DNA of 62,256 nucleotides. It comes from an uncultured Lentisphaerota bacterium (GTDB taxonomy: Bacteria > Verrucomicrobiota > Kiritimatiellia > CAIQIC01). The DNA lies in contig CAISWQ010000003.1 of NCBI GenBank assembly GCA_903889245.1, positions 1 to 62,256 of the forward strand, written 5' to 3'. The notes beneath the pieces were generated by a model. The model worked only from the letters and a program-made list of their open reading frames with translations. It did not search any database and was not told the DNA's origin. Position 1 is the first letter of the stretch; each line of letters opens with the position of its first letter. Positions 1 through 62,256 of the stretch are shown one piece after another. Both the position numbers and the translations under genes were made by a program.

Positions 1-141
1 CAGATCATCAGGAAACGCCGGCCCAGTCTTGACCCTGCCATCGCCGTGTGGCGGCCGCTTGACCTCAGCGCTCTCCAGCATCAATACTGCCCGCGCTACG
101 AACCCCGCCAGAGGGGTCACGATCTACCTGTCTCTCCCTAA
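1..141 (+). CDS. possible C-terminal fragment of an upstream gene
   Basis: Frame 1 is open from the first base of the window to a TAA at 139-141. It reads 46 codons, rich in Arg and Pro, ending in HDLPVSP. About 70% of third codon positions are G or C, which fits neighbouring genes. There is no start in the window and I recognise no family. It could equally be a chance open frame in GC-rich DNA; the upstream sequence would decide. Confidence 0.25.
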   Translation, partial: QIIRKRRPSLDPAIAVWRPLDLSALQHQYCPRYEPRQRGHDLPVSP

Positions 142-170
142 AGTTCAGGACCGCGGCAGGCTTGCGGAAT

Positions 171-314
171 GTTCCAAACCTTGGAACAATGCCGCCGCAA
201 CTTTTCCAAGGCTTGGAAAAAAGCGCGTAAACTTTTCCAAGCCCTGGAAAAGTGGCGGTTGTTTTTTTCCCAAGCCCTGGAAAAAACAGCCGGGTCACTT
301 TCCAAGGTCTGGAA
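171..314. repeat. palindrome array 1, five units
   Basis: There are five copies of the TTCCAAGSCTTGGAA palindrome, with cores centred at about 179, 211, 242, 275 and 307 (pitch 31-33 bp). Most copies carry T-runs on the left and A-runs on the right; spacers between them are not conserved. The last copy ends two bases before the pgsA ATG. The array is open in the pgsA frame, so a naive gene call adds 49 repeat-derived codons to pgsA. Confidence 0.95.
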
Positions 315-315
315 C

Positions 316-936
316 ATGGATGCGCAACTCCATCGGCCGAAGCTGACGCTGGCGACGAAAGTCACCATCGTCCGTATCATGGGCGTGCCGGTCTTCATCG
401 CGCTGCTGGTCTACTACCTGATCGGCCTGCAACGCGGCGAGGACATCTGGCTGGAACGCGTACTGGCGCTGGCGGTCTTCGCCGCCGTCGCGCTGACCGA
501 CGCGCTCGATGGCTACCTCGCGCGGTCGCGCAACGAGGTGACCGACCTGGGCAAGATGCTCGACCCGATCGCCGACAAGGCGCTGCTGCTCTCCGGGCTG
601 ATCCTGCTGACGCGGCCCGCGATCCCCGCGCTCGCGCCGCACATCCCGATCTGGTTCACCACGCTGGTCATCAGCCGCGACGTGGTGCTGATCCTCGGCG
701 CGGCGCTGGTCCACGCACTGGCGGGCAGCGTCACGGTCCAGCCGCGTGTCAGCGGTAAGCTGGCGACGTTTTTCCAGATGGCGACGATCATCTGGGTGCT
801 GATCGGCGGCGCGGAAAAACAGTTCAACTGGTTCGTCGGCACCGCCGCCGTGCTGACGGCGATCTCGTGGATCCAGTACGTCGTGGATGGCGCGCGCCAG
901 CTCGCCCACGTCCAGCACGGGCCGCAGCAGAAGTGA
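316..936 (+). CDS. pgsA: CDP-diacylglycerol-glycerol-3-phosphate 3-phosphatidyltransferase
   Basis: Integral membrane enzyme that transfers a phosphatidyl group from CDP-diacylglycerol to glycerol 3-phosphate, the committed step to phosphatidylglycerol. The CDP-alcohol phosphatidyltransferase signature is complete: D62, D65, G66, A69, R70, G79, D83 and D87. Several hydrophobic segments cover the remaining length. The 206-residue product is normal for the family. I chose the ATG at 316 because the in-frame stretch before it is only palindromic repeat. No clear Shine-Dalgarno is visible because the repeat fills that position. der follows after 12 bases on the same strand. Confidence 0.9.
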   Translation: MDAQLHRPKLTLATKVTIVRIMGVPVFIALLVYYLIGLQRGEDIWLERVLALAVFAAVALTDALDGYLARSRNEVTDLGKMLDPIADKALLLSGLILLTRPAIPALAPHIPIWFTTLVISRDVVLILGAALVHALAGSVTVQPRVSGKLATFFQMATIIWVLIGGAEKQFNWFVGTAAVLTAISWIQYVVDGARQLAHVQHGPQQK

Positions 937-948
937 CGAGGGACGAGT

Positions 949-2391
949 GTGAAGAACGAAATGAAGACTGACGAACATAGTACGGAAGCTGTGGGCGCTG
1001 ATCCCGCATCCCGTATCCTGCATCCTGCCTCTGCGTCCGGCCGCGTGCTTGCGATTGTCGGGCGGCCGAACGTCGGCAAGAGCGCGCTATTCAACCGGAT
1101 CGCCGGGCAGCGCATCGCGATTGTCCACGAGGAGAGCGGCGTCACGCGCGACCGGCTCGTCCACGAGGTGGTCCGCGACGGCGAGCGGTTCGAGCTGATT
1201 GATACCGGCGGGCTCGACACCTTCGACCGGCAGCAGCCCGACCACGAAATTCATCAGGGCACGCGGCAGCAGGTCGAGGTCGCGATCGAGGACGCCGCCG
1301 CGCTCATCTGGGTGGTGGACCTCACCGCCGGCTGCGTGCCGCTCGATGAGGAGGTGGGCTCCATGCTGCGCCGCAGCGGCAAGCCGGTGCTGCTCGCGGC
1401 CAACAAGGCCGACACCCCGCGGCTCGACCACCTGACGAACGAGTTCGAGAAATTCCATTACCCGATCTACCCGGTCTCCGCGCTGCACAACCGCGGCACG
1501 GGCGAACTGATCAGCGCGGCGCTCACGCACCTGCCGCCGGGCGCGCCGCCGGAGGCGGTGGATGCGCTCAAGGTCGTCATCGCCGGTCGGCCGAACGTCG
1601 GCAAGTCGTCGTTCGTCAACCGCCTGCTCGGTCACCAGCGCGTGATCGTCTCCAACGTGCCGGGCACCACGCGCGACAGCATCGAGGTCCCGTTCGTCAT
1701 CGGCAAAGGCCCGCAGGCGCGGCGCTACAAGCTGATTGATACCGCCGGCATCCGCAAGTCCGGCCGCCTGCACGAGGCCGTGGAAAAATTCAGCCTGATC
1801 CGCGCCGAGGAGAGCATCCGGCGCGCGGACGTCGTCGTGCTGATGCTCGATGCCGAGCAGGGACCGACCGCGCTCGATAAGAAGATCGCCGCGCTGATCC
1901 AGGCGGCGCAGAAGGGCTGCGTCGTCATCGTCAACAAGTGGGACCTCGCCGCCGGCCTCGTGAAAATGGAAGCGTATGAAAAGGCGCTGAAGAAGGTCTT
2001 CGCCTACCTCGCGGTGCCGGTCCTGTTCATCTCCGCGCACGATGGCACGAACATCCGCAAGAGCATCGAGGCGATTGACCGCGTCGCTGCCGCCGTGCAG
2101 CTCAAGCTGCCGACCGGCGTGATGAACCGCCTGCTGCGCGACGCCATGCAGAAGGTCCAGCCGCCGATGATCGAGGGCCGCCGCCTGAAGCTCTATTACG
2201 CCACGCAGGTCGGCACCAAGCCCGTCCGCCTCAAGCTCTTCGTCAACCAGACGCGCCGCCTGACGCCGGCTTACGAGACCTACCTCATCCGCGCGCTGCG
2301 CGCCGCGTTCGACCTCGATGGCGCGCCGGTGATCTTCCACCTCGCCTCCAGCCACACGCCGCTCACGCCGGGCGGCTCGGCCAGAACCTGA
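949..2391 (+). CDS. der: GTPase Der (EngA), ribosome assembly
   Basis: Double-GTPase required for 50S subunit maturation. Two G domains are visible, each with a GRPNVGKS P-loop (residues 38-45 and about 213-220), a DTGG or DTAG switch and an NKxD motif. A KH-like C-terminal domain follows. The start is uncertain. GTG 949 has GAGGGA upstream, and ATG 961 and GTG 1045 are alternatives. Residues 1-32 do not look like Der and are encoded by short intergenic-type microrepeats (CATCCCG-like), so the native protein may begin near GTG 1045. The function call is firm. Confidence 0.93.
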   Translation: MKNEMKTDEHSTEAVGADPASRILHPASASGRVLAIVGRPNVGKSALFNRIAGQRIAIVHEESGVTRDRLVHEVVRDGERFELIDTGGLDTFDRQQPDHEIHQGTRQQVEVAIEDAAALIWVVDLTAGCVPLDEEVGSMLRRSGKPVLLAANKADTPRLDHLTNEFEKFHYPIYPVSALHNRGTGELISAALTHLPPGAPPEAVDALKVVIAGRPNVGKSSFVNRLLGHQRVIVSNVPGTTRDSIEVPFVIGKGPQARRYKLIDTAGIRKSGRLHEAVEKFSLIRAEESIRRADVVVLMLDAEQGPTALDKKIAALIQAAQKGCVVIVNKWDLAAGLVKMEAYEKALKKVFAYLAVPVLFISAHDGTNIRKSIEAIDRVAAAVQLKLPTGVMNRLLRDAMQKVQPPMIEGRRLKLYYATQVGTKPVRLKLFVNQTRRLTPAYETYLIRALRAAFDLDGAPVIFHLASSHTPLTPGGSART

Positions 2392-2410
2392 TCGCAAAAA
2401 GGACATAGCT

Positions 2411-3619
2411 ATGAACCGCGTTTGCCAAAGCAGCCGTCGCACTGCCGGCCATGACGGAGCATGGCCCTCCCTGATCTGCAAAAGTGGCACAGGCCTCCGG
2501 CCTGTGTTCCGTTTGTCACAGGCGGGACGCCTGTGTCACGTTGCGGTTCTCCTGCTGTTGGCGCTCACCGCCCAAGCTGCCGATATGCTGGTCCGTCAGG
2601 ACATTCGCCTGCCCGACCTCGCCGGCTACCAGACGCTCAAGTGCGACTTCCACATGCACACCGTTTTTTCCGATGGCCAGGTCTGGCCCACGTGGCGCGT
2701 CGAGGAGGCCTGGCGCGATGGTCTCGACGCCATCGCCCTGACCGACCACATCGAGTACCAGCCGAAGAAAGCGGACCTCCCGACCAACCACCAGCGGCCG
2801 TTCGAGCTCGCCAAGGGCCTCGGCGCCGAGCGCGATCTCATCATCATCCGCGGCGCGGAGATCACGAAGGACGTTCCGCCCGGCCACTTCAACGCGCTCT
2901 TCCTTACCAACATCGTGCCGCTGGTCAGCAGTAACCTCGTCGAGCAGCTCGAGGAGGCGCGCAAACAGGACGCATTCGTCTTCTGGAACCACCCCGGCTG
3001 GCGCGTGAAGACCAACGAGGCCACCATCCTACCGCTCCATAACGAGCTTGCTGCGCAACAACTGATCCAAGGCGCCGAGCTTTATAACGGCGACGATGTC
3101 TACACCAACGTCTGGCCCTGGGTGATGCATCACAAGCTGACCTGGATTGCGAATTCCGACACGCATACGCCCATTGATCCGCCGCTGGCCAACCACGCCA
3201 AGCACCGCACCATGACGTTGGTCTTCGCCAAGGAACGCACGGCCAATGGCATCAAGGAAGCGCTGCGTGCCGGCCGCACCGCGGTCTGGGCGGGCGACAT
3301 CCTCGCCGGCTCCGCCGAGCTGCTCGCGCCGCTGTTCGCCGCCGCGGTGCAGATCGCGCCGCCGCATCTGCGCAACACCAAGAACGCGTTTGTGAAAATC
3401 ACCAACACCTCCGACGTGCCGTTCGTGCTGACGCGCAGCGGCAAGGCCGGACCGGAAAAACTGGAGCTACCCGCCGGCAAGACCGTGCTGCTGAAAATCG
3501 GCGTCGCCGCCAAACAACCGCTCCCGGCCCTCGACTACACCGTGGACAACCTCCTCACCGCCCTCAACTCCCCGCTGCCGGTGACGCTGACCGTGCCGGA
3601 CACCAAGCCCGGCAAATAA
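2411..3619 (+). CDS. secreted PHP-domain metal-dependent phosphoesterase
   Basis: A PHP domain begins near residue 77 with the metal-binding motif FHMHTVFSDG, then ALTDH and later histidines (NHPGW, NSDTHTP). This is the family of polymerase/histidinol-phosphatase-like phosphoesterases. A hydrophobic stretch (VAVLLLLALTAQA) looks like a Sec signal peptide but sits about 45 residues in. The preceding codons come from twin hairpins at 2488-2535. AAGGA lies eight bases before the ATG at 2411, so I keep that start. The C-terminal 80 residues look like a separate beta-rich domain. The substrate is unknown. Confidence 0.8.
   Translation: MNRVCQSSRRTAGHDGAWPSLICKSGTGLRPVFRLSQAGRLCHVAVLLLLALTAQAADMLVRQDIRLPDLAGYQTLKCDFHMHTVFSDGQVWPTWRVEEAWRDGLDAIALTDHIEYQPKKADLPTNHQRPFELAKGLGAERDLIIIRGAEITKDVPPGHFNALFLTNIVPLVSSNLVEQLEEARKQDAFVFWNHPGWRVKTNEATILPLHNELAAQQLIQGAELYNGDDVYTNVWPWVMHHKLTWIANSDTHTPIDPPLANHAKHRTMTLVFAKERTANGIKEALRAGRTAVWAGDILAGSAELLAPLFAAAVQIAPPHLRNTKNAFVKITNTSDVPFVLTRSGKAGPEKLELPAGKTVLLKIGVAAKQPLPALDYTVDNLLTALNSPLPVTLTVPDTKPGK
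2488..2535. repeat. twin hairpins inside a coding sequence
   Basis: Two adjacent hairpins: CACAGGCC-TCC-GGCCTGTG (2488-2506) and CACAGGCG-GGA-CGCCTGTG (2517-2535). They share outer arms related by inversion. They lie in frame in the N-terminal coding region of the PHP phosphoesterase, just before the signal-peptide core. The layout matches the intergenic twin-hairpin cassettes elsewhere in the window. Confidence 0.85.
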
Positions 3620-3626
3620 AGGATGA

Positions 3627-3705
3627 TTTTCCAAGGATTGGAAAGCGCACCGGCCGGTTTTCCAGGCATTGGAAAGTTTCGCGGGATTTTTTCCGGGGCT
3701 TGGAA
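3627..3705. repeat. palindrome array 2, three units
   Basis: Cores are centred at 3636, 3667 and 3698 (pitch 31 and 31). The array begins 10 bases after the PHP gene stop, between convergent genes. The second and third copies are degenerate in one arm. Confidence 0.92.
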
Positions 3706-3780
3706 CAGCCGCGCTCTGACGAGCGCAGCTACACGGAGGCGAGCTTGCTTCTGCCGGTCAGAAAAACCATCCCGAAAAAT

Positions 3781-4031
3781 GTGGGCGGGAGTTCCAACTC
3801 CCGCGAAATCCAAACGCACACACGCGGGAGCTGTAGCTCCCGCCCACAAGCGCCCACGCGCGCTCGGAGAACGCGCTCCTCCTGGCAGACGCCGGGTCGG
3901 AGACCCGGCCTACAGCGATGAGCCTGTAGCGGCGGCCTATGGCCGCCGACGGCGACCACAGGTCGCCGCTACAGTAACAACCACACTCTCACGAACCCAA
4001 GAGTGAAAAGACGCGGGGTTGGAAACCCCGC
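3781..4031. repeat. cluster of twinned GC-rich hairpins (REP/BIME-like)
   Basis: This fills most of the gene-free stretch 3706-4112. At 3781-3804, GCGGGAG arms enclose TTCCAA, and a mirrored partner at 3824-3847 has the loop CTGTAG; both carry a GTGGGC-type flank pointing outward. At 3924-3974 an outer inverted repeat CTGTAGCGGCG encloses two smaller hairpins (GGCGGCC-TAT-GGCCGCC and GGCGACC-ACA-GGTCGCC). A GCCGGGTC-GGA-GACCCGGC hairpin precedes it, and GCGGGGTT-GGA-AACCCCGC lies at 4013-4031. No gene is seen. Confidence 0.8.
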
Positions 4032-4112
4032 CCACAAAAGCAAAGGAAGCGCGCGGTTCCGGAGCCTTCCATCACTCCAATACTCCACTGCTCCATCACT
4101 CCATTTTCTTCT

Positions 4113-5456
4113 TCAGCCGTTGAGCGGCCAGCCGGCGCGATAGTTGCGGCCGAGGAGCGCGTTGGCGGCGGCGTGGTTGGTGACCTTGCCGGTGGTGCCG
4201 TCGTAGTTGAGTTTCTTGCCGACGCGGTAGGCGACGAGGCCGAGCAGCATCTGCTCGATCATCTCGCTGCTGTACTCGAAGTCGCACGCGGTCTTGAGGC
4301 TGGGGTTCTTACACGCGGCCAGCCATTGCTCCTGGAAGTGGCCGACCGGCGGCAGGAGCTTCTCCTTCGGCCGCGGCTTGTAATAGGTCAGGTCCGCTTC
4401 CTTACCGTAGGGCAGGACGAGGTGATTCTCGAAGCTGGCGATCAGAAAGCCCTGCGAGCCCTTGAACATCACGCCGTGGTCAATCTTCTCGAGGTCAATG
4501 AAGTTCCGCGGCGACTTCGGCAGCAGGCCGCCCTGATACCACGCGACGCTGATCGGTCCGCGCCAGGTGTTCGCGGGATGCTCGAAGTGCATCGCGCATT
4601 CCACCGGCGTGACGTCGGGGTTGAACTTCTCGCCCTTGGCCTCGGCGCTGGCCGGCAGCTTCGCATCCACGCCGTTCCAGAGCAGGTCCATCGTGTGGCT
4701 GCCCATGTCGCCGACCTGCCCGACGCCGAAGTCCCAGAACATGTTCCAGAGCGTGCAGTTTCCGCGGGGGGTCCCGGTGTAGGAGAAATATTCGGGACTG
4801 TAGGGATGATCGGGCGCGGGGCCGAGCCAGAGGTCCCAGTGGAAACCCTTCGGCGGCTCGCCCGCGGCGGGCCAGTAACCAGCGCGCGGCAGCTTGCGGT
4901 TGCCCCACGCGGAGGCGGACTTCAGCTCGCCGATCGCGCCATCGAGAATTTTCTCGCGGACGCGGTTGAAGTTGGCGAGGGCGTGGCGTTGCATGCCGAC
5001 CTGCGTCGCCAGCTTCGTCTTCTTCGCCAGCCAGTTCGCGCGGACGCTGCGCGCCTCCTCGACCGTGATCGCGAGCGGCTTCTCCATATAGCAGTGCAGG
5101 TCGCGGTTGATGCACCCGTTGGCGATCAGCGCGTGGTGGTGATCGGCGGTGCAGCAGACGACGGCGTCAAGACCGAGCTTCTTGTGGTCATCGAGCAGCT
5201 TGCGCCAGTCGAGATAGGTCCTGGCCTGCGGGAACCGCTGGGCGCCCTGCGCCAGGGCGCTCTCGCGGACATCGCAGAGCGCGGCGACGTTGTGGGCGCC
5301 GATGGAATCGAAGTGCGCCTTGCCGCGCCCGCCGACGCCGAGCAACGCGAGGTTCAACTTGTTGCTGGGCGCGTCCGCGCCGAAAATGCCCTGGGGCGCG
5401 ATGAGCAAACCCGCGCCCGCCACCGCCGCGTTCCTGATGAAGTCCCGTCGTTGCAT
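4113..5456 (-). CDS. Tat-exported Gfo/Idh/MocA family oxidoreductase
   Basis: NAD(P)-dependent sugar or polyol dehydrogenase family. The N-terminus, MQRRDFIRNAAVAGAG, is a Tat leader. The Rossmann motif follows (LGVGGRGKAH), then the family signature EKP (YMEKPLA, near residue 119) and a C-terminal alpha/beta domain. The 447-residue length is typical of the secreted branch abundant in Verrucomicrobiota and Planctomycetes. The start at 5456 has AGGAAAGG upstream; the frame stays open far beyond it but without family similarity. It stands alone on its strand. The substrate cannot be told from sequence. Confidence 0.88.
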   Translation of the reverse strand: MQRRDFIRNAAVAGAGLLIAPQGIFGADAPSNKLNLALLGVGGRGKAHFDSIGAHNVAALCDVRESALAQGAQRFPQARTYLDWRKLLDDHKKLGLDAVVCCTADHHHALIANGCINRDLHCYMEKPLAITVEEARSVRANWLAKKTKLATQVGMQRHALANFNRVREKILDGAIGELKSASAWGNRKLPRAGYWPAAGEPPKGFHWDLWLGPAPDHPYSPEYFSYTGTPRGNCTLWNMFWDFGVGQVGDMGSHTMDLLWNGVDAKLPASAEAKGEKFNPDVTPVECAMHFEHPANTWRGPISVAWYQGGLLPKSPRNFIDLEKIDHGVMFKGSQGFLIASFENHLVLPYGKEADLTYYKPRPKEKLLPPVGHFQEQWLAACKNPSLKTACDFEYSSEMIEQMLLGLVAYRVGKKLNYDGTTGKVTNHAAANALLGRNYRAGWPLNG

Positions 5457-5862
5457 AACGTACCTTTCCTGCGTTGAGAGTCGCTGATTTTCGCATACAG
5501 AACGCGTGAGGGGTTCGCGGAATTGCAACCGGCGAAGAAAAACCGGACTGTGGTTACACGACGGATGGCGGACACCTCGACACGGCCGCGGGTGGCGAGC
5601 AGAGCGCACTGGACTGGTATGCCACGGCGGCGGCCGCCATCCTCGAACCTGTTGGCCCCGGGCGGCTGTTGCCGGGTTTCTGTGCCATGCGCCCGGCCCA
5701 GCGTCGGCGCGGCTGATCTCTTGCGCGGGGCCTGCTCCGTTTCCAGATGTTGTGGGAACGCCGGCAGCAGTTTTTTCAGGGTCCTGAAAAGCGGGCTTGC
5801 GCACGGCGCGGCGCGGCGCGAATATCCGGCCGCTGTTGAATCCATAAGGGTGGAGGTGGAGC
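5457..5862. other. gene-free interval between divergent genes
   Basis: This 406-base gap separates the Gfo/Idh and MscS genes, which are transcribed outward from it, so both promoters should lie here. I see no convincing gene. The one clear element is an 18-bp palindrome, TTTTCAGG-GT-CCTGAAAA, at 5773-5790. It resembles the window's TTCCAA palindromes in its T-run/A-run flanks but has a different core. Confidence 0.5.
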
Positions 5863-7710
5863 ATGATGCAAAGACTGGGATGGCTTTGGAGTGGCGTGGC
5901 GTTGGTGCTGGCGGTGGCTGGTGCGCAGGAACTGGCGACCAACCGGCTGGCGCAACTGCAGGAGCAGATTACCCAGACACAGGCGCTGATTGCCGAGACC
6001 ACCAACACGCAGGAGAAAGCGCACTGGCAGGAACGTCTGAACCTGTTGGAGCAGGACCGGAAGAATCTCCAGCAGCGGCTGGCGCTCGAAGCCAAGGAGC
6101 GCACGCTGACGGAACGCCAGTCACATCAAGCTGACTACCGCCTGCGCGAGACCCTGCGCGCGATCAGCACGGATGTCAGCACGCCCTCCAATGAACTCTC
6201 GCGGATTGATTTCGCCATCCGCCTGCTCAAGGTGCAGCGCGGCGATCTGGAGCGCAGCCGGCAAATGGCGCTCACCTCCACCCAGACCAACGTGGAGCAG
6301 GTGGCCGAAATGGATCAGCAGTTACGGGTGAGCGATGAGGACATCACCGCGCGTCTGCTGGAACGCGAGGCTGCGGAGGCGCGGGTGCATCTGGTCAGCG
6401 AGGCGGGCCGGATTGACGAGGCCTTGCGCAACGCCGAGCTGAATCCCACGGTCACGCTGCGGCTGTTGCGCGAGAAGCAAACACGGCTGGCCCTGACCCA
6501 GAAGGCGCGGCAGGATACCGAGGACCTGATCGCGCTCAACCGCCAGCGGCGCGATGGACTCGTGGCGGCGCTGGCGCTGGCGCAGGAGAAAGCCACGCAT
6601 CTGGCGGCGGAGGAGGCCCTGGTTAACAAGAAGAGTACCGGGGTCAAGGGCTGGTTTCGGGCCCAATTCTTTTCCGGCAGCGCCGAGAAAAAACACCTGA
6701 CCAAGCGGTTGCAGCTTCAGCAGCAGCAATTGGCGGCCATGGACGAAATCATCACCCTGAACACCAAGCTGCGCGAACTGCTCGACTGCGAAGCCCAATG
6801 CCTGCAGAACGAACGGGCCACCCTGCTGGCGCGGTTCGAGCAACGCTTGTTGTGGCCGGCGGCGCTGCTGGTGACGCTGGTGGTGCTCTATGTGCTGATC
6901 GGGCGCGTGCTGATGGCGCGGCTGGTGTCCAAGGACCAACAGATCGTCGGCCGGCGGATCACCGGTTATCTCTGCAGTTTTGCGGGCCTGGTGGTGTTGG
7001 TGACCTTCTTCTTTGAGGACCTGCGTAGTGTGGCGACGATCCTCGGCATTGCCAGCGCGGCCGTGGTAATCGCACTTCAGGATATGTGTTCCGCCTTTGC
7101 CGGCTGGTTCGTGATCATGTCCGGGCGCAAGTTCGCCGTCGGCCACCGCGTGGACATTGATGGCCACTGTGGCGACGTGGTGGATATCCAACTTTTGAGA
7201 ACCACACTGGTCGAAATCAATAACTGGCTCGGGGTGGATGAACCGACAGGGCGTATCATCGTCGTGCCCAACAGCTTTGTATTCCGCAGTAAATTCTTCA
7301 ACTACTCCTACCTGCACCCCTTCATTTGGTCCAAGCTCGATATCACCGTGACCTTTGAGACGCCGGTGGCCGAGGCCGAGGCGACGCTACGGCGCGCGCT
7401 GGAGGAGGAAACGCGGGAGGAATTTGCCGCCGCGCGTGAGGCGGCCCGCTCGCACGAGCAGCGTTACGGTGTGGCGGACGCGGTCTATCAGCCCAAGTTC
7501 TATGTCTTCATCGCCGACAGCGGTGTCCAGTTCCGGCTGGTCTATTGCGCTCACTACCGGCGCGTGGGCGCGACGCGTAACCGGATCAACAACCGCATCC
7601 TGAAGGACTTTGCAGCCCAGCCCAGCTTGCAATTTGCGTATCCGACGGAACGCCACATCCCAACGCCCGAAAAGGGCGGACTCCACGTCGCGCTCGATCG
7701 CCCGGTTTGA
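5863..7710 (+). CDS. MscS-family mechanosensitive channel with long N-terminal coiled coil
   Basis: A 615-residue protein. A signal peptide (residues 1-22) is followed by about 280 residues of Gln/Glu/Leu-rich helix, probably a periplasmic coiled coil. Transmembrane helices lie around 320-400 and the MscS core around 385-590. The pore-helix and beta-domain hallmarks are visible: VATILGIASAAVVIALQD, GHRVDIDG, IIVVPNS and FFNYS. MscK/YbdG-like channels have comparable large N-termini. It probably releases solutes on hypo-osmotic shock. Two ATGs are in tandem (5863 and 5866) after GGAGGTGGAGC. No operon partner is seen. Confidence 0.88.
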   Translation: MMQRLGWLWSGVALVLAVAGAQELATNRLAQLQEQITQTQALIAETTNTQEKAHWQERLNLLEQDRKNLQQRLALEAKERTLTERQSHQADYRLRETLRAISTDVSTPSNELSRIDFAIRLLKVQRGDLERSRQMALTSTQTNVEQVAEMDQQLRVSDEDITARLLEREAAEARVHLVSEAGRIDEALRNAELNPTVTLRLLREKQTRLALTQKARQDTEDLIALNRQRRDGLVAALALAQEKATHLAAEEALVNKKSTGVKGWFRAQFFSGSAEKKHLTKRLQLQQQQLAAMDEIITLNTKLRELLDCEAQCLQNERATLLARFEQRLLWPAALLVTLVVLYVLIGRVLMARLVSKDQQIVGRRITGYLCSFAGLVVLVTFFFEDLRSVATILGIASAAVVIALQDMCSAFAGWFVIMSGRKFAVGHRVDIDGHCGDVVDIQLLRTTLVEINNWLGVDEPTGRIIVVPNSFVFRSKFFNYSYLHPFIWSKLDITVTFETPVAEAEATLRRALEEETREEFAAAREAARSHEQRYGVADAVYQPKFYVFIADSGVQFRLVYCAHYRRVGATRNRINNRILKDFAAQPSLQFAYPTERHIPTPEKGGLHVALDRPV

Positions 7711-7751
7711 GCACACACCCGGACGCGTTCGTGGAGTTGCCGCCAGGGGCT

Positions 7752-8087
7752 TTACAATGTGCCGTGGCTGGAACAGGAAGTTTTACCACCCAGACTGCTG
7801 GGCAGGGTGTAAGAACCACCGCCCTTGCACACCGGCGTGTCCTTGATATAGGCGTTCGTGCCAACCAGCACATCCATCGAGGCCGCCAGCGCGTTGGAGT
7901 TGTCCAGCGCATACTGCTGTACAGCGCCATCCACCAGGCGCAAGTTGTTCTGGCAGGAGCTCAACATGGACTTGGTGCGCGCGTTCATGAACGACGGCAC
8001 TGCAATCGCCGCAAGTAACGCGATGATGGCCACCACGATCATGATTTCCACCAGCGTAAAACCCTGCTTCTGCTTTTCTATTTTCAT
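7752..8087 (-). CDS. type II secretion/type IV pilus-like pseudopilin
   Basis: A 111-residue protein with a class III prepilin leader: KQKQG/FTLVEIMIVVAIIALLAAIAV, with cleavage after Gly9, Phe at +1 and Glu at +5. A hydrophobic helix follows, then a short globular domain (CQNNLRLVDGAVQQYALDN) and a Cys-containing C-terminal loop. The hallmarks match GspG/PulG-like pseudopilins common as orphans in Verrucomicrobiota. The ATG at 8087 has GAGG upstream. No prepilin peptidase, ATPase or secretin gene is nearby, so it must use a system encoded elsewhere. Confidence 0.9.
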   Translation of the reverse strand: MKIEKQKQGFTLVEIMIVVAIIALLAAIAVPSFMNARTKSMLSSCQNNLRLVDGAVQQYALDNSNALAASMDVLVGTNAYIKDTPVCKGGGSYTLPSSLGGKTSCSSHGTL

Positions 8088-8282
8088 ATTTCTTGCCTCA
8101 TAAACCGCTGCTGGAACCGGCGGGCCGCTCACTCGCTTTACCCCTAAGCTCGAACAGCGTGCCCGTCCTTTTAGCAGAGCGCATGCCAAGGCGCGCCGTG
8201 CGCCCGCACTCCACATGAGCGAGGGCGTGGTTTAAGTCGCAGGGTTTGCGCCGCCGCGTTGTGCGCGGTATCCTCCGCGCGC

Positions 8283-9479
8283 ATGATTTTTCACATGACC
8301 AGACGGGCGCTGGCGGCAAGCGAGCCGCGGCTGCTCTGGAAATTCGCGTGGAACTGCGGTTGGAAGGGCATCCGCTCGGTCCAGCTTTTCAAACGGCGTA
8401 TCCGGCACGGCGTCTATTTCCCGCCGTTCCTCAACCTCTCCCTCACCAGTGCCTGCAACCTGCGTTGCACCGGCTGCTGGGTGGACGTGGACCGGCCCGC
8501 GCAACACCTCGCCGCCGCCGCGCTGAACAAACTGATCGTGGAGGCCCAGCGCCACGGCAACAGTTTCTTCGGCCTCCTCGGCGGCGAGCCGTTCATGTAC
8601 CCACAGCTCTTCGACGTTCTCGCCGCGCATCCCGGCTGCTATTTTCAGATTTTCACCAACGGCCATTTCCTGACCGACGACAACGCCGCCCGCCTGCGCC
8701 GCCTCGGCAACGTCACGCCGCTGATCAGCATCGAGGGCAACGCGCTCATCAGCGACCAGCGCCGCGGCCGCGCCGGCGTCTTCGACCGCTCGCTGCGCGG
8801 CCTCGAGACCGCCGTCCGCCACAAGCTCATCACCGGCGTCGCCACCAGCGTCTGCCAGAACAACATCAGCGACCTGCTGACCGAGGCGTGGCTCGATGAG
8901 CTCATCCGCCGCGGCGTGCTCTACGTCTGGTTCTACACCTACCGCCCCGTCGGCCCGCAACCCGCGCCGGAGCTCGCGCTGCGGCCGGAGCAGGTGCTCC
9001 AACTGCGGCGTTTCTGTGTCGAGATGCGCCGCCGCAAACCCATCGGCCTCATTGACGCCTACTGGGACGATAGCGGCCGCGCGCTCTGCCCCGCCGCGAC
9101 CGGCATCAGCCACCACATCTCGCCCGCCGGCTTCATCGAGCCGTGCCCGATCATCCAGTTCGCCGGCGCGCACATCGCCGACCACGGCGGCGACCTTTTC
9201 AAGACGTTTACCGAGTCGGACTATCTCCGCGAGTTCCGCAAGCTCGCCGCCGCCACCACGCGCGGGTGCCTCATCCTTGAACGGCCCGACCTGCTGCGCG
9301 AGTTCGCGTTGCGGCACAACCTGCGCGACACCACCGCGCGGCAGACCGCGCTCGCCGAGCTCGCCGCCCTGCAGCCACGCGGCAGCCAGCACACGCCCGG
9401 CCAGGAAATCCCGGAGGAATACTGGCCCTATCGCCTCGCCAAGAAATACTGGTTCTTCGGCTTCGGCGCCTATTCATGA
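8283..9479 (+). CDS. radical SAM protein coupled to a GcvH-like protein
   Basis: A radical SAM enzyme of about 398 residues. C58, C62 and C65 form the CX3CX2C 4Fe-4S motif (CNLRCTGC), followed by LLGGEPF for SAM binding. Further cysteines near the C-terminal third (ALCPAA, EPCPII, RGCLIL) suggest a SPASM-like auxiliary cluster, perhaps incomplete. The starts ATG 8283 and ATG 8295 are both possible. Its stop overlaps the next gene's start by four bases (ATGA), so the two are translationally coupled. The reaction is unknown; the coupling suggests it acts on or with the lipoyl-type carrier. Confidence 0.85.
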   Translation: MIFHMTRRALAASEPRLLWKFAWNCGWKGIRSVQLFKRRIRHGVYFPPFLNLSLTSACNLRCTGCWVDVDRPAQHLAAAALNKLIVEAQRHGNSFFGLLGGEPFMYPQLFDVLAAHPGCYFQIFTNGHFLTDDNAARLRRLGNVTPLISIEGNALISDQRRGRAGVFDRSLRGLETAVRHKLITGVATSVCQNNISDLLTEAWLDELIRRGVLYVWFYTYRPVGPQPAPELALRPEQVLQLRRFCVEMRRRKPIGLIDAYWDDSGRALCPAATGISHHISPAGFIEPCPIIQFAGAHIADHGGDLFKTFTESDYLREFRKLAAATTRGCLILERPDLLREFALRHNLRDTTARQTALAELAALQPRGSQHTPGQEIPEEYWPYRLAKKYWFFGFGAYS

Positions 9480-9961
9480 ACCAGCCGCTCCCATTTCCTC
9501 CGACCGTCACCGAAACCGGTGATGAAATTTTCTTCCGCCGCTGCGGCCTCGCGCTGGCGCTGCCGAAAAATTTCCGCTACACCGCCGCGCACTACTGGCT
9601 CCAGAAAATTTCGGAGCCGGATGTTTGGCGCGTCGGCTTCACCAAGTTCGCCGTGCGGATGCTCGGCGACTTCGTCGAAGTGCAGCTCGCGCCGCAGGCT
9701 GGCGAAAAAATCCAGCTCGGCCAGACCCTCGGCAGCTACGAGGGGCTCAAAGCAGTGACGGAGATTTACAGCGTCGCCGCCGGCGAATTCCTGCGCGTCA
9801 ATCCCGCGCTCGCCAGCGATGGTGATCTGACGCGCACCGACCCGCACGGCGCGGGCTGGCTCTACGAGGTCCGTGGCGAACCCGATCCCGCCAGCCTCGA
9901 CGTCCACGGCTACCTCGCGCGGCTCAACGCCACGCTCGACCACCTGCAGCAACCGTCATGA
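9476..9961 (+). CDS. GcvH-like lipoyl-carrier protein
   Basis: A 161-residue homologue of glycine cleavage H protein. The lipoyl domain reads GDFVEVQL, then a hairpin turn with the modifiable lysine K92 in EGLKAVTEIYS, then GEFLRVN. The N-terminus is longer and more divergent than canonical GcvH. No gcvT or gcvP is near; the only partner is the overlapping radical SAM gene. That is closer to the GcvH-like or LbpA-type carriers that serve other pathways than to glycine cleavage. It could still be the genome's only GcvH if gcvT/P are elsewhere. Confidence 0.8.
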   Translation: MNQPLPFPPTVTETGDEIFFRRCGLALALPKNFRYTAAHYWLQKISEPDVWRVGFTKFAVRMLGDFVEVQLAPQAGEKIQLGQTLGSYEGLKAVTEIYSVAAGEFLRVNPALASDGDLTRTDPHGAGWLYEVRGEPDPASLDVHGYLARLNATLDHLQQPS

Positions 9962-10013
9962 AGATTCGCTTGCCCCGGGTATAGGCTTCCCGGCTGTCAC
10001 CCACGGGAAAAAT

Positions 10014-10059
10014 TTCCAAGGCTTGGAAAAAGGAACTCGGTTTTTTCCAAACCTTGGAA
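10014..10059. repeat. palindrome array 3, two units
   Basis: Cores are centred at 10021 and 10052 (pitch 31), each with flanking T and A runs. The array sits between convergent genes and ends three bases before the ccsA stop codon. Confidence 0.93.
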
Positions 10060-10062
10060 CGG

Positions 10063-10866
10063 TCACTTGGCGTAGCTGTGCAGACCGGCGAAGAGGTTGG
10101 CGAGGTTGACGATGGTCAGGGTCAGGATGATCGCGACGAAGCCGGTGACCAGCAGCGCGGCGCAGGTGCGCGGATAGCGCGCGCCGGTCATCGCGCGAAA
10201 ATGGAAGTAGCCGACGTACACCAGCCACGTGACCAGCGACCACATCTCCTTCGGGTCCCAGTGCCAGTAGTCACCCCACGCGATTTTGCCCCAGAGCGCG
10301 CCGAGCAGCAGCCCGGCGGTCAGCAGCGGAAAGCCGGCGCGCGCGAGGCGGTCGGCGGAAGTGAAAATGGCGGATTGATGATGGCCGAGTTGTGGAAGGA
10401 AGGCGGGCGTTTTCCACAGCAGCGGGGCGGCGGTCAGTGCGGCGCGGGCCAGGAGGAGATAGGCGGCCAGATAGACGCCGACGTGCGGCACGAAGAGCCA
10501 GCTTTGCAGCGCGGGCGGCAGGTCGCGCGGCTCGCTGCTGAAGACGAAGCCGACGGGGAACAGGACGATGAGGCCGAGCAGCGGGTCGAGCGTCTCGGCC
10601 GGCGCGGGCAGCCAGCGGCGGCAGCACCAGCCGAGCGCGGCCATCGCGAGGCTCATCGCCAGAAAAATTTCGAACAGGTTTTGCAGCGGCACGTGGCCGG
10701 TCTCGAACCAGCGCCAGCCGAGCGCGACCAACCCCACCGCCGAGCCGGCGGCCAGCAGCGCGCGGCCGGCCCGCGGCCGCCGCGCGAGATGCGCGACCAG
10801 CGCGCCGGTATAGGCCGCCAGCGCGGTGTAGATCATGACGCCCAGCGTGGAGGCGTGTACCGTCAT
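10063..10866 (-). CDS. ccsA: cytochrome c biogenesis protein CcsA/ResC-like
   Basis: Polytopic membrane subunit of the system II (Ccs) haem lyase, which carries haem outward and attaches it to CXXCH. The tryptophan-rich haem-handling motif is present near residues 195-205 (WGDYWHWDPKEMWSL), with conserved histidines and about eight hydrophobic segments. The length of 267 residues is normal. It overlaps the resB-like gene by ATGA (10863-10866), so the two are coupled. It faces away from nrfHA; the products would mature the multihaem NrfH and NrfA. Confidence 0.9.
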   Translation of the reverse strand: MTVHASTLGVMIYTALAAYTGALVAHLARRPRAGRALLAAGSAVGLVALGWRWFETGHVPLQNLFEIFLAMSLAMAALGWCCRRWLPAPAETLDPLLGLIVLFPVGFVFSSEPRDLPPALQSWLFVPHVGVYLAAYLLLARAALTAAPLLWKTPAFLPQLGHHQSAIFTSADRLARAGFPLLTAGLLLGALWGKIAWGDYWHWDPKEMWSLVTWLVYVGYFHFRAMTGARYPRTCAALLVTGFVAIILTLTIVNLANLFAGLHSYAK

Positions 10867-11600
10867 GCCGCATCTCCCGTTGTGGATGGCGGTGACGCGC
10901 CGCCGCACGCCCCATTCTTCCGGAACCAGAAACGGCCGATGGCGCCGACGAGGAGCAGGACGAAGCCGCCATAGACCGTGTTCAAGCCGGAGTCGCTGGC
11001 GACCAGCAGCACCGAGTAAACGTCCGGGCTGCGGCCCCACGACATCTGATAGAGGTGGTAGCCGCTGAAGTGGAGCGGGTGGTTGACGGTGATCTCGGCC
11101 GGGACGACCTCGGTGCCGCGGTAGAGCGTAACGCGGCTGCGGTACTGCTTGACCGCGGGTTCGAGGTCGGGGCGGCGCGGCGGGTGGAAATCCATCTCGA
11201 ATTTCTCCAGCTTGACGCCGAAGCGCAGGCGGCCGAGGGGCTGGCTCAGCGTCTCGTCCCAGACGACGTTGCCGAGCTCGCCCTCGTAGAGGACGAGGTA
11301 GCTCCACGGGATTTTTTCGGAGAGGCCGAGCCGCGCGGCCAGCGCGTGGCCGGCGTGCGAATTCCAGAAGGAGCCGAGCAGGATGAGCAGCGTGCCGAGG
11401 TGGAGCGCGGCGAGGCTGACGCAGCGCATCTGTGTGGCGAAGACCACGAAGCCGGTGAGCAGCGCGAGCGCCAGCGCGCTCCACACCGGCCACAGCAGCG
11501 GCGCGTTGAAAAGTTCCTTCGCACGCTCCGCGCCCAGGAACGAGCCGAAGATCACCATGCCCAGCAACCCGAAGATGAGCGCGAGGTTGAACCACTGCAT
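10863..11600 (-). CDS. resB: cytochrome c biogenesis protein ResB-like
   Basis: The second system II haem-lyase component, anchored by N-terminal transmembrane helices (LALIFGLLGMVIFGSFLG and a second near residue 45). A periplasmic beta-rich domain follows, with the ResB-type ending (HPLHFSGYHLYQMSWG), then a last transmembrane helix. At about 245 residues it is a short ResB, as in epsilonproteobacteria and PVC bacteria. The ATG at 11600 was chosen by alignment of the first membrane helix. No strong Shine-Dalgarno is seen, and the frame is open upstream to 11729 with only non-homologous sequence. Confidence 0.82.
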   Translation of the reverse strand: MQWFNLALIFGLLGMVIFGSFLGAERAKELFNAPLLWPVWSALALALLTGFVVFATQMRCVSLAALHLGTLLILLGSFWNSHAGHALAARLGLSEKIPWSYLVLYEGELGNVVWDETLSQPLGRLRFGVKLEKFEMDFHPPRRPDLEPAVKQYRSRVTLYRGTEVVPAEITVNHPLHFSGYHLYQMSWGRSPDVYSVLLVASDSGLNTVYGGFVLLLVGAIGRFWFRKNGACGGASPPSTTGDAA

Positions 11601-11699
11601 GAACTGACGCAGACGCGGCACGGCGGGGAATGAACAGGCAAACCGGCCCGCCGTCAAGTGCCGTCCGCTGTCTTGCGCCTCCGAAGAAAAAAATCTACC

Positions 11700-12284
11700 A
11701 TGCCGCCGCACGTGAAAATCCACTGGCAAGACTGGTTGTGCCTGCTGCCGCTGCCGCCCGCGTGGCGGCTGGCGGCGTTTACGTTCGGCGGCGCGGCCTG
11801 CGGACTAGCGTTGGTGGTGGCGCACATCTCCAACGCCGCTTCCTATCTCTCTGACAAACCCGAGGCCTGCCTCAACTGCCACGTAATGAACAACGCCTAC
11901 GCGACGTGGCAGCACGGCAGCCACGCGCACGTCGCCGAGTGCAGCGACTGCCATCTGCCGCACCAGAATCCCATCGCCGAGAAGGCCTTCCAGGCCCGCG
12001 ACGGCCTGCGGCATTCCTATGTCTTCACCTTCCGCCTCGAACCGCAGGCGCTGCATTTGTCGGAGGGGGCCAAGCCGGTCGTGCAGGAGAACTGCCTGCG
12101 CTGCCACGCCAACCAATTCATGATGGCGCGGCTGGCCTCGGTCAGTGAGCGCCGCTGCTGGGACTGCCATAGCGGCGTCCACGGCCGCGTGATCAGCCTT
12201 TCCGCCACGCCCCACGCCCAACGGCCGCCGATCCCCGACGCCGGCCTCGAATGGATGAAACCCAAAGCAGGAGCACAGCCATGA
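11700..12284 (+). CDS. nrfH: NrfH-type tetrahaem quinol dehydrogenase
   Basis: Membrane-anchored NapC/NirT-family cytochrome that passes electrons from menaquinol to NrfA. One N-terminal transmembrane helix (LAAFTFGGAACGLALVV) precedes four haem motifs in order: CLNCH, CSDCH, CLRCH and CWDCH. The 194-residue length fits NrfH. The ATG at 11700 was chosen so the hydrophobic anchor starts near residue 24. Its TGA overlaps the nrfA ATG by four bases, giving a fixed nrfHA operon. The promoter region is shared with the divergent resB-ccsA pair. Confidence 0.93.
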   Translation: MPPHVKIHWQDWLCLLPLPPAWRLAAFTFGGAACGLALVVAHISNAASYLSDKPEACLNCHVMNNAYATWQHGSHAHVAECSDCHLPHQNPIAEKAFQARDGLRHSYVFTFRLEPQALHLSEGAKPVVQENCLRCHANQFMMARLASVSERRCWDCHSGVHGRVISLSATPHAQRPPIPDAGLEWMKPKAGAQP

Positions 12285-13687
12285 ACACCAACGAAACGCC
12301 CCCAGCCAGGACGCTGCCCAAGTGGGTCGGCCCGGTGATTTTTCTGCTGACGGCGGGCATCATCGTCGTCCTCGCGTTGCTGGCGGTGAGCATCATGGAA
12401 CGCCGCTGGGAGGCGCAGCGGCCGGCGCTCGCGCTCAAGCCGATCGCCCAGTGGGAGCCGGACAACGCCGTCTGGGGCCAGAACTATCCACGCGAATTCG
12501 AGAGCTACCGCAACACGCGCGAAACCGGCACGCGCACCAAGTTCGGCGGCGGCCCGCCGCGCGACTACCTGGATGAAAATCCGCGGCAGGTGCTGCTCTT
12601 TGCTGGCAACCCGTTCAGCAAGGACTATAAACAGGCGCGCGGCCACTTCCATTCGATCGCCGATGTCACCGGCACCAAGCGCATCAGCGAGAAATCGCCC
12701 GGCACCTGCTGGACCTGCAAGAGCACCGATGTGCCGCGGCTGATGGCGGACATGGGTGTCGAGCAGTTTTCCAAGACACCGTTCGCCCAGCTCAAGGACC
12801 GCGTCACGCACTCCATCGGCTGCCAGGACTGCCATGACCCGGCGACGATGAACCTGCGCATCACGCGGCCCGCGCTCAAGGAGGCCTTCGCCGCGCAGGG
12901 CCGGAACATCAACGAGGCGACGCACCAGGAGATGCGCTCGCTCGTCTGCGCGCAGTGCCATGTCGAATACTACTTCAAGGACAAGGCCCTGCTGACCTTC
13001 CCGTGGGCCAAAGGCCGCGGCGTCGAGGACATGCTCGCCTACTACGACGAGATCAACTTCAGCGACTACACCCACGCCGTTTCCAAGACGCCGATGCTCA
13101 AGGCACAGCATCCCGACTTTGAAGTCTATAGCCACGGCATCCACGCCTACCGTGGCGTCTCCTGCTCCGACTGCCATATGCCCTATCGCACTGAGGGCGG
13201 CGTCAAGTTCACTGACCACCACGTCCAGAGCCCGCTGCTGAACATCGCCAACAGTTGCGCCGTCTGCCACCGCTGGGGCGAAGCCGAGATTCGCCAGCGC
13301 GTCGAGTCCATCCAGACCAAGGTTGCCGCCGTCAAGCAGAACGCCGAAGACGCGCTCGTCGCCGCACACCTCGACCTTGCCGCCGCCATGCAGGCGGGCG
13401 TCGCCGAGGCCGACCTGACTGGCCCGCGCCAGTTGGTCCGCCATGCCCAGTTCCGCTGGGACTACGTCAGCGCCTGCAACGGCATGGGCTTCCACGCGCC
13501 GCAGGAATGCACGCGCATCCTCGCCGACGCGATCAACGGCGCGCAACAGGCGCGGCTCGCCGTCGCGCGGCTGCTCGCCGCCAAGGGCCACAGCGCGCCG
13601 CCGAAACACCCCGATACCAGCACGCGCGAGAAGGCCGCCGCCATCATCAAGGCCTTCGAGGCCGGCGAAAAGGTCAACCTGCTCTAA
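12281..13687 (+). CDS. nrfA: ammonia-forming pentahaem cytochrome c nitrite reductase
   Basis: Periplasmic enzyme reducing nitrite to ammonium with six electrons. The active-site haem uses the lysine motif CWTCK (C143, C146, K147), and four CXXCH motifs follow (CQDCH, CAQCH, CSDCH, CAVCH). The catalytic Arg/Tyr/His region is present, and a Ca-site-like CHVEYYF follows haem 3. The N-terminus keeps an uncleaved hydrophobic helix (residues 17-38). The 468-residue length is normal. Together with nrfH it gives dissimilatory nitrate reduction to ammonium or nitrite detoxification. Confidence 0.96.
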   Translation: MNTNETPPARTLPKWVGPVIFLLTAGIIVVLALLAVSIMERRWEAQRPALALKPIAQWEPDNAVWGQNYPREFESYRNTRETGTRTKFGGGPPRDYLDENPRQVLLFAGNPFSKDYKQARGHFHSIADVTGTKRISEKSPGTCWTCKSTDVPRLMADMGVEQFSKTPFAQLKDRVTHSIGCQDCHDPATMNLRITRPALKEAFAAQGRNINEATHQEMRSLVCAQCHVEYYFKDKALLTFPWAKGRGVEDMLAYYDEINFSDYTHAVSKTPMLKAQHPDFEVYSHGIHAYRGVSCSDCHMPYRTEGGVKFTDHHVQSPLLNIANSCAVCHRWGEAEIRQRVESIQTKVAAVKQNAEDALVAAHLDLAAAMQAGVAEADLTGPRQLVRHAQFRWDYVSACNGMGFHAPQECTRILADAINGAQQARLAVARLLAAKGHSAPPKHPDTSTREKAAAIIKAFEAGEKVNLL

Positions 13688-13693
13688 AGCCGT

Positions 13694-13739
13694 TTCCAAG
13701 CCTTGGAAAAACATGCACCGGGCTTTCCAAGCCAGGGAT
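13694..13739. repeat. palindrome array 4, two units
   Basis: Cores are centred at 13701 and, degenerate, at 13732 (pitch 31). The first copy starts seven bases after the nrfA stop. The second keeps only its left arm well, so it looks like a decaying unit. Confidence 0.8.
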
Positions 13740-13817
13740 GAAGTCTGTGTGTGGCATTGACAGACCGCGCGGTTGGCCTATGCTCGCGCGGCGTCGCTGA
13801 CCGCGCTGCCTGAAATC

Positions 13818-14441
13818 ATGGAAGCCACATCGTCACAACCTGCGCTTTTTGCGGCGTCGGTACCGGAGCCCGCCGCGGAACGCGAGCTGGTCCGCCGCGC
13901 CCAGCAGGGCGATCTGGCCGCCTTCGAGGAGCTGATCAGGTATCACCACCCGCGCATCTATAACCTGCTCTATCACATGACCGCCAACCGCGAGGACGCG
14001 CAGGACTTGACGCAGGAGGTGTTTCTCAAGGCGCACGCGGCGCTGGCGCGGTTCCAGGGCACGTCTTCGCTTTACACGTGGATCTACCGGATCGCCATCA
14101 ACCACGCCCTGAATTTCCGTGAGAAGCACCGCCGCCGCGCGCTGGAAATGCGGCTGGATGACATGGATGCCGGCGTCGAGCGCGACCCGACCTTCGTTGA
14201 GCTGCGGGCGCGTGAATCGCCCTACCGCGACGCGACCGTGAGTGAATTGCAAAAAAGATTGAACGTTGCCCTCCAGAAGCTGTCAGAAGAACACAGAATG
14301 GTCGTGGTGCTGCACGACCTGCAAGGCCTGAAGCACCACGAGATCGCGCAAATGATGAAGCTGTCGGAAGGCACGGTGCGTTCCCGGCTCTTCTATGCGC
14401 GGGAGCAGTTGCGGAAAGAACTAGCGGAGTTTGCGCCATGA
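13818..14441 (+). CDS. ECF RNA polymerase sigma factor
   Basis: A sigma-70 family group 4 protein of about 207 residues. Region 2 is visible (FEELIRYHHPRIYNLLYHM, then DAQDLTQEVFLKAH). Region 4 contains a helix-turn-helix (LSEEHRMVVVLHDLQGLKHHEIA, then EGTVRSRLFYAREQL). The start is taken at ATG 13818; the frame is open 15 codons further. It is coupled by an ATGA overlap to the anti-sigma gene, the usual arrangement, and would be released by a membrane signal. The regulon cannot be deduced here. Confidence 0.92.
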   Translation: MEATSSQPALFAASVPEPAAERELVRRAQQGDLAAFEELIRYHHPRIYNLLYHMTANREDAQDLTQEVFLKAHAALARFQGTSSLYTWIYRIAINHALNFREKHRRRALEMRLDDMDAGVERDPTFVELRARESPYRDATVSELQKRLNVALQKLSEEHRMVVVLHDLQGLKHHEIAQMMKLSEGTVRSRLFYAREQLRKELAEFAP

Positions 14442-14962
14442 ATTGCGACGACGCCAAATTTTATGTCGGCTTGGGCGATGACGATCCGCGCGCGGGCGAA
14501 ATGCGCGCACACATCCGCGCCTGCGCCAAATGCCGGGCCGACGTGGACCACCAGAACAACCTCCGCGCCACGATCGGGCTTCTGCGTTACGAACAGCCAC
14601 CGGCGGATTTTTCGGCGCACTGCGTCACCCAGATCATGCGCGCGGTGCGGGCGCAGCCGGCCGCCGCGCCGGGCGCTGCGTGGTGGACGGCGCTCCGCGA
14701 GCGGGCCGCCGTCGCCTTCCAGCCGTTGCGCCTTGCCGCGGCCGCCGCGCTGGTGTTCGGCCTGGGCCTGTACTTCTGGCAAGCCCCCGGTGAGGGGGCT
14801 GCCGTCGCACCAGCCTCCAGCCATGTGGTGATCCGCAGCGAACCGGCGGGCGTGTCCGCACCGGTCGCCGTGCCCAGCCCGGTGATGCTGGCGGCCTCCA
14901 ATACCGGTTTGCGGATGGACTACGGTCCCGGCGGCGCGGTGCCCGTGAAGTTCGACTATTGA
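14438..14962 (+). CDS. membrane anti-sigma factor with zinc-binding motif
   Basis: A 174-residue partner of the upstream ECF sigma factor. The N-terminal anti-sigma domain holds H25-X3-C29-X2-C32 (the ZAS zinc motif, HIRACAKC). A single transmembrane helix lies near residues 100-117 (LAAAAALVFGLGLYFW). The C-terminal tail is Pro/Ala/Val-rich and extracytoplasmic, as in RsrA/RseA-type regulators that sense envelope state. The position, overlap and motif agree. The signal sensed is unknown. Confidence 0.85.
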   Translation: MNCDDAKFYVGLGDDDPRAGEMRAHIRACAKCRADVDHQNNLRATIGLLRYEQPPADFSAHCVTQIMRAVRAQPAAAPGAAWWTALRERAAVAFQPLRLAAAAALVFGLGLYFWQAPGEGAAVAPASSHVVIRSEPAGVSAPVAVPSPVMLAASNTGLRMDYGPGGAVPVKFDY

Positions 14963-14979
14963 AGTCCTCACCAGCCAAC

Positions 14980-15010
14980 AGGCCGGAATTTTCATGGAAA
15001 ATTCCGGCCT
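14980..15010. terminator. bidirectional terminator hairpin
   Basis: A perfect 14-bp stem, AGGCCGGAATTTTC / GAAAATTCCGGCCT, with a 3-base loop (ATG). It sits between two convergent genes, 18 bases after the anti-sigma stop and 23 bases before the foldase stop. The A/T inner arm gives a U-rich 3' side in both directions. Confidence 0.75.
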
Positions 15011-15032
15011 GTCGTCCAACGGCCAGCACCCA

Positions 15033-16049
15033 TCAGGTGCGGCCCGGATACTTGATGTCGGCCTTGGTACGCAGTTCCTGGATGTACTTCTGGACCGCCT
15101 GCCCCTTGCCCTGACTCTCCAGATGTTCGCGGATCTTGTCCTTCACCTCGTCGAGCGTCGGGGTTTTGGCTGTATTCTTGGACAGCGCCTGGATGATGTG
15201 ATAGCCGAAGGGCGTCTCGACCAGCGGGCCAATTTCCTTGAGCGGCTGCGTGAAGGCGGCCGTCTCGAAGGCCGGCACCATCTGGCCGCGCGGGAAGGTG
15301 TATTCGCCACCGGTATTTTTGCTGCCGGGATCGTCAGAGTGTTCCTTGGCCAGCTTGGCGAAGTCCGCCCCATTTTGGAGTTGCTTGCGCAGGCCCTCGG
15401 CCTTTTCCTTCGCCTTGGCCTTGGCCTTCTCGTCCGCGCCCTGGTCAAACTTCACCAGGATATGGCGCGCGGTGACCGTCTCCGGCTGCGCCAGCCGGGC
15501 TTGGTTTTCATCGTAAAACTTCTTGACGTCTGCCTCGGTCACCTTGGCCACGGCGCCCGTCTGCTTTTCCAGCAGCTTCTGGATTTTCAGGCCGGTGGTG
15601 ATTTCCTTTTCAAACTCTTCCTTGTTCATCCCCGCCGCGAGGTAGGTCTGTTCAACCGTCTGGCCCGGCGGCACCGGCAGATCTTTCATGGCCTTCTTCA
15701 GATCATCGGCGGTGACTTCGAGCTTGGCCTTCTCGGCGGTGCCAAGCAGCAGAGTCTGCATCACGAGTTCGTCCAGCACGCGGCCGCCCGCCTGTGCACG
15801 GAACATCCCCGCCTGTTCCGCGGGGATCCGCTGGCCGAGCATGGTCATGATCTTGTCCAACCGCTCGTTCACCTCCGCTTGGCGGATTTCGACGCCATTC
15901 ACCACGGCGACGACACTGGTGGGAGCGACAATCTTAAGCGCCGGGAGGACTGGCAAGGCAGGGGTGGCGACGGGCGCGGCGGGTTTTTCATCCGCGGCGT
16001 ATACAGCCACGGCGACGGCGGCCACGATCATTGACAGACGGACGTGCAT
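15033..16049 (-). CDS. SurA/PrsA-like parvulin peptidyl-prolyl isomerase
   Basis: A secreted foldase of 338 residues. A signal peptide covers residues 1-19. A SurA-N-like helical chaperone domain follows (VVAVVNGVEIRQAEVNERL). The parvulin rotamase domain lies near residues 195-295 (TARHILVKF, GADFAKLAKEHSDDPGSKNTGGE split by loops, FGYHIIQ), and then a helical C-terminus. The start at 16049 has AGGAG upstream. It is probably periplasmic and assists folding of exported proteins, of which this window encodes many. Confidence 0.9.
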   Translation of the reverse strand: MHVRLSMIVAAVAVAVYAADEKPAAPVATPALPVLPALKIVAPTSVVAVVNGVEIRQAEVNERLDKIMTMLGQRIPAEQAGMFRAQAGGRVLDELVMQTLLLGTAEKAKLEVTADDLKKAMKDLPVPPGQTVEQTYLAAGMNKEEFEKEITTGLKIQKLLEKQTGAVAKVTEADVKKFYDENQARLAQPETVTARHILVKFDQGADEKAKAKAKEKAEGLRKQLQNGADFAKLAKEHSDDPGSKNTGGEYTFPRGQMVPAFETAAFTQPLKEIGPLVETPFGYHIIQALSKNTAKTPTLDEVKDKIREHLESQGKGQAVQKYIQELRTKADIKYPGRT

Positions 16050-16180
16050 GACGGATCTCCTGGTTCGGTTGGCTCGGCCGCGCGTCAGCGGGCATTGGGC
16101 CCGTCTCCGATCGGCAGAAACGGCGCGCATGATGCCGATGCACCCCCGGCAACGCAAGGCAATTCGCCCCCCGTCCCAGT

Positions 16181-16789
16181 TTAGCTCTGCTTGAGAAACC
16201 GGGTGGCCTTGGCGCGGGTGGCGGGCCGCGGATTATGCAACTGGCGGCGGGCGAAGCGTTGCACGTCAGGGCGCGCCAGCGTGGCCGGGCCGAGCGTCGC
16301 CAGCGCGTTGAGCGCGTGGCCAATCGCGATGTGGCGGCATTCCATCGTCGCGTAACGGGCACGCGTCACGCGCAGCAGCGCGGCGATGATGGCGTCGCGC
16401 CACTCCGGCCGCGCCAGCGCGATGCGCGCCGCGCCCTGGATCGTGTTTGCCGCGGTGATCATCACCGGGCCGGCGATGGGCTGGAGATACGCGGCCAGCA
16501 GGCCATCCAATTTGCTTTGGGTGTCCACGGCGGCGAGGTCGGCGATCAGGCGGATGGCGGTCCACTGGATGATGTTGTTCGGATGCCGGAGCAGCGCGGC
16601 GAGGTCATCGAAGAACGGATAGAGCTTACGCGGCTGCTCTTCGCCAAGCCGCCGCAGCGCCTTGGCGTAGGGAAATTTCTTGCTACCGGGTTCCGTGCGG
16701 ATGATCTCCAGCGCGGCGCGAATCGCCGCCGGCCGGCGCGCGCCTTGCGCGCACAAGCCTGCGACGCTGGGCTGCGCTGGTGTTTTCAT
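16181..16789 (-). CDS. HEAT-repeat-like hypothetical protein
   Basis: About 203 residues, almost wholly helical. Repeating pairs of amphipathic helices (ALLRHPNNIIQWTAIRLIADLA, MITAANTIQGAARIALA and MECRHIAIGHALNALATLG read as separate helices) suggest a HEAT/ARM-type solenoid. No catalytic motif is seen. Its ATG overlaps the stop of the arrestin-like gene by one base (TGATG), so translation is coupled. It is last in the SPFH operon and may be a scaffold or adaptor for the SPFH proteins. That role is inference from context only. Confidence 0.65.
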   Translation of the reverse strand: MKTPAQPSVAGLCAQGARRPAAIRAALEIIRTEPGSKKFPYAKALRRLGEEQPRKLYPFFDDLAALLRHPNNIIQWTAIRLIADLAAVDTQSKLDGLLAAYLQPIAGPVMITAANTIQGAARIALARPEWRDAIIAALLRVTRARYATMECRHIAIGHALNALATLGPATLARPDVQRFARRQLHNPRPATRAKATRFLKQS

Positions 16790-17316
16790 CACTCGCCGTT
16801 GATGCGGATGCGCTGGCTGGTGGCGAGGTCAACCCCCTTGGCGTCGAGGCGGATTTCGACCCGCCACTGCATGCGCCGCCGGTTGCCGCCGAGCATTTCG
16901 AGTCCGATGGCCACCGCGTTGCCGACCGCCGAGTTGGCGAGGAGCGGCGCCGCCACGGCCGGGACCGGCAGCTTGAAGGAGTAGTGCTTCGTCTGCCCGG
17001 CGGGCCAGGTGAGCGCCTGCTCCAGCGTGGTCTCGTGGCGGTGGATTTCGCGCGTGCGCGTCGTTGTTTTTTCACCGCGCTTCACCTCGGTGAACTCGGT
17101 GCCGATGAGTGTCGCATACAGGCGCTTGCCCAGGATTTCCTTGCGCGTGATGACAGCGAAGGAGCCGCTGATGGTCTCGCCGCCTGTAAAGGAGGTTTGC
17201 GGGAGTACCAGCTTGATGCTGCCGCGCAGATGGCGGGCGATATAATAGGCGATGATGCCGCCGATCACCACCACCGCGCCGCCGCCGAAGACGAGTGCCG
17301 CTGTTGATCCAGTCAT
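16789..17316 (-). CDS. membrane-anchored arrestin-like beta-sandwich protein
   Basis: 175 residues. One N-terminal transmembrane helix (AALVFGGGAVVVIGGIIAYY) is followed by a soluble all-beta domain that reads like an arrestin or Spo0M-type fold (SIKLVLPQTSFTGGETISG at the first strand pair, then YSFKLPVPAVAAP and VEIRLDAKGVDL). Arrestin-like bacterial proteins often bind membranes or partner proteins. It lies downstream of two SPFH genes, with a palindrome array in the 119-base gap, and is coupled to the HEAT-like gene. The family call is moderate; the function is unknown. Confidence 0.6.
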   Translation of the reverse strand: MTGSTAALVFGGGAVVVIGGIIAYYIARHLRGSIKLVLPQTSFTGGETISGSFAVITRKEILGKRLYATLIGTEFTEVKRGEKTTTRTREIHRHETTLEQALTWPAGQTKHYSFKLPVPAVAAPLLANSAVGNAVAIGLEMLGGNRRRMQWRVEIRLDAKGVDLATSQRIRINGE

Positions 17317-17353
17317 GATTTTATCTCCAGTTGATTCGTTGCCCTGGATGGCG

Positions 17354-17430
17354 TTCCAAGGGTTGGAAAATTTTTCCCTGGTTTTTCCAAGGCTTGGAAA
17401 AACTCACGTATTTTTTTCCAAGCCCTGGAA
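17354..17430. repeat. palindrome array 5, three units
   Basis: Cores are centred at 17361, 17392 and 17423 (pitch 31 and 31). The array lies inside the SPFH operon, between the second SPFH stop (17436) and the arrestin-like start (17316). Confidence 0.95.
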
Positions 17431-17435
17431 AAAGC

Positions 17436-19244
17436 TCACTTCTTCGCCGGCGGCTTGGCGAGCAGCTTCGCGCCGCCGAGGTCGCCGAGCCGCGCGCCCT
17501 GCAAATCGGTCCAGAGCGTGCCCTCGCCGGTGTGCAGGATATTGATCCGCACCTCCGGGTTCAGGTTCTTGGCGAGCTCGGCCAGCGTGTAGGCCTGCGG
17601 GTCGCCGAGCGCCTTGGCCTTGAGTTGGAAGCCGTTGGCCTTCTCGCCTTCGACCATGGTGACGGTCTGGGCCTTGGCCTCGCCGAGCTTCTTGACCTTG
17701 TCGGCCTTGAGCCCGGCGGTCTGCAGCTCGATCAGCGCGGCCTGCTTGATGGTCGTCGCGTTGATCTCCGCCACCGCCTTCTCCTGGTCGGCCTTGATGG
17801 TGGCCTTGAGCGCGGCGGTCTGCTGCGCGACCTCGGCGCCGCGCTGCTCGATCATGCTGGTCTCGGTGTTGAGCAGCGCGAGTTTCTTGGCGGTGTTCTG
17901 CTTCTCGCGATTGGTCAGGTCCTGCTCCACCGCGACGCTGGCCTGCTGGATCGGCTGCAGGATGGGATCGGGCGCGTTGACGTGCCGGATGAGCGCGTTA
18001 TGGATGGTGATGTTCTTCTCGGCCAGCGCCTTCTTCAGGCTGTCGGTCAGGTCGGTCTGGAACTTCTCGCGGCCTTCGCCGATGATGAAGTCGGTGGCCT
18101 TGTAGGCCGAGCCCTTGAGCCGCGAGATGGAGAGGATCTTCGGCATGATGATCTTATCCACCACCGCGGGCAGGTCGCCGTAGTCGCGGTAGATGGTCGG
18201 AATCTTGGTGGGCAGCAGCTCGAATTCCACGGTCATGTCGAGGCTGATCTCGAAGCCGTCGCGCGAGGGGAAGCCGACGAACTGGTTGAGCACGAACGTC
18301 GGGTTCTGCACGTCGGCGCGCTGTTGGGGCCGCTGGACCTGCGGGGCCGCCGGCTGCGCTGCCACCGGGGCCTGTGACTGGCGCTGCTGCGCCGCGGCGC
18401 GCTGGCTGCGGCTGCGCGAGAGGGTGGAGCTCAACACATCGAAGCCGCTGCGCTCCTGCGGGGCCTCCATCTGCTGCGCCATCTGCATCTGCCCGCCCTG
18501 CTCGGCGATTTCCTTGGCGCGGTTGGAGTACTGGTTCTCCAGCACCTTGAAGTTGAGCGTGTTCACCGCCTCGTTCTGGCTGACGATCGCGGCCTTGGTG
18601 ATGACCGCGCTGCCGGTCCGGCCGAGCATCGAGACCTGGTTCAGGCCCACCTCGAGGATGTCCACCTTGAACTCCTTCGGGTTGACGAAGTAGATGCCCG
18701 GCTGCAGCACGTCGGCGCAGATGCCCTTCTGGTTCGGCCCGGCGAACTGGCCCTCCGGCGCCTTCTCGCCGGCGAGCGAGGTGACCACGCCGATGTAGCC
18801 GATCGGGATCGAGATCGCGTCCACCACGTCCACCTGGTAGCCGTTGGGATTGAGGCGGTACTTGCCCGGTCCGAGCACGCCGCGCCACACGCCCTTCTGG
18901 CCAGGGTTCGCGAGGAACTCGCCCTGTGGCAGATCGCGCCCGACCTTCGAGGTGACGAGGCCGACCCTGCCGAACGGGATGTTCACGACCGGCTCGATCT
19001 TGTGCTCATAGAAGTAGGGATTCAGGAAGTGACGGCCCTCGGCGAGCACGTCTTCCTGCACGCCCTGCTGATCCTTCTTCGCGAGAATCTGGCCCGGCTC
19101 CAGGGGCGCGCCGGACTTGGAGATGATCACGGCCATATGGTCCACCGGGACATAGAAGCGGCAGAAGCCCCACTCCCAGACCAGCCAGAGGCCGATGATC
19201 ACCAGCGCCATCAGCAACACGATTCCGGGGAGTGACTTTTTCAC
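17436..19244 (-). CDS. SPFH/flotillin-like protein with vault-like repeats (second copy)
   Basis: 602 residues. A transmembrane helix (8-26) is followed by three tandem units of about 57 residues (about 50-215). Each unit contains a P-G-Q/E-F/I start, a QKG or QQG turn, a VL-PG step, an NP motif and a closing GVVTS-type strand. A Gln/Ala-rich linker (about 255-325) leads to an SPFH core (about 335-460). A long Ala/Glu/Lys coiled coil follows, and then an ending (PEVRINILHTGEGTLW). The order of repeats, SPFH shoulder and coiled coil recalls major vault protein and flotillins. It overlaps its paralogue by four bases. Confidence 0.8.
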   Translation of the reverse strand: MKKSLPGIVLLMALVIIGLWLVWEWGFCRFYVPVDHMAVIISKSGAPLEPGQILAKKDQQGVQEDVLAEGRHFLNPYFYEHKIEPVVNIPFGRVGLVTSKVGRDLPQGEFLANPGQKGVWRGVLGPGKYRLNPNGYQVDVVDAISIPIGYIGVVTSLAGEKAPEGQFAGPNQKGICADVLQPGIYFVNPKEFKVDILEVGLNQVSMLGRTGSAVITKAAIVSQNEAVNTLNFKVLENQYSNRAKEIAEQGGQMQMAQQMEAPQERSGFDVLSSTLSRSRSQRAAAQQRQSQAPVAAQPAAPQVQRPQQRADVQNPTFVLNQFVGFPSRDGFEISLDMTVEFELLPTKIPTIYRDYGDLPAVVDKIIMPKILSISRLKGSAYKATDFIIGEGREKFQTDLTDSLKKALAEKNITIHNALIRHVNAPDPILQPIQQASVAVEQDLTNREKQNTAKKLALLNTETSMIEQRGAEVAQQTAALKATIKADQEKAVAEINATTIKQAALIELQTAGLKADKVKKLGEAKAQTVTMVEGEKANGFQLKAKALGDPQAYTLAELAKNLNPEVRINILHTGEGTLWTDLQGARLGDLGGAKLLAKPPAKK

Positions 19245-20800
19245 TTGGCCACCTCCTTCTGCTGCGCCGCGCCGGGTAAGAACGGCAGAAACAGCGCGCC
19301 GAGCCCGTCGCCCTTGTCGGAGGTCAGCATCGTTTCGATGCGCGGCCCGACCTTCTGGTAGAAGAGATATTTCGCGTAGTTCAGGCCGCCGCCGAACGCC
19401 GCGGCTTGGCTCTCAAACACCTTGGCCTCGGCGGTATTGTTGAATTTAATCACGGCCTGCTCGCCGCCGGCCTCGGCCACGATGGCCTTGGCCTGCGCAT
19501 CGGCGGCCTCGAGTTCGAGCTTTGCCACCGCGAGGCCCTGGTCGGCCGCGGTCAACTGCACCTGCTGGTCCTGCTTCGCCAGGATCGTCGCCTGCAGTTT
19601 GAGCGTCTCGGCCTTGACCTTCTCCTCGTTCTGCTTCGCGAGCATTTCCTGCGCGGTCAGCTCCGCCTTCGACCGTGCCTGCTCGATTTGCTGGTCGTAC
19701 ATCTTCGCCGTCTGCTTGGCTACCTCGCGCTCGCGGATGACCTTGGCGATGTCCTCCGGCGCGGTGATGTTGCGCACCAGCACCGATTTGATCGCCACGC
19801 CCGCCGCCAGGCACGTCTCGCGCAGATGCTTCTCCAGGTTATCCTGGAACTGCTGGCGCATCTCGCCGACGATGTAGTTCAGCGCCGGGTTCTTGCTGCC
19901 CTCGATGCGGCTGAACCCGCGCGCGCGCGGCAGGATGATCTTCTTGATGATGTCATCCATGACGCCGACCTGGTGCAACAACAGCGCCGCCTGCTCGCGT
20001 ATCAGCGCGAACTCCAGCGTACCCTCGACGTGGACCGTGAAGCCATCCATCGTCAGAAAGTTGATCGCATCCTCGCCGCTCAACTCGAAGCGCTGGCTTT
20101 GCAGGTTCACCTCGTTCACGTTCATCAGGTAGGGGTTGAGGTAATGCGTGCCCGGATCGAGTACCTCGGCCTGCACCCCCTTGAGTCCCGCGGCCGCGAT
20201 GTAGGAGTTGCGCGCCTCCGCCGGCAGCCCATCGGTCAACGGATCCTTGCCGGTCAGCCGCGTCACCACGCCCACGCAGCCGGGCTTGATGTTGATCGCC
20301 TCCTGGATCTTCACGTCGTAGGCGAACGGGTTGATGAAATGCTTACCCGGACCGAGCACCTCCGGCACGATGCCCTTGGTGTCCTTCTGCGCGATGATCT
20401 GGCCCGGCGGCAGGTTCTTGCCAAACAGCCGCGTCTGCACGCCCAGCTTGCCGGCAGGGATGTCCGTCACCGGGACCAGCGCCCAGTCCCACGAATAGGG
20501 ATTCTTGAAATAGCGCGCGCCCGGCGTCAGCACTTCGAGCTGGACGCCCTTCTGCTGCGGTTGCACCGCGAGGATTTCGCCCGACGGCAGATCCTCGCCC
20601 GTCTTGCGGATCAGCACGGCGACCTCGTCCGCGTCCGGCTCGATACGCCACCAGAACCAGACCCAGACCGGCAACCCGAGCACGACCACCGCGGCGGCGA
20701 TGGCGATACCCGCGGCGCATCCCAGCCCGCTCATCCGCTGCGGCGTTGTGCCCCCGCCCGGTACCGGCGGCGGCCCGCTCCAACCATGTCCTTTTTCCAT
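19241..20800 (-). CDS. SPFH/flotillin-like protein with vault-like repeats (first copy)
   Basis: 519 residues, first gene of the operon, with GGAGG before the ATG at 20800. A Pro/Gly-rich N-terminus precedes a transmembrane helix (about 27-50). Three repeat units like those of the downstream paralogue follow (about 68-240; the third carries an insertion). An SPFH domain lies around 245-370 and a coiled coil after 375 is rich in Ala, Glu and Gln. Stomatin/prohibitin relatives form membrane cages and scaffold proteases or lipids. Two paralogues translated in tandem suggest a heteromeric assembly. Confidence 0.8.
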   Translation of the reverse strand: MEKGHGWSGPPPVPGGGTTPQRMSGLGCAAGIAIAAAVVVLGLPVWVWFWWRIEPDADEVAVLIRKTGEDLPSGEILAVQPQQKGVQLEVLTPGARYFKNPYSWDWALVPVTDIPAGKLGVQTRLFGKNLPPGQIIAQKDTKGIVPEVLGPGKHFINPFAYDVKIQEAINIKPGCVGVVTRLTGKDPLTDGLPAEARNSYIAAAGLKGVQAEVLDPGTHYLNPYLMNVNEVNLQSQRFELSGEDAINFLTMDGFTVHVEGTLEFALIREQAALLLHQVGVMDDIIKKIILPRARGFSRIEGSKNPALNYIVGEMRQQFQDNLEKHLRETCLAAGVAIKSVLVRNITAPEDIAKVIREREVAKQTAKMYDQQIEQARSKAELTAQEMLAKQNEEKVKAETLKLQATILAKQDQQVQLTAADQGLAVAKLELEAADAQAKAIVAEAGGEQAVIKFNNTAEAKVFESQAAAFGGGLNYAKYLFYQKVGPRIETMLTSDKGDGLGALFLPFLPGAAQQKEVAK

Positions 20801-20960
20801 GACTTGCCTCCGAATTTTCGGCGGACTCTATCACCCGCTCTGCCCCCGCAACAGCTTTTTCCGCCCCGCACTCTTTCGGCTTGCGCGCGAGCCTGTTTGG
20901 CCTACTCTCTGCGGCACGCTGGCGCGGCGCAGCACGCCCGCGCAGCCCTTGAGGAAGAGC

Positions 20961-22439
20961 ATGAAGACAAACCTGGGACGGATGATCGGTACAGCCCTGC
21001 TGGCGGCGACGCTGACCAACGCGGCGGAGAAAAAATTCGAGGCGACGTGGGCGGCGCTCGACCAGCGGCCGTGCCCGCAATGGTTCCTCGACGCGAAGTT
21101 CGGCGTGTTCATCCACTGGGGCCTCTATTCCGTCCCGGCGTGGGGCAAGGTCGGCGAGTACGCGGAGTGGTACTGGCAGAAGATGGCGAACCAGAAACCG
21201 GACAACGTCTGGTGGCGGTTCCATGTGAAGAACTTCGGCGCGGACTTCGATTACCAGGCTTTCGCGCCGCGCTTCACCGCGGAGCTGTTCAATGCTGAAC
21301 AATGGGCGAGCCTGTTCGAGCGCGCGGGCATCAAGTACGTGGTGCCGACCTCGAAGCACCACGAGGGTTTCTGCCTCTGGCCGAGCGCCGAGGCCAGCAA
21401 GACCTGGGGCCGGCCGTGGAACGCGGTCGAGATCGGCCCGAAGCGCGACCTGATGGACGAACTCGCCAAGGCGACGCGCGCGCACAACATGAAGTTCGGT
21501 TTCTACTACTCGCTCTATGAGTGGTTCAACCCGCTCTGGAAAACCGACAAGCCGCGCTACGTCAGCGAGCACATGTTCCCGCAGTTCAAGGACGTCGTCA
21601 CGCGCTACTCGCCCGCGATCATCTTCAGCGACGGCGAGTGGGATCTCCCATCCAAGGACTGGCACAGCGAGGAATTGCTCGCGTGGCTCTTCAACGAGGC
21701 ACCGTGCCGCGACGAGGTCGTCATCAACGACCGCTGGGGCAAGGACTGCCGGCACAAGCACGGCGGCTACTGGACCACGGAATACGCCGCCGGCCTCAAG
21801 GATGGCGCGCACCCGTGGGAGGAGAGCCGCGGCATGGCCCACTCCTACGGACTCAACCGCGCCGAGCGCGTCGGCGACTACAAGACCGGCCGCGAGTTCA
21901 TCATGGTGCTCGTGGATCTCGTCAGCCGCGGCGGTAACCTGCTGCTCGATATCGGCCCCGATGCCGATGGCACCATTCCACCGCTGATGGAACAGCGCCT
22001 GCTCGAAATTGGCGACTGGCTCAAGGTGAACGGCGAAGCGATCTATGGATCACGCTGCGCCGGCCGCTCCTGCCAGTGGACCGGCGGCAACAAGCCGGAA
22101 CAAAAGTTTGGTGAGTACATGATCAAGTACAGCCTGATGGACCAGATCGGGCAGGCGCCGAAAAACGGCGTCGCGGTCAAGCAGGTCTTCTTCACCAAGA
22201 AGCCCGACGCGCTCTACGCGATCACCGCCGGCTGGCCCGGCAAGCAGCTCGTGCTGCGCGACGTGCGGGTCCCCGCCGGCGCGGCCGTCACCCTGCTCGG
22301 CGTCGCGGGCGCGCTCCCGACGCAGCTCGACGGCACCACCCTGACCATCACCACGCCCGACCTCGGCCCCGACGCCGCGCCGTGCCGCCACGCCTATACC
22401 TTCAAGATCACCGGCGCCGACGCGCTCCCGGAAAAATAA
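20961..22439 (+). CDS. secreted alpha-L-fucosidase, GH29
   Basis: Retaining fucosidase releasing L-fucose from glycans. A signal peptide (residues 1-21) is followed by a TIM barrel with family motifs: FGVFIHWGLYSVPAW, TSKHHEGFCLW, and FSDGEWD holding the likely nucleophile Asp. A C-terminal beta domain follows. The 492-residue length is typical. GAGGAAGAGC precedes the ATG at 20961. The released fucose could feed the fucose operon 12 kb away. The substrate glycan (fucoidan, host or plant) is not readable from the sequence. Confidence 0.92.
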   Translation: MKTNLGRMIGTALLAATLTNAAEKKFEATWAALDQRPCPQWFLDAKFGVFIHWGLYSVPAWGKVGEYAEWYWQKMANQKPDNVWWRFHVKNFGADFDYQAFAPRFTAELFNAEQWASLFERAGIKYVVPTSKHHEGFCLWPSAEASKTWGRPWNAVEIGPKRDLMDELAKATRAHNMKFGFYYSLYEWFNPLWKTDKPRYVSEHMFPQFKDVVTRYSPAIIFSDGEWDLPSKDWHSEELLAWLFNEAPCRDEVVINDRWGKDCRHKHGGYWTTEYAAGLKDGAHPWEESRGMAHSYGLNRAERVGDYKTGREFIMVLVDLVSRGGNLLLDIGPDADGTIPPLMEQRLLEIGDWLKVNGEAIYGSRCAGRSCQWTGGNKPEQKFGEYMIKYSLMDQIGQAPKNGVAVKQVFFTKKPDALYAITAGWPGKQLVLRDVRVPAGAAVTLLGVAGALPTQLDGTTLTITTPDLGPDAAPCRHAYTFKITGADALPEK

Positions 22440-22514
22440 GCATGGCTTGTTTCCACCAAAGACAACCAAGGCAACGAACCCCCTTCGTTTTCTTTGTTAG
22501 CTTCTGTGTGGAAT

Positions 22515-22592
22515 TTCCAGGGCTTGGAAATCAAGCCGGTGATTTTTTCCAAGGCTTGGAACATGACTGACCCAAATTTCCAAGCCTTGGAA
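22515..22592. repeat. palindrome array 6, three units
   Basis: Cores are centred at 22522, 22554 and 22585 (pitch 32 and 31). The third unit lies inside the first codons of the PGPGW gene (residues about 6-10), and the second lies just before its ATG. The array therefore spans the leader and start of a coding region. Confidence 0.93.
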
Positions 22593-22874
22593 AAGGCGCC
22601 CGCGCCGCCGCAGCGGCATCCGCCGCATTGGATACGGCATTTGATCCGGCAGCTCATCGGCTGGGCGCTCATCATCATCGGCATCATTGATCTGCCGTTG
22701 CCGGGGCCGGGCTGGCTGATCATCGGGCTGGGGGCGATCGTGCTCGCGCCCTATGTGAGGATTTTTCACCGCTTCGTGGAATGGCTCAAGCGCAAGTTCC
22801 CGCAGTTGCGCGAGCCGCTGGACCGCTTCGAGCGCCGCCACTTCCCGCCACACGACGACCCGCCGCAGACGTGA
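22563..22874 (+). CDS. small PGPGW-motif membrane protein
   Basis: 103 residues. Two hydrophobic segments flank the family motif: IGWALIIIGIIDLPL, then PGPGW, then LIIGLGAIVLAPY. A basic tail ends in a His/Pro-rich stretch. This matches the small putative transmembrane family named for PGPGW; its function is not known to me. The ATG at 22563 lies between two palindrome units, so the first dozen residues are repeat-derived. An upstream in-frame ATG at 22494 would add only repeat sequence. Confidence 0.75.
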   Translation: MTDPNFQALEKAPAPPQRHPPHWIRHLIRQLIGWALIIIGIIDLPLPGPGWLIIGLGAIVLAPYVRIFHRFVEWLKRKFPQLREPLDRFERRHFPPHDDPPQT

Positions 22875-23361
22875 TGCGTGACGCGGGATTCAGGATGCGT
22901 GATTGCGGAGGGCTCGCGAATACGCTCGCCCGCCCCGCGGCATAGTTCCCAATCTATTCACAGTCGCGTGCACCCGCCCGCGGCCCAGCCAAGCCGCAGA
23001 CGTGATGCGGGATGCATGATTGCGGATGGCTCGCGAGTACGTTCGCTCTTCCCAGCGGCACGGTTTTCAATCTGCTCGGAGCCGCGCACACCCGCACGCG
23101 GCCAACCGCCGCAGCTGATCGCCGATACCTAGTAGTTCTAGGTATCGGGGGCCAGCCTGGTTATATTTTGCGAAAGAGGGAACACCCCGACGGGCGCGTT
23201 GCAACCAACGGCATGCCCGATGCAACCAACGGCGTGCGCACTCCCAGGAATCAAGTCCAACCCAACTTCGGTATTCAGGTGACTGGGCGTATGGCCGTGT
23301 ACACCAGCATGCGGCCCACTGGCGCGCCGGATCGCCGATACCTAGTAGTTCTAGGTATCGG
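22863..23361. repeat. 131-bp imperfect direct repeat followed by two identical hairpins
   Basis: Between 22874 and dapF lies a 606-base gene-free stretch. CCGCAGACGTGATGCG at 22863 recurs at 22994, and the following ~120 bases are recognisably duplicated with many substitutions. Then come two identical hairpins, CCGATACCTAG-TAGTT-CTAGGTATCGG, at 23122-23148 and 23335-23361, 213 bases apart. A short tandem (GCAACCAACGGC) lies between them. No gene is seen. Confidence 0.8.
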
Positions 23362-23480
23362 GCTGCGCACGGAGGTTGGCTGGGGGCGGTGTTTGTCTGT
23401 GGGGGCGCGGGCTGGCTGCGCCTGGCGTGCGCTGATGAAAGGATAAGCGGGCGCAGCAGGACTGCGCCACTACGCAGAAA

Positions 23481-24296
23481 TTACTTGCCGGGATAATCCA
23501 GCTCGCCGGCGAAGACGTATTCCGCGGGGCCGAGCAGGGTCGCGTCGTGGGCGCCATCGGCGGTGAGGGCGAAGTTCACCTCGAGCAGATCGTCGCTGGC
23601 GGGGCGGATGCGGACCGGCGGCGTCACGCGGCCGAGCCGCGCGGCGATCAGCGCCGAGGCAACCATGCCGGTGCCGCACGCGAGCGTCTCCGCCTCCACG
23701 CCGCGCTCGTAGGTGCGCACGCGCACCTCGCCATCCGGCGTGACGGCGATGAAATTCGCGTTCGTGCCGCGCGGCGCGAAGTCGGCGTGGTACCGGATCG
23801 CCGCGCCAAGTTTCGCAACGTCCACAGCGGCGAGGTCGGACACCTCCACGACGGCGTGTGGGACGCCGGTGTTGACGAAGTGATAGGTCAGTGGCTGGCC
23901 GGCGGCGGTCAGTTGGCCGTTCAGCCGCCAGTCGCGCGGCGGCGTCATGAACAGGCGGACGCGCGCGCCGAGGATTTCGGCGCGCACTTCGCCGGCGACC
24001 GTCTCGATGCGCATCAGCCTGGGCGCGAGGCCGCGGTCGTGGGCGAAGCGCGCAATGCAGCGCGCGCCGTTGCCGCACATCTCCGCCTCGCCGCCATCGG
24101 GATTAAAAAAGCGCATGCGAAAATCGCCCGAGGCCGAGGGCTGGACGAGCATCGTGCCATCGGAGCCGACGCCGGTGCGCCGCGCCATGATCTGCGCGAG
24201 CCACGTGCGGTCATCCGCCGGGAACTGCTGCTGCCGGTCGTCCACGAGGATGAAATCGTTGGCCGCGCCGTGCATTTTGACGAACGGAATTTTCAT
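23481..24296 (-). CDS. dapF: diaminopimelate epimerase
   Basis: Cofactor-free epimerase converting LL- to meso-diaminopimelate for lysine and peptidoglycan synthesis. The two catalytic cysteines sit in their motifs: EMCGNGARC (C74) and LACGTGMVAS. The N-terminal KMHGAANDFILVDD is characteristic. At 271 residues the length is normal. It stands alone on the minus strand. The upstream DNA contains no clear promoter. Confidence 0.96.
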   Translation of the reverse strand: MKIPFVKMHGAANDFILVDDRQQQFPADDRTWLAQIMARRTGVGSDGTMLVQPSASGDFRMRFFNPDGGEAEMCGNGARCIARFAHDRGLAPRLMRIETVAGEVRAEILGARVRLFMTPPRDWRLNGQLTAAGQPLTYHFVNTGVPHAVVEVSDLAAVDVAKLGAAIRYHADFAPRGTNANFIAVTPDGEVRVRTYERGVEAETLACGTGMVASALIAARLGRVTPPVRIRPASDDLLEVNFALTADGAHDATLLGPAEYVFAGELDYPGK

Positions 24297-24423
24297 GGAT
24301 GCCTCAAAAGCGGCGGGACTCTACCACACCACCCGGATTTTGACGAACGGGACAGGACCGGGTAAAGCGAACCGCAGAATATCGAACAACGAGTGTCCAA
24401 TTTCGAAATGGTGTAGGGATTTC

Positions 24424-24440
24424 GGCGGCCATAGGCCGCC
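24424..24440. repeat. isolated GC hairpin (REP-like)
   Basis: GGCGGCC-ATA-GGCCGCC, flanked by a GCTATAG tail. It has the same stem as one hairpin in the cluster at 3924-3974 and lies between dapF and the next minus-strand gene. Confidence 0.7.
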
Positions 24441-24511
24441 GCTATAGTGGCAGCGTGACACGCCGGCCTCCAGGGTAAGGGGTGCGCCCGGTAGGGCGCC
24501 TTTGTGCTTCA

Positions 24512-26188
24512 TTACGGCGCGGCCGGGTGCGCCTTTTGCAACAAGTCGCCGAAGGCGGGCAGCAGTTTGTATTTCTTCTGCCACGGTGTGTACATAAAGC
24601 CGCGCACGCCCTTGGTCTGTTCGGCGAGCTTGATCCAGCCCTCCACACTCTTGAGGTTGTCGGCGTCGTAGTAGCAGCAGCAGATGGTGGCGAAACCGGC
24701 GTCGGCAAAAAACTTGAGGTTCTTCTCGCGCGGCGCGCCGCCCCAGACGGCGATGGTCAGGTCCTGCGGGATGTGCTTCCACGAGCCGGTGAAGTCGCCC
24801 TCGACGAGGTAGTAGTTGCCGTGTGCGTTGTGGTGCGGATCGAACATATCCGACCAGACGAGCACCTCGACGCCGGGGTTGTGACGGCGCAGCGCTTCCG
24901 CCTGTCGCGTCACGCAAGCGCCGATAAGCCTGGCCATGTCCTGGCCGCGGCACGCCGCGCAGGTGCCGCCCATGCGGACCTCGTCCATGCCCAGCAGCAC
25001 GCGGCGCGGCTTCAGATGTTGGGCGAGCAGCCGCGCCTCCTCGTCGAAAATCTCGTAGAGCTTGGGCTCGCCCATGCAGAGCGTGACCTGCGAGTCGTGG
25101 ATCAGCATCGGGTGATACCAGCTCACCTTGAGCTGCTGGCCCTCGGTGATGCGCGAGCCGGGCGGCAGCATGAGCGGCAGGCCCGCGCCTTCCGGCACGC
25201 GGTAGGGATTGAACTGCGCATCCACCAGCGGCGCGTAGTCGCGGCCCTCGGTGAACGTCGTCGCGCCATCGCTGCTGCGGACCGTGACCGGTGTGCCGGG
25301 CCGGCGCAGCACGTTGAGCGGGCCGACTTCTTCGAGCGCCCAGTCGTCGAGCCAGAGCTTGCCGGACTGGCCGCCCCACATGCCGGCGTAGATGCGCACG
25401 GTTTCGTTGGAGAGGCTGTTGAAGAGCATCGTCAGCTTGCGCCAGTCGGCGGTCGGCTGCAGGTTGAACGCGCGCGGCGCGAGGTTGCGGTTGCCCACGA
25501 GCACCTGCATCATGAAGGCGTGCGCGGGCTGCAGGTTCTCGGTCTTCACCCAGGCGCTCAAGCGGTAGCAGCGATAGGGCCGCACGCTAACGGTTTGCAT
25601 CACGCGCCCGTGCCCGTGCGGATTCGACGCGAAATTTTCCAGCCGGATCGCCGCAGTGCCGCCGTGCTTCACGGCGGTGTCGGCGAAGCTGACGACGCCG
25701 GGATCGTCATGAAAACCAAAGCCCTTGAACTTGTTGCCCTTGAACTGCTCGAAGTCGCCATTGACCAGCTTTGCGGAAGGCGCGGGCACAAACCGCGCCT
25801 CGCCGCCGTGTGCGACGAACGGCGCCTCCACCACCGGCAGGCCCTCGGCCAGATGCCGGTCGTGGCCCAGCACGCCGCCGCCGTAGCCGACGGAAAAAAC
25901 CGTCGGGATCAATTCCAGCTTGAGCCGCGCGCAGGTCTGCTGCACGGCGTCGAGCCGGCGGAAGAAGTCCGGCGATTTCTTGCACAGCGCGTCGAGGCCG
26001 CACGAGAGCACGGCACCGTTGAGGCCGTGCGCCGCGCCGTCCTCCAGCACCTTGGTGATCTCGGCGACATCGGCGTCCTGGCCCAGGCCCCAGCCGAAAA
26101 GCCAGACCCAGCGGTCGGGATAGGGCGCGGCAGCGGCGCGCAGGGCGCACATCGCGCAGAGCAGCAGCAACCAGTGACGAATCTTCAT
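24512..26188 (-). CDS. secreted glycoside-hydrolase-like protein with inserted carbohydrate-binding-like module
   Basis: 558 residues with a signal peptide (1-20). The first ~130 residues and the C-terminal half (about 350-558) read as parts of one TIM barrel (WVWLFGWGLGQD; LIPTVFSVGYGG; LLGMDEVRMGGTCAAC; EVLVWSDMFDPHHNAHGNYY). Residues ~140-300 look like a jelly-roll binding module (LVNGDFEQ, YRLSAWVKTENL, WLDDWALEEV). MDE could supply an acid/base pair, as in GH20-like enzymes, but I cannot assign a family. The start at 26188 gives the best signal peptide; 26197 is an alternative. Confidence 0.65.
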   Translation of the reverse strand: MKIRHWLLLLCAMCALRAAAAPYPDRWVWLFGWGLGQDADVAEITKVLEDGAAHGLNGAVLSCGLDALCKKSPDFFRRLDAVQQTCARLKLELIPTVFSVGYGGGVLGHDRHLAEGLPVVEAPFVAHGGEARFVPAPSAKLVNGDFEQFKGNKFKGFGFHDDPGVVSFADTAVKHGGTAAIRLENFASNPHGHGRVMQTVSVRPYRCYRLSAWVKTENLQPAHAFMMQVLVGNRNLAPRAFNLQPTADWRKLTMLFNSLSNETVRIYAGMWGGQSGKLWLDDWALEEVGPLNVLRRPGTPVTVRSSDGATTFTEGRDYAPLVDAQFNPYRVPEGAGLPLMLPPGSRITEGQQLKVSWYHPMLIHDSQVTLCMGEPKLYEIFDEEARLLAQHLKPRRVLLGMDEVRMGGTCAACRGQDMARLIGACVTRQAEALRRHNPGVEVLVWSDMFDPHHNAHGNYYLVEGDFTGSWKHIPQDLTIAVWGGAPREKNLKFFADAGFATICCCYYDADNLKSVEGWIKLAEQTKGVRGFMYTPWQKKYKLLPAFGDLLQKAHPAAP

Positions 26189-26282
26189 GGCGCGCATGAT
26201 GCGAAGACCGCCGGCCTTTGGCCAGCCCAAAGAGTGTCAGCAAGATTGACTCGCGACGCGAAGCCCCTACACTCCCGCCTCC

Positions 26283-27860
26283 ATGAACACGACTCTGTTG
26301 CGCGGGATGGGCTGCGCGTTGCTTTCTTCCTGGCTGACGGCCGGGGCGGCGAGCGACTGGCCGCAGTGGCGCGGGCCGCAACGCGATGGTCGCCTGATTG
26401 AGAGCTCGCCGTTGGCCGACCAGTGGCCCACCTCCGGTATCAAGAAACTGTGGGACAGCGAGGAGATGCCCTCCGACGACAGCGGCGGGTTTAGCAGCCC
26501 GATCGCGGCCGGCGGCAAGGTCTTCGTCTCCGTCGTGTGGCATCGCGAGGTGCCGAGTGAGACACGCGCCATTGACGACATCGTGATGCGGCAGCTCGGC
26601 TACCAATCGGTCGCCGGCTGGCCGAAGGATATCGTTGCAAACATGGAAAAGACGCGGCGCGAACTCGATCCAAATCTGATGGGCGCGGAGTACGACAAGT
26701 TCGTCCAGGATTGGCTCGAGAAGCACCTCGACGCGAAGAAGCGGCAGACAAGCGCTGGCTTTGTACGCGGCCGGTTCAACCGGCGTAACGACGCGATCCC
26801 GCTGGAGGTTTATGACAAGCTGTTGACCGTTTCGAAGAAGCGGTTCCCCAGCCAGGCGGCGATGGAGGAATGGGTCAACGCGCAGAACTTTGGCGAGAAG
26901 CTCGCCAAAGAGATCATTGCCGCCGTCCCGCCGACGATGCGGGAAGCCGACGACGTGGTGCTTTGCCTCGACCTTGCCACCGGCAAGACGCTCTGGACCT
27001 TCAAAGCGCCTGGCGAGCCGGTCGGCCGTATGGCTTCGAGCACGCCGTGTCTCGCCGAAGGGAAAGTCTTCGCGCTCGGCAGTCTGAACTGTTATGCCGT
27101 GGACGCACAGACCGGCCAGCGGGTCTGGGCCGCGCCGCTGCCCGCGAAGGGTCCGGCCTCGTCACCGCTGGTCGCCGAGGGCCTCGTCGTCGCCAACGCC
27201 GGCAAGCTCATCGCGTTTGACGCGGCGACCGGCAAGCAACTCTGGACTCAAGCCAAGGCCGGCGGCGGCAATGCTTCGCCCGTGGTGTGGAAATGCGGCG
27301 AGAAGAGCGTGGTCATTTGTAACGGCAAAGCGCTGACCGGTGTGGACCTCAAGACGGGCGCGCTGCTCTGGACGACACCGGCCGGCGGCGACTGTACGCC
27401 CGCGCTCGCCGCCGACCTGCTCGCCGTACAGACCTCCAACGCGAAGATCGGCATCATGGCTGGCAAACTGACCGCGACCAATTTCGTTCAGACATGGACT
27501 CTGCCCTATGATCCGCTGCGGTCCCAGTCGAGCCCGCTGATCATGGATGGCCACGTCTACCTGATGGACGACAATTTCCACTGGTGTTTCGACCTCGCCA
27601 CTGGCAAGCAGCTCTGGAAGGAGAAGGTGCCCTCCTCGACCATCTCCTCGCCGGTGCTGGCCGATGGCAAGGCCTATCTGCTGGTCAACGGCGGCGCGAA
27701 GATCATGATGCTGAAGCTGACGCCGGAAAAATGTACACAACTCGGTCAAGCCAGCGTTCGCGCGCTCGGCGTGCCATCCCCCGCCATCGCCGATGGCAAG
27801 CTAATCCTCCGCGGCCGCAAAGGCGTTACCTGTTACAGCCTGACCACACCCACACCGTAA
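26283..27860 (+). CDS. secreted PQQ-type beta-propeller protein
   Basis: 525 residues with a signal peptide (1-23). The mature start, DWPQWRGPQRDG, is typical of the large PVC family of outer-membrane-like beta-propellers. Repeats of the GKTLWTF, GQRVWAAPL, GKQLWTQ and GALLWTT type are pyrrolo-quinoline-quinone blade signatures, although these proteins rarely bind PQQ. An unusual helical insertion fills residues ~95-205. A BamB-like scaffold or sugar-binding role is possible. The gene is divergent from the preceding GH-like gene. Confidence 0.82.
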   Translation: MNTTLLRGMGCALLSSWLTAGAASDWPQWRGPQRDGRLIESSPLADQWPTSGIKKLWDSEEMPSDDSGGFSSPIAAGGKVFVSVVWHREVPSETRAIDDIVMRQLGYQSVAGWPKDIVANMEKTRRELDPNLMGAEYDKFVQDWLEKHLDAKKRQTSAGFVRGRFNRRNDAIPLEVYDKLLTVSKKRFPSQAAMEEWVNAQNFGEKLAKEIIAAVPPTMREADDVVLCLDLATGKTLWTFKAPGEPVGRMASSTPCLAEGKVFALGSLNCYAVDAQTGQRVWAAPLPAKGPASSPLVAEGLVVANAGKLIAFDAATGKQLWTQAKAGGGNASPVVWKCGEKSVVICNGKALTGVDLKTGALLWTTPAGGDCTPALAADLLAVQTSNAKIGIMAGKLTATNFVQTWTLPYDPLRSQSSPLIMDGHVYLMDDNFHWCFDLATGKQLWKEKVPSSTISSPVLADGKAYLLVNGGAKIMMLKLTPEKCTQLGQASVRALGVPSPAIADGKLILRGRKGVTCYSLTTPTP

Positions 27861-27893
27861 CTATAGGGCAGGCCACGTCCTCCAACACTTGCG

Positions 27894-30800
27894 TCAAGGT
27901 TGGGGTGCGAGCTTCACCGCGGTCCGCAGTTGCACCGGGCCGAGCAGGCCGGAGGGCAGGGGCTCATCGGCCTTCGTCCAGTGATGCCACGTGGTGAAGG
28001 TCAGGCGGCCGGTCGGGCTCGGCTTGCCCTCGGTGACCCACGGCGGAATGCTCTTGAGCTGGATGCCGTTCCACTCGCGGTCCTCGGGCAACTGCTCATC
28101 GCCGATCAGCCGGTTCGGCCAGAGGTTCGTCACCTGTACTTCAAGTTCGTTCTTGCCGTCGCGCAGCACGTCGGTGACCTCGACGCGGAACGGCGGCTTC
28201 CACAGGATGCCGAGATCCTTCCCGTTGAGCTTCACCTCGGCGATGTTCTTCACCAAGCCAAGATCAAGGAAGAGTTTCTGTCCGGCGGTGGCGGCCTTGG
28301 CGTCGAACGTCTTCTTGTAACTCGCCGTCCCGGAAAAATATTTCACGCCCCGATCGGCGTGGTCGGTCCACGAGATGAGCTTGTCGAGCTTGATGGCAGC
28401 GGGCGCGCCCCAGTTCGGCGGGAACGCAAGGTCCCACGCGCCGGCGAGCTCGACGGGCGCGGGCACGGCGTCCGCCTTGACTTTGAGCGTCTGGCCGGCG
28501 GCGGTCTTCAGCTCGACGGTGACGGGCTGCCACGCATAGACGGCGGCCCGGCCATCGCTGCCGACCGCGAGGTCGAACGCCACCGGCGGCGTGGGCCGGT
28601 CGCTCTCGTCGGGCAGCATCAGGGTCTGGTGCTCGCGCAGTTGGAGGAACTTCGTCGCGCCACGATAGGAGTAGGTGACGCGTAGTTCCTTGGGCGTCAG
28701 GTAGGCCGGATCGCGGCCCACGAGCTTGTTTTCGACCTGCGCCTCGAGCGTGCCATGGTTCACGAGCGCGGCCAGCTTCGCGGTGACGTCCACGGCCTGT
28801 TCGTTCTTTGGCTCGACGACGTCGCCGATGAGGCCGTAGAGCGCGCGGATGATTTCGGCCCCGGCGGGGATTTCGAGCGTCGCGTTCTCGGTCACGGTCT
28901 GGACTTTGCGCTCGCCGTTCAGCAGGTACTCGACGCGCATTTCCTTGACCTCGTTGCTGGCGGGATCGCCGCCGGCAAAATCGTTCGAGGCCTTGATCTT
29001 CCGGTTGCCGGACTTCACGGCCTGCTTGACCCTGGCGGTGAGGTCCACGCAATCGTCTTTGACCGTGCCGAAGACGCCGTACTCGGCCTTGATGATCTTC
29101 AGCTCCGGCGGCGGCTCCGTCGCGACAGCGCCGGCCTGCGCCTGCTGCACGGCGGTGACATGGTCGGCCGGCGCGGCGTCGCGGAAGACGACGAACACCG
29201 AGCCGGCGGGGTCGAAGCGCAGCGGCACGGTCGTGCGGCCATCCTGCTCGGAGAAGACCGGCGCCTTTTCCATCACGCCCGTATCCGGATGCCACAGCTC
29301 CGGCTGCTTGCCGCTGACGCGGAACGTACAGGCGACTTCCGTGCTCGCTTCCTTCTGGTTCGAGACGAAGAAAATGTCCGCGCCTTCCGCCACGCGATGG
29401 ATATAGGCCATCGCGGCGGGCGCCTTGGTCTTCTTTGCCTTGGGCGCGGGCGTGCTAAGGGAGGCGCCCTCGGCCTCGAAGTCCGGCGGGAGGCCGAGCG
29501 CGGCGAGCGCGTCGCTCGCCGACTGATCCTTGATGCCCTTGGCCCAGAGTTCATCGGCGAGCTGCTTGACCTCGGCATCGCACTGCGGGTAGCCGGAGAG
29601 GCTCGGCGAGCGCGTGGGCTTTTTGCCCACGATGAGCGCGCCGGCGTCGGCGAGCTGCTTGAGCTTGCGCAGCACGGCGGGCGTCATCACGCCCTCGTCG
29701 GCGAGCGCGAGCACGCGGTAGCTCATGCCGCTGGGCAGCACGAGGCGGCCATCCTTGACGCTGACGAGCTTGAGCAGCGCCTCGGCGCAGCACAGGTCAT
29801 AGTCGTAGCCCGGTGGCAGCCCGCCGCCGCGCCCGCCGTTGGGCGCGCCTTCGCCGGAGAAGAAGAGCACGTCGCCGAAGAACCGGCCGCTCTGCAGCAG
29901 GTACTGGCTGCGCGCGATGTAGGTGAGCCACGCGCGGCTCTGCTCCCACCACGTCAGCGTGCGCTCGAAGTGTGTGCCCCACTGGCCCATCGTCATGCCG
30001 GGGTAGCGCGTCGGGTTCGCCCACGGCTGGTGCGCGTAGCGGTGGAAGATGTAGCGGTTGATGCCGCCGCACCACACGAGGTCGCCCTGCGCCTTGATCG
30101 AGAAGGGGTCCTTGAGCCACTTGCCCTGCTCGGGCGCGGCGGTGAACGCCTCGGCGCCGACGAACTTACGGCCATAGACGTGCGCGAGCGTCGAGGCGAA
30201 CTTCGCGTTGCCGGGGCTGCCGCCGCCGGGCCAGAACTCGCCCATGGGAATGTCGGCATAGGCGCCGTATTGCAGGTCGTCACTCGGGCAGTTGCCATAG
30301 GGCTCGCAGGAAAAGAGCAAACCGCTCTTGTGCGCCATCTCGGCGAATTTGCCCGCGTAGTTTTCCGCGAACAGGTCGGCAATCACGCGGCGGAAATCCC
30401 ACAGGAAGCGCTCGGTGACCTCGGGGCTATCCACGATGCGACCGGTCAGCACCGGCAGGAAGCGGACACAGTCATAGCCGCGGCGCTTTTGGAATTCCTC
30501 GCGGAACTTCGCGGTCCAGTTCTGCGTGCCCACCTCGTAGCTATCGACCAGCACGTTGTTGAAGGACTGGCCCGCGAGCGGGCCGAGCGCGGCGAGCAGC
30601 TTGCCCATCCCGCCATCCCAGAACGCCTGCGCGGCCTCGGCGGAGAGCTTGTCCACCTCGAGCCCCGTGCCGCTCTTCGGCGCGGGATGGTTGTTGCGGC
30701 CGTTCGGCGTGTAACCGAAGCGCACGATCCGCCAGTTGCCCGCCGGCGCGTCCCACGCCAGCTTGCCGTCCTTGGCCATCTTGTCGGAGAGATCCATGAT

Positions 30801-31820
30801 CTCGCCCTGCTGCACGACCTCGCTGGGCGCGGCGTCCGCGCTCGCGCCCATGCGGACATCGCCGCCGCGGTCGAGGAAGATTTTGCCCGCCAGCCCATCG
30901 ATGCCCAGTCGTGGCGAAAGCTCCACCTCGCCGAGCGAGAACTGCTTCATCTTCGAGTCAATCGAGGTCACGAGCAGCCGGAAATGTTTCGCGGTGACCG
31001 GCTGGAACGTGAACGTGCTCTGCCCGCCGCCGCGCCCGATGCTGATGTTATCCACGGCGCGGAATTTCTGGCCATCGTCGGAGACCTCCAGCTTGCCGCG
31101 CAAACTGCGGATGCCGCCGGTCGGCGTGATCACGAGCGTGCGCGCGGTGAACGGCTTCGCAAACTCAAGCAGGACGAACTGCGGCTTGCCCGCGGTCGGC
31201 GGCGTGAACGCCAGCGCCGAACTCGCCTTGCCATCCACCAGCTTCGCGCCTTCGCCCTTCTTCGCGCTGGTCGTCACCTTGACTCCCGCGTCCTGCATCC
31301 TTACGGCCTCCGCCGCCGGCACGCGGAACGCCAGCACGGCGATGTCGCGGTAACAATCGAGCTTCGCCGGCGGCTGCGGCAGCACACCCTCGAACTTCGC
31401 CGGGCCCAGCACCGGCGTCTCGCTGTGGGTGACGATCTGCATGCCGTGCTCCGGCTTCGTCCACGGCCCGCCGCTGGAGGACCAGCCCGCGCAGTTGTGG
31501 ATGCAGATTTCGACGCCGAGCCGCTGCGCCTCGGCCGCCGCGTGCTTGACCAGCCCGCGCCACTCATCGGTGTTGTACTCGACCGGCCCCAGCGGGATGC
31601 CGCAATCCGCGTTGAAGATCTGCGCCCCGCCGACGCCCACGCGCGCCATCGCCTCGAGGTCGGCGGTGATGCCCTCCTTGGTGATGTTGCCGTTCATCCA
31701 GTGCCACCACGTATGCGCGCGCGCCGAGGGCGGCGGGTTCACGAAGTTCGCCGCCAGATCCTCCGCCTGCACTGCACCCGCCAGCAACACAGCCACCAAC
31801 CCGATGATGAAACGCGTCAT
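27894..31820 (-). CDS. giant secreted GH106-like alpha-L-rhamnosidase
   Basis: 1308 residues. A signal peptide (1-19) is followed by the GH106 hallmark start (SARAHTWWHWMNGNI, then GITADLEAMARVGVGGAQIF), a TIM barrel over about 20-500, and inserted and C-terminal beta domains. One of these is a galactose-binding-like segment near the end (FSGTASYKKTFD, VKLNGKDLGILWKPPFRV). GH106 enzymes remove rhamnose from pectic or algal polysaccharides. A repeated ~90-residue Ig-like segment (about 960-1150) appears twice. AGGAGC precedes the ATG at 31820. Confidence 0.85.
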   Translation of the reverse strand: MTRFIIGLVAVLLAGAVQAEDLAANFVNPPPSARAHTWWHWMNGNITKEGITADLEAMARVGVGGAQIFNADCGIPLGPVEYNTDEWRGLVKHAAAEAQRLGVEICIHNCAGWSSSGGPWTKPEHGMQIVTHSETPVLGPAKFEGVLPQPPAKLDCYRDIAVLAFRVPAAEAVRMQDAGVKVTTSAKKGEGAKLVDGKASSALAFTPPTAGKPQFVLLEFAKPFTARTLVITPTGGIRSLRGKLEVSDDGQKFRAVDNISIGRGGGQSTFTFQPVTAKHFRLLVTSIDSKMKQFSLGEVELSPRLGIDGLAGKIFLDRGGDVRMGASADAAPSEVVQQGEIMDLSDKMAKDGKLAWDAPAGNWRIVRFGYTPNGRNNHPAPKSGTGLEVDKLSAEAAQAFWDGGMGKLLAALGPLAGQSFNNVLVDSYEVGTQNWTAKFREEFQKRRGYDCVRFLPVLTGRIVDSPEVTERFLWDFRRVIADLFAENYAGKFAEMAHKSGLLFSCEPYGNCPSDDLQYGAYADIPMGEFWPGGGSPGNAKFASTLAHVYGRKFVGAEAFTAAPEQGKWLKDPFSIKAQGDLVWCGGINRYIFHRYAHQPWANPTRYPGMTMGQWGTHFERTLTWWEQSRAWLTYIARSQYLLQSGRFFGDVLFFSGEGAPNGGRGGGLPPGYDYDLCCAEALLKLVSVKDGRLVLPSGMSYRVLALADEGVMTPAVLRKLKQLADAGALIVGKKPTRSPSLSGYPQCDAEVKQLADELWAKGIKDQSASDALAALGLPPDFEAEGASLSTPAPKAKKTKAPAAMAYIHRVAEGADIFFVSNQKEASTEVACTFRVSGKQPELWHPDTGVMEKAPVFSEQDGRTTVPLRFDPAGSVFVVFRDAAPADHVTAVQQAQAGAVATEPPPELKIIKAEYGVFGTVKDDCVDLTARVKQAVKSGNRKIKASNDFAGGDPASNEVKEMRVEYLLNGERKVQTVTENATLEIPAGAEIIRALYGLIGDVVEPKNEQAVDVTAKLAALVNHGTLEAQVENKLVGRDPAYLTPKELRVTYSYRGATKFLQLREHQTLMLPDESDRPTPPVAFDLAVGSDGRAAVYAWQPVTVELKTAAGQTLKVKADAVPAPVELAGAWDLAFPPNWGAPAAIKLDKLISWTDHADRGVKYFSGTASYKKTFDAKAATAGQKLFLDLGLVKNIAEVKLNGKDLGILWKPPFRVEVTDVLRDGKNELEVQVTNLWPNRLIGDEQLPEDREWNGIQLKSIPPWVTEGKPSPTGRLTFTTWHHWTKADEPLPSGLLGPVQLRTAVKLAPQP

Positions 31821-31855
31821 GATTTGCTCCTGTTTGCGACAACCGCCGCGCAGTT

Positions 31856-31932
31856 TTCCAAACCCTGGAAAATAAAACGAGGCTTTTTCCAAGCCCTGGA
31901 AAATTCCAGGGGATTTATTCCAAAGCTCGGAA
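31856..31932. repeat. palindrome array 7, three units
   Basis: Cores are centred at 31863, 31894 and 31925 (pitch 31 and 31). It lies 36 bases upstream of the GH106-like start, in the 5' region between that gene and the AraC regulator on the same strand. Confidence 0.94.
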
Positions 31933-32004
31933 ACGTGACCGGCCACGCCGGCGCCCGGCCCGCCCGTGCTACTCGGAAATCCCCGGCCTCCCGCCCCTCG
32001 TTAC

Positions 32005-32892
32005 TCACGCGCCGCGGAGCTGGCGGATGGCGGCGGGGGTGACGCCGTAGATTTTCTTGAAGGCGTGGGAGAAGTGGAACGCATCGGCGAAGCCGCTGCG
32101 CGCGGCGACTTCCTTCACCATCAACTCGGTGTCCTGCAACAGCGCCGCGCCGCGCTGGAGCCGCGCGCGCAGCAAAAGCTGGTACGGGCTGCGACCCTCG
32201 AAGCGGCGGAACAGGCGGCACAAATATTCCGGGCTGATGTGGCACCGCGCCGCGGCCTCGGCGACGGTCGGCAGTTCCGCGCCACGCTCGTCGAGAAATT
32301 CGCGGCAGCGGACATAGGCGGCGTAGGCGTTGGAGCGCGCGGCGTCGTAGGGCACGGCGCGGTCGGCGAGCGTCAGCAGCAGGTTTTCCGCGAGGTTGGC
32401 GCAGATGCGCGGCGTGTGACGGCGGTGTTGGAGCGCGGCGTGGAGCAGGTCATCGAGCAGCGTGCGGATGCGCACGGGCGCGGGCACCCGGCTCACGCGG
32501 CCGGGCGGCAGGCCCGCCGCGCGCAGCAGCGGCGCGGCGCGCGGGCCGGCGAAGTCGAGGAAGTACTTCAGCAGCGGCTGCTCGCGGTTGCTGCGGATGT
32601 CGTGCGCCATGCGCGGGCCGTAGGCGAAGACCACGCCCGGCGCGAGGCGGTAGCGGCGGCCCGCGAGCACCAGCTCGCCCGCGCCGCCGGCAACGAACTC
32701 GACGCAGAGGTAGGGGAAGTTCGTGCGGCGGATGCGGTAGTCGGGCGCGCAGCGCTCCCAGCCGCCGCTGATCACCGTCAGCGCCGCGTCCGCGCGCGGC
32801 CGCAGGTCGAGCAGGAACCGCTGCGCGGACTGGACCTGCACGCTGTAGAAGTCCGGCGTGGTCTCCGGCGCGATGGGCTTACGGGATTTCAT
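32005..32892 (-). CDS. AraC-family transcriptional regulator
   Basis: 295 residues. An N-terminal cupin-like sensing domain (GELVLAGRRYRLAPGVVFAYGP) and a C-terminal double helix-turn-helix (TVAEAAARCHISPEYLCRLFRR, split; then VKEVAARSGFADAFHFSHAFKK). Architecture and length fit sugar-responsive AraC activators. It is divergent from the fucose operon (starting 33239) and upstream of the GH106-like gene on its own strand, so either may be its target. The effector is unknown; L-fucose or L-rhamnose are reasonable guesses. Confidence 0.88.
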   Translation of the reverse strand: MKSRKPIAPETTPDFYSVQVQSAQRFLLDLRPRADAALTVISGGWERCAPDYRIRRTNFPYLCVEFVAGGAGELVLAGRRYRLAPGVVFAYGPRMAHDIRSNREQPLLKYFLDFAGPRAAPLLRAAGLPPGRVSRVPAPVRIRTLLDDLLHAALQHRRHTPRICANLAENLLLTLADRAVPYDAARSNAYAAYVRCREFLDERGAELPTVAEAAARCHISPEYLCRLFRRFEGRSPYQLLLRARLQRGAALLQDTELMVKEVAARSGFADAFHFSHAFKKIYGVTPAAIRQLRGA

Positions 32893-32944
32893 GGATCTGA
32901 GAAGTAGAAAGTCAGATGTAAGATTTCCAAATTTTTCCCCGCTG

Positions 32945-33017
32945 GTGGGCGGGAGCTACAGCTCCCGCACAACACAACCACAGGCTGATGAACGCGGGAG
33001 CTGTAGCTCCCGCCCAC
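32945..33017. repeat. twinned hairpin cassette (REP/BIME-like)
   Basis: GTGGGCGGGAGCTACAGCTCCCGC at the left is mirrored by GCGGGAGCTGTAGCTCCCGCCCAC at the right, read here as two hairpins with a ~25-base spacer. The same cassette with a slightly different left loop occurs at 3781-3847. It occupies part of the 346-base gap between the AraC gene and the fucose operon. Confidence 0.85.
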
Positions 33018-33136
33018 AAACCCGGCTTTGCTCATGTTTCGCCTCACGATTCGGCTCGCGAGCCGCGTCCGGTCTTCCCATATCCCGCATCCGGCATCGC
33101 GCGACGCTGCGAAGAATGCCGCGCAAGCGGGGGCTG

Positions 33137-33162
33137 GTCAAGAATTGACATGCGATGGTCAA
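33137..33162. promoter_or_regulatory. possible operator/-35 region of the fucose operon
   Basis: Three half-sites lie close together: GTCAA (33137-33141), TTGAC (33145-33149) and GTCAA (33158-33162). They make two overlapping inverted pairs. TTGACA is also a consensus -35, but no good -10 follows at 17 bp. The site is 77 bases upstream of the first operon gene, in a region shared with the divergent AraC gene. Confidence 0.3.
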
Positions 33163-33238
33163 TCTTTGGCATTTACGCCCGCGCGGGCAAAACCTAGGCT
33201 GCGCGCGGTCGCCACAACCGGCGGCCGGGGAGAGCGCG

Positions 33239-34282
33239 ATGAAACGTCAGGCTTTCGGTCGGACAGGATTGGACATGCCGCCGATCATCTTCGGCACGAG
33301 CTGCCTCGGCAACCTCTACGAGGCGCTGCCGTGGGCGACCAAGCTCGCGATCCTGCGCGAATTTTTCAAACACGTGCCCGCGCCGGTGGCGCTGGACTCG
33401 GCGGGCAAGTACGGCGCGGGCCTCGCGCTGGAGGTCATCGGCCAAGGCTGTCGCGAACTCGGCATCCCGGCGGCGAACCTCGTGTTGAGCAACAAGCTCG
33501 CGTGGGTGCAGACGCCGCTGACCGGCCCGGAGCCGACGTTCGAGCCGGGCGCGTGGGCCGATCTCAAGCACGACGCCGTCCAGAAGATCAGCTACGACGG
33601 CATCCTCGCATGCTGGCAGCAGGGCTGCGCGCTCGTCGGCGCGCCCTATCAGCCGCAGCTCGCGAGCGTGCATGATCCCGATGAATATCTGTTCGCCGCC
33701 AAGACGCCCGCCGAGCGTAAGCAGCGCTGGGCCGACGTGCTCGGCGCCTACCGCGCGCTGACCGAATTGAAGCAGCAGGGCAAGGTCAAGGCCGTCGGCG
33801 TCGGTTCCAAGGATTGGAAAACCATCCGCGAGATCGCCGCCGCGGTGGAACTCGACTGGGTCATGCTCGCGTGCAGCCTGACGATTTACACGCACCCGCC
33901 GGAGCTGCTCGCGTTCATCGCCGATCTGCACCGCCGCGGTATCGGCATCGTCAACAGCGCCGTGTTCAACGCCGGCTTCCTGACCGGCGGCGCGTTCTTC
34001 GACTACCGCAAGCTCGACCCGGCCAAGGCAGAGGACCAGCCCTACTTCGCGTGGCGCGAAAAATTCTTCGCACTCTGCAAGCAGTTCGCGGTCAAACCCG
34101 CCGTCGCCTGCGTCCAGTTCGGCATGACGCCGCCAGGCGTCGCCAGCATCGCGCTCAACACCAGCAAGCCCGACCGCGTGAAGCAGAATGTCGAGCTGGT
34201 TCAGACCGCCGTCCCTCCGACATTCTGGACCGCCTGTAAGGACGCCGGGCTGATCGCGCGCGATTATCCGTACGCTGGGTAA
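33239..34282 (+). CDS. aldo/keto reductase, probable L-fucose dehydrogenase
   Basis: Probably oxidises L-fucose at C1 to L-fuconolactone with NAD(P). The AKR tetrad is present: D53, Y58 (LDSAGKYG), K86 (LSNKLAW) and H145 (SVHDPDEY). The first ~60 residues follow the D-threo-aldose/L-fucose dehydrogenase type. 347 residues. The substrate is inferred from the neighbours: a fuconolactonase-like enzyme, a fucose mutarotase and a fucose permease. The start at 33239 has a weak GGGGAGAG upstream. It is the first gene of a six-gene operon. Confidence 0.82.
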   Translation: MKRQAFGRTGLDMPPIIFGTSCLGNLYEALPWATKLAILREFFKHVPAPVALDSAGKYGAGLALEVIGQGCRELGIPAANLVLSNKLAWVQTPLTGPEPTFEPGAWADLKHDAVQKISYDGILACWQQGCALVGAPYQPQLASVHDPDEYLFAAKTPAERKQRWADVLGAYRALTELKQQGKVKAVGVGSKDWKTIREIAAAVELDWVMLACSLTIYTHPPELLAFIADLHRRGIGIVNSAVFNAGFLTGGAFFDYRKLDPAKAEDQPYFAWREKFFALCKQFAVKPAVACVQFGMTPPGVASIALNTSKPDRVKQNVELVQTAVPPTFWTACKDAGLIARDYPYAG

Positions 34283-34350
34283 AGAGGATTACGATTAGGA
34301 TGAGGAGCAGGATTAGGAAATCGAACAGCGCGACCAAGGACAAATGACCA

Positions 34351-35208
34351 ATGACCAGTGACAAAAAACCGCTGCGCATTGATGCCCACCACCATTTCTG
34401 GAAATACGAGCCGGTCGAGTTCGGCTGGATTGATGACACGATGGCCGCGATCCGGCGCGATTTTCTGCCGGGACATCTGAAGGCGGAGCTGGCGGCGGCG
34501 GGGCTGGATGGCGTTGTCTCGGTGCAGGCGCGGCAGAGCGTGGAGGAGACCGCGTGGCTGCTGGGTATGGCGGAAAATTTCGACTTCATCAAGGGCGTCG
34601 TCGGCTGGGTGCCGCTCGCGCTTCCAACGGTTGGAAAAACGCTCGAAAAATTTTCCAAGCATTGGAAACTCCGCGGCGTTCGCCACGTGGTGCAGGGCGA
34701 GCCGGACGACCGCTTTATCCTCGGCGACGAATTCAACGCGGGCATCTGCCTGCTCCGCGAGTTCGGGCTGGTCTATGACATCCTGATCTTCGAGCGACAT
34801 TTGCCGCCGACCAGCGAGTTTGTAGATCGGCACCCGCAGCAGGTCTTCGTGCTCGACCACATTGCGAAGCCCAAGATCAAAGCCAACGAACTGGAGCCGT
34901 GGCGCAAAAACATCACCGAGCTCGCGCGGCGCGAAAACATCTACTGCAAAATTTCCGGGCTCGTGACCGAGGCCGATTACCAGACGTGGACCGAGGCGCA
35001 GTTGCAGCCCTATCTCGAAACTGTGTTCGCGGCGTTCGGCCCGCGCCGGCTGATGTTCGGAAGCGACTGGCCGGTCTGCCGCGTCGCCTGCGATTACAAA
35101 CGCTGGGTGGAACTCGTCGGCCGCTTCATCGCCAACCTTTCCGCCGACGAGCAGGCGCGCATCATGGGCGGCACGGCGGTCGAGGCCTATGGATTGAAGA
35201 ATGGTTGA
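34351..35208 (+). CDS. amidohydrolase-2 lactonase, probable L-fucono-1,5-lactonase
   Basis: 285 residues, TIM-barrel amidohydrolase. The metal-binding start is DAHHHFWKY (residues 11-19). The family stretch [12 protein letters not shown] is at about 109-120, and FGSDWPVCR near 240 supplies the last metal-ligand Asp. It hydrolyses fuconolactone to fuconate, the step after fucose dehydrogenase. Residues 91-106 are encoded by two copies of the window's 31-bp-pitch palindrome, yet the segment seems the normal length for the family (from memory). Start at 34351. Confidence 0.85.
34622..34667. repeat. palindrome pair inside the fuconolactonase gene
   Basis: Cores TTCCAACGGTTGGAA (centre 34629) and TTCCAAGCATTGGAA (centre 34660), pitch 31, are fully inside the coding sequence (residues 91-106). 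They match the intergenic family in core, pitch and A/T flanks. Confidence 0.9.
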
Positions 35209-35282
35209 TGGATGATGGTGGATGGCGGAAGCGATCCACAGATTACATAGATTTTCACAGATTGTTTTGCTGGTAGGAGAAG

Positions 35283-36302
35283 ATGATGAAAGCTTTTCGA
35301 ATCACGGCGCCGGGCCAGACGGAGATCGCGGAGGTTCCGCAACCGCAGCCGGGCGCGGGCGAGGTGCTGCTGCGGGTGAACATCGTGGGCTACTGCGGCT
35401 CCGACCTGAATACCTATCGCGGCAAGAATCCCATGGTCAGCCTGCCGCGTATTCCCGGCCACGAGGTCGCGGCGACCATCGCGGCGGCCGGCGCGGGCGT
35501 GCCGGCGGAGTGGGCGGTCGGGACGGCGGTGACGCTCTCGCCCTACACGAGCTGCGGCCAGTGTCCTTCGTGCCGGCGCGGGCGCGCGAACGCGTGCCAG
35601 TTCAACCAGACGCTCGGCGTCCAACGCGATGGCGCGCTGACGGAGTTCATCGTCACGCCGTGGCAAAAACTTTATCACTCGCCGAAGCTCTCGCTGCGCG
35701 AGCTGGCGTTGGTCGAGCCGTTGACCGTGGGCTTCCACGCGGCGGCGCGCGGCGAGGTGGCGGAGAAGGACGTCGTCGCGGTCTTCGGCTGCGGCGCGAT
35801 CGGGCTCGGCGCGATTGCGGGTGCGGCGTGGCGCAGGGCGCAGGTGATCGCCATCGATATCGACGATGCGAAGCTCGACCTCGCGCACCAGGCCGGTGCG
35901 GCGCACGTCATCAACTCGGCGAAGCTGAACCTGCACGAGACGCTCGCGAAGCTGACGGGCGGCGGGCCGGACGTGGTGATCGAGGCCATCGGCCTGCCGC
36001 AGACCTTCCGCGCCGCGGTCGAGGAGGTCGCCTTCACGGGCCGCGTGGTCTATATCGGCTACGCGAAGGAGGCCGTCGCCTACGAGACGAAATATTTCGT
36101 GCAGAAGGAAGTGGATATCCGCGGCTCGCGCAACGCGCAACCGGAGGATTTCCGCGCGGTCATCAGCCTGCTGGAGACCGGCCTGTTCCCGCTCGAACGT
36201 ATCGTGACGCACACGTTCGCCTTTGAAAAAGCTGGCGAAGGCTTGGCGCTTTGGGATAAGAATCCCGCCGCTGTTACCAAGATGCTGGTCACATTGACCT
36301 GA
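35283..36302 (+). CDS. zinc-dependent alcohol dehydrogenase, probable sugar-acid dehydrogenase
   Basis: Medium-chain dehydrogenase of 339 residues. Catalytic zinc ligands are C38 (GYCGSD) and H60-E61 (PGHE). The structural zinc lobe is C91, C94, C97 and C105. The Rossmann motif is [10 protein letters not shown]. It is closest in style to L-galactonate/L-idonate 5-dehydrogenases and other polyol dehydrogenases. In this operon it would oxidise L-fuconate, or a later acid. Whether it acts at C5, or at C4 of a 3-deoxy acid, cannot be told from sequence. The start is ATG 35283 or 35286. Confidence 0.85.
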
Positions 36303-36320
36303 ACGAAAAAGGAGTCCGAC

Positions 36321-36755
36321 ATGCTGAAGGGAATATCGCCGCTGTTGAGTCCGGAATTGCTCGCGCTGCTGTGCCGCATGGGGCATGGCGACGAGATCGT
36401 CCTCGCCGACGCGCACTTTCCCGGCGACACGATGGGCCAGCGCGTGCTGCGCGCCGATGGCCTGAAGATCGCCGACCTGATTGACGCGATCCTGCCGGTC
36501 TTCGAACTCGATAGCTATGTGGAGGCGCCGCTGGTCATGATGGCCGCCGTGCCGGGCGACAAGCTTGACCCGAAGGTCGAGCGCGCCTACCGCGCCGCCG
36601 TCGACCGCCACGCGCCCAAGACGCCGCCGATCGCGCGCTTGGAGCGTTTCGCTTTCTATGACCGCGCCAGGCAGGCCTTCGCCGTCCTCATGACCGGCGA
36701 GACCGCGAAGTACGGCAACATCATTCTCAAGAAGGGCGTCACGCCCGTCCACTAA
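36321..36755 (+). CDS. fucU: L-fucose mutarotase (RbsD/FucU family)
   Basis: 144 residues. It interconverts alpha and beta anomers of L-fucose so that the dehydrogenase gets its preferred form. The N-terminal [14 protein letters not shown] carries the catalytic His22, and [11 protein letters not shown] near the end holds the family Tyr/Asn. It lies 18 bases after the dehydrogenase and 10 bases before fucP, within the operon. GGAG lies 8 bases before the ATG. Confidence 0.93.
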
Positions 36756-36765
36756 AGGAGCCGCC

Positions 36766-38070
36766 ATGAAAATGTTCACCACGCAAGATGGAAAAAACCT
36801 GTTCGTCACCTTCGCCCTCGTGACGACGCTGTTCCTGCTCTGGGGCTTCTGCAACGGGATGATTGACATCCTGAACAAGCACTTCCAGAACACCCTGCAC
36901 ATCAACAAATTTCAGTCGGGCTTCGTGCAGTTCGCGAACTACCTCGGCTACTTCCTGATGGCGATCCCCGCCGGCCTGCTCGCGAAGAGGTTCGGCTACA
37001 AGGGCGGCATCATCATCGGCCTCGTGCTGATCGCGGCCGGCGCGTTCTGGTTCATCCCGGCGACGAAGATCGGCACCTACTGGGCGTTCCTCACGGGCCT
37101 GTTCATCCTCGCCACCGGCATGACCTGCCTCGAGACCATAGCCAACCCCTACGCCACCGTGCTCGGCCCGCCGGAGTCCGGCGCGACGCGCATCAACATG
37201 GCGCAGACCTTCAACGGCCTCGGCTGGATCCTCGGCCCGATCGTCGGCGGCTACTTCGTCTTCGGCAAGACCGGCGGCGAAGGCGCGGCCGCGGCCACCG
37301 CCGCGGTGGAAACCGCCAGCAACGCCGGGCTCTACATCCCCTACATGGGCGTCGGCATCGTGGTGACGATTCTCATCATCGTCTTCGCCATGGCCAACAT
37401 CCCCGACTTGCACAACGAGGAAGAGGTCAAGGCCGAGGCCACCGGCAAGGCCGTCAAGCCGCTGTGGACGCGCCAGCACTTCACGCTCGGCGTGCTCGCG
37501 CAATTCCTCTACGTCGCGGCGCAGACCGGCATCTTCAGCTTCTTCATCAACTACCTCGTCGAAAACGTCCAGGGTATGACCGACATGAAGGCCAAGGACT
37601 GGCTCGGCGTCGGCGGTTTCGGCCTGTTCATGGCCGGCCGCTTCTGTGGCAGCTTCGTCGTTGGCCTGATGAAACCGCAGAAGGCGCTCACGATTTATGC
37701 CGTGATCTGCTTCGTCCTCTCGCTGCTCGCGATGGCCGGCTTGGGCATGGTCGGCGTCGTCGCGCTCTTCGGCACGTTCTTCTTCATGTCCATCATGTTC
37801 CCGACCATCTTCGCGTTGAGTATCCGCGGCCTTGGCGAGCACACCAAGCTCGGTTCCTCGCTCCTCGTCATGTCCATCGTCGGCGGCGCCATCTGCCCGC
37901 CCCTCATGGGCTGGATCGCCGACATCAGCTCGATGAAGGTGGGCTTTGCCATCCCGACCGTCTGCTTCATCTTTATCGCCATCTACGGCTTACTCTGGAA
38001 GAAACTCGAGAGCAAGGACGCCGGCGAGGGCGGCAGCGATGAGCCGGTTTCGGTCCGCCCGGTGCACTGA
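36766..38070 (+). CDS. fucP: L-fucose:H+ symporter, MFS family
   Basis: 434 residues with twelve hydrophobic segments. The first-helix motif WGFCNGMIDILNKHFQ contains the proton-coupling Asp, and CLETIANPYATVLG holds the helix-4 Glu. Both are hallmarks of FucP. GGAG precedes the ATG. It imports L-fucose for the surrounding oxidative genes. The related glucose/galactose permeases share these motifs, but the FucU neighbour favours fucose. Confidence 0.92.
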   Translation: MKMFTTQDGKNLFVTFALVTTLFLLWGFCNGMIDILNKHFQNTLHINKFQSGFVQFANYLGYFLMAIPAGLLAKRFGYKGGIIIGLVLIAAGAFWFIPATKIGTYWAFLTGLFILATGMTCLETIANPYATVLGPPESGATRINMAQTFNGLGWILGPIVGGYFVFGKTGGEGAAAATAAVETASNAGLYIPYMGVGIVVTILIIVFAMANIPDLHNEEEVKAEATGKAVKPLWTRQHFTLGVLAQFLYVAAQTGIFSFFINYLVENVQGMTDMKAKDWLGVGGFGLFMAGRFCGSFVVGLMKPQKALTIYAVICFVLSLLAMAGLGMVGVVALFGTFFFMSIMFPTIFALSIRGLGEHTKLGSSLLVMSIVGGAICPPLMGWIADISSMKVGFAIPTVCFIFIAIYGLLWKKLESKDAGEGGSDEPVSVRPVH

Positions 38071-38081
38071 CGCGGATGCCG

Positions 38082-38191
38082 TTCCAAGGCTTGGAAATTT
38101 CCGCGTGGTTTTTTCCAAGGCTTGGAAAACTTGACCGCGAAACTGTCCAAGGCTTGGAAAAACCGACGATGTAGGTTTCCAATCCTTGGAA
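38082..38191. repeat. palindrome array 8, four units
   Basis: Cores are centred at 38089, 38120, 38152 and 38184 (pitch 31, 32 and 32). The array fills the 141-base gap between fucP and the epimerase-like gene and is the longest after array 1. Confidence 0.95.
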
Positions 38192-38211
38192 AACGTTGAA
38201 AGGGATCTGAC

Positions 38212-39462
38212 ATGAAACAGCTCGAAAAATTCAGCATGGGCGTCGGTGATCGCTTCGGCCGCGAGGGTGGCGCGCAACTGGCCGCGTTCATCAAGGCGAA
38301 GGCCGCCGGCGTCGAGATCGCGCCGGTCTGGAACAAGTCCAACCGCGAGCACCAGATCATCCATACCGCGCCGCCGGCCGTCCGCTGCGAGGCCGATTCC
38401 GCCGTCCGCGCCGCCGGCTGGAAGGGCGGCTATCACGTGGATGCCGACCACATCAGCCTCAAGAATGTGGATGGCTTCATCGCGGCCAGCGACTTCTTCA
38501 CGCTCGATGTCGCCGACTTCACCGGCAAGCCCGCCGAGGCCGACGCGATCAAGGCGTTCGCCGCACGCCACGCCCACCTGGCCGGCGCGTTGAAGATACC
38601 CGGCGTCACCGAGACCTATCACACCACGCCGCACCAGATTGAAAAAATCGCGGCGAAATACCTGCTCGCCGTGCAGGAGGCGGGGAAGATCTACCGCCAC
38701 GTCGCGGCGCAGAAGGGCGCGGAAAACTTCATCACCGAGGTCTCGATGGACGAGACCGACGCGCCCCAGACGCCGCTGGAGATGCTCTTCATCCTCGCCG
38801 CCATCGCAGATGAGAAGATCCCCGCGCAGACCATCGCGCCGAAGTTCACCGGCCGGTTCAACAAGGGCGTGGACTACGTCGGCGACGTTGCGCAGTTCGA
38901 GAAGGAGTTCAACGACGACCTCGCCGTGATCGCCTTTGCCGTGCGCCAGTTCGGGCTGCCGGCGAGCCTCAAGCTCTCGGTGCATTCGGGCAGCGACAAG
39001 TTCTGCATCTACGGCCCGATCCGCCGTGCGCTCCAGCGCACCGGCGCGGGATTGCACCTGAAGACCGCGGGCACCACGTGGCTGGAGGAATGCGCCGGGC
39101 TCGCGCTCGCCGGCGGCTACGGCCTGACGCTCGCGCGCGAAATCTATGCCGGCGCGCTCGCGCGCTTCGACGAGATGTGCGGCCCCTACGCCACCGTGAT
39201 TGACATCCACCGCCACAAGCTGCCGACCGCCGCCGAGGTCAACATGTGGACCGGCGCGCAGTTCGCCGCCGCGCTGCGGCACGACCAGCAGAACCCTGCG
39301 TTCAACCCCAACTTCCGGCAACTGCTGCACGTCGGCTACAAGGTAGCCGCAGAAAAAGGCGCGGCCTTCATCCAGGCCCTCGACGAGAACCGCAACTGCA
39401 TCGCCGACCTCGTCACCGACAACCTCTTCGAGAAGCACATGCGCCCGCTGTTCCTTGGTTAA
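38212..39462 (+). CDS. UxaE-like tagaturonate epimerase family protein
   Basis: 416 residues resembling UxaE, which epimerises D-tagaturonate to D-fructuronate. Motifs: MGVGDRFG at the start, YHVDADHI, SMDETDAPQTPLEM, KGVDYVGDVAQFEKEF, and SVHSGSDKF followed by LKTAGTTWLEE; these supply metal-binding Asp, Glu and His. It is last in the L-fucose operon, after a four-unit palindrome array. In this context its substrate may be the methyl (1-deoxy) analogue of tagaturonate, formed if the operon dehydrogenase oxidises L-fuconate at C5. GGGAT lies about 9 bases upstream. Confidence 0.83.
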   Translation: MKQLEKFSMGVGDRFGREGGAQLAAFIKAKAAGVEIAPVWNKSNREHQIIHTAPPAVRCEADSAVRAAGWKGGYHVDADHISLKNVDGFIAASDFFTLDVADFTGKPAEADAIKAFAARHAHLAGALKIPGVTETYHTTPHQIEKIAAKYLLAVQEAGKIYRHVAAQKGAENFITEVSMDETDAPQTPLEMLFILAAIADEKIPAQTIAPKFTGRFNKGVDYVGDVAQFEKEFNDDLAVIAFAVRQFGLPASLKLSVHSGSDKFCIYGPIRRALQRTGAGLHLKTAGTTWLEECAGLALAGGYGLTLAREIYAGALARFDEMCGPYATVIDIHRHKLPTAAEVNMWTGAQFAAALRHDQQNPAFNPNFRQLLHVGYKVAAEKGAAFIQALDENRNCIADLVTDNLFEKHMRPLFLG

Positions 39463-39567
39463 GACGAGCCTCCTCATCGTTATACCCACCCCGGAAACAG
39501 CGGGTCTCTCTTGGAAAAAGCGGGAGGTCGGGTATGTTGGCGCGCAACCGGAACCGCGAGGTGAGCC

Positions 39568-40236
39568 ATGCGATTTGAAGAGTTTCCATCGGCCGCGCAG
39601 TTGACCGCCGCCTTGGTGGAGTTGTTGACGGCGGAAGTGGTGCGGAAGTCGGCGCAGCCGCGATTGATGATGCTCGCGGGTGGACGCACGCCGCTGGAAG
39701 CCTACGCGCAGATCGCGGCGCGCGGTGTCGTGGGCGACGCCAACCTGTACCTTTGCTTGAGCGATGAGCGCTATGTGCCGGTGACGGCGCCGGAGAGCAA
39801 CGCCGGGCAGGTCGCGCCGCTGGTGCGCGCGCTGCACCTGCCGCCGGCGCGCGTGCTGTTCCCCAACACGACCCTGCCGCTGGCGGAAGCCGTCCGCGAC
39901 TGGGGCCACCAGTTCGCCGGCTTCCTGCAACGTGGCGGTCAGCTCCCGCTCGGCATCCTCGGCTTGGGCGCGGATGGCCACACGGCCTCGCTGTTTTCCC
40001 TCGACGATGTCGAGCGCAGCCGCGGCCTGCTGGCGTTGCCGGTGACGCACCCGAACGGCTCGCAACGCATCTCGCTGGGCGCGGATTTGCTCGCGAAGTT
40101 CGAGCGGCTGGTGATCGTCACCGCCGGCGCGGAAAAACAGCCGATGGTCGAGCGGTTGCGTGCCGCGCCGCTGACGATCCCGGCGGGCGCGGCGACGGCG
40201 CGCGCGCCGCGCGTGGAATGCTGGTTCGCCGATTGA
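39568..40236 (+). CDS. pgl: 6-phosphogluconolactonase
   Basis: 222 residues of the DevB/SOL family, which hydrolyses 6-phosphogluconolactone in the oxidative pentose phosphate pathway. Visible motifs: LAGGRTPLEAYA, LSDERYVP, ESNAGQV, GLGADGHTASLFS and ISLGADLL. Its length is normal, and GAGGTGAG precedes the ATG. It is 105 bases downstream of the epimerase-like gene, so it may be read through from the operon or have its own promoter. A sugar-lactone role in fucose use is possible but the motifs are classic Pgl. Confidence 0.92.
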   Translation: MRFEEFPSAAQLTAALVELLTAEVVRKSAQPRLMMLAGGRTPLEAYAQIAARGVVGDANLYLCLSDERYVPVTAPESNAGQVAPLVRALHLPPARVLFPNTTLPLAEAVRDWGHQFAGFLQRGGQLPLGILGLGADGHTASLFSLDDVERSRGLLALPVTHPNGSQRISLGADLLAKFERLVIVTAGAEKQPMVERLRAAPLTIPAGAATARAPRVECWFAD

Positions 40237-40283
40237 CCGCAGGGAAGGCTTGACTCGCCGGTGCGCGCCGCGAAGATGCGCGC

Positions 40284-42170
40284 ATGTTCAACCAACGCCA
40301 TACCCTCTGCTGGTTGGCGGCTGGGCTGGCCGTGCGCCTGACCGCCGCCGAGCCGTCCCCGCACATCCGGCTGGAAAATTTCCGCATCGAACCGCTGGAA
40401 CTGAAACTGGGCGAGGTGTTCACCGTGCGCGCGCAGGCCGTGGCGACAGGCGTCAAGCTCGGCAGTTTTCTGCTGCGCACCGCCGGCGAGGTGAAAAAGG
40501 AGGAAGCCCCGCCGGGCTTCACGCTCCAGAGCGGCGGGCTGGCCTATCTCGCCGCCGAGGGCAAGCAGTTCCTGCAGGACAACGGTCCGCGTGACCGCGA
40601 CCCGCGCGAGGGCGCGTTCGCCATCGAGGTCAGCACGCGCGGCTGGAAACAGGGTCGCCACACCTTCGCATTTTTCGCCAGCAACCGGCCGGCGACCGGC
40701 GCGTTCGCGGCGGCGCGGCGCGACTTTGCCGTCACCGTGCAGGGCGACCGTGTCACCATCGAGGATACGGGCACGACGCTGAACGCCGCGAGCGGCGACA
40801 TCGCCGCCTGCGCGGTGGCGCCGGACGAGGTGACGCCGGGACAGAAGGTGCTGGTGCGCGTGAGCGTACGTGGCGCGACGGTCAAGGGCGTGCAACTCAC
40901 GAATCCCTATTACATCACCGCAGCGCAAACGCTGCCGGGTTTTTGTTTTGACGCGGAAAAGAAGAAGTCCTTCTTCGGCCCCGCGCCAGGGACGTTTGTC
41001 GCCGATAACAGCACCGCCGATGGCGACACCGCGGCGGGCGTCATCGCGCTGGAGTTGGACACGCGCGGCTGGCCGGCCGGTGTGCATCATCTGGCGCTCA
41101 ACGCGGTGGGCGCGGCGAACCGGGTACTCAACCAGCGCAACCTGGCCATCAAGGTGCGCGGGCCGCGCGACCAGTTCCGCGTGAGCGTGGAGCCGTCGGT
41201 CGTGTTCGGCCCCGGCACACACTTCGAGCAGTTCATCGCGCTGCGCGACGGCACGCTGTTGTGCGCCGGCAAATTTTCCACCGATGGCGGCCGGACGTGG
41301 CAGGGGCCGACCGGCGGGTTTGGCGTCGGCGGTACGCAGCTCGCCGGCGGCGCGGTGCTTGGCATGGAGTATCGCTGCCTGCCGGTGGAGGGGCGCGAGG
41401 GCTGGTATCGGGTCGCGCGCTTTTGCTCCACGAACAGCGGCCGGCATTTCGCGCGGACGCAGGCGGAGTTTTTCGTGCCGGAGGCGAAGGCGGCGCAGGG
41501 GCACGCGCTGCATCGCGGCCCGCTGTTCATGCGCTCGGTGGTGGAACGCCGGGATGGTTCGCTCGTGGCGCTGATGGCCGGCTGGTTCAAGAGCGACGTG
41601 GCGCTGTGTCCCTACGGCCGCGGCCGGCCCTACTCGCGCAGCTATGCGTGCGAATCCAGCGATGGCGGCCAGACGTGGCGCTATCTGGCCACGCTCGGCT
41701 ACGCGCAGCTTGGCAGCGAGGGCTATAACGAAGGCTCGCTGCGCCGCCTGCCAGATGGCGACTGGCTGGCGGTGTTGCGCACCGGCAACGCCAGCGATGC
41801 CAAGTGCCAGGACAATCCGATCATGTGGACGCGCAGCCGCGACGAAGGACGCACGTGGTCGGAGCCGGCGCGCACCGGTATGCAGGGCGCGTTCCCGAGC
41901 CTCGCGGTGCTGCCCGAGGGCGTGCTCGCGATGAGCTACGGTCGGCCCGGCGCGATGGTGTGCTTCAGCACCGATGCGGGACAGACATGGACCGACCCGA
42001 CCTGCGTGGATGCCACGCCGTATTCCGGCTACACCTCCGTTGCCAGCCTCGGCGCGGGCGAAGTGCTCGTCGGTTTCGGCGTCATGCACCGGCTCGATCC
42101 GCAGACGGGGCAGCGGGAGAACCAGTTGCGGCTGGCGCGCGTGCGCTATGAAAGGCTGATGAAACCATGA
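40284..42170 (+). CDS. secreted BNR-repeat sialidase-like protein
   Basis: 628 residues with a signal peptide (1-21). Two beta-sandwich domains (about 25-285) precede a six-bladed propeller with four Asp-box motifs (STDGGRTW, SSDGGQTW, SRDEGRTW, STDAGQTW). Arg-containing stretches (FMRSVVERRDGSLVAL, GSEGYNEGSLRRLPDG) fit exo-sialidase-like active sites. True sialidase activity is not assured, as many PVC homologues act on other glycans. No sialic acid transport or lyase genes are near. It lies 7 bases upstream of the SGNH hydrolase, probably co-transcribed. Confidence 0.8.
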   Translation: MFNQRHTLCWLAAGLAVRLTAAEPSPHIRLENFRIEPLELKLGEVFTVRAQAVATGVKLGSFLLRTAGEVKKEEAPPGFTLQSGGLAYLAAEGKQFLQDNGPRDRDPREGAFAIEVSTRGWKQGRHTFAFFASNRPATGAFAAARRDFAVTVQGDRVTIEDTGTTLNAASGDIAACAVAPDEVTPGQKVLVRVSVRGATVKGVQLTNPYYITAAQTLPGFCFDAEKKKSFFGPAPGTFVADNSTADGDTAAGVIALELDTRGWPAGVHHLALNAVGAANRVLNQRNLAIKVRGPRDQFRVSVEPSVVFGPGTHFEQFIALRDGTLLCAGKFSTDGGRTWQGPTGGFGVGGTQLAGGAVLGMEYRCLPVEGREGWYRVARFCSTNSGRHFARTQAEFFVPEAKAAQGHALHRGPLFMRSVVERRDGSLVALMAGWFKSDVALCPYGRGRPYSRSYACESSDGGQTWRYLATLGYAQLGSEGYNEGSLRRLPDGDWLAVLRTGNASDAKCQDNPIMWTRSRDEGRTWSEPARTGMQGAFPSLAVLPEGVLAMSYGRPGAMVCFSTDAGQTWTDPTCVDATPYSGYTSVASLGAGEVLVGFGVMHRLDPQTGQRENQLRLARVRYERLMKP

Positions 42171-42177
42171 GGCACCC

Positions 42178-43413
42178 ATGAAGACCATGGTCCCCACACC
42201 GGTCCCGCTTGTGCTCGCCCTCGCCTTGGCTTGGGGGAACGCTGTCGCGGCCGGCGCGCCCTCCAGCGCGGGAGGAACAATCCTGCACTGCGACTTTGGC
42301 GATGCGGCGACTTACCAGCCGATACCGAAACGCGAATTTGTCAGCGGGTCGCTGCCGGCGGGCTGGCACGACGAGGCGGCCTGGTCGAAAGCCGGCTGCA
42401 CCTATGCCTTCGAGAAGGAGGGCGGCCTGGGGTTTCTCCGGGCCACGTGTCCCGGCGAAAAGCGACTGCAATTCTTCCATCTCATCAATGGTTTTGCCAC
42501 GCGCAAGGCGTTCAAACTTTCCTTGCGCGCCAGAAGCCGGGGTAAATCTGAACTGAAATTTCGTTTGCAGGAGAGCGGCCAGCCCAGCTCGTTCGCCGCG
42601 GTGGACATCGGGTTGAAGGAGGAATGGGCGGATTACACCGCGATCTTTGCGAGCCGCCCGGCGGATGTGAAGGCGCTCGGGCTGCGGGTTTTTGCCGCCG
42701 GCCCTTGCACGGTGGACCTCGCGTCGCTCACGTTGGCGGAGTTGCCGTGGTCGGACTATGTCGCTCCAACGTGTGTGCCCACGCCCCGGCCCAATCATCC
42801 GGGCTGGCTCGACCGGTTTCAGCGCGCCAACAAGCGCATGAGCGAACAAAAGCCCGCCTTCGTCGTGCTCGGCGACTCCATCACCGGCGCCTGGGAGGCG
42901 CAAGGCAAGGATGCTTGGACGACCCACCTGGCCCCGCTGAACGCCTGCGCCTTTGGCATCGCCGGCGACGGCGTTGAACACCTGCTCTGGCGGGTGGAAC
43001 ATTCCGGCCTCGGTACGGATTTCCAGCCCGCCCTGGTCGCCATCCTCATCGGGGTCAACAATCTCTTCAGCGCCGACGCCGACGACATCGCTGCGGGGAC
43101 CGCCAAGCTCATCGCGCTGATCCGCCAGCGCTCGCCCACCACGAAGATTCTGCTCCTCGGCGTTTTCCCCGTGGGCGAGAAGCCGACCGACCCGCGCCGC
43201 CCGCTGATCCGGGAGGTGAACGCCCGCTACGCGAAACTGGCCGATGGCAAGCAGGTCTTTTTCATGGACCTTGGCCCCACGTTTCTGGAGCGCGACGGCA
43301 CCCTCAAGAAGGAAACTTTCTTCGACTTCGTTCATTGCACGCCGCAGTCCTACGCCCTCTACGCCGCCAAGCTGGCCGCGAAGGCCAGGGAGCTGATGGA
43401 GCGGCCGCAGTGA
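42178..43413 (+). CDS. secreted SGNH/GDSL hydrolase with N-terminal binding module
   Basis: 411 residues with a signal peptide (1-25). Residues about 30-190 form a beta-rich carbohydrate-binding-like module. The esterase domain follows: FVVLGDSITGAW (block I Ser), GIAGDGVEHLLW (block II Gly), ILIGVNNLF (block III Asn) and DFVHCTPQSY (block V Asp/His). This resembles PAF-acetylhydrolase/rhamnogalacturonan acetylesterase types, so it may remove acetyl groups from polysaccharides. It is probably co-expressed with the sialidase-like gene. Confidence 0.88.
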   Translation: MKTMVPTPVPLVLALALAWGNAVAAGAPSSAGGTILHCDFGDAATYQPIPKREFVSGSLPAGWHDEAAWSKAGCTYAFEKEGGLGFLRATCPGEKRLQFFHLINGFATRKAFKLSLRARSRGKSELKFRLQESGQPSSFAAVDIGLKEEWADYTAIFASRPADVKALGLRVFAAGPCTVDLASLTLAELPWSDYVAPTCVPTPRPNHPGWLDRFQRANKRMSEQKPAFVVLGDSITGAWEAQGKDAWTTHLAPLNACAFGIAGDGVEHLLWRVEHSGLGTDFQPALVAILIGVNNLFSADADDIAAGTAKLIALIRQRSPTTKILLLGVFPVGEKPTDPRRPLIREVNARYAKLADGKQVFFMDLGPTFLERDGTLKKETFFDFVHCTPQSYALYAAKLAAKARELMERPQ

Positions 43414-43449
43414 GCCGGCGCCGGGCGCGCTCACAAGGCTTTTGTGGCG

Positions 43450-43477
43450 TTGCGACCTTTGATTTAGCTGCTATTCT
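43450..43477 (+). promoter_or_regulatory. candidate tRNA promoter
   Basis: TTGCGA (43450-43455) and TATTCT (43472-43477), 16 bases apart, each match 4 of 6 sigma-70 consensus positions. They end 36 bases before the tRNA-Leu. The match is modest. Confidence 0.3.
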
Positions 43478-43513
43478 TGCCGCCGCAAGCCAACGCCAAC
43501 GGAACGTGACGCT

Positions 43514-43598
43514 GGGCGAATGGTGGAATTGGCAGACACGCAAGACTTAGGATCTTGTGGCGCAAGCCGTGGGGGTTCAAGTCCCCCTTCGCCCACCA
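43514..43598 (+). tRNA. tRNA-Leu(UAG)
   Basis: 85 bases including an encoded CCA. The acceptor arms GGGCGAA / TTCGCCC pair fully. The anticodon stem is CAAGA / TCTTG with loop CTTAGGA (anticodon UAG, reading CUN). A long variable arm (class II) and the T-arm GGGGG-TTCAAGT-CCCCC are present. Confidence 0.96.
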
Positions 43599-43649
43599 AG
43601 ACGGAAGCATGGAGTGTTGGAGTAGTGGAGTGATGGAAAGCGGCAAAGC

Positions 43650-44105
43650 ATGAAAACAAATACCTCTTCCACTCCCGAAATCATTTCCCGTGGTGTTTGC
43701 GTGCATCGTGGCCACGTGTTGCTGTGCCGCAACCGCAAACGCGGCAACGTCTATCTGCCCGGCGGCCATCTGGAGGGCGAGGAGCGCGCGCCGGATGCGC
43801 TCGCTCGCGAGCTGGTCGAGGAGTTGGGCCTGCGCTGTCGCATCGGCCGCTTCCTCGGCATGGTGCAGCACGCGTTCGATCACAAGGGCGGGCGCGTCGT
43901 GGAAATCAATTTCGTCTTCGCCTTCCAACTGCCCAAGGCGAGCCTGCGGCGACCGCCGGTTTCCACGGAAGAGAAAATTGAATTCTATTGGTGGCCGCTC
44001 GCCAAGCTCGCCCGCGCAAAAATCCAGCCCAACGTTCTCGCGCGCGTCCTGCCCGTGTGGCTGCGCAGCCGCGCTCAAGCTTCGCGCTGGGTCAGCACCT
44101 TCTGA
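43650..44105 (+). CDS. Nudix hydrolase
   Basis: 151 residues. The Nudix box is complete: G-X5-E-X7-REL-X-EE-X-GL ([14 protein letters not shown], then RELVEELGL), and it binds the Mg ions that cleave nucleoside diphosphate derivatives. The N-terminal strand pattern is [14 protein letters not shown]. Substrate specificity cannot be predicted. The sequence just before the ATG (ACTCCA-type microrepeats, inverted) is an intergenic repeat also found near 4070. Confidence 0.88.
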
Positions 44106-44107
44106 CC

Positions 44108-45097
44108 TCACCAGCCGAGCGCGCGGATGGCGGCGTAGAGCGCGGGCACGGTGAGCAGGCTCAAGAGCGTGCTCGCCAGGACCGTCGCCGCGCTCAAGCG
44201 CGCGTCGCCGCCGAACCGCTCCGCGAACATGCCGCAACTGATCGCCACGGGCATCGCCACGATCAGGTGGATCGTGTGCCGCGCGATGTCCGTCAGCGGC
44301 AGGCCCGCCAGCACGGCGAGGTGCAGCAGCAGCACCGTCACCGCCGGCATCACCAGCAGGCGCAGCAGCACGACGCCGGTGACCGCGCCGCGGTGGCCGG
44401 GATCATCCCACGTCAGTCCCGCGAGCTGCGCGCCGGTGACGAGCAGCGAGAGCGGGATCGTCAGGCTGCCGACCAGCGTCAGCGCCTGCACGACGATCCC
44501 CGCGGCCCAGCCCGCGCCGTGGTCGCCCGCCGCCGTCCCCCAGGCCGTCGCGCCCGGCACGAGCAGCGCGACGGCGATGCCGGCGATGGTCGCGAGCAGG
44601 CCGGGGTTCATCGCAAGCTGCCGCAGGTCCTCGCGCGCCAGCTTGCCGCGGATGAGCGCCACGCCACCGGTCCAGAGGAACATCTGCGCGCCGAGATTGA
44701 ACAGCAGGATTGTGCGGACGCCCTCCGCGCCGAAGAGGCCCTGCGCGATCGGCAGCGGGAGATAGACCCAGTTCGGCATCGCGGCGACGAACGCGAAGGT
44801 CGGCCGCTGCGCCGCGTTACGCAGCCCGCGCGAGGCGAGCAGACCGAGCCCGCCGGCGAGCGCCATCGTCAGCAGACCGAGCATGGGGATCCACAGGCTG
44901 GCCTGGAGCGAATCGCGCGAAACCGTGGCCAGCATCTGCGTAAAGACCAGCGCCGGGAAGGTGCCATCCACCACCAGCCGGCCGAGCGCGGTCTGGAACG
45001 GCGCGGCCAGCAGCCCGCGCCGGCAGAGCAGCCAGCCCGCCAGCAGGACGAGGAACATCACCGCGATTTTATTGAGCACCACCCACGCATCGGCCAT
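44108..45097 (-). CDS. AEC-family (auxin efflux carrier-like) transporter
   Basis: 329 residues with about ten hydrophobic segments. The start ADAWVVLNKIAVMFLVLLAGWL is typical of bacterial AEC/MdcF-like permeases, which are often carriers of malate, malonate or other organic acids. Internal proline-containing helices (GMFAERFGGDARLSAAT) match the second half of the fold. It converges on the Nudix gene with two bases between stops. The substrate is unknown. Confidence 0.85.
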   Translation of the reverse strand: MADAWVVLNKIAVMFLVLLAGWLLCRRGLLAAPFQTALGRLVVDGTFPALVFTQMLATVSRDSLQASLWIPMLGLLTMALAGGLGLLASRGLRNAAQRPTFAFVAAMPNWVYLPLPIAQGLFGAEGVRTILLFNLGAQMFLWTGGVALIRGKLAREDLRQLAMNPGLLATIAGIAVALLVPGATAWGTAAGDHGAGWAAGIVVQALTLVGSLTIPLSLLVTGAQLAGLTWDDPGHRGAVTGVVLLRLLVMPAVTVLLLHLAVLAGLPLTDIARHTIHLIVAMPVAISCGMFAERFGGDARLSAATVLASTLLSLLTVPALYAAIRALGW

Positions 45098-45299
45098 CGG
45101 GAACTCCGGTTGCGCGGGACTTTAGGCCGCGCCGCCCGCGCTGTCAAAGCCCGCCGCACCCGTGTTTGCAACCGGAAGAAAACCACGAGGTGGCGGCTGC
45201 GGTTGGTTCTATGGCGGCGAGACACCCCCGCTCCCAGTGAGCCGGAAACGCAGCTTCCACCGCGGTTTCCGGGGGACAAGTGAGCCCCCGTGGAAAAAT

Positions 45300-45314
45300 T
45301 TCCCAGCCTTGGAA
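45300..45314. repeat. single palindrome copy
   Basis: TTCCCAGCCTTGGAA, centre 45307, 30 bases before the M14 peptidase ATG. It has one arm substitution. No second copy is found at 31 bp on either side. A CGGGGG/CCCCCG hairpin lies just upstream. Confidence 0.8.
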
Positions 45315-45343
45315 CAGCGCGTGGGACGGCCTATGATACGGCC

Positions 45344-46564
45344 ATGAAAATTTTCCGCTGGTGGTTGGGTTTGGCGGCGGCGCTGGGGGTAACGTGGGCG
45401 GCGGCGACCGGCGCGACCAACGAGCTGGAGTTCATAGACACCAGCTTCGAGAACGCCTCGCCGCTCTGGTACGACCGCGCGGCCGATGGCGCGCTCAACC
45501 TCCACCTGCTCTACGATCACGAGCGCAACTCGCCCAACCGCGCCGCCGGGCATTTCCATTTCCTGCTCCACGCACAGCCCGGCGCGCAACTGACGCTGGA
45601 ATTCCTGAACCTCGACAACGTCTGGAACGGCCGGCCCGGCTCCGTGGCGAAGGAACTCAAGGCGGTGGTGCTTTCCGAAAACGGCCGCGACTGGCAGGCC
45701 GTCCCGACCGAGAGCGTGGCGACGAACCGCGTGCGGCTCACCGTGACCATGCCCGGCCCGCGGCTCTATGTGGCGCGGTTGGAGCCCTATCGCCTCTCGG
45801 ACCTGGACAAGTTGCTCGCCTCCATCCGCGACAACCCGGCTGTGGCAATCACACCCATTGGAAAAACGGTGCAGGGCCGCACGCTGGAAATCATCCGCGT
45901 CGGCGACGAGCGCGCGCCGTACCGCGTCTTCATCCGCGCGCGGGCGCATCCGTGGGAGACCGCCGGCAACTGGGTCGTGCAGGGGTTGATCCAGCGCTTG
46001 CTGAAGGGCGACGCCGGGGCGCAGAAATTTTTGCAGCGCTACTGCCTCTATGTCCTGCCGCTGGCGAACAAGGACGGCGTCGCGCGCGGCGGCACGCGCT
46101 TCAACGTGCTGGGCAAGGACCTCAACCGCAATTGGGACAAGCCCGCCGATGCCGCGCTCGCGCCGGAGAACGCGGCGCTGGAAAAATGGCTGGAGCAGTT
46201 GAGCGCCGCCGGCCGCCGCCCGCACCTGGCGCTGGAACTGCACAACGACGGCAGCGGCCAGTTGCACATCAGCCGCCCGCCGTCGCCGGAACTGGGCCGG
46301 CACCTCGAACGCATGGCGACGCTGGAGAAACTGCTGCGCCAGCATACGTGGTTCACCGAGGGCAGCACGAAAGCCACCTTCCGCAATCCCGGCTCGATGG
46401 GCGAAGGCTGGCTGGAACGCTACGGTGTGGACGTGGCTGTCCACGAGTTCAACTGCCACTGGATCGCGGGACTCAAGGAGCGTCCGACCGGCCGGCACTG
46501 GCAGGACTACGGCGAGAAGCTCGCCACGGTCTTCCACGAATATTTCGACCTCGTGAAGCCGTGA
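45344..46564 (+). CDS. secreted M14-family zinc carboxypeptidase-like protein
   Basis: 406 residues with a signal peptide (1-20). A beta-rich N-terminal domain (about 25-150) is typical of M14-type enzymes from Gram-negative bacteria. The catalytic domain has the zinc motif HPWE (RARAHPWETAGNW), an asparagine-arginine pair (LGKDLNRNWD) and a later His (LELHND). A Glu near the C-terminus (VAVHEFNCHW) may be the general base. The start ATG 45344 follows a lone palindrome. It probably trims peptides or peptidoglycan in the periplasm or outside. Confidence 0.85.
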   Translation: MKIFRWWLGLAAALGVTWAAATGATNELEFIDTSFENASPLWYDRAADGALNLHLLYDHERNSPNRAAGHFHFLLHAQPGAQLTLEFLNLDNVWNGRPGSVAKELKAVVLSENGRDWQAVPTESVATNRVRLTVTMPGPRLYVARLEPYRLSDLDKLLASIRDNPAVAITPIGKTVQGRTLEIIRVGDERAPYRVFIRARAHPWETAGNWVVQGLIQRLLKGDAGAQKFLQRYCLYVLPLANKDGVARGGTRFNVLGKDLNRNWDKPADAALAPENAALEKWLEQLSAAGRRPHLALELHNDGSGQLHISRPPSPELGRHLERMATLEKLLRQHTWFTEGSTKATFRNPGSMGEGWLERYGVDVAVHEFNCHWIAGLKERPTGRHWQDYGEKLATVFHEYFDLVKP

Positions 46565-46775
46565 GGCGCCGGGGGATGAGGCTTCGGCTGGTGTGGTGTT
46601 TGGTTGCGCCGGGTCAGAGACCCGGCCTACTGTGGCTGACCACAAAAGAGCACACAGAAAAACCTCGCAGTGTGCGGCTGGCCTCTTGCCGGCCGCTGGG
46701 TATCGGTTTGTTGTGTGCGCAGGACAACGCGGCCAGAGGCCGCGCCACCCTTTTCAACTGCGGTTCTGGCTAACC

Positions 46776-46896
46776 GGGAGCGGCGGCATTCCTGCCGCCG
46801 CATGACCAACAACAGACGCGGACACTGCTGATGCGGCGCGGTTCAGGCTGGGGCTGTGGCGCGGGTCCCATCGGCGGCAGGAATGCCGCCGCTCCC
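46776..46896. repeat. twinned hairpin cassette in a 505-base gene-free gap
   Basis: The gap 46565-47069 holds no convincing gene. GGGAGCGGCGGCA-TTCC-TGCCGCCGC at the left is mirrored by GGCGGCA-GGAA-TGCCGCCGCTCCC at the right, each read as arms plus loop, about 70 bases apart. Other hairpins nearby: GCCGGGTC-AGA-GACCCGGC (from 46608), GCGGCC-AGA-GGCCGC (near 46738) and GCCGCGTTC-GTCA-GAACGCGGC (near 47023). Confidence 0.8.
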
Positions 46897-47069
46897 AGCT
46901 AGTCGTCCCGCGTCCACACGCCGTACAAAGTTGTGCCTGCCCTATCCGCGGACACGGTGGCTGGCGCGGCTTTTGTTCAGGCTGGCCGCACGCTCACGAG
47001 TGCGGCTACGAAACGGATGTAGCCGCGTTCGTCAGAACGCGGCCAACCCAAGCCCACCCACGCAGCGCG

Positions 47070-48989
47070 TCACGGCGCGACGGGCGTGAGATTCACCTGG
47101 CGCAGGTTGATCGCTTTCCATTTCGCGCCATTAGCGGCACGGACGGCGAGCGTGATGATGCCGGCCTGCTTGATTTCCACCGTGCCGGCGCCGCAGCCCT
47201 TGAACTCGTCCCACGCGCCGGTCTTCGGCGGCTTGGCGGAAAGTTTCTGGCCGGCGACCTCGACCAGCACAGCCGCGCCCTCGTGCGTGGTGGCAGCGGT
47301 GAGGTGGATCTTGTACTTGCCGGGCTTGTCGAACTGCACCTTCCACGACGCCCAGTCGGCGGGCTTGTCCCAGAAGCCGATGTTGGTATGGACGCCCTTG
47401 GTCTCGGTCTTGATCTGGTCGCCGTGCAGCTCGGCATCGTTGGCGTCGAGCTTGAAGTTGCCCTTGGCGTCGGCCTGGACGATCACAGCCTCGAACGGCA
47501 CCGGCGCGGGCTTGAGCTGCTCGCCCGTGATCTTGAGCGTGGCGGTGTACTCGCTGACCTTCGTGGCGGGCAGCGTGACGGCGAGGCCGGCCTCGGTCTG
47601 CTGCCAATCGAGCTTGGCGCTGGAACCGAGCAGCGCGACGCCGGTGACCTTGCCCGCCGCGGTGGCGAGCGACTTGACGAGGAGTTTGCCATCGGCGGGC
47701 CAGCCGAGCGCGGTGGCAAAGAGCGCGTCGCCCTTCGTCGTGAAGCGGATGTCCCTGGCCGTGTACTTGAAGTCCTCCTTGAAGTTACCGCCCTTGGTCT
47801 TGACCGCGCCCTCGCCATAGACGAGCCACGGGCGCGTGCCGTAGATCGCCTCGCCGTGGATGTTGATCCACGTGGCGAGTTCGGCGAGCTGCTGCTCGAC
47901 CTCGGCATCGAGCGAGCCATCGGGCCGCTGCACGATGTTCAGCAGCAGGTTGCCGTTCTTGCTGACGATGTCCACGAGCATGTGGATCGTCCAGCTCACC
48001 GGCCGGAATTTCCACGTCTTGTTGTAATACCAGTCGCCGATCGAGGTGTCGGTCTGCCACGGATGGGGATTGATGCCCGGCATCACGCCGCGCTCGAGGT
48101 CCTCGACCCAGCGGCCCTCGGACTTCTGCTTGCAGTTATAGACGACCTGCGGGTTGCTGTTATAGAGGTGCGCGATCATGCTCAAACCCACCGGGTGTTC
48201 GGGGCCGAACGCGACGCCGCCATCGGTGTAGAGCAGGTCGGGCTTGTAGCCATCCACCAGCTCGCGGATGCGGTCGAACCACTGCTGGTGCCAGCGCGGG
48301 TTCGTGCTGTACCACTTGGTGTCGTCGGGCGCGGCCGGGAAGTGATAGAGGTCCTGCCACTTTTCGTTCGCGCCATCATAGGGCACGCCCGCCTTGGGGC
48401 CATCCTTGTCGGCCTTGTGGCTCCACTGGAACCACGTGAAGCTCGCGCCGAGGTGCTCGCTGACGCCGAACTTCAGCCCGTGCTTCTGCGCCGCCTTCTG
48501 CCAGTCGCCGACCACGTCGCGCTTGGGGCCCATGTTGACCGAGTTCCATTTGTGGAGCTTGGAATTCCATAGATAGAAATTGTCGTGGTGCGAGCCCATG
48601 CTGACGAAATACTTCGCGCCCGCCTTCTTGTAGAGCTGGATCAGCCGGTCAGGGTCCCACTGCTCCGCCTTCCACATGGGGATGATGTCCTTGTAGCCGT
48701 GCTCGCTCGGATGGCCCCAGCGGTCGAGATGGTCCTTGTACTTCACGTCGCCGGGCTTGTACATCCGCTGCGCATACCAGTCGCCCATCTCCGGCACCGC
48801 CTGCGGCCCCCAATGCGCCCACATGCCGAACTTCGCATCGCGGAACCAGTCGGGGCACTGGTAGGTCTTGAGCGACTCCATGCTCGGCTGGAACGGCCCG
48901 CCCGCTATCGGGCAGTTGACCTGGTCCTCGGCCGCCGCGAAACCCATCGCCGCCACCAGCGCCATCACCCACATCGCTGTCTTCATCAT
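47070..48989 (-). CDS. secreted alpha-L-fucosidase, GH29, with C-terminal beta domains
   Basis: 639 residues, a second GH29 only distantly like the one at 20961. A signal peptide (1-20) is followed by a TIM barrel with FGMWAHWGPQAVPE, SMGSHHDNFYLWNS and LLYTDGGVAF (likely nucleophile Asp). A beta-sandwich and then a carbohydrate-binding-like domain (about 515-639, WASWKVQFDKPGKYKIHLT) complete it. AGGAG sits before two tandem ATGs at 48989 and 48986. Substrate preference probably differs from the other fucosidase. Confidence 0.9.
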   Translation of the reverse strand: MMKTAMWVMALVAAMGFAAAEDQVNCPIAGGPFQPSMESLKTYQCPDWFRDAKFGMWAHWGPQAVPEMGDWYAQRMYKPGDVKYKDHLDRWGHPSEHGYKDIIPMWKAEQWDPDRLIQLYKKAGAKYFVSMGSHHDNFYLWNSKLHKWNSVNMGPKRDVVGDWQKAAQKHGLKFGVSEHLGASFTWFQWSHKADKDGPKAGVPYDGANEKWQDLYHFPAAPDDTKWYSTNPRWHQQWFDRIRELVDGYKPDLLYTDGGVAFGPEHPVGLSMIAHLYNSNPQVVYNCKQKSEGRWVEDLERGVMPGINPHPWQTDTSIGDWYYNKTWKFRPVSWTIHMLVDIVSKNGNLLLNIVQRPDGSLDAEVEQQLAELATWINIHGEAIYGTRPWLVYGEGAVKTKGGNFKEDFKYTARDIRFTTKGDALFATALGWPADGKLLVKSLATAAGKVTGVALLGSSAKLDWQQTEAGLAVTLPATKVSEYTATLKITGEQLKPAPVPFEAVIVQADAKGNFKLDANDAELHGDQIKTETKGVHTNIGFWDKPADWASWKVQFDKPGKYKIHLTAATTHEGAAVLVEVAGQKLSAKPPKTGAWDEFKGCGAGTVEIKQAGIITLAVRAANGAKWKAINLRQVNLTPVAP

Positions 48990-49005
48990 CCGGCTCCTTT
49001 CAGCT

Positions 49006-49083
49006 TTCCAAGCCCTGGAAAAAACTCCGCGAGATTTTCCAATGCTTGAAAAAACCGACCGCCTGTTTTTCCAACCCTTGGAA
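49006..49083. repeat. palindrome array 9, three units
   Basis: Cores are centred at 49013, 49044 and 49076 (pitch 31 and 32). It lies immediately upstream of the second GH29 gene (ATG 48989, minus strand). Another single copy, TTCCCGGCCCTGGAA, is at 49364-49378 just past the hisB stop. Confidence 0.93.
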
Positions 49084-49139
49084 ACAACGCACCGCTCACG
49101 GCCGTGAACTATGCCCGCCCGCCGCTGTTTTGGGGAATG

Positions 49140-49316
49140 TCAAAACTTGACCAGCGGATGTCTATTCTTGACCACTCGTCCTGTGCGGTGGTGGATGTCT
49201 GCGCCTTTCGCGTTCAAGAATTCCACTGCTTTTGGGTATAAAGGTGGATGACTGCTTGCGGAGATGTATTTGCGGAAGTCGTCGCCGAGATCGTGGACGA
49301 CAGGTCTTCCATCCAT
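49140..49316 (-). CDS. 58-residue ORF or gene remnant
   Basis: It starts MDGRPVVHDLGDDF and ends KNRHPLVKF, with a mixed, protein-like composition and lower GC than its neighbours. The reading frame just upstream in another frame (RHELRDDAKIWMEDL) is also protein-like, so this could be a frameshifted remnant of a longer gene. No family is recognised and no good Shine-Dalgarno is visible. It sits between the second GH29 and hisB in an otherwise gene-free 392-base stretch. Confidence 0.35.
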   Translation of the reverse strand: MDGRPVVHDLGDDFRKYISASSHPPLYPKAVEFLNAKGADIHHRTGRVVKNRHPLVKF

Positions 49317-49381
49317 ATCTTTGCGTCGTCGCGCAGCTCATGCCTGCCCCAGCCGTCCGGCTTTTCCCGGCCCTGGAAAAA

Positions 49382-49972
49382 TCAGAGCGTGCCCTTGCTG
49401 GAGGGGATGCCGCGCTCACGCGCGTCGCGGGCCGCGGCCATCCGCAGCGCGCGGGCGACGCCCTTGAACACCGACTCCCACGCGTGATGCGGCTCGTTGC
49501 CGTAGAGCTGGCGGATGTGCAGGTTCATCCGCGTCTGCGTGACGAGGGCGCGGAAAAATTCCGCGAGCAGCGCGAGCTCGAATTCCAGAATCTTCTTTTT
49601 CTTGCAGGCCATCGCCAGCACGAGGTAGGGCCGGCCGCCAAGGTCGAGCGCGACCTGGCTCAAGGTCTCGTCCATCGGCAGCAGGCACCAGCCGTAGCGG
49701 GCGATGCCCTTGCGGTCACCGAGCGCCTGGTTGAGCGCGTCGCCGAGCGCGAGGCCGAGGTCCTCGACGGTGTGGTGATAGTCCACGGCGAGGTCGCCCT
49801 TCGCGCGGATGGTCAGGTCCACGAGGCTGTGCTTCGCGAGCAGTTCGAGCATGTGGTTGAGGAACGGCAGGCCGGTCTCGATGGCCGACGCGCCCGCGCC
49901 GTCGAGATTCAGGCTGACGGCGATATCGGTTTCCCGCGTCTTGCGATGCACTTTGGCGCAGCGTGCTTTCAT
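49382..49972 (-). CDS. hisB: imidazoleglycerol-phosphate dehydratase
   Basis: 196 residues. It catalyses dehydration of imidazole glycerol phosphate to imidazole acetol phosphate in histidine synthesis. Metal-ligand motifs: FLNHMLELLAKH, DYHHTVEDLGLALG, MDETLSQVALDLGGR and EPHHAWESVFKGVARAL. It is the single-function form, without the N-terminal phosphatase domain. AGGAG precedes the ATG at 49972. No other his genes are in the window, so the pathway is dispersed. Confidence 0.96.
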   Translation of the reverse strand: MKARCAKVHRKTRETDIAVSLNLDGAGASAIETGLPFLNHMLELLAKHSLVDLTIRAKGDLAVDYHHTVEDLGLALGDALNQALGDRKGIARYGWCLLPMDETLSQVALDLGGRPYLVLAMACKKKKILEFELALLAEFFRALVTQTRMNLHIRQLYGNEPHHAWESVFKGVARALRMAAARDARERGIPSSKGTL

Positions 49973-50027
49973 GGTGCTCTCCTGACCGGCGGGAGCATAG
50001 TCGGCGGCACGGCTTGCGGCAACGGAT

Positions 50028-53000
50028 TTATGGCCGTGTGCCGTGCCAGAACAAGCCCGTGAGGCCGGGCGCCAGGCCCTCGACACCGGTGACGTTGCGC
50101 GGGTCCACATCGAGCGAGGGCCAAACCAGCTCGCCGCGCAACTGGTCGGCCTCGCGCTCGTAGGCGCCGAGGCGCGAGGAGTTGCAGTCGAGCCACTGGA
50201 TGATCTGGTGGCGCTCTTTTTCGGGCACGGCAGCGAGGTGTGTTTTGTTGAAGAGGGTCTGGCCGATCTTGCTGTTGAGCGCACCGAAGCGGCCGGGGAT
50301 GGTGCGCGAGCCGCCGTGGATGCCGCTGTACGCCGTCGTCATATTCCACGCCATCGCGCCGGAGAACCAGAAGGTGTAGCCCTCCTTAAGCGCGGCATAG
50401 CTCATGTCCTGCGGGCCCTTCTGCTTCTCCTGATGGCAGGCGAGGCAGCGGCGCTCGAAGAGCGGCTTGATCTGGCGGTAGTAGCTGACCGGCTCGACCG
50501 GGCCGCATTCCGGTTGCAGCCGCGACGGCGCGCGGGCGAGCGCGAGCGGCGCCTTCGCCGGTTGCACGGCCGCGCGCTGCGGCGACTCGTGGCAGCCGAG
50601 GCAGGTCAGCCGCTCGCCGGGATGAACGAAGGCGACCGAGCGCATGGATTGCACGGCGCGGAAGTTTTCGTCGAGCGCCTGGAAGATCAATTGCTTGGCA
50701 ACCGGCGCCTCGAAGTAGGCGCTGCCATCCTCCTCGACCGGCACGAGGCCGAGCGGGATGCGCGGCGTGTTCTCGCGTTCAAAGCCGATCATCGGCTCGC
50801 CCATCGCGTGATTGGTTTTGGGCAGCGCCTGCACGACGCGCAGCCACTTGATCCTCGTGCCGGGCGGGAACGGCAGGTCGGAATCATAGACGTTCATCAC
50901 GGCGATGGTCGCGCGCGGCGTATCCGTTCCGCCGGGCTGGCGCACGGCCGGTGGAATCACCGGCGGACGCGGCCGCGCGCGCAGCGGCAGCGGGTCAATC
51001 AGCCGCAGCCGCTCGTCCTGCGCGCACGGCAGGTCGCGCAGGCCGCAGAGCAATTCCTTGTTGCCGTAGCGGTCGAGCAGGAAGACGTCCTCCCAGATGT
51101 TGCACAGGAAGAAATCCTCGTTCAGCGGCCAGGGCGTGCCATACTTATAGTGCCGGCGGCCGGGTGTCTCGGTTTCGGGAAACGGCTCGTCGGGCGTGAT
51201 GCGGCGGATTTGCGACAGGTGGCCATCGTCCGGCTGGCGCAGGTCCAACATGCAGAGCGAGCCGAAGACCTCGCCGTGGTGCGGCGCGGCGGTGAAGAGG
51301 TAGAGCGGCGAGCCCGGCACGGCGCGGATGCCCATCTCGACCAGCGGCGTGCCGCGGCGGCTATCCACCTCGCGGCCGTTGACCACCTGCCACGGTTGAT
51401 GATCGGCGAAGGTGTGATAGGGGTGCGGGTAGTTGCCGTGCGGCGCGCGCGGGTTCGTGCCATCGGGATTGCTGATCCAGAAGCGCGTGCCGAGGCAGTT
51501 CTCGCGGTCCACATAGTCCCAGCGCGTGAAGACGAGGCGGCCGTCGTTGTTCACGGTCGGGTTCCACTCGCTGGTCTCGAAATAACTCAACGCCGCCAGG
51601 TCGCCGCCGTCGTCGCGGATGGAGCAGAGCACGTAGTTGCGAACGTTCAGCGCGGCCGCGAAACAGCGGATGAAACCGCCGCGCCGCTCGGAGATGAAGG
51701 CGACGCGGCCATCCGGCAGCCAGCAGGGATCGAAGTCGTTCCAGTCGCCATCGGTCAACTGCACGAGGTTGGAGCCATCCACGTTGACCTTGAAGAGATG
51801 GAAGCAGGTGTTCGTCGCATAGTTCCAGCGATGCTCGCGGTTTTCCGTCCACGCAAACACGAGCGTCTGGCCGTCGAAGGAAAGGTCCGGCGTGGCGAAC
51901 GCACCGCGATCGAGCTTGCGGCCTTTCAACCGGCCGTTCTGCACGATGGAGTTGGCCAGGATGTTGACGACCTGCGGCTCGCCCTTGAAGTGGCCGATGC
52001 GATACAGCCCGCCGCCCGGCAGCGCGTTGAAGCCGAAGTACTGCGTGGCGAAGTGCCCGCCTTGCACGTCGGCGGTCGCGGGATTCGAGCGCACCGAACC
52101 GGCGAACGTGCCGCGCGCCACGCACACCAGCTCGCCGAAATCCAGCAGCGGATTATCCAGCGCGAAGCCGCGCCGCAGTGCGCAGGCCGCGAGGTAGTGC
52201 GCGAAATAGTCCGCTGATTCCGGCGCGGCCCTGGCGCCGGCCACCGCGGTGCGCAGCGCGTGGAAGTCGGCGAGGCGCGCGGCCCACTCCGGCCCGTGCG
52301 GCTCGTGTTCCAACCGCGTGATGAGCGCCGCGGTGCGGCGCAGCACCGCGCCCAGCGGCCCGCCGTCGCCCGCCTGCGGCAGCGCGTGCGGGTCATAGCT
52401 TTGCTGCTTGAGCGTTCCGGCCTCGGCTCCACCGGGGCGCTGTTCCGGGTATTCCTTTTTGTCCTGCCACAGAAAATCGCGCTGCCACTGGCGCAGCACC
52501 GCGTCGCGGATTTTCTCCGCGGCCACCGTCTGGAGCCGCAGGCGCTGGCTGCTGTCCGTGAGCGCGGCGCGCAACGGCGCGGCGTCCGCCGGCGCGGGCA
52601 GTGGGAGCAGCGCCGTGGACATGCCGCCGCCGCCCAACCCATCGGCCGATGTGATCAGCCGCGTGCGCAACTGGCCGTGGTTATGCAGAGTCGAGTCGTC
52701 TTGGCTTGGCGCGGTCGCGTCGAAACGCCACAAACCGATGGTCGCTTCATCGGCGGTCCACTCCGCTTCGTCTTTTCCGCTGGCGGGTGGGCGGACGCCC
52801 TTGGAGAGCCGCACGCCGCGCAACTGACCGGCACAGCCAAAACCGCCCTCGACCAGCCCGCCGATCACCAGCGGGCCGGGCACCTGGTTGCCGGCCGGCG
52901 CGGTGGTGACGGCATCCGCGTGGAGCGCGCCATCCACGAACAGCCGGACGCGCTGCACCTCCATGATCGCCGTCACCGTGTGCCATTGGCCATCGGTGAT

Positions 53001-53330
53001 GACTGCCGTGGTGTGGACGTGGTTTGGTTTCCGGCCCGGCAGGAAGGCGTGCAACGTGCCATCGCGCGGTGTGGTGAAAAGTTCCCAGTGGGTTGCCGAA
53101 GCCTTGGTCTCGTGCGCTATGAGAATGTTATAGCCAGCCCGATCGGTGAGCTTGGCGCGGCACTCGACCGTCAGCGGCAGCGCGTCATAGGCCGGTTGTC
53201 CCGGCACGACGAGCGTTGTCGCAGCGCCATCCAATAGCCCGGCGCGCACGCCAGCGAGCGCCGCCCACGCCACGGCGGCCAGGGTCCATGACCAGCGACG
53301 TTGCAGAGCCTGTCTTTTGCGCTTGTGCAT
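50028..53330 (-). CDS. giant secreted HzsA-like dihaem protein with LamG and propeller domains
   Basis: 1100 residues. A basic start and hydrophobic segment (about 15-29) act as a signal. A LamG/concanavalin-like domain lies at about 30-200 (WHTVTAIMEVQRVRLFVDGA). A helical region follows, then a TolB/PD40-type propeller (VNVDGSNLVQLTDGDWNDFDP split, LPDGRVAFISERRGGF). Next is a region like the middle domain of hydrazine synthase alpha (AYFEAPVAKQLIFQALD), then two haem motifs, CLGCH and CLACH. Such proteins are widespread in PVC bacteria without anammox; the function is unknown. The start at 53330 is chosen by the signal. Confidence 0.75.
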   Translation of the reverse strand: MHKRKRQALQRRWSWTLAAVAWAALAGVRAGLLDGAATTLVVPGQPAYDALPLTVECRAKLTDRAGYNILIAHETKASATHWELFTTPRDGTLHAFLPGRKPNHVHTTAVITDGQWHTVTAIMEVQRVRLFVDGALHADAVTTAPAGNQVPGPLVIGGLVEGGFGCAGQLRGVRLSKGVRPPASGKDEAEWTADEATIGLWRFDATAPSQDDSTLHNHGQLRTRLITSADGLGGGGMSTALLPLPAPADAAPLRAALTDSSQRLRLQTVAAEKIRDAVLRQWQRDFLWQDKKEYPEQRPGGAEAGTLKQQSYDPHALPQAGDGGPLGAVLRRTAALITRLEHEPHGPEWAARLADFHALRTAVAGARAAPESADYFAHYLAACALRRGFALDNPLLDFGELVCVARGTFAGSVRSNPATADVQGGHFATQYFGFNALPGGGLYRIGHFKGEPQVVNILANSIVQNGRLKGRKLDRGAFATPDLSFDGQTLVFAWTENREHRWNYATNTCFHLFKVNVDGSNLVQLTDGDWNDFDPCWLPDGRVAFISERRGGFIRCFAAALNVRNYVLCSIRDDGGDLAALSYFETSEWNPTVNNDGRLVFTRWDYVDRENCLGTRFWISNPDGTNPRAPHGNYPHPYHTFADHQPWQVVNGREVDSRRGTPLVEMGIRAVPGSPLYLFTAAPHHGEVFGSLCMLDLRQPDDGHLSQIRRITPDEPFPETETPGRRHYKYGTPWPLNEDFFLCNIWEDVFLLDRYGNKELLCGLRDLPCAQDERLRLIDPLPLRARPRPPVIPPAVRQPGGTDTPRATIAVMNVYDSDLPFPPGTRIKWLRVVQALPKTNHAMGEPMIGFERENTPRIPLGLVPVEEDGSAYFEAPVAKQLIFQALDENFRAVQSMRSVAFVHPGERLTCLGCHESPQRAAVQPAKAPLALARAPSRLQPECGPVEPVSYYRQIKPLFERRCLACHQEKQKGPQDMSYAALKEGYTFWFSGAMAWNMTTAYSGIHGGSRTIPGRFGALNSKIGQTLFNKTHLAAVPEKERHQIIQWLDCNSSRLGAYEREADQLRGELVWPSLDVDPRNVTGVEGLAPGLTGLFWHGTRP

Positions 53331-53401
53331 GGCGGTCACTCTCGCCGAGGCCGCGGCTGTTGTCTTGCCCCCGAACGGCAGATTTTTGTCTGGGAGCGGC
53401 A

Positions 53402-54142
53402 TCAACCGCCGGCGCCACGATAATGCGCGCGGTAGGCCCGCGGGGTGCGGCCCATCTGGCGGCGGAACTCGTGATTGAAATGGCTCTGGTCGGCGAACCC
53501 GCATTCGACCGCGACCGCCGCAAAGGATTGGGTGGTGAAGACCAGCGCGCGACAGGCCATGCGGACACGCAGCTTGCGGAGGTAGTGCTGCGGCGTGACG
53601 TGGAAACTCTGCCGGAACTTCCGCTCGAAGGCGCGCACGGAACAGCCGGACAGGCGGGCCAGCTCGCGGTTGGGCAGCGCCCGGCTGTAACCCTCCCGCA
53701 TCCGGTTCAGCGCGGCGGCAAAGCTGTAGGTTGCACCCAACCCGCGGGCGTCGGCGCCGAGGTCGCGGGTTGTACCCGCGGTGCCGATGATGCGCCCGCG
53801 CGCATCGCGCAGTGGCACCTTGTTGGTCACGCTCCACTGCGGCGGCACGTTCGTTCCGCCGACCAATTCAATGCGGTTATGGACCTCATGCCCCTTGAGC
53901 ACCTGCTCGTCATCGAACCAGAACTGATCGGCGAGGAACGCCGGCGAGAGCTCGTAGTCGGTTTTGCCAACGATGTGTGCGACCTCCTCGAGCGCGTAAT
54001 TGATCAACAGCGTGCGGTTGGCGTGGAGATAACGATTCCGGCGATCCTTGATCCAGAACTGCACCTGCTCCAGGTGGTCGAACAAACTCACGAGGCCGGC
54101 CACCAGGGCCTCCAGCCTGAAGGGTTGGAAACGGGCTTTCAT
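53402..54142 (-). CDS. PAS domain AraC-family regulator
   Basis: 246 residues. An N-terminal PAS domain (FDHLEQVQFWIKDRRNRYLHAN, split; then GKTDYELSPAFLADQ and GTAGTTRDLG) is fused to an AraC-type double helix-turn-helix (RELARLSGCSVRAFERKFRQ and FAAVAVECGFADQSHFNHEFRR, each a helix pair). The PAS may bind a ligand or sense redox. It is divergent from the GH127-like gene, its likely target. The frame is open upstream without homology; ATG 54142 gives a clean PAS start. Confidence 0.87.
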   Translation of the reverse strand: MKARFQPFRLEALVAGLVSLFDHLEQVQFWIKDRRNRYLHANRTLLINYALEEVAHIVGKTDYELSPAFLADQFWFDDEQVLKGHEVHNRIELVGGTNVPPQWSVTNKVPLRDARGRIIGTAGTTRDLGADARGLGATYSFAAALNRMREGYSRALPNRELARLSGCSVRAFERKFRQSFHVTPQHYLRKLRVRMACRALVFTTQSFAAVAVECGFADQSHFNHEFRRQMGRTPRAYRAHYRGAGG

Positions 54143-54271
54143 CCCCGCAGCCGGCGCGGCTGGCTGGCCGGACAACCGTTGGTGGTTTCGTGGCACGGCC
54201 GCATTGTACGGCGCGCCCACGCTTTGGCAATCAGCTTGTCTTGCCCCGGGCGCGGCCTATACTCCGCGCCC

Positions 54272-55996
54272 ATGAAAACTGCACGCCGCCTTGTCCTCCT
54301 GGCCCTCGGCCTGTGCGTCACCGCCGGCGCGGGCGAGCTGACCACCCGCATGCACCTGACGTTCGACCGCATCCGCCACGGCGGGCCGCCGACCTTCACC
54401 GACGCCTTCGTCCTGGCCGATGCCGTGCCGAAGCACGAGCGGCGCTTCACCGAGTTCAGCGGCGATGTCTCCGGCCGTTACCTCGGCGCGCTGGCGATGC
54501 TGGCCTTACACGAGGACCGTTCGATACCGGAACTGGACCGTATCGCGACGGAGTTGCTGAAGCTGCAAAAGCCGGACGGCCACTTTGGCGAGCCCTTCAG
54601 CACCAACGCGGTCACCAAGAGCGACATGGCGCTGCTTTGGGGCAACGGCCGGTTGCTGGTCGGCCTGCTGGAATACAACCGCTTCAAGCCGTCACAGCGC
54701 ATCGTGGACTGCGCGCGCAAGCTGGGTGATTGCTTCGTCGCGCTGGGGCCGCGGCTGAACGATCCCAAGGTGCTCAAGGAGTTCAGCGGCGATCAGGTGG
54801 CGGTGGGCTACATCTGCTGGACCCAGATCATCGAGGGGCTGGTCGAGCTGCACCGGGTGACACAGGACAACCGCTACCTCGGCCTCGCCGAGGAAATCGC
54901 CGGCCATACCCATCGCCATCCCAAACAGCACAGCCACGGCTTCGTCACCGCGCTGCGCGGCCTCGTGGAACTCTACCGCGCCACCCACGACAAAAAGTGG
55001 CTGCAGCAGGCCGAGGCCGAGTGGGAGGGCCTCCTCGCCTCCGGCAACCTGTGGCCGCACGGCGCGTTGCCGGAGGTTTTCAAACCGATGCCGCAGATGC
55101 GTTCCGAGGGCTGCTCCGAGGCCGACTGGCTGCGCTTCAACCTCGCGCTCTGGGGCGAAACCCGTAAACCGCGCTACCTCGAAAACGCCGAGCTGACCCT
55201 GTTCAACGAATTTTTCTGCAACCAGTTTCACACCGGCGATTTTGGCCATCACGATTTCACCGCCGATGGCCTCGGCCACAGCGCCGCGCGCGCCTGGTGG
55301 TGCTGTACCTTCCACGGCCTGCGCGCGATGCCCGAGGTCATGAACAGCGCCTTCCATGCTGATGCCGCCGCCCTCTGTTATGATCTGCCCGTGGATGGCG
55401 AAGGCGCCAGCACGGGCCTGACCTTGCGCGCCGACGCCAACCTCGGACACGACGCCACCGTGACGCTTTCCGTCCGGGCCTGCGATGACCGGGAACACAT
55501 CCTGCGCATCCGCAAGCCCGCCTGGGCCACGACGGTCGAGGTCACCTTGCGCCGCCAGCCGCTGGCGGGCGTGACGAACGCGCCGGTGCTGGAGCTCAAG
55601 CGCCGCTGGGAGTGCGGCGAAACCCTGACGTTGACCTACACGTTCGCCACGCGCCTCGTCACCAGCCCGCACTACCCGGGCCGCATCGCGTTCCGGCACG
55701 GCCCGTGGTTCCTCGGCGTCAACGAGGCCGACGCGCCGACGTTCTTCGATGAGCCCTATCAACTCAACCGCATCATCGTCCCCGCCACAACCAACGACGT
55801 GGTCCGCCTGCAACCTGCGACCGACCGCTTTACCCGCCGCAGCCCGTTCGTCGCGAGCGGCGCGCATCTGGCGCTGCCCTATGAGCCCGGCGGCTACCGC
55901 TGCCAGCCGCAGACCGTCACGCTCCGGCCCATCGCCGAGCACACCAACCTCGGCGACACCACGCCGTGGCAGTTCTGGTTCCTCCCGAAGAAATAG
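54272..55996 (+). CDS. secreted GH127-like beta-L-arabinofuranosidase family protein
   Basis: 574 residues. A signal peptide (1-20) is followed by an (alpha/alpha)6 barrel (LGALAMLALHEDRSIPELD, LLKLQKPDGHFGEP) and the conserved double-cysteine region RAWWCCTFHGLRAMPE. In GH127, neighbouring Cys and Glu bind zinc and one Cys is the nucleophile. A C-terminal beta domain follows (LRADANLGHDATVTLSV). Length and order match GH127/DUF1680. The sugar could be L-arabinose or a related sugar. The divergent PAS-AraC gene is a likely regulator. Confidence 0.85.
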   Translation: MKTARRLVLLALGLCVTAGAGELTTRMHLTFDRIRHGGPPTFTDAFVLADAVPKHERRFTEFSGDVSGRYLGALAMLALHEDRSIPELDRIATELLKLQKPDGHFGEPFSTNAVTKSDMALLWGNGRLLVGLLEYNRFKPSQRIVDCARKLGDCFVALGPRLNDPKVLKEFSGDQVAVGYICWTQIIEGLVELHRVTQDNRYLGLAEEIAGHTHRHPKQHSHGFVTALRGLVELYRATHDKKWLQQAEAEWEGLLASGNLWPHGALPEVFKPMPQMRSEGCSEADWLRFNLALWGETRKPRYLENAELTLFNEFFCNQFHTGDFGHHDFTADGLGHSAARAWWCCTFHGLRAMPEVMNSAFHADAAALCYDLPVDGEGASTGLTLRADANLGHDATVTLSVRACDDREHILRIRKPAWATTVEVTLRRQPLAGVTNAPVLELKRRWECGETLTLTYTFATRLVTSPHYPGRIAFRHGPWFLGVNEADAPTFFDEPYQLNRIIVPATTNDVVRLQPATDRFTRRSPFVASGAHLALPYEPGGYRCQPQTVTLRPIAEHTNLGDTTPWQFWFLPKK

Positions 55997-56096
55997 AAGC
56001 CGACCGAACTCCGCAGGCCCCGCCAGCGCTTGCATCGCGCGGTGGTCTTTGCTATCAAGCGCCGCCCCGGTTAGGCCCGGGCAGCAGGAGAAACTT

Positions 56097-57314
56097 ATGG
56101 CCACGGAAAAATTGGTCGGTAACATGCTGATCGCCCAGAGCGGCGGTCCCACAGTCGTCATCAACCAGAGCCTCGTCGGCGCGGTGCTGGAGGCGAAGAA
56201 GCACAAGGAGATCAAGAAGATCTACGGCTCGCTCCACGGCCTCAAGGGCATCCTGGAAGAAAACCTCTGCGACCTCGGCAAGGAAACGAAGCAGAACCTC
56301 GAACTCGTCGCCCAGACGCCCTCCTCCGCGCTCGGCTCCGTCCGCAAGAAACCCACGCCGGAAGATTGCGTGAAGGTCTTCGCCGTGCTCCAGAAGTACA
56401 ACATCCGCTACTTCTTCTACATCGGCGGCAACGATAGCGCCGAGACCACGCACATCATCAACGAGGCCGCGCAGCAGGCCGGCTACCAGATGAAGTGCTT
56501 CCACATCTGCAAGACGATTGACAACGACCTGCGCGAGAACGACCACACCCCCGGCTTCGGCAGCGCCGGCAAGTTCGTCGCCCAGGCGTTCATGGGCGAT
56601 AACCTCGACAACCGCGCCCTGCCCGGCGTCAAGATCAACGTCATCATGGGCCGGGGCGCCGGCTTCCTCACCGCCGCCTCCGCGCTCGCCCGCGTGTTCC
56701 CCGGCGACGGCCCGCACCTGATCTACATCCCCGAACGCCCGTTCTCGCTCCCGCAGTTCGTCGCCGACGTCCAGCGCGTCATGGCCGGGCAGAAGCGCTG
56801 CGTCGTCGCCGTCAGCGAGGGCATCGTGGATGAGACCGGCGAGCCCATCGCCAGCAAATTCATCTCCGAGGTGGATTCGCACGGCAACAAGCAGCTCTCC
56901 GGCAGCGGCGCGCTCGGCGATGCGCTCGCGAAGGAGATCAAGGAGAAGGCGCAGATTTCCCGCGTCCGCTCCGACACCTTTGGCTATCTCCAGCGCAGCT
57001 TCACCGGCGTTGTCAGCGCCGTGGACGCGAAGGAAGCGCGGCTCGCCGGCGCGAGCGCCGTCAAGTTCGCCTGCGGCGGCCAGTTCAACAACGGCTCTAC
57101 CGCGATCAAACGCGCACCGGGCAAGATCTACAAGACCTGGATCGAGCGTACTGAGTTGCGCAACGTCGCCAAGGAAACGCGGCACATGCCCGACGAGTTC
57201 ATCAACGCCGCGGGCAACGATGTGACGCCGGCCTTCATCAAGTACGCCGCACCCATCGTCGGCCCGCTGCCGAAGATCGGCCGCCTGAAGGCCGCGCCGG
57301 TCTCGAAGAAGTAA
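56097..57314 (+). CDS. pfp: pyrophosphate-dependent 6-phosphofructokinase
   Basis: 405 residues. It phosphorylates fructose 6-phosphate, reversibly using PPi. Motifs: AQSGGPTVVINQSLVG, IGGNDSAETT (Asp after GGN, the PPi-type residue), CKTIDNDL, MGRGAGFLTAAS and the ERPF substrate loop. CAGGAG lies before the ATG at 56097. PPi-type PFKs are common in PVC bacteria. A palindrome array follows the stop. It is a housekeeping glycolysis gene and lies outside any sugar operon here. Confidence 0.93.
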   Translation: MATEKLVGNMLIAQSGGPTVVINQSLVGAVLEAKKHKEIKKIYGSLHGLKGILEENLCDLGKETKQNLELVAQTPSSALGSVRKKPTPEDCVKVFAVLQKYNIRYFFYIGGNDSAETTHIINEAAQQAGYQMKCFHICKTIDNDLRENDHTPGFGSAGKFVAQAFMGDNLDNRALPGVKINVIMGRGAGFLTAASALARVFPGDGPHLIYIPERPFSLPQFVADVQRVMAGQKRCVVAVSEGIVDETGEPIASKFISEVDSHGNKQLSGSGALGDALAKEIKEKAQISRVRSDTFGYLQRSFTGVVSAVDAKEARLAGASAVKFACGGQFNNGSTAIKRAPGKIYKTWIERTELRNVAKETRHMPDEFINAAGNDVTPAFIKYAAPIVGPLPKIGRLKAAPVSKK

Positions 57315-57342
57315 CCGCGACCGCGCCAACCCCGGCCGGGTT

Positions 57343-57420
57343 TTCCAAGGCTTGGAAAAAAGAGCCGTGACATGTTCCCATCCTTGGAAAATCCGGGCGG
57401 TCGTTTTCCCATCCTTGGAA
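57343..57420. repeat. palindrome array 10, three units
   Basis: Cores are centred at 57350, 57382 and 57413 (pitch 32 and 31). It lies between the PFK stop and the next gene. The second and third units share a TTCCCATCCTTGGAA variant, which suggests local duplication or gene conversion. Confidence 0.94.
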
Positions 57421-57452
57421 ACGCCCCGCGGAACATGCTACGGTCGCGGCGC

Positions 57453-58400
57453 ATGTTTTGTCTTCGCGTCATCGTGCTGGGCGGTCTGCTGGGGCTCGGA
57501 GCGGCGCGCGCCGACCTGATCGCGCCGGTCAAAGGCGCCATCACCAACACGGCGCAAAAGCTGGATACGCTCCACGATGACCTGAACGTCCGGATGCAAC
57601 GGGTCACGCGCAGCCTGGACTCGTTCTTCAAGCGGCCCGATGCGCCGGAGGCCATCAGCAACTCCACGGCGCGCGTCCGGCTGGGGATCAAGCTCAAGGA
57701 TGCGGACGGTGCCTCGCTCCAGTCGGCCTTCAATGGCAAGGTCGCCATGCCCTATGCCGAGGAACGGTTGCACCTCTTTGCCGACAACATCAAGCGTGGC
57801 GCGCTGCCGGGCGCGGAGGATCCGACCGTGCGCGACGATGGCGTGCAGGTGGGCGCGCGTTGGTGGCTGCTCAACCGCCTGCGCTCGCACATCCACCTGG
57901 AAGGCGGCATCCGGTTCCACGGCATTCCCGATCCCTTCACACAACTGGAGTTTGAGTATGAGCGCAAGCTGGCGGGCTGGGTTGGCCGTTTCACGCAGGA
58001 CGCCTTCTACTACGCGAAGGAGGGGGCCGGCGAACTGACGCAGGTGGACTTGGAACGCGAGTTCCGCGACAAGTCCTTTTTCCGCAGCACCACGGCCGCG
58101 CAATATACCGAGGAGACACACGGCGTGGAATTCGAGCAGACGGTGTTCTATGCCTACCCGCTGCCCGGCCGGCACCGCAAGGTGATCCCCAGTGCCAGCC
58201 TGTTCGCGCACAAATGCGGGCCGTTTCTGATGGACAACTACCGCGTCAACGTCACCTACCGGACGGGTTTCTTCCGGCCGTGGATGGTGTTGGAACTCAC
58301 GCCGCAGATCGAATTTCCGCGCGAGCGGGATTACACCTGCACCCCCTCCATCGTTGTCGCCCTGGAGTTCTGGTTCGGCAGCCTTCCGGAGGACAAGTGA
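57453..58400 (+). CDS. exported beta-rich protein, possibly outer-membrane
   Basis: About 315 residues with a signal peptide (VIVLGGLLGLGAARA). After a short helical start (about 25-50, THDDLNVRMQRVTRSLD-like), it alternates polar and aromatic strands to a C-terminus ending in VVALEFWFG. This pattern suggests a beta-barrel of the transporter or DUF type. I recognise no family. The start is ATG 57453 or 57435; sequence before this is palindrome-derived. A role with PFK or the next gene is not evident. Confidence 0.65.
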   Translation: MFCLRVIVLGGLLGLGAARADLIAPVKGAITNTAQKLDTLHDDLNVRMQRVTRSLDSFFKRPDAPEAISNSTARVRLGIKLKDADGASLQSAFNGKVAMPYAEERLHLFADNIKRGALPGAEDPTVRDDGVQVGARWWLLNRLRSHIHLEGGIRFHGIPDPFTQLEFEYERKLAGWVGRFTQDAFYYAKEGAGELTQVDLEREFRDKSFFRSTTAAQYTEETHGVEFEQTVFYAYPLPGRHRKVIPSASLFAHKCGPFLMDNYRVNVTYRTGFFRPWMVLELTPQIEFPRERDYTCTPSIVVALEFWFGSLPEDK

Positions 58401-58483
58401 GCCGGACGCTGACGCATTGACTTGGTGCGGCGGCGCGGTATGGTTCCGCGCGTGTGTGAACCCGCGTACGAAAGGACATGCAG

Positions 58484-59461
58484 ATGAGTTGCCGGAAGAT
58501 TTCGCGCCGTGATTTTACGCGCCGGGTGATGCTCGGCACCGCCGCCGCGTTGAGCCTCGAGGACCGCCATCTGCTCGCCAAGCCGACCGAACCCGCCGCC
58601 GCGGTACAGCCGGCCAAGGCCGGGTCGCAGGGCACGCTGCCGACGGGCAAGATCGGCGACCTGGAACTCTCGCGCCTGATCATGGGCGGCAACCTGATCG
58701 GCGGCTTCGCGCACAGCCGCGACCTGATGTACGTCTCGCCCCTGCTCAAGCACTACTTCACGCCGGAGAAGGTGCTGGAAACGCTGGCCCTCGCCGAGCA
58801 GCACGGCATCAACTGTGTCAACACCAACCCGGAGGGCGCGCACCTCATCCAGCGCTACTGGAAGGAGCGCGGCGGCAAGATCAAGTGGATGGTGCAGGGC
58901 TCCCCCAGCAGCACGGACAATTTCGAGAGCCTCAAGCGGCTGGTGGATGCGGGCGCGGACACGATCTATATCCAGGGCAATTCCGGCGACAGGCTCGCGC
59001 GCGACGGCAACGCCGACCTGATCGGCAAGGCGCTGGAGTTCATCAAGACGAACGGCCTGCCCGCGGGCATTGCGGGCCACGAGCTGCGCACACCGATGTT
59101 CGTCGAGAAGGCCGGCCTCGCGCCCGACTACTACGTGAAAACGCTGCACAGCACCGACTATTGGTCCACCCGCCGGCCGGGGCAGGACAAGGACATCATT
59201 GATAACTACAACGTGGACAACTACTGGTGCAAGGAGCCCGACGAAGTCACCAAGTACATGGCCGGCGTCAAGCGGCCGTGGATCGCCTACAAGGTGATGG
59301 CCGCCGGCGCGATCAAACCGCGGCCGGCGTTCAAGTATGCGTTCGAGCATGGCGCGGACTTCATCCTCGCGGGCATCTTCGATTTTCAGGTGGCCGAGGA
59401 CACGCAGATCGCGCGCGAGGTGCTTGCCAAGGTCAACCGCGCGCGGCCGTGGATGGCGTGA
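58484..59461 (+). CDS. Tat-exported aldo/keto-reductase-like protein
   Basis: 325 residues. The leader KISRRDFTRRVMLGTAAALS carries the twin-arginine motif. The rest is TIM-barrel-like (KIGDLELSRLIMGGNLIGGF, GADTIYIQGNSGDRLARDG, IAYKVMAAGAI), which looks like the aldo/keto reductase superfamily. I cannot see an intact D-Y-K-H tetrad: GINCVNTNPEGAHLIQRYW replaces it, so it may be non-enzymatic or atypical. AAAGGA lies 7 bases before ATG 58484, favouring it over 58478. Confidence 0.75.
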   Translation: MSCRKISRRDFTRRVMLGTAAALSLEDRHLLAKPTEPAAAVQPAKAGSQGTLPTGKIGDLELSRLIMGGNLIGGFAHSRDLMYVSPLLKHYFTPEKVLETLALAEQHGINCVNTNPEGAHLIQRYWKERGGKIKWMVQGSPSSTDNFESLKRLVDAGADTIYIQGNSGDRLARDGNADLIGKALEFIKTNGLPAGIAGHELRTPMFVEKAGLAPDYYVKTLHSTDYWSTRRPGQDKDIIDNYNVDNYWCKEPDEVTKYMAGVKRPWIAYKVMAAGAIKPRPAFKYAFEHGADFILAGIFDFQVAEDTQIAREVLAKVNRARPWMA

Positions 59462-59465
59462 TGCG

Positions 59466-59969
59466 ATGGAGAGCGGCTTCAGCCTCGGCTCGAACCTCGG
59501 CGATCGGCTGGTCAACCTGCGCACCGCCCGTCGGCGCCTTGCCGCCCTGCCGGGTGTGCGCGAACTAGCGGTCGCGCCCATCTACGAGACCGAACCCGTC
59601 GGCGTGCAACCGGAATTCCGTCACCTCGCCTTCCTCAATACGGTCATCATCCTTGACGGGCCTTTTTCGCCTCAGGAGTGGCGGAAACGGACGGCGCAAA
59701 TCGAAGATGAACTCGGCCGCGTGCGCGCCGCGGACAAGTTCGCACCGCGCACACTGGACATTGACGTGCTCTACGTGGGCGAACACTGTGTGGACGAAGG
59801 CGGCCTGACCATCCCGCACCCGCGCTGGACGCAGCGGCGCTTCGTGCTTCAGCCGTTGGCCGACGTGCGTCCGAACCTGATGCTACCCGATAGCGACCGC
59901 ACGGTCCTGCAACTACTGGTCGCGTTCCCGCCCGGTGCATCCGTGACCAGGTTCCCGGCCTCCTGGTGA
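59466..59969 (+). CDS. folK: 2-amino-4-hydroxy-6-hydroxymethyldihydropteridine pyrophosphokinase (HPPK)
   Basis: 167 residues. It transfers pyrophosphate from ATP to the pterin in folate synthesis. Motifs: SLGSNLGDRLVNLRTA, FLNTVIIL and the signature APRTLDIDVLYV. It begins 4 bases after the previous stop. The N-terminus is short but the fold appears complete. No folP or folB is in the window. The following hairpin acts as its terminator. Confidence 0.92.
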   Translation: MESGFSLGSNLGDRLVNLRTARRRLAALPGVRELAVAPIYETEPVGVQPEFRHLAFLNTVIILDGPFSPQEWRKRTAQIEDELGRVRAADKFAPRTLDIDVLYVGEHCVDEGGLTIPHPRWTQRRFVLQPLADVRPNLMLPDSDRTVLQLLVAFPPGASVTRFPASW

Positions 59970-59983
59970 ACCACGGCCGCATC

Positions 59984-60013
59984 AAATTCCACACTTAGGA
60001 AAGTGTGGAATTT
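59984..60013. terminator. terminator hairpin after folK
   Basis: A perfect 13-bp stem AAATTCCACACTT / AAGTGTGGAATTT with loop AGGA, followed by TATTTTG, 15 bases after the folK stop. A related hairpin at 60112-60129 (CACACTT / AAGTGTG, loop GGGA) is a partial copy of the same sequence. Confidence 0.75.
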
Positions 60014-60111
60014 TATTTTGCCTGTTTATATGAAGGCCCTTGGAGACCTGTCTCCGCACGGTTTCATGGGGTATTCTTTCAAGCTGGCCCATGACTGGCC
60101 GCGCGGAATTC

Positions 60112-60129
60112 CACACTTGGGAAAGTGTG
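60112..60129. repeat. partial second copy of the folK terminator hairpin
   Basis: CACACTT-GGGA-AAGTGTG inside a GGAATTC context. It shares the TTCCACACTT arm with the hairpin at 59984-60013, about 120 bases away. The interval between (60014-60198) contains no gene. Confidence 0.65.
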
Positions 60130-60198
60130 CGATTGAAGATGGCGGGCAGATCGGTTGCAATCTTGCGCCGCGCGGCGCGGCCCGCTATCGTCCCCGCC

Positions 60199-60465
60199 AT
60201 GCAGCAGTTTGAGCAATTCCGGGCGAGCGAGCTGTATTGCCCCAAGTGCCGCACGGCGCGGCCGGTGCGGGAGCGGCTGCTGCTGGTGCTGCCGCACGCG
60301 GAACTCTTCGACTACCGCTGCACCATCTGCGCCACGTCGCTTGGTCAACGCGAGGTGAAAGCCCCGCCGCTAGGCGCGGCGCTGTCGCGGCCGCCACCGC
60401 GGCCACCCGCACCGCCGGGTGCGCGACGTGTACCGCGCGCTTTTCTGGGAGGTCGTCCGTCATGA
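60199..60465 (+). CDS. small zinc-ribbon protein
   Basis: 88 residues. Two CXXC knuckles, CPKC (near residue 14) and CTIC (near residue 41), probably hold one zinc. The Pro/Arg-rich C-terminus looks disordered. Its stop overlaps the hpt start by four bases (ATGA), so translation is coupled. A Zn-ribbon of this size beside hpt may bind nucleic acid or a protein partner, but the function is unknown. Confidence 0.65.
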   Translation: MQQFEQFRASELYCPKCRTARPVRERLLLVLPHAELFDYRCTICATSLGQREVKAPPLGAALSRPPPRPPAPPGARRVPRAFLGGRPS

Positions 60466-61004
60466 AAAACCATCACGTCCGGGAGGTGCTTTTTTCCTCC
60501 AGGCAGATCGGCGCGCGTGTTCGCAAGATGGTCCACGACATGGCGGAGGGTTGCCGTGGAGAGGATTTGGTGATGATCGGCATCCTGCGCGGCAGCTTCA
60601 TCTTCCTCGCCGATTTGGTGCGCGAACTGTACAGCCAGGACATCCATCCGCGGATTGATTTCATGACGCTGGAAAGCTACGGCGCGGGCACGGAATCCTC
60701 CGGCGCGGTGCGTATTGCCAAGGATGTGGGCATGGATGTGGCGGGGACGGACGTGCTTGTGGTGGATGACATCCTCGACACCGGCCGCACGCTGACTTTC
60801 GCGCGGCAGCACCTGCGCGAGCTGGGCGCGCGCTCGGTCCGTACCTGCGCGCTGCTCGATAAACCCGCGCGCCGCGTCGTGCCCTTCGAGGCCGACTATA
60901 TCGGTTTCACTATCGAGGATCGTTTCGTCGTGGGTTACGGCCTCGACTATGACGGCCGCTATCGCGAACTGCCACACATCGCCTGCGTGACGTTCCAGGA
61001 ATAG
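60462..61004 (+). CDS. hpt: hypoxanthine phosphoribosyltransferase
   Basis: 180 residues. It salvages hypoxanthine and guanine with PRPP. The PRPP-binding motif VLVVDDILDTGRT and the flexible loop/base-binding region (RIDFMTLESYG, then VVPFEADYIGFTI) are clear. GGGAGG precedes the ATG at 60462. It is coupled to the zinc-ribbon gene upstream and followed by a strong terminator. Confidence 0.95.
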   Translation: MKNHHVREVLFSSRQIGARVRKMVHDMAEGCRGEDLVMIGILRGSFIFLADLVRELYSQDIHPRIDFMTLESYGAGTESSGAVRIAKDVGMDVAGTDVLVVDDILDTGRTLTFARQHLRELGARSVRTCALLDKPARRVVPFEADYIGFTIEDRFVVGYGLDYDGRYRELPHIACVTFQE

Positions 61005-61020
61005 AAAACCGCCAGACGCC

Positions 61021-61071
61021 AAGAGCGCCAAGTACGAAGAAGTTTGATCTTCTTCTGAACCTGGCGCTCTT
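61021..61071. terminator. nested terminator hairpin after hpt
   Basis: The outer arms AAGAGCGCCA / TGGCGCTCTT (61021-61030, 61062-61071) enclose the inner arms GAAGAAG / CTTCTTC (61036-61042, 61049-61055). It sits between the convergent hpt and NYN-like genes and can serve both. Confidence 0.75.
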
Positions 61072-61090
61072 TGCGTTTTGGCCGTGACGA

Positions 61091-61867
61091 TCAGGTCTGC
61101 GCCGCGGGCGGCGGGGCGCTCGGCTCCGCGGCCGGCGGCGGCGGGGCCGGCTGTGGTGCCGGCGCAGCCTCGACTACGGGCGCCGGAGTCGGCGCCACGG
61201 GCGGCGGGGCGGGCTGGCGCACGGGCGTCTCGACCAGGTCAATCAGGTTGCGCACCGATTGGCTGGCGCGATCTGTTTCCGGCGCGCCACCTTCTGCCGG
61301 CTGGGGTGGGCGTTGCGGCGGACGCTGCTGTTGTTGCTGCGGCGGCCGGCCACCGCCCATCGGGCGCCGCCCACGGCCGCGGTCACGGTCGCCACGGTCA
61401 CCGCCGCCGCGCATCATCGGGGCGCCGCCCTGTTCAAACTGCTGGCCGCCACCCTCGGTCGCCTTGCGCAAGGTCGAGGTGTGCATCACGCCGCAGCCCG
61501 CGGCCGTGGCCTTCTGCTCCAGCGCCGGGTCGGCGGTGAAGATCATCAGGCCCGACGAACCGGCGCCGCGGGCGCGTGCGAGGACGAGATCGCCGGCGCT
61601 GCCCTGTTTCTCGGTGAAGAACACCTTGAGGCCGTTGAAGTCGCCGTCGTCGGAGACTTCGCGCAGCGGGCGGCCCTCGAACACGACCTGCGTCTCGATC
61701 TTTTCCTGTCTGGCGAAACGCGCGATGACCTGCAGAATCTGGACCTGTTCGCGCGGGGACTGGCGGTCATTGCTGCGGCCCTCGGCCCAGCGCGTGCCAT
61801 CCACGATCATCCGGTTCGCCGCGGCGGCCGTGGAGCCGCCGCCGAACAACTTGCTCAACCAACTCAT
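61091..61867 (-). CDS. NYN/YacP-like nuclease-fold protein with low-complexity tail
   Basis: 258 residues. The N-terminal half resembles NYN-type PIN-fold ribonucleases of the YacP kind: MIVDGTRWAEG, then VVFEGRPLREVSDDGDFNGLKVFFTEK, read in short blocks, with acidic residues for metal. The second half is low complexity: an RG/GG-rich stretch (about 150-170), poly-Gln/Pro, and a Pro/Ala-rich end. RG-rich tails often bind RNA. The catalytic Asp set may be incomplete. AGGAGC lies before the ATG at 61867, 50 bases downstream of tRNA-Leu(GAG). Confidence 0.6.
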   Translation of the reverse strand: MSWLSKLFGGGSTAAAANRMIVDGTRWAEGRSNDRQSPREQVQILQVIARFARQEKIETQVVFEGRPLREVSDDGDFNGLKVFFTEKQGSAGDLVLARARGAGSSGLMIFTADPALEQKATAAGCGVMHTSTLRKATEGGGQQFEQGGAPMMRGGGDRGDRDRGRGRRPMGGGRPPQQQQQRPPQRPPQPAEGGAPETDRASQSVRNLIDLVETPVRQPAPPPVAPTPAPVVEAAPAPQPAPPPPAAEPSAPPPAAQT

Positions 61868-61917
61868 GTCTGCTCCTGTTCTGCCGCCGCGAAAGTTGAG
61901 GACATCCGGCGGGTGTT

Positions 61918-62001
61918 TGGTGCTCGGGGGGGGACTTGAACCCCCACGGCTTGCGCCATATGCACCTCAAACATACGTGTCTGCCATTCCACCACCCGAG
62001 C
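61918..62001 (-). tRNA. tRNA-Leu(GAG)
   Basis: 84 bases on the minus strand with an encoded CCA. The acceptor stem GCTCGGG / CCCGAGC pairs fully. The anticodon stem TATGT / GCATA (one G-T) has the loop TTGAGGT (anticodon GAG). A class II variable arm is present, and the T-arm is identical to that of the other tRNA-Leu at 43514. Confidence 0.95.
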
Positions 62002-62213
62002 AAAAGGCGCGGGGAAGATAGCGCGGCACCCGCAGGGGCGCAAGGGTTTTTCCCGCGCCGGAAAGGGCGGGTTCAACCCGCTGCCGCCAAGCCCGCAGGC
62101 GGCGCCGCCGCGCGCTCCAGACCCCCGCATGCACATAATAAGTGCACCACCGAAAGCGGACGGGTACACCTAACGGTTGTTGGACCTAACAACCCCCGCA
62201 AGGAGACCCGTCC

Positions 62214-62256
62214 ATGAAGCGAGAGTACACGCAGTTGACTGAAAAAGAACGCCAGG
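62214..62256 (+). CDS. start of an IS30-family transposase (cut by window end)
   Basis: Fourteen codons are visible: MKREYTQLTEKERQ. The YTQLT-EER-type start is characteristic of IS30 transposases, where a helix-turn-helix for ISR binding follows. AAGGAG lies about 9 bases before the ATG. The left end of the element should lie in 62002-62213, but I cannot define its terminal inverted repeat with only one end. Confidence 0.6.
   Translation, partial: MKREYTQLTEKERQ

What the first reader, a model, noticed from the sequence alone, without database searches (positions are those of the whole stretch)
171..57420. A palindrome family in arrays with a fixed 31-33 bp pitch (about three helical turns)
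Core TTCCAAGSCTTGGAA, often flanked by T4 on the left and A4 on the right, forms eleven arrays of 2-5 units plus lone copies. Centres: 179/211/242/275/307; 3636/3667/3698; 10021/10052; 13701/13732; 17361/17392/17423; 22522/22554/22585; 31863/31894/31925; 34629/34660; 38089/38120/38152/38184; 49013/49044/49076; 57350/57382/57413. All 22 intervals are 31-33 bp, while spacers differ in sequence. Such phasing would put each dyad on one face of the helix, and the T/A tracts fall every ~15-16 bp. Spacer divergence with a conserved pitch argues for selection on spacing, as for a cooperative DNA-binding or architectural protein. A mobile or amplifying repeat is the alternative. I know of no named family with these properties.
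Basis: seen in the sequence. Interest (0 to 1): 0.85.

Follow-up and report, generated by a model that had tools for sequence, protein, structure and literature searches.

The report
Evenly spaced, helix-phased palindrome arrays
Bacteria of one little-studied class carry hundreds of short clusters of the same DNA palindrome, set whole helix turns apart within a cluster and placed about every five thousand letters along the chromosome, which looks like docking sites for an unknown chromosome-organising protein.

Summary
The window has 36 core matches against 0.93 expected; the genome has 2466 against 15 reversed. In 1.13 Mb sampled, 245 arrays (589 units) give 333 of 344 intervals of 31-32 bp, mean 31.37 = three turns of 10.46 bp. 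Neighbouring spacers are unrelated.

New here: (1) pitch is quantised in helical turns, at 22/31-32/42-43 bp in one distant genome (50 of 170 pairs seen) and, more weakly, at 42 and 52-53 bp in this genome's exceptions; a third genome shows no quantisation. (2) Arrays are spread more evenly than chance, about every 5 kb, repeated on one contig of a second species. (3) In-gene arrays differ from relatives by substitution, not insertion. (4) Class members use lineage 'dialects' of the core. (5) The arms do not covary, so it is not a hairpin.

Best reading: cooperative dimer sites of an unidentified architectural protein. The class's Lrp was tested and not supported as binder. Molecular drive, as in uptake sequences, remains a live rival. 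No description was found in open-access papers; one key species paper was not held.

The parts
170..316 (.). array of 5 units, centres 179/211/242/275/307, pitch 32,31,33,32
3627..3707 (.). array of 3 units, centres 3636/3667/3698, pitch 31,31; 8 bp after the stop of gene 2585-3619
10012..10061 (.). array of 2 units, centres 10021/10052, pitch 31; convergent intergenic region
13692..13741 (.). array of 2 units (second one weak), centres 13701/13732, pitch 31; 5 bp after the stop of gene 12281-13687
17352..17432 (.). array of 3 units, centres 17361/17392/17423, pitch 31,31
22513..22594 (.). array of 3 units, centres 22522/22554/22585, pitch 32,31
31854..31934 (.). array of 3 units, centres 31863/31894/31925, pitch 31,31; arrays at the orthologous flank in G002 and G003
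34620..34669 (.). in-gene array of 2 units, centres 34629/34660, pitch 31, inside the amidohydrolase gene 34351-35208; G002 and G003 have the same length there and no units
38080..38193 (.). array of 4 units, centres 38089/38120/38152/38184, pitch 31,32,32; orthologous 3-unit arrays in G002 and G003 with diverged spacers
49004..49085 (.). array of 3 units, centres 49013/49044/49076, pitch 31,32
57341..57422 (.). array of 3 units, centres 57350/57382/57413, pitch 32,31; 2-unit array at the orthologous flank in G003
45298..45316 (.). lone unit, centre 45307 (1 mismatch), intergenic
49362..49380 (.). lone weak unit, centre 49371 (3 mismatches), intergenic
33803..33821 (.). lone match, centre 33812, inside a gene; conserved codons in relatives, probably chance

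Best explanation
Each unit (TTTTCC-N7-GGAAAA) is the binding site of a homodimeric DNA-binding protein with two independent half-sites. Two to five dimers sit on one face of the helix, usually three turns apart and in some lineages also two or four, and bind cooperatively as one nucleoprotein node. Nodes are kept about every 5 kb in base pairs rather than per gene, and arrays inside genes tend to lie far from other arrays. I infer that the nodes organise the chromosome (bridging, looping or supercoil insulation) rather than regulate single promoters. Shown: the sites, their symmetry without arm covariation, pitch, helical quantisation in two genomes, evenness, conservation and dialects. Inferred: the protein, its cooperativity and the chromosome role.
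For: 333 of 344 intervals at 31-32 bp, mean 31.37. Helical quantisation at 21-22, 30-32 and 42-43 bp in 48 of 50 listed pairs of G121. 15 of G000's 19 pairs at 36-60 bp lie at 42 or 52-53. No arm covariation in 589 units. Units and pitch kept while spacers diverge in orthologous arrays; 16 of 27 arrays with two or more units have a G000 array within 100 bp. Even spacing: CV 0.566 against 0.83-0.91 for three nulls, none of 400 simulations as low for each; CV 0.47 against 0.88 on one G001 contig. Spacing is more regular in bp than in genes or intergenic regions. In-gene arrays lie further from the next array than random coding points (median 3188 against 1656 bp, n 20, p 0.003). Precedents for phased dimer sites: Lrp-family regulators two or three turns apart (PMC2995911, passages), NrdR three or four turns (PMC12051234, passages), E. 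coli Lrp bridging DNA over kilobases (PMC10127797, abstract and passages).
Against: No binding protein found; the single-copy Lrp is not supported. G251 pitches are scattered. Four of the 11 pairs at 52-53 bp in G000 share a related insert; collapsing them gives p 0.012. No periodicity beyond array ends. Turnover is high: 11 of 27 multi-unit relative arrays are not matched in G000. Evenness was tested in two species of one genus only, and a drive process could also give it. Many class members have no such arrays at all.
Confidence: 0.5

Rival explanations
1. Self-recognition sequences kept by molecular drive, as for DNA uptake sequences: a receptor prefers DNA carrying arrays and recombination of that DNA spreads them; an existing array lowers the advantage of another nearby, which gives even spacing.
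For: Even spacing, in-gene sites made by substitution, lineage dialects and placement at weakly constrained 3' ends. Larger arrays have slightly more distant neighbours (rho 0.24, p 0.003). ComEC is present in 49 of 51 class genomes. A drive model for relatively even uptake sequences is described in PMC7811141 (passages), which elsewhere calls the distribution uneven.
Against: ComEC is present in array-free genomes too and was not found in one array-bearing draft, G003. Phased palindrome arrays have no parallel among uptake sequences known to me (recall). Mean H. influenzae spacing is about 1 kb, against about 5 kb between arrays here.
Confidence: 0.15
2. Operators of a global transcription regulator of the Lrp or NrdR kind, acting at many promoters.
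For: Same geometry as known phased operators. 37 of 100 to 44 of 100 intergenic regions of at least 40 bp in divergent and convergent position carry arrays (33 of 90 and 31 of 70). Four genomes without a RAM-domain protein (G028, G047, G171, G220) have no arrays.
Against: Arrays avoid starts and hug stops (9 against 20.9 expected within 15 bp of a start; 38 against 15.3 within 10 bp of a stop), occur inside genes and are spaced by bp rather than by gene. Recognition positions of the single-copy Lrp vary freely among 19 genomes with one core, and arrays lie near few Lrp genes. Ten genes next to window arrays share no function.
Confidence: 0.15
3. Mobile or amplifying repeats (REP-like elements or tandem duplications of a 31-bp unit).
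For: High copy number and 3'-end placement. Local duplication is visible in G007 and G009 and at the one 42-bp-pitch locus of G000. Spacers match somewhere else slightly better than shuffled ones do (median 0.75 against 0.67).
Against: Neighbouring spacers unrelated; two in-gene arrays differ from relatives by substitution without insertion; helical quantisation of pitch; even spacing.
Confidence: 0.07
4. RNA hairpins or transcription terminators.
For: A palindrome with flanking T and A tracts, often right after a stop codon.
Against: No excess of compensatory changes at nine arm pairs in 589 units, and at one pair a shortage; in the AY dialect C often stands opposite A across the dyad in the listed sites; arrays also lie in divergent regions and inside genes.
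Confidence: 0.03

Closest known systems
Lrp/AsnC (feast/famine) operator arrays, for example archaeal BarR
   Same: 15-bp semipalindromes, 4-5 in a row with 15-17 bp spacers in Sa-BarR and St-BarR (PMC10201364, passages), which by my arithmetic is 30-32 bp centre to centre (the paper words it as two helical turns); two or three turns centre to centre in the family (PMC2995911, passages).
NrdR boxes
   Same: Two palindromic boxes needing a whole number of turns between centres, three or also four (PMC12051234, passages).
   Different: A different palindrome (recalled), two boxes per promoter of a few ribonucleotide reductase operons; not tested against this genome.
DNA uptake sequences (USS/DUS)
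   Same: High copy number, in-gene tolerance, lineage dialects (recalled) and a relatively even distribution ascribed to drive (PMC7811141, passages).
   Different: Uptake sequences are not phased palindrome arrays; spacing about 1 kb against about 5 kb here.
REP/BIME elements
   Same: Palindromic repeats in intergenic DNA near gene ends (recalled; REP described in the abstract of PMC3733652 listed).
   Different: No arm covariation, no insertion, unrelated spacers, helical pitch.
HIP1 highly iterated palindrome of cyanobacteria
   Same: A short palindrome iterated through a genome (recalled).
   Different: Single 8-bp sites without phased arrays (recalled).

Membership tests
Lrp/AsnC operator arrays | 15-bp palindromic sites two or three turns apart | tested here: met
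   15-bp core, mean pitch 31.37 bp; 22 bp also in G121 and G009
Lrp/AsnC operator arrays | bound by an Lrp-family protein whose recognition helix is kept with the motif | tested here: not met
   single-copy Lrp in 19 genomes with the AA core: commonest residue only 37-63% at most exposed helix positions; HTH 0.68 against RAM domain 0.81 mean conservation. Sequence argument only, no binding data
NrdR boxes | NrdR-box palindrome upstream of ribonucleotide reductase genes | tested here: inconclusive
   core differs from the recalled NrdR box, and arrays flank many unrelated genes; NrdR and RNR loci were not searched
DNA uptake sequences | preferential uptake of marked DNA | not testable with these tools
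   only ComEC presence was checked, 49 of 51 genomes, not discriminating
REP/BIME elements | hairpin-forming palindrome with compensatory arm changes | tested here: not met
   no excess of paired changes in 589 units
REP/BIME elements | insertion of copied units | tested here: not met
   two in-gene arrays aligned with relatives show substitution, no inserted unit; other in-gene arrays untested
Tandem duplication arrays | alignable spacers between neighbours | tested here: not met
   0.34 against 0.33 random identity, 0 of 93 at 70% or more; local exceptions in G007 and G009
CRISPR arrays | long identical repeats with spacers of about 30 bp next to cas genes | not tested
   repeat unit of 15-19 bp and free spacer of 12-13 bp make it unlikely; cas genes were not searched

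The most novel reading that the evidence does not exclude
A bacterial class marks its chromosome about every 5 kb with helically phased operator arrays for an unknown protein. The arrays are written into intergenic DNA and, where gaps are long, into genes by point mutation, and they shift in dialects with the protein: a physical-distance code for bacterial chromosome organisation.
Probability: 0.4. Interest if true: 0.92.

Novelty: categorically new. Interest (0 to 1): 0.82.

Why it matters
How bacteria set regular structure along a chromosome without nucleosomes is an open question. A sequence element with a measured helical pitch, a measured chromosomal spacing and natural dialects makes it testable: the dialects predict co-varying residues in the binder, and its presence or absence across the class predicts which gene it is. 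If the uptake rival is right instead, it would be a new kind of self-DNA label.

Tried and rejected
Tandem duplication: rejected as the main source, though local duplication is visible in G007 and G009. Hairpin: rejected. Mobile insertion: disfavoured. Lrp as binder: first favoured for its geometry and for more 4-unit than 3-unit arrays (42 against 36), then not supported. Helical periodicity of degenerate sites beyond array ends: seemed present but vanished when one 42-bp-pitch locus and ends with close neighbours were left out (p 0.40). Finding the binder among genes beside arrays in low-count genomes: only pheT (two genomes, over 1 kb from the array) and thiL (two species of one genus) recurred. 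The 42-bp-pitch array in contig C28 lies beside no obvious DNA-binding gene. Competence as a discriminator: ComEC is nearly universal. Viral contigs: three IMG/VR contigs carry the pair; their sites were listed, their genes not examined. Literature: (listings) gave no description; find-in-text of PMC6388578, PMC10880615 and PMC6920513 gave nothing on it.
Full report
OBSERVATION. The core TTCCAAGSCTTGGAA matches 36 times in the window with up to 3 mismatches, against 0.93 expected (maximum 4 in 100 shuffles). All eleven arrays and 22 intervals of 31-33 bp are as described. In the whole genome (G000, 5.26 Mb, 125 contigs) there are 2466 matches with up to 2 mismatches against 15 for the reversed pattern, and 883 exact against 0.

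ANATOMY. In 1,133,894 bases of G000 (30 contigs or parts of contigs, 21% of the genome, not chosen at random) a symmetric 19-bp profile found 245 arrays with 589 units; the reversed sequence gave 6. Units per array: 1 (48), 2 (110), 3 (36), 4 (42), 5 (9). Pitch: 31 (206), 32 (127), 30 (5), 33 (3), and 29, 27 and 26 once each. The mean of 342 intervals of 29-34 bp is 31.37, or 10.46 bp per turn over three turns. Weak units were accepted only 29-34 bp from a strong one, which favours that pitch slightly, but the plain count without this step gave 31 (130), 32 (73) and singletons. The C and G positions of TTCC/GGAA hardly vary, the middle three are loose. Changes on the two arms show no excess of paired change at nine symmetric pairs, and a shortage at one: a dimer reading two half-sites rather than a hairpin. 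In a 738-kb subset, spacers of neighbouring units are no more alike than random ones (0.34 against 0.33; 0 of 93 at 70% or more), although the best match of a spacer anywhere is somewhat better than for shuffled spacers (median 0.75 against 0.67).

HELICAL QUANTISATION. In G000 the relaxed pair TTCC-N7-GGAA occurs 1048 times at pitch 29-35 and 19 times at 36-60. The 19 lie at 42 (4), 52-53 (11) and 39, 44, 48 and 60. Periodicity at 10-11 bp has p about 0.001; it stays at p about 0.0007 when one locus counts once and a chance match in a tRNA-like stretch is dropped, and weakens to p 0.012 when four pairs that share a related insert are also counted once. Some 52-bp pairs contain a middle unit (31+21). 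In G121, a one-contig genome of another family, the 50 listed pairs (of 170; allowed range 19-49) fall at 21-22 (8), 30-32 (30) and 42-43 (10), with one each at 37 and 40 (p<0.001, also without the 31 peak). In G009 arrays alternate 22 and 30-31 bp, with A/T-rich 22-bp gaps that look alike between loci. G097 has 32 in 18 of 19 pairs and 31 in one (read). Against this, 50 listed pairs of 171 in G251 are scattered (p 0.07 overall and 0.95 without the 31 peak), and degenerate sites beyond array ends in G000 show no periodicity.

SPREAD AND DIALECTS. With TTCCAA-N3-TTGGAA pairs at pitch 29-35, 38 of 387 phylum genomes match, 37 of them in the same class. With TTCC-N7-GGAA, 79 of 387 match: 57 in the class, 22 outside with 1-2 pairs each except G098 with 6; the reversed control gives 12 hits in five genomes. 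In family f4, genera g5, g7 and g10 have no AA-core pairs but 2-135 relaxed pairs, and the listed ones are mostly TTCCAY-N3-RTGGAA at 30-31 bp. Listed pairs of f19 and f25 add a looser TTCCRR-N3-YYGGAA. Families f12, f28 and f5 show none, f26 almost none.

EVOLUTION. Of 43 relative arrays with an alignable flank, 24 have a G000 array within 100 bp; among those with two or more units 16 of 27, against about 4% that I estimate from array density. The 43 include single units in conserved codons, and one G002 array counted twice through overlapping loci. Conserved arrays keep units and, with a few 28-29 bp exceptions, a 31/32 pitch while spacers diverge (for example C18:82364, C28:57649, window 38089). 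The in-gene array at window 34620-34669 aligns without gaps to G002 and G003, which lack the units. The in-gene array at C14:1543-1575 aligns with degenerate sites in G003, one codon shorter. So these sites were gained or lost by substitution. A 5-unit array in a photolyase gene (C30) may lie in an enlarged linker; I did not test it.

POSITION. By my own simple gene calls (a script, not a published gene finder), 200 of 245 arrays are intergenic, 13 at gene edges and 32 well inside genes. In tandem intergenic regions 38 of 100 arrays start within 10 bp of the upstream stop (15.3 expected, maximum 26 in 400 placements), and starts are avoided (9 against 20.9 within 15 bp). Clusters of two or more units (193) are more even than chance: 166 gaps, mean 5.5 kb, CV 0.566 against 0.907 (uniform), 0.848 (intergenic) and 0.829 (transcription-unit boundaries), none of 400 simulations of each as low; gaps under 2 kb are 8% against 23-28%. 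Clusters of three or more units are not clearly even (CV 0.80 against 0.90-0.95). Gaps are more regular in bp (CV 0.57) than in genes (0.64) or intergenic regions (1.04). One 105.9-kb contig of G001 repeats this (21 arrays, CV 0.47 against 0.88, p 0.0005, uniform null only). In-gene arrays of two or more units (20) lie further from the next array than random coding points (median 3188 against 1656 bp, p 0.003).

WHO BINDS. Not found. Lrp/AsnC regulators have this geometry, and 56 of 60 class genomes have one or two RAM-domain proteins; the four without (G028, G047, G171, G220) have no arrays. But many array-free genomes have one too, exposed recognition positions vary freely in 19 genomes sharing the AA core, and few Lrp loci have sites nearby. 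ComEC does not discriminate (49 of 51 genomes). Genes beside arrays in ten low-count genomes show no common regulator in the loci seen, and ten genes next to window arrays have unrelated functions, one without a family.

READING. Same-face dimer sites are well supported. Their role as regularly spaced chromosome nodes is the simplest account of evenness in base pairs and of in-gene arrays in long gaps, but drive could give the same pattern. Literature searches covered open-access PubMed Central only; the first Kiritimatiella genome paper was not held. The rating 'categorically new' rests on those searches and on the failed membership tests, and would drop if the binder proved to be an ordinary global regulator.

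Noticed in passing
window 32940-33020: A 75-80 bp inverted repeat (two arms around GGGAGCTACAGCTCCC); BLAST finds it at 80-88% identity at many places in G003 and several in G001. A separate dispersed hairpin repeat, no Rfam match.
   Followed up: partly
window 59985-60012 and 60107-60130: Two copies of an imperfect palindrome (TTCCACACTTrGGAAAGTGTG) about 122 bp apart in one region.
   Followed up: no
L131 (G000 contig C28) 14655-14938: An unusual array: seven units at exactly 42 bp, then one at 31 bp, with partly similar spacers.
   Followed up: partly
L241 (G098, outside the class) 1-140 and 1500-1610: Four TTCCAAAGTTTGGAA units at 33/29/33 bp and five nearby palindromes of the type TTCCCACAGTGGGAA 23-34 bp apart, in one locus.
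   Followed up: no
L185, L186 (G002, G003), orthologous to window 38070-38212: A GC-rich hairpin sits between the stop codon and the array in both relatives, its T run merging with the first unit; a second hairpin repeat follows the array. Both are missing in the window genome.
   Followed up: no
L225 (G009): Compound arrays alternating 22 and 30-31 bp, with A/T-rich short gaps that look alike between loci.
   Followed up: partly
L248-L251 (three IMG/VR contigs): Array pairs in contigs filed as viral; genes not examined.
   Followed up: no
L286 (G001), L277 (G007) and others: Several class genomes carry a second, short RAM-domain-only protein of about 100-130 aa beside the full-length Lrp.
   Followed up: no

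What the first reader, a model, noticed from the sequence alone, without database searches (positions are those of the whole stretch)
16181..20800. Paired SPFH proteins with three vault-like repeats each, in an operon with arrestin-like and HEAT-like genes
Both SPFH proteins begin with a membrane helix, then three ~57-residue repeats (G-turn, VL-PG, NP, closing strand), then SPFH and coiled coil. Repeat-shoulder-coil is the order in eukaryotic major vault protein; here it is anchored to the membrane. The paralogues are translationally coupled, which suggests a two-subunit cage. The arrestin-like and HEAT-like partners, coupled by TGATG, look like adaptor and scaffold. I know of no described system with this composition.
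Basis: partly seen in the sequence, partly recalled or inferred. Interest (0 to 1): 0.68.

Follow-up and report, generated by a model that had tools for sequence, protein, structure and literature searches.

The report
Bacterial membrane-anchored half-vault-like protein pair
Two overlapping bacterial genes, kept side by side in several phyla, encode membrane-anchored cage-type (SPFH) proteins whose wall is lengthened by extra copies of their own first domain, and the predicted fold matches the eukaryotic vault protein in the same order, which gives a testable lead on how vaults arose.

Summary
The core observation is real. Genes A (19241-20800, minus) and B (17436-19244, minus) each encode a membrane helix, three ~57-residue repeats, an SPFH2 domain and a coiled coil. 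The third "repeat" is the SPFH1 half of the SPFH domain, so A and B are SPFH proteins with two extra tandem SPFH1 units.

A and B lie next to each other in 76 of 80 named genomic loci from several phyla; 68 of the 76 keep a 4-nt overlap. All A's and all B's separate at one fully supported branch, and repeats cluster by position, so triplication preceded the A/B gene duplication.

No-template AlphaFold2 models of both proteins have human Major Vault Protein as top PDB match. B's repeats plus SPFH2 superpose on MVP repeats 7-9 plus shoulder (276 residues, 3.7 Å). Sequence shows no MVP similarity and Vault models do not match, so these are vault-like in fold, not members of the MVP family.

The four-gene "operon" is not supported. 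The arrestin-like gene is confined to the genus, the HEAT-like gene to this genome, both labels are below Pfam cut-offs, and a dispersed palindrome array separates them from B.

Best reading: an alternating A/B periplasmic dome, a tall "half-vault", enclosing membrane patches. Its function is inferred.

The parts
19241..20800 (-). Gene A: SPFH subunit A, 519 aa
   Evidence: ORF; Band_7 E 1e-21; orthologues 53-88% identical in the loci used
20651..20725 (-). A: membrane helix, residues 26-50
   Evidence: model helix 26-50; one hydrophobic segment, N side more positive in 90% of orthologues
20462..20644 (-). A: repeat 1 (extra SPFH1-type unit), residues 53-113
20291..20461 (-). A: repeat 2 (extra SPFH1-type unit), residues 114-170
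20114..20290 (-). A: repeat 3 = SPFH1 half of the SPFH domain, residues 171-229
   Evidence: Band_7 begins at 171; aligns with prohibitin and, in the in-order superposition, with MVP repeat 9
19757..20113 (-). A: SPFH2 half, residues 230-348
   Evidence: stomatin, prohibitin and MVP shoulder matches
19397..19756 (-). A: coiled-coil helices, residues 349-468
   Evidence: model helices 349-383 and 392-468
17436..19244 (-). Gene B: SPFH subunit B, 602 aa, overlaps A by 4 nt (GTGA)
   Evidence: ORF; Band_7 E 6.3e-17; overlap
19167..19232 (-). B: membrane helix, residues 5-26
18981..19151 (-). B: repeat 1 (extra SPFH1-type unit), residues 32-88
   Evidence: sequence match to prohibitin SPFH1
18810..18980 (-). 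B: repeat 2 (extra SPFH1-type unit), residues 89-145
18648..18809 (-). B: repeat 3 = SPFH1 half, residues 146-199
17970..18647 (-). B: SPFH2 half, residues 200-425, interrupted by a variable low-confidence insert (about residues 216-322, 18279-18599)
17607..17969 (-). B: long coiled-coil helix, residues 426-546
   Evidence: model helix 426-546
17354..17430 (.). Array of three palindromes (TTCCAAG...TTGGAA type, 31 nt apart) between B and C; argues against one uninterrupted four-gene unit
16789..17316 (-). Gene C: TM plus weakly arrestin-like domain, 175 aa; accessory at most, genus-restricted
16181..16792 (-). Gene D: weakly HEAT-like protein, 203 aa; only in this genome among those searched

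Best explanation
A and B are the two subunits of a membrane-anchored SPFH cage whose wall has been lengthened by tandem duplication of the SPFH1 domain: membrane helix, SPFH1, SPFH1, SPFH1-SPFH2, coiled coil. Shown by computation: the repeats, their identity as SPFH1-type units, the ancient A/B pairing and coupling, and the fold-level match in order to MVP repeats 7-9, shoulder and start of the cap helix. Inferred: A and B alternate round a ring, as HflK/HflC and FLOT1/FLOT2 do; the ring stands on the inner membrane with its body in the periplasm; the stacked SPFH1 units form a vertical beta wall like the vault body; and the coiled coils close the top, giving a tall half-vault. Its likely job is that of other SPFH domes: to fence off a patch of membrane and the proteins in it, for quality control or lipid organisation, with more headroom for tall cargo. 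The arrestin-like and HEAT-like genes are not part of the conserved machine.
For: Repeats significant and fixed at three per protein: six matches per genome in nearly every genome that has the pair. Repeat 3 is inside the SPFH domain; isolated repeats match only the start of Band_7; B repeat 1 matches prohibitin SPFH1 by profile (E 1.3e-5, reversed control 0.24). A/B adjacent in 76 of 80 loci with a 4-nt overlap in 68. A's and B's separate at one branch with 100% support, and repeats cluster by position across A and B. MVP is the top PDB match for both models with in-order superposition (A 269 residues, 6.0 Å, Z 11.2; B 276 residues, 3.7 Å, Z 10.5). Prohibitin gives the best Z over SPFH1-SPFH2 (15.7 and 17.0). 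Alternation in paired SPFH cages: PMC12624060. N-in/C-out charge pattern. No conserved third gene.
Against: No assembly was modelled or observed; alternation, ring size and height are inferred. Models are monomers from fairly shallow alignments (72 and 63 rows, pTM 0.58 and 0.54), and AlphaFold2 was trained on SPFH and MVP structures. The charge bias for B is modest (71% of rows). Two Planctomycetota loci have A without B (L122, L150), so A may work alone there. No direct evidence for any function.
Confidence: 0.62

Rival explanations
1. An ordinary HflK/HflC-type pair with an incidental N-terminal duplication: the extra units are flexible spacers, and the likeness to vaults only reflects that SPFH1 and MVP repeats share a simple three-stranded fold, stacked in tandem by convergence.
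For: No sequence similarity to MVP: no Vault hit in the genome at E up to 10, and profile comparison with human MVP no better than with its reversed sequence. The highest structural Z is to prohibitin, not MVP. Each repeat looks like SPFH1 by sequence.
Against: Repeats are predicted with high confidence (mostly above 90) and their stacking matches MVP over three consecutive units at 3.7 Å in B. The repeat number is held at three in both subunits wherever the pair was counted in the phylum, which a spacer would not need. The genome has other SPFH genes resembling HflC and HflK.
Confidence: 0.25
2. A true bacterial homologue of the vault: A/B, the four-repeat solo SPFH proteins and MVP descend from one repeat-bearing SPFH ancestor, and MVP later gained repeats and lost the membrane anchor. 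(Compatible with the best explanation; it adds a claim of descent.)
For: Top PDB match is MVP for both models with the same domain order. Repeat number varies among bacterial relatives: three in A/B, about four in a second solo family.
Against: No detectable sequence similarity to MVP repeats; repeat expansion could have happened twice; no tree links them.
Confidence: 0.3
3. One reading: an A/B cage with an arrestin-like adaptor and a HEAT scaffold encoded in one operon.
For: The four genes lie on one strand, and C and D overlap.
Against: C is confined to the genus, D to this genome; neither family label reaches its cut-off; no shared third gene in 80 loci; a dispersed palindrome array lies between B and C.
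Confidence: 0.04

Closest known systems
Eukaryotic Major Vault Protein (MVP)
   Same: Tandem three-stranded beta repeats, then SPFH-type shoulder, then long helix; A 52-386 and B 29-466 superpose on MVP 323-688
   Different: Three units instead of nine, an N-terminal membrane helix that MVP lacks, two subunits instead of one, no detectable sequence similarity; expected to form a half cage on a membrane rather than a closed particle
Prohibitin PHB1/PHB2 and Erlin1/2 complexes
   Same: Paired subunits, membrane helix, SPFH1-SPFH2, coiled coils; highest Z over SPFH1-SPFH2
   Different: One SPFH1 instead of three; eukaryotic organelles
HflK/HflC (with FtsH)
   Same: Adjacent coupled bacterial SPFH gene pair, membrane-anchored, N-in/C-out expected
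   Different: One SPFH1 each; this genome has separate HflK/HflC-like genes (by eye); no neighbour family recurs beside A/B
Flotillin FLOT1/FLOT2
   Same: Heteromeric SPFH cage with long coiled coil
   Different: No membrane helix, one SPFH1, cytosolic side
Four-repeat solo SPFH proteins found here (L153, L154, L155)
   Same: Membrane helix, several SPFH1-type repeats, SPFH2, coil
   Different: Single gene, about four rather than three units, about 27-31% identical to A-type proteins over the shared part

Membership tests
SPFH / Band 7 superfamily | Band_7 (PF01145) match above curated cut-off | tested here: met
   A 78.3 and B 62.6 bits, cut-off 23.6
SPFH / Band 7 superfamily | SPFH1-SPFH2 fold followed by coiled coil, membrane segment upstream | tested here: met
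SPFH / Band 7 superfamily | Large ring or dome assembly | not testable with these tools
   monomer predictions only
Major Vault Protein | Vault repeat sequence family (PF01505) | tested here: not met
   no match in the whole genome at E up to 10; none for isolated repeats
Major Vault Protein | Sequence similarity to MVP | tested here: not met
   profile comparison with human MVP no better than with reversed MVP; MVP absent from PDB sequence hits at E up to 10
Major Vault Protein | Repeat - SPFH shoulder - helix order and fold | tested here: met
Major Vault Protein | Nine repeats | tested here: not met
   three repeats per protein
Major Vault Protein | Closed 78-mer particle | not testable with these tools
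   no assembly modelling available
HflK/HflC | Adjacent, coupled pair of SPFH genes | tested here: met
   76 of 80 loci adjacent, 68 with 4-nt overlap
HflK/HflC | Single SPFH1 unit after the membrane helix | tested here: not met
   three units in each subunit
HflK/HflC | Binds FtsH | not tested
   needs experiment
Arrestin (gene C) | Arrestin_N or Arrestin_C above curated cut-off | tested here: not met
   14.4 and 16.9 bits against 24.9 and 27.7; orthologues alike
HEAT repeats (gene D) | HEAT_2 above curated cut-off | tested here: not met
   18 bits against 27.7

The most novel reading that the evidence does not exclude
A and B form a two-subunit, membrane-anchored half-vault in bacteria that is homologous to the eukaryotic vault: MVP repeats are tandemly duplicated SPFH1 domains (MVP repeat 9 being the SPFH1 of its shoulder), and these bacterial proteins, with three or four units, preserve intermediate stages between ordinary SPFH domes and the nine-repeat vault.
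Probability: 0.3. Interest if true: 0.85.

Novelty: new variant of a known kind. Interest (0 to 1): 0.62.

Why it matters
The origin and function of the vault are open. [quoted passage not shown] A widespread bacterial SPFH pair with a vault-like repeat wall and a membrane anchor would contradict that uniqueness at fold level, suggest that vault repeats are SPFH1 duplications, and offer simple systems in which wall height can be changed by repeat number. It would also add an undescribed two-subunit membrane cage to bacterial cell biology, present in about a fifth of the genomes sampled in this phylum (61 of 289) and recorded in at least three further phyla.

Tried and rejected
1) Sequence homology to MVP: Pfam Vault on isolated repeats and on the whole genome, PDB sequence search with A and B profiles and profile comparison with human MVP plus a reversed control were all negative. 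2) Four-gene module: searches with C and D and neighbour clustering in 80 loci found no conserved partner; a methyltransferase-type gene (by eye) follows B in five loci, too few to matter. 3) Very long B frames (over 1000 aa) in some genomes, which looked like A-B fusions, are taken as open frames running through A in another frame of GC-rich DNA, because A's own open frame is shorter there. 4) Anti-phage defence: PADLOC gave only E 0.06 and 0.025 matches, taken as chance. 5) Repeat profile A5 alone against PDB sequences gave mainly chance hits plus prohibitin. 6) Literature: no paper in the held library was found that describes bacterial SPFH proteins with tandem SPFH1 repeats; a search of the P. 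aeruginosa SPFH survey for tandem, duplicated or repeated architecture found none. Most subscription journals and bioRxiv are not held, so this is weak evidence of novelty. 7) A tally of the pair across a second phylum failed, as did laying the whole genome in the script box.

Full report
What is there. Genes A (19241-20800, minus strand, 519 aa) and B (17436-19244, minus strand, 602 aa) are adjacent and overlap by four bases, GTGA. Both belong to the SPFH/Band 7 superfamily by Pfam. Downstream on the same strand, after a gap of 119 bases, come C (16789-17316) and D (16181-16792), which overlap each other as GTGATG, and then a peptidyl-prolyl isomerase gene (15033-16157).

The repeats. A has three repeats at residues 53-113, 114-170 and 171-229; B at 32-88, 89-145 and 146-199. 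All fifteen pairwise comparisons lie 10 to 25 standard deviations above shuffled sequence. A profile built only from repeats 1 and 2 of many orthologues finds repeat 3 at E = 1.3e-14 in A and 1.1e-17 in B, and repeat-1/2 and repeat-3 profiles align with 99% probability. Within the phylum, genomes that carry the pair show six repeat matches almost without exception, three per protein. The third repeat is not upstream of the SPFH domain but is its first half: Band_7 begins at residue 171 in A and 145 in B, and the solved prohibitin structure aligns from residue 168 of A and 142 of B through SPFH2. Isolated repeats match only the first 30 to 45 positions of Band_7, and repeat 1 of B matches the prohibitin SPFH1 strand pair by profile (E 1.3e-5 against 0.24 for the reversed control). 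The repeats are therefore tandem copies of SPFH1.

History of the pair. Orthologues of A are 53-88% identical to it across the loci used. Record titles and taxonomy place the 80 named loci in Verrucomicrobiota, Kiritimatiellota, Lentisphaerota, Planctomycetota, Thermodesulfobacteriota and Gammaproteobacteria (Competibacter relatives), plus one Fidelibacterota record; many are metagenome bins, so single labels may be wrong. B follows A in 76 of 80 loci, with a start codon giving a four-base overlap in 68 of those 76. Two of the four exceptions are cut by contig ends (L075, L116); the other two, both Planctomycetota, have A alone (L122, L150). In a tree of 135 sequences the A's and the B's lie on opposite sides of one branch with full support. 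Repeats group by position rather than by protein in mean identity: A1 with B1 (46%), A2 with B2 (47%), A3 with B3 (41%); the repeat tree agrees for units 1 and 3 and is unresolved for unit 2. So the SPFH1 triplication most likely came first, then the gene duplication, and the pair then travelled together. About a fifth of 289 genomes sampled from the phylum carry it, patchily.

Structure. AlphaFold2 without templates gave good monomer models (mean pLDDT 82 for A, 76 for B, repeats mostly above 90). Each repeat has three main strands, as MVP repeats do (PMC13347060). For both models the best match in the whole PDB is Major Vault Protein over nearly the full length (A E = 4.3e-12; B E = 4.1e-10), just ahead of prohibitin, Erlin, HflK/C, stomatin and flotillin. 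In the second alignment A 52-386 lies on MVP 323-685 (269 residues, 6.0 Å, Z 11.2) and B 29-466 on MVP 323-688 (276 residues, 3.7 Å, Z 10.5). With the published boundaries (repeats and shoulder to residue 646, cap helix after that, contacts at 383 and 474 assigned to R8-R9; PMC13347060), this pairs repeats 1, 2, 3 with MVP repeats 7, 8, 9, and SPFH2 with the MVP shoulder; the start of R7 at about 323 is from my own knowledge of the vault structure. Prohibitin gives higher Z over SPFH1-SPFH2 alone (15.7 and 17.0) but has nothing to pair with repeats 1 and 2. Caveats: the program was trained on these structures, a shared simple fold is not descent, and the whole-chain rmsd is large where the coil bends.

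Sequence does not show an MVP link. Vault PF01505 has no match in the genome at E up to 10. Neither profile finds MVP among PDB sequences at E up to 10. Profile comparison with human MVP is no better than with its reverse. The proteins resemble vault protein in architecture, but the sequence tests for MVP membership are not met.

A second family. The repeat profile also found single-gene SPFH proteins of 612-719 aa in other genomes of the phylum with about four SPFH1-type units, the last one leading into SPFH2 (L153, L154, L155); L152 is shorter. SPFH proteins with several SPFH1 units are thus a broader bacterial class with variable repeat number.

The neighbours. C was found in three of four genomes of the genus and nowhere else among 56 genomes searched; D only in this genome. 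Their family labels are below cut-off. The gap between B and C contains three palindromes of a type found 61 times in the window against 0.1 expected. No third gene accompanies the pair in 80 loci. The four-gene operon is not a conserved system.

Mechanism. In solved paired SPFH complexes the two subunits alternate round a ring that stands on a membrane (PMC12624060). Here both subunits have one N-terminal membrane helix with positive charge on its N-terminal side (90% of A's and 71% of B's), which by the positive-inside rule suggests a periplasmic body. The likeliest machine is an alternating A/B dome in which two extra SPFH1 layers raise SPFH2 and the coiled-coil roof off the membrane: a tall half-vault. 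What it encloses is unknown; by analogy with HflKC, prohibitin and Erlin, membrane-protein quality control or lipid organisation is most likely. The genome has other SPFH genes that look like HflC and HflK by eye, so this is an additional cage rather than the genome's HflKC.

Verdict. The finding is real and more interesting than an ordinary SPFH pair, with the MVP comparison upheld at fold level and the operon claim dropped.

Noticed in passing
window, many sites, e.g. 172-314, 3629-3705, 17354-17430, 22515-22592, 38082-38191, 57343-57420: Dispersed arrays of palindromes (TTCCAAG...TTGGAA type) with units about 31-32 nt apart: 61 matches against 0.1 expected by chance. Also present in loci of other contigs of this genome and near relatives.
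   Followed up: partly
L153 871-2709, L154 1252-3132, L155 421-2580 (L152 1165-3012 shorter): A second, single-gene SPFH family with about four SPFH1-type repeats, the last leading into SPFH2.
   Followed up: partly
L122 3079-4668 and L150 5869-7452: Two Planctomycetota records have A without any B next to it although the contig continues.
   Followed up: partly
L066 6658-11368 (own genome, contig 91): Three further SPFH genes in a row: a 632-aa membrane protein with an SPFH domain, then HflC-like and HflK-like genes, followed by a P-type ATPase-like gene (labels by eye apart from the Band_7 matches).
   Followed up: no
L067 6880-10134 (own genome, contig 28): SPFH protein with what looks like an N-terminal zinc-ribbon and no obvious membrane helix, followed by a zinc-ribbon/FHA-like protein; resembles a separate SPFH module (by eye).
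   Followed up: no
window 11658-13687, plus strand: Two multihaem cytochrome genes that look like the nrfH/nrfA nitrite reductase pair (by eye).
   Followed up: no
window 18279-18599 (B residues about 216-322): Variable, mostly low-confidence insert between SPFH1 and SPFH2 of B, absent in A; length varies among orthologues.
   Followed up: no
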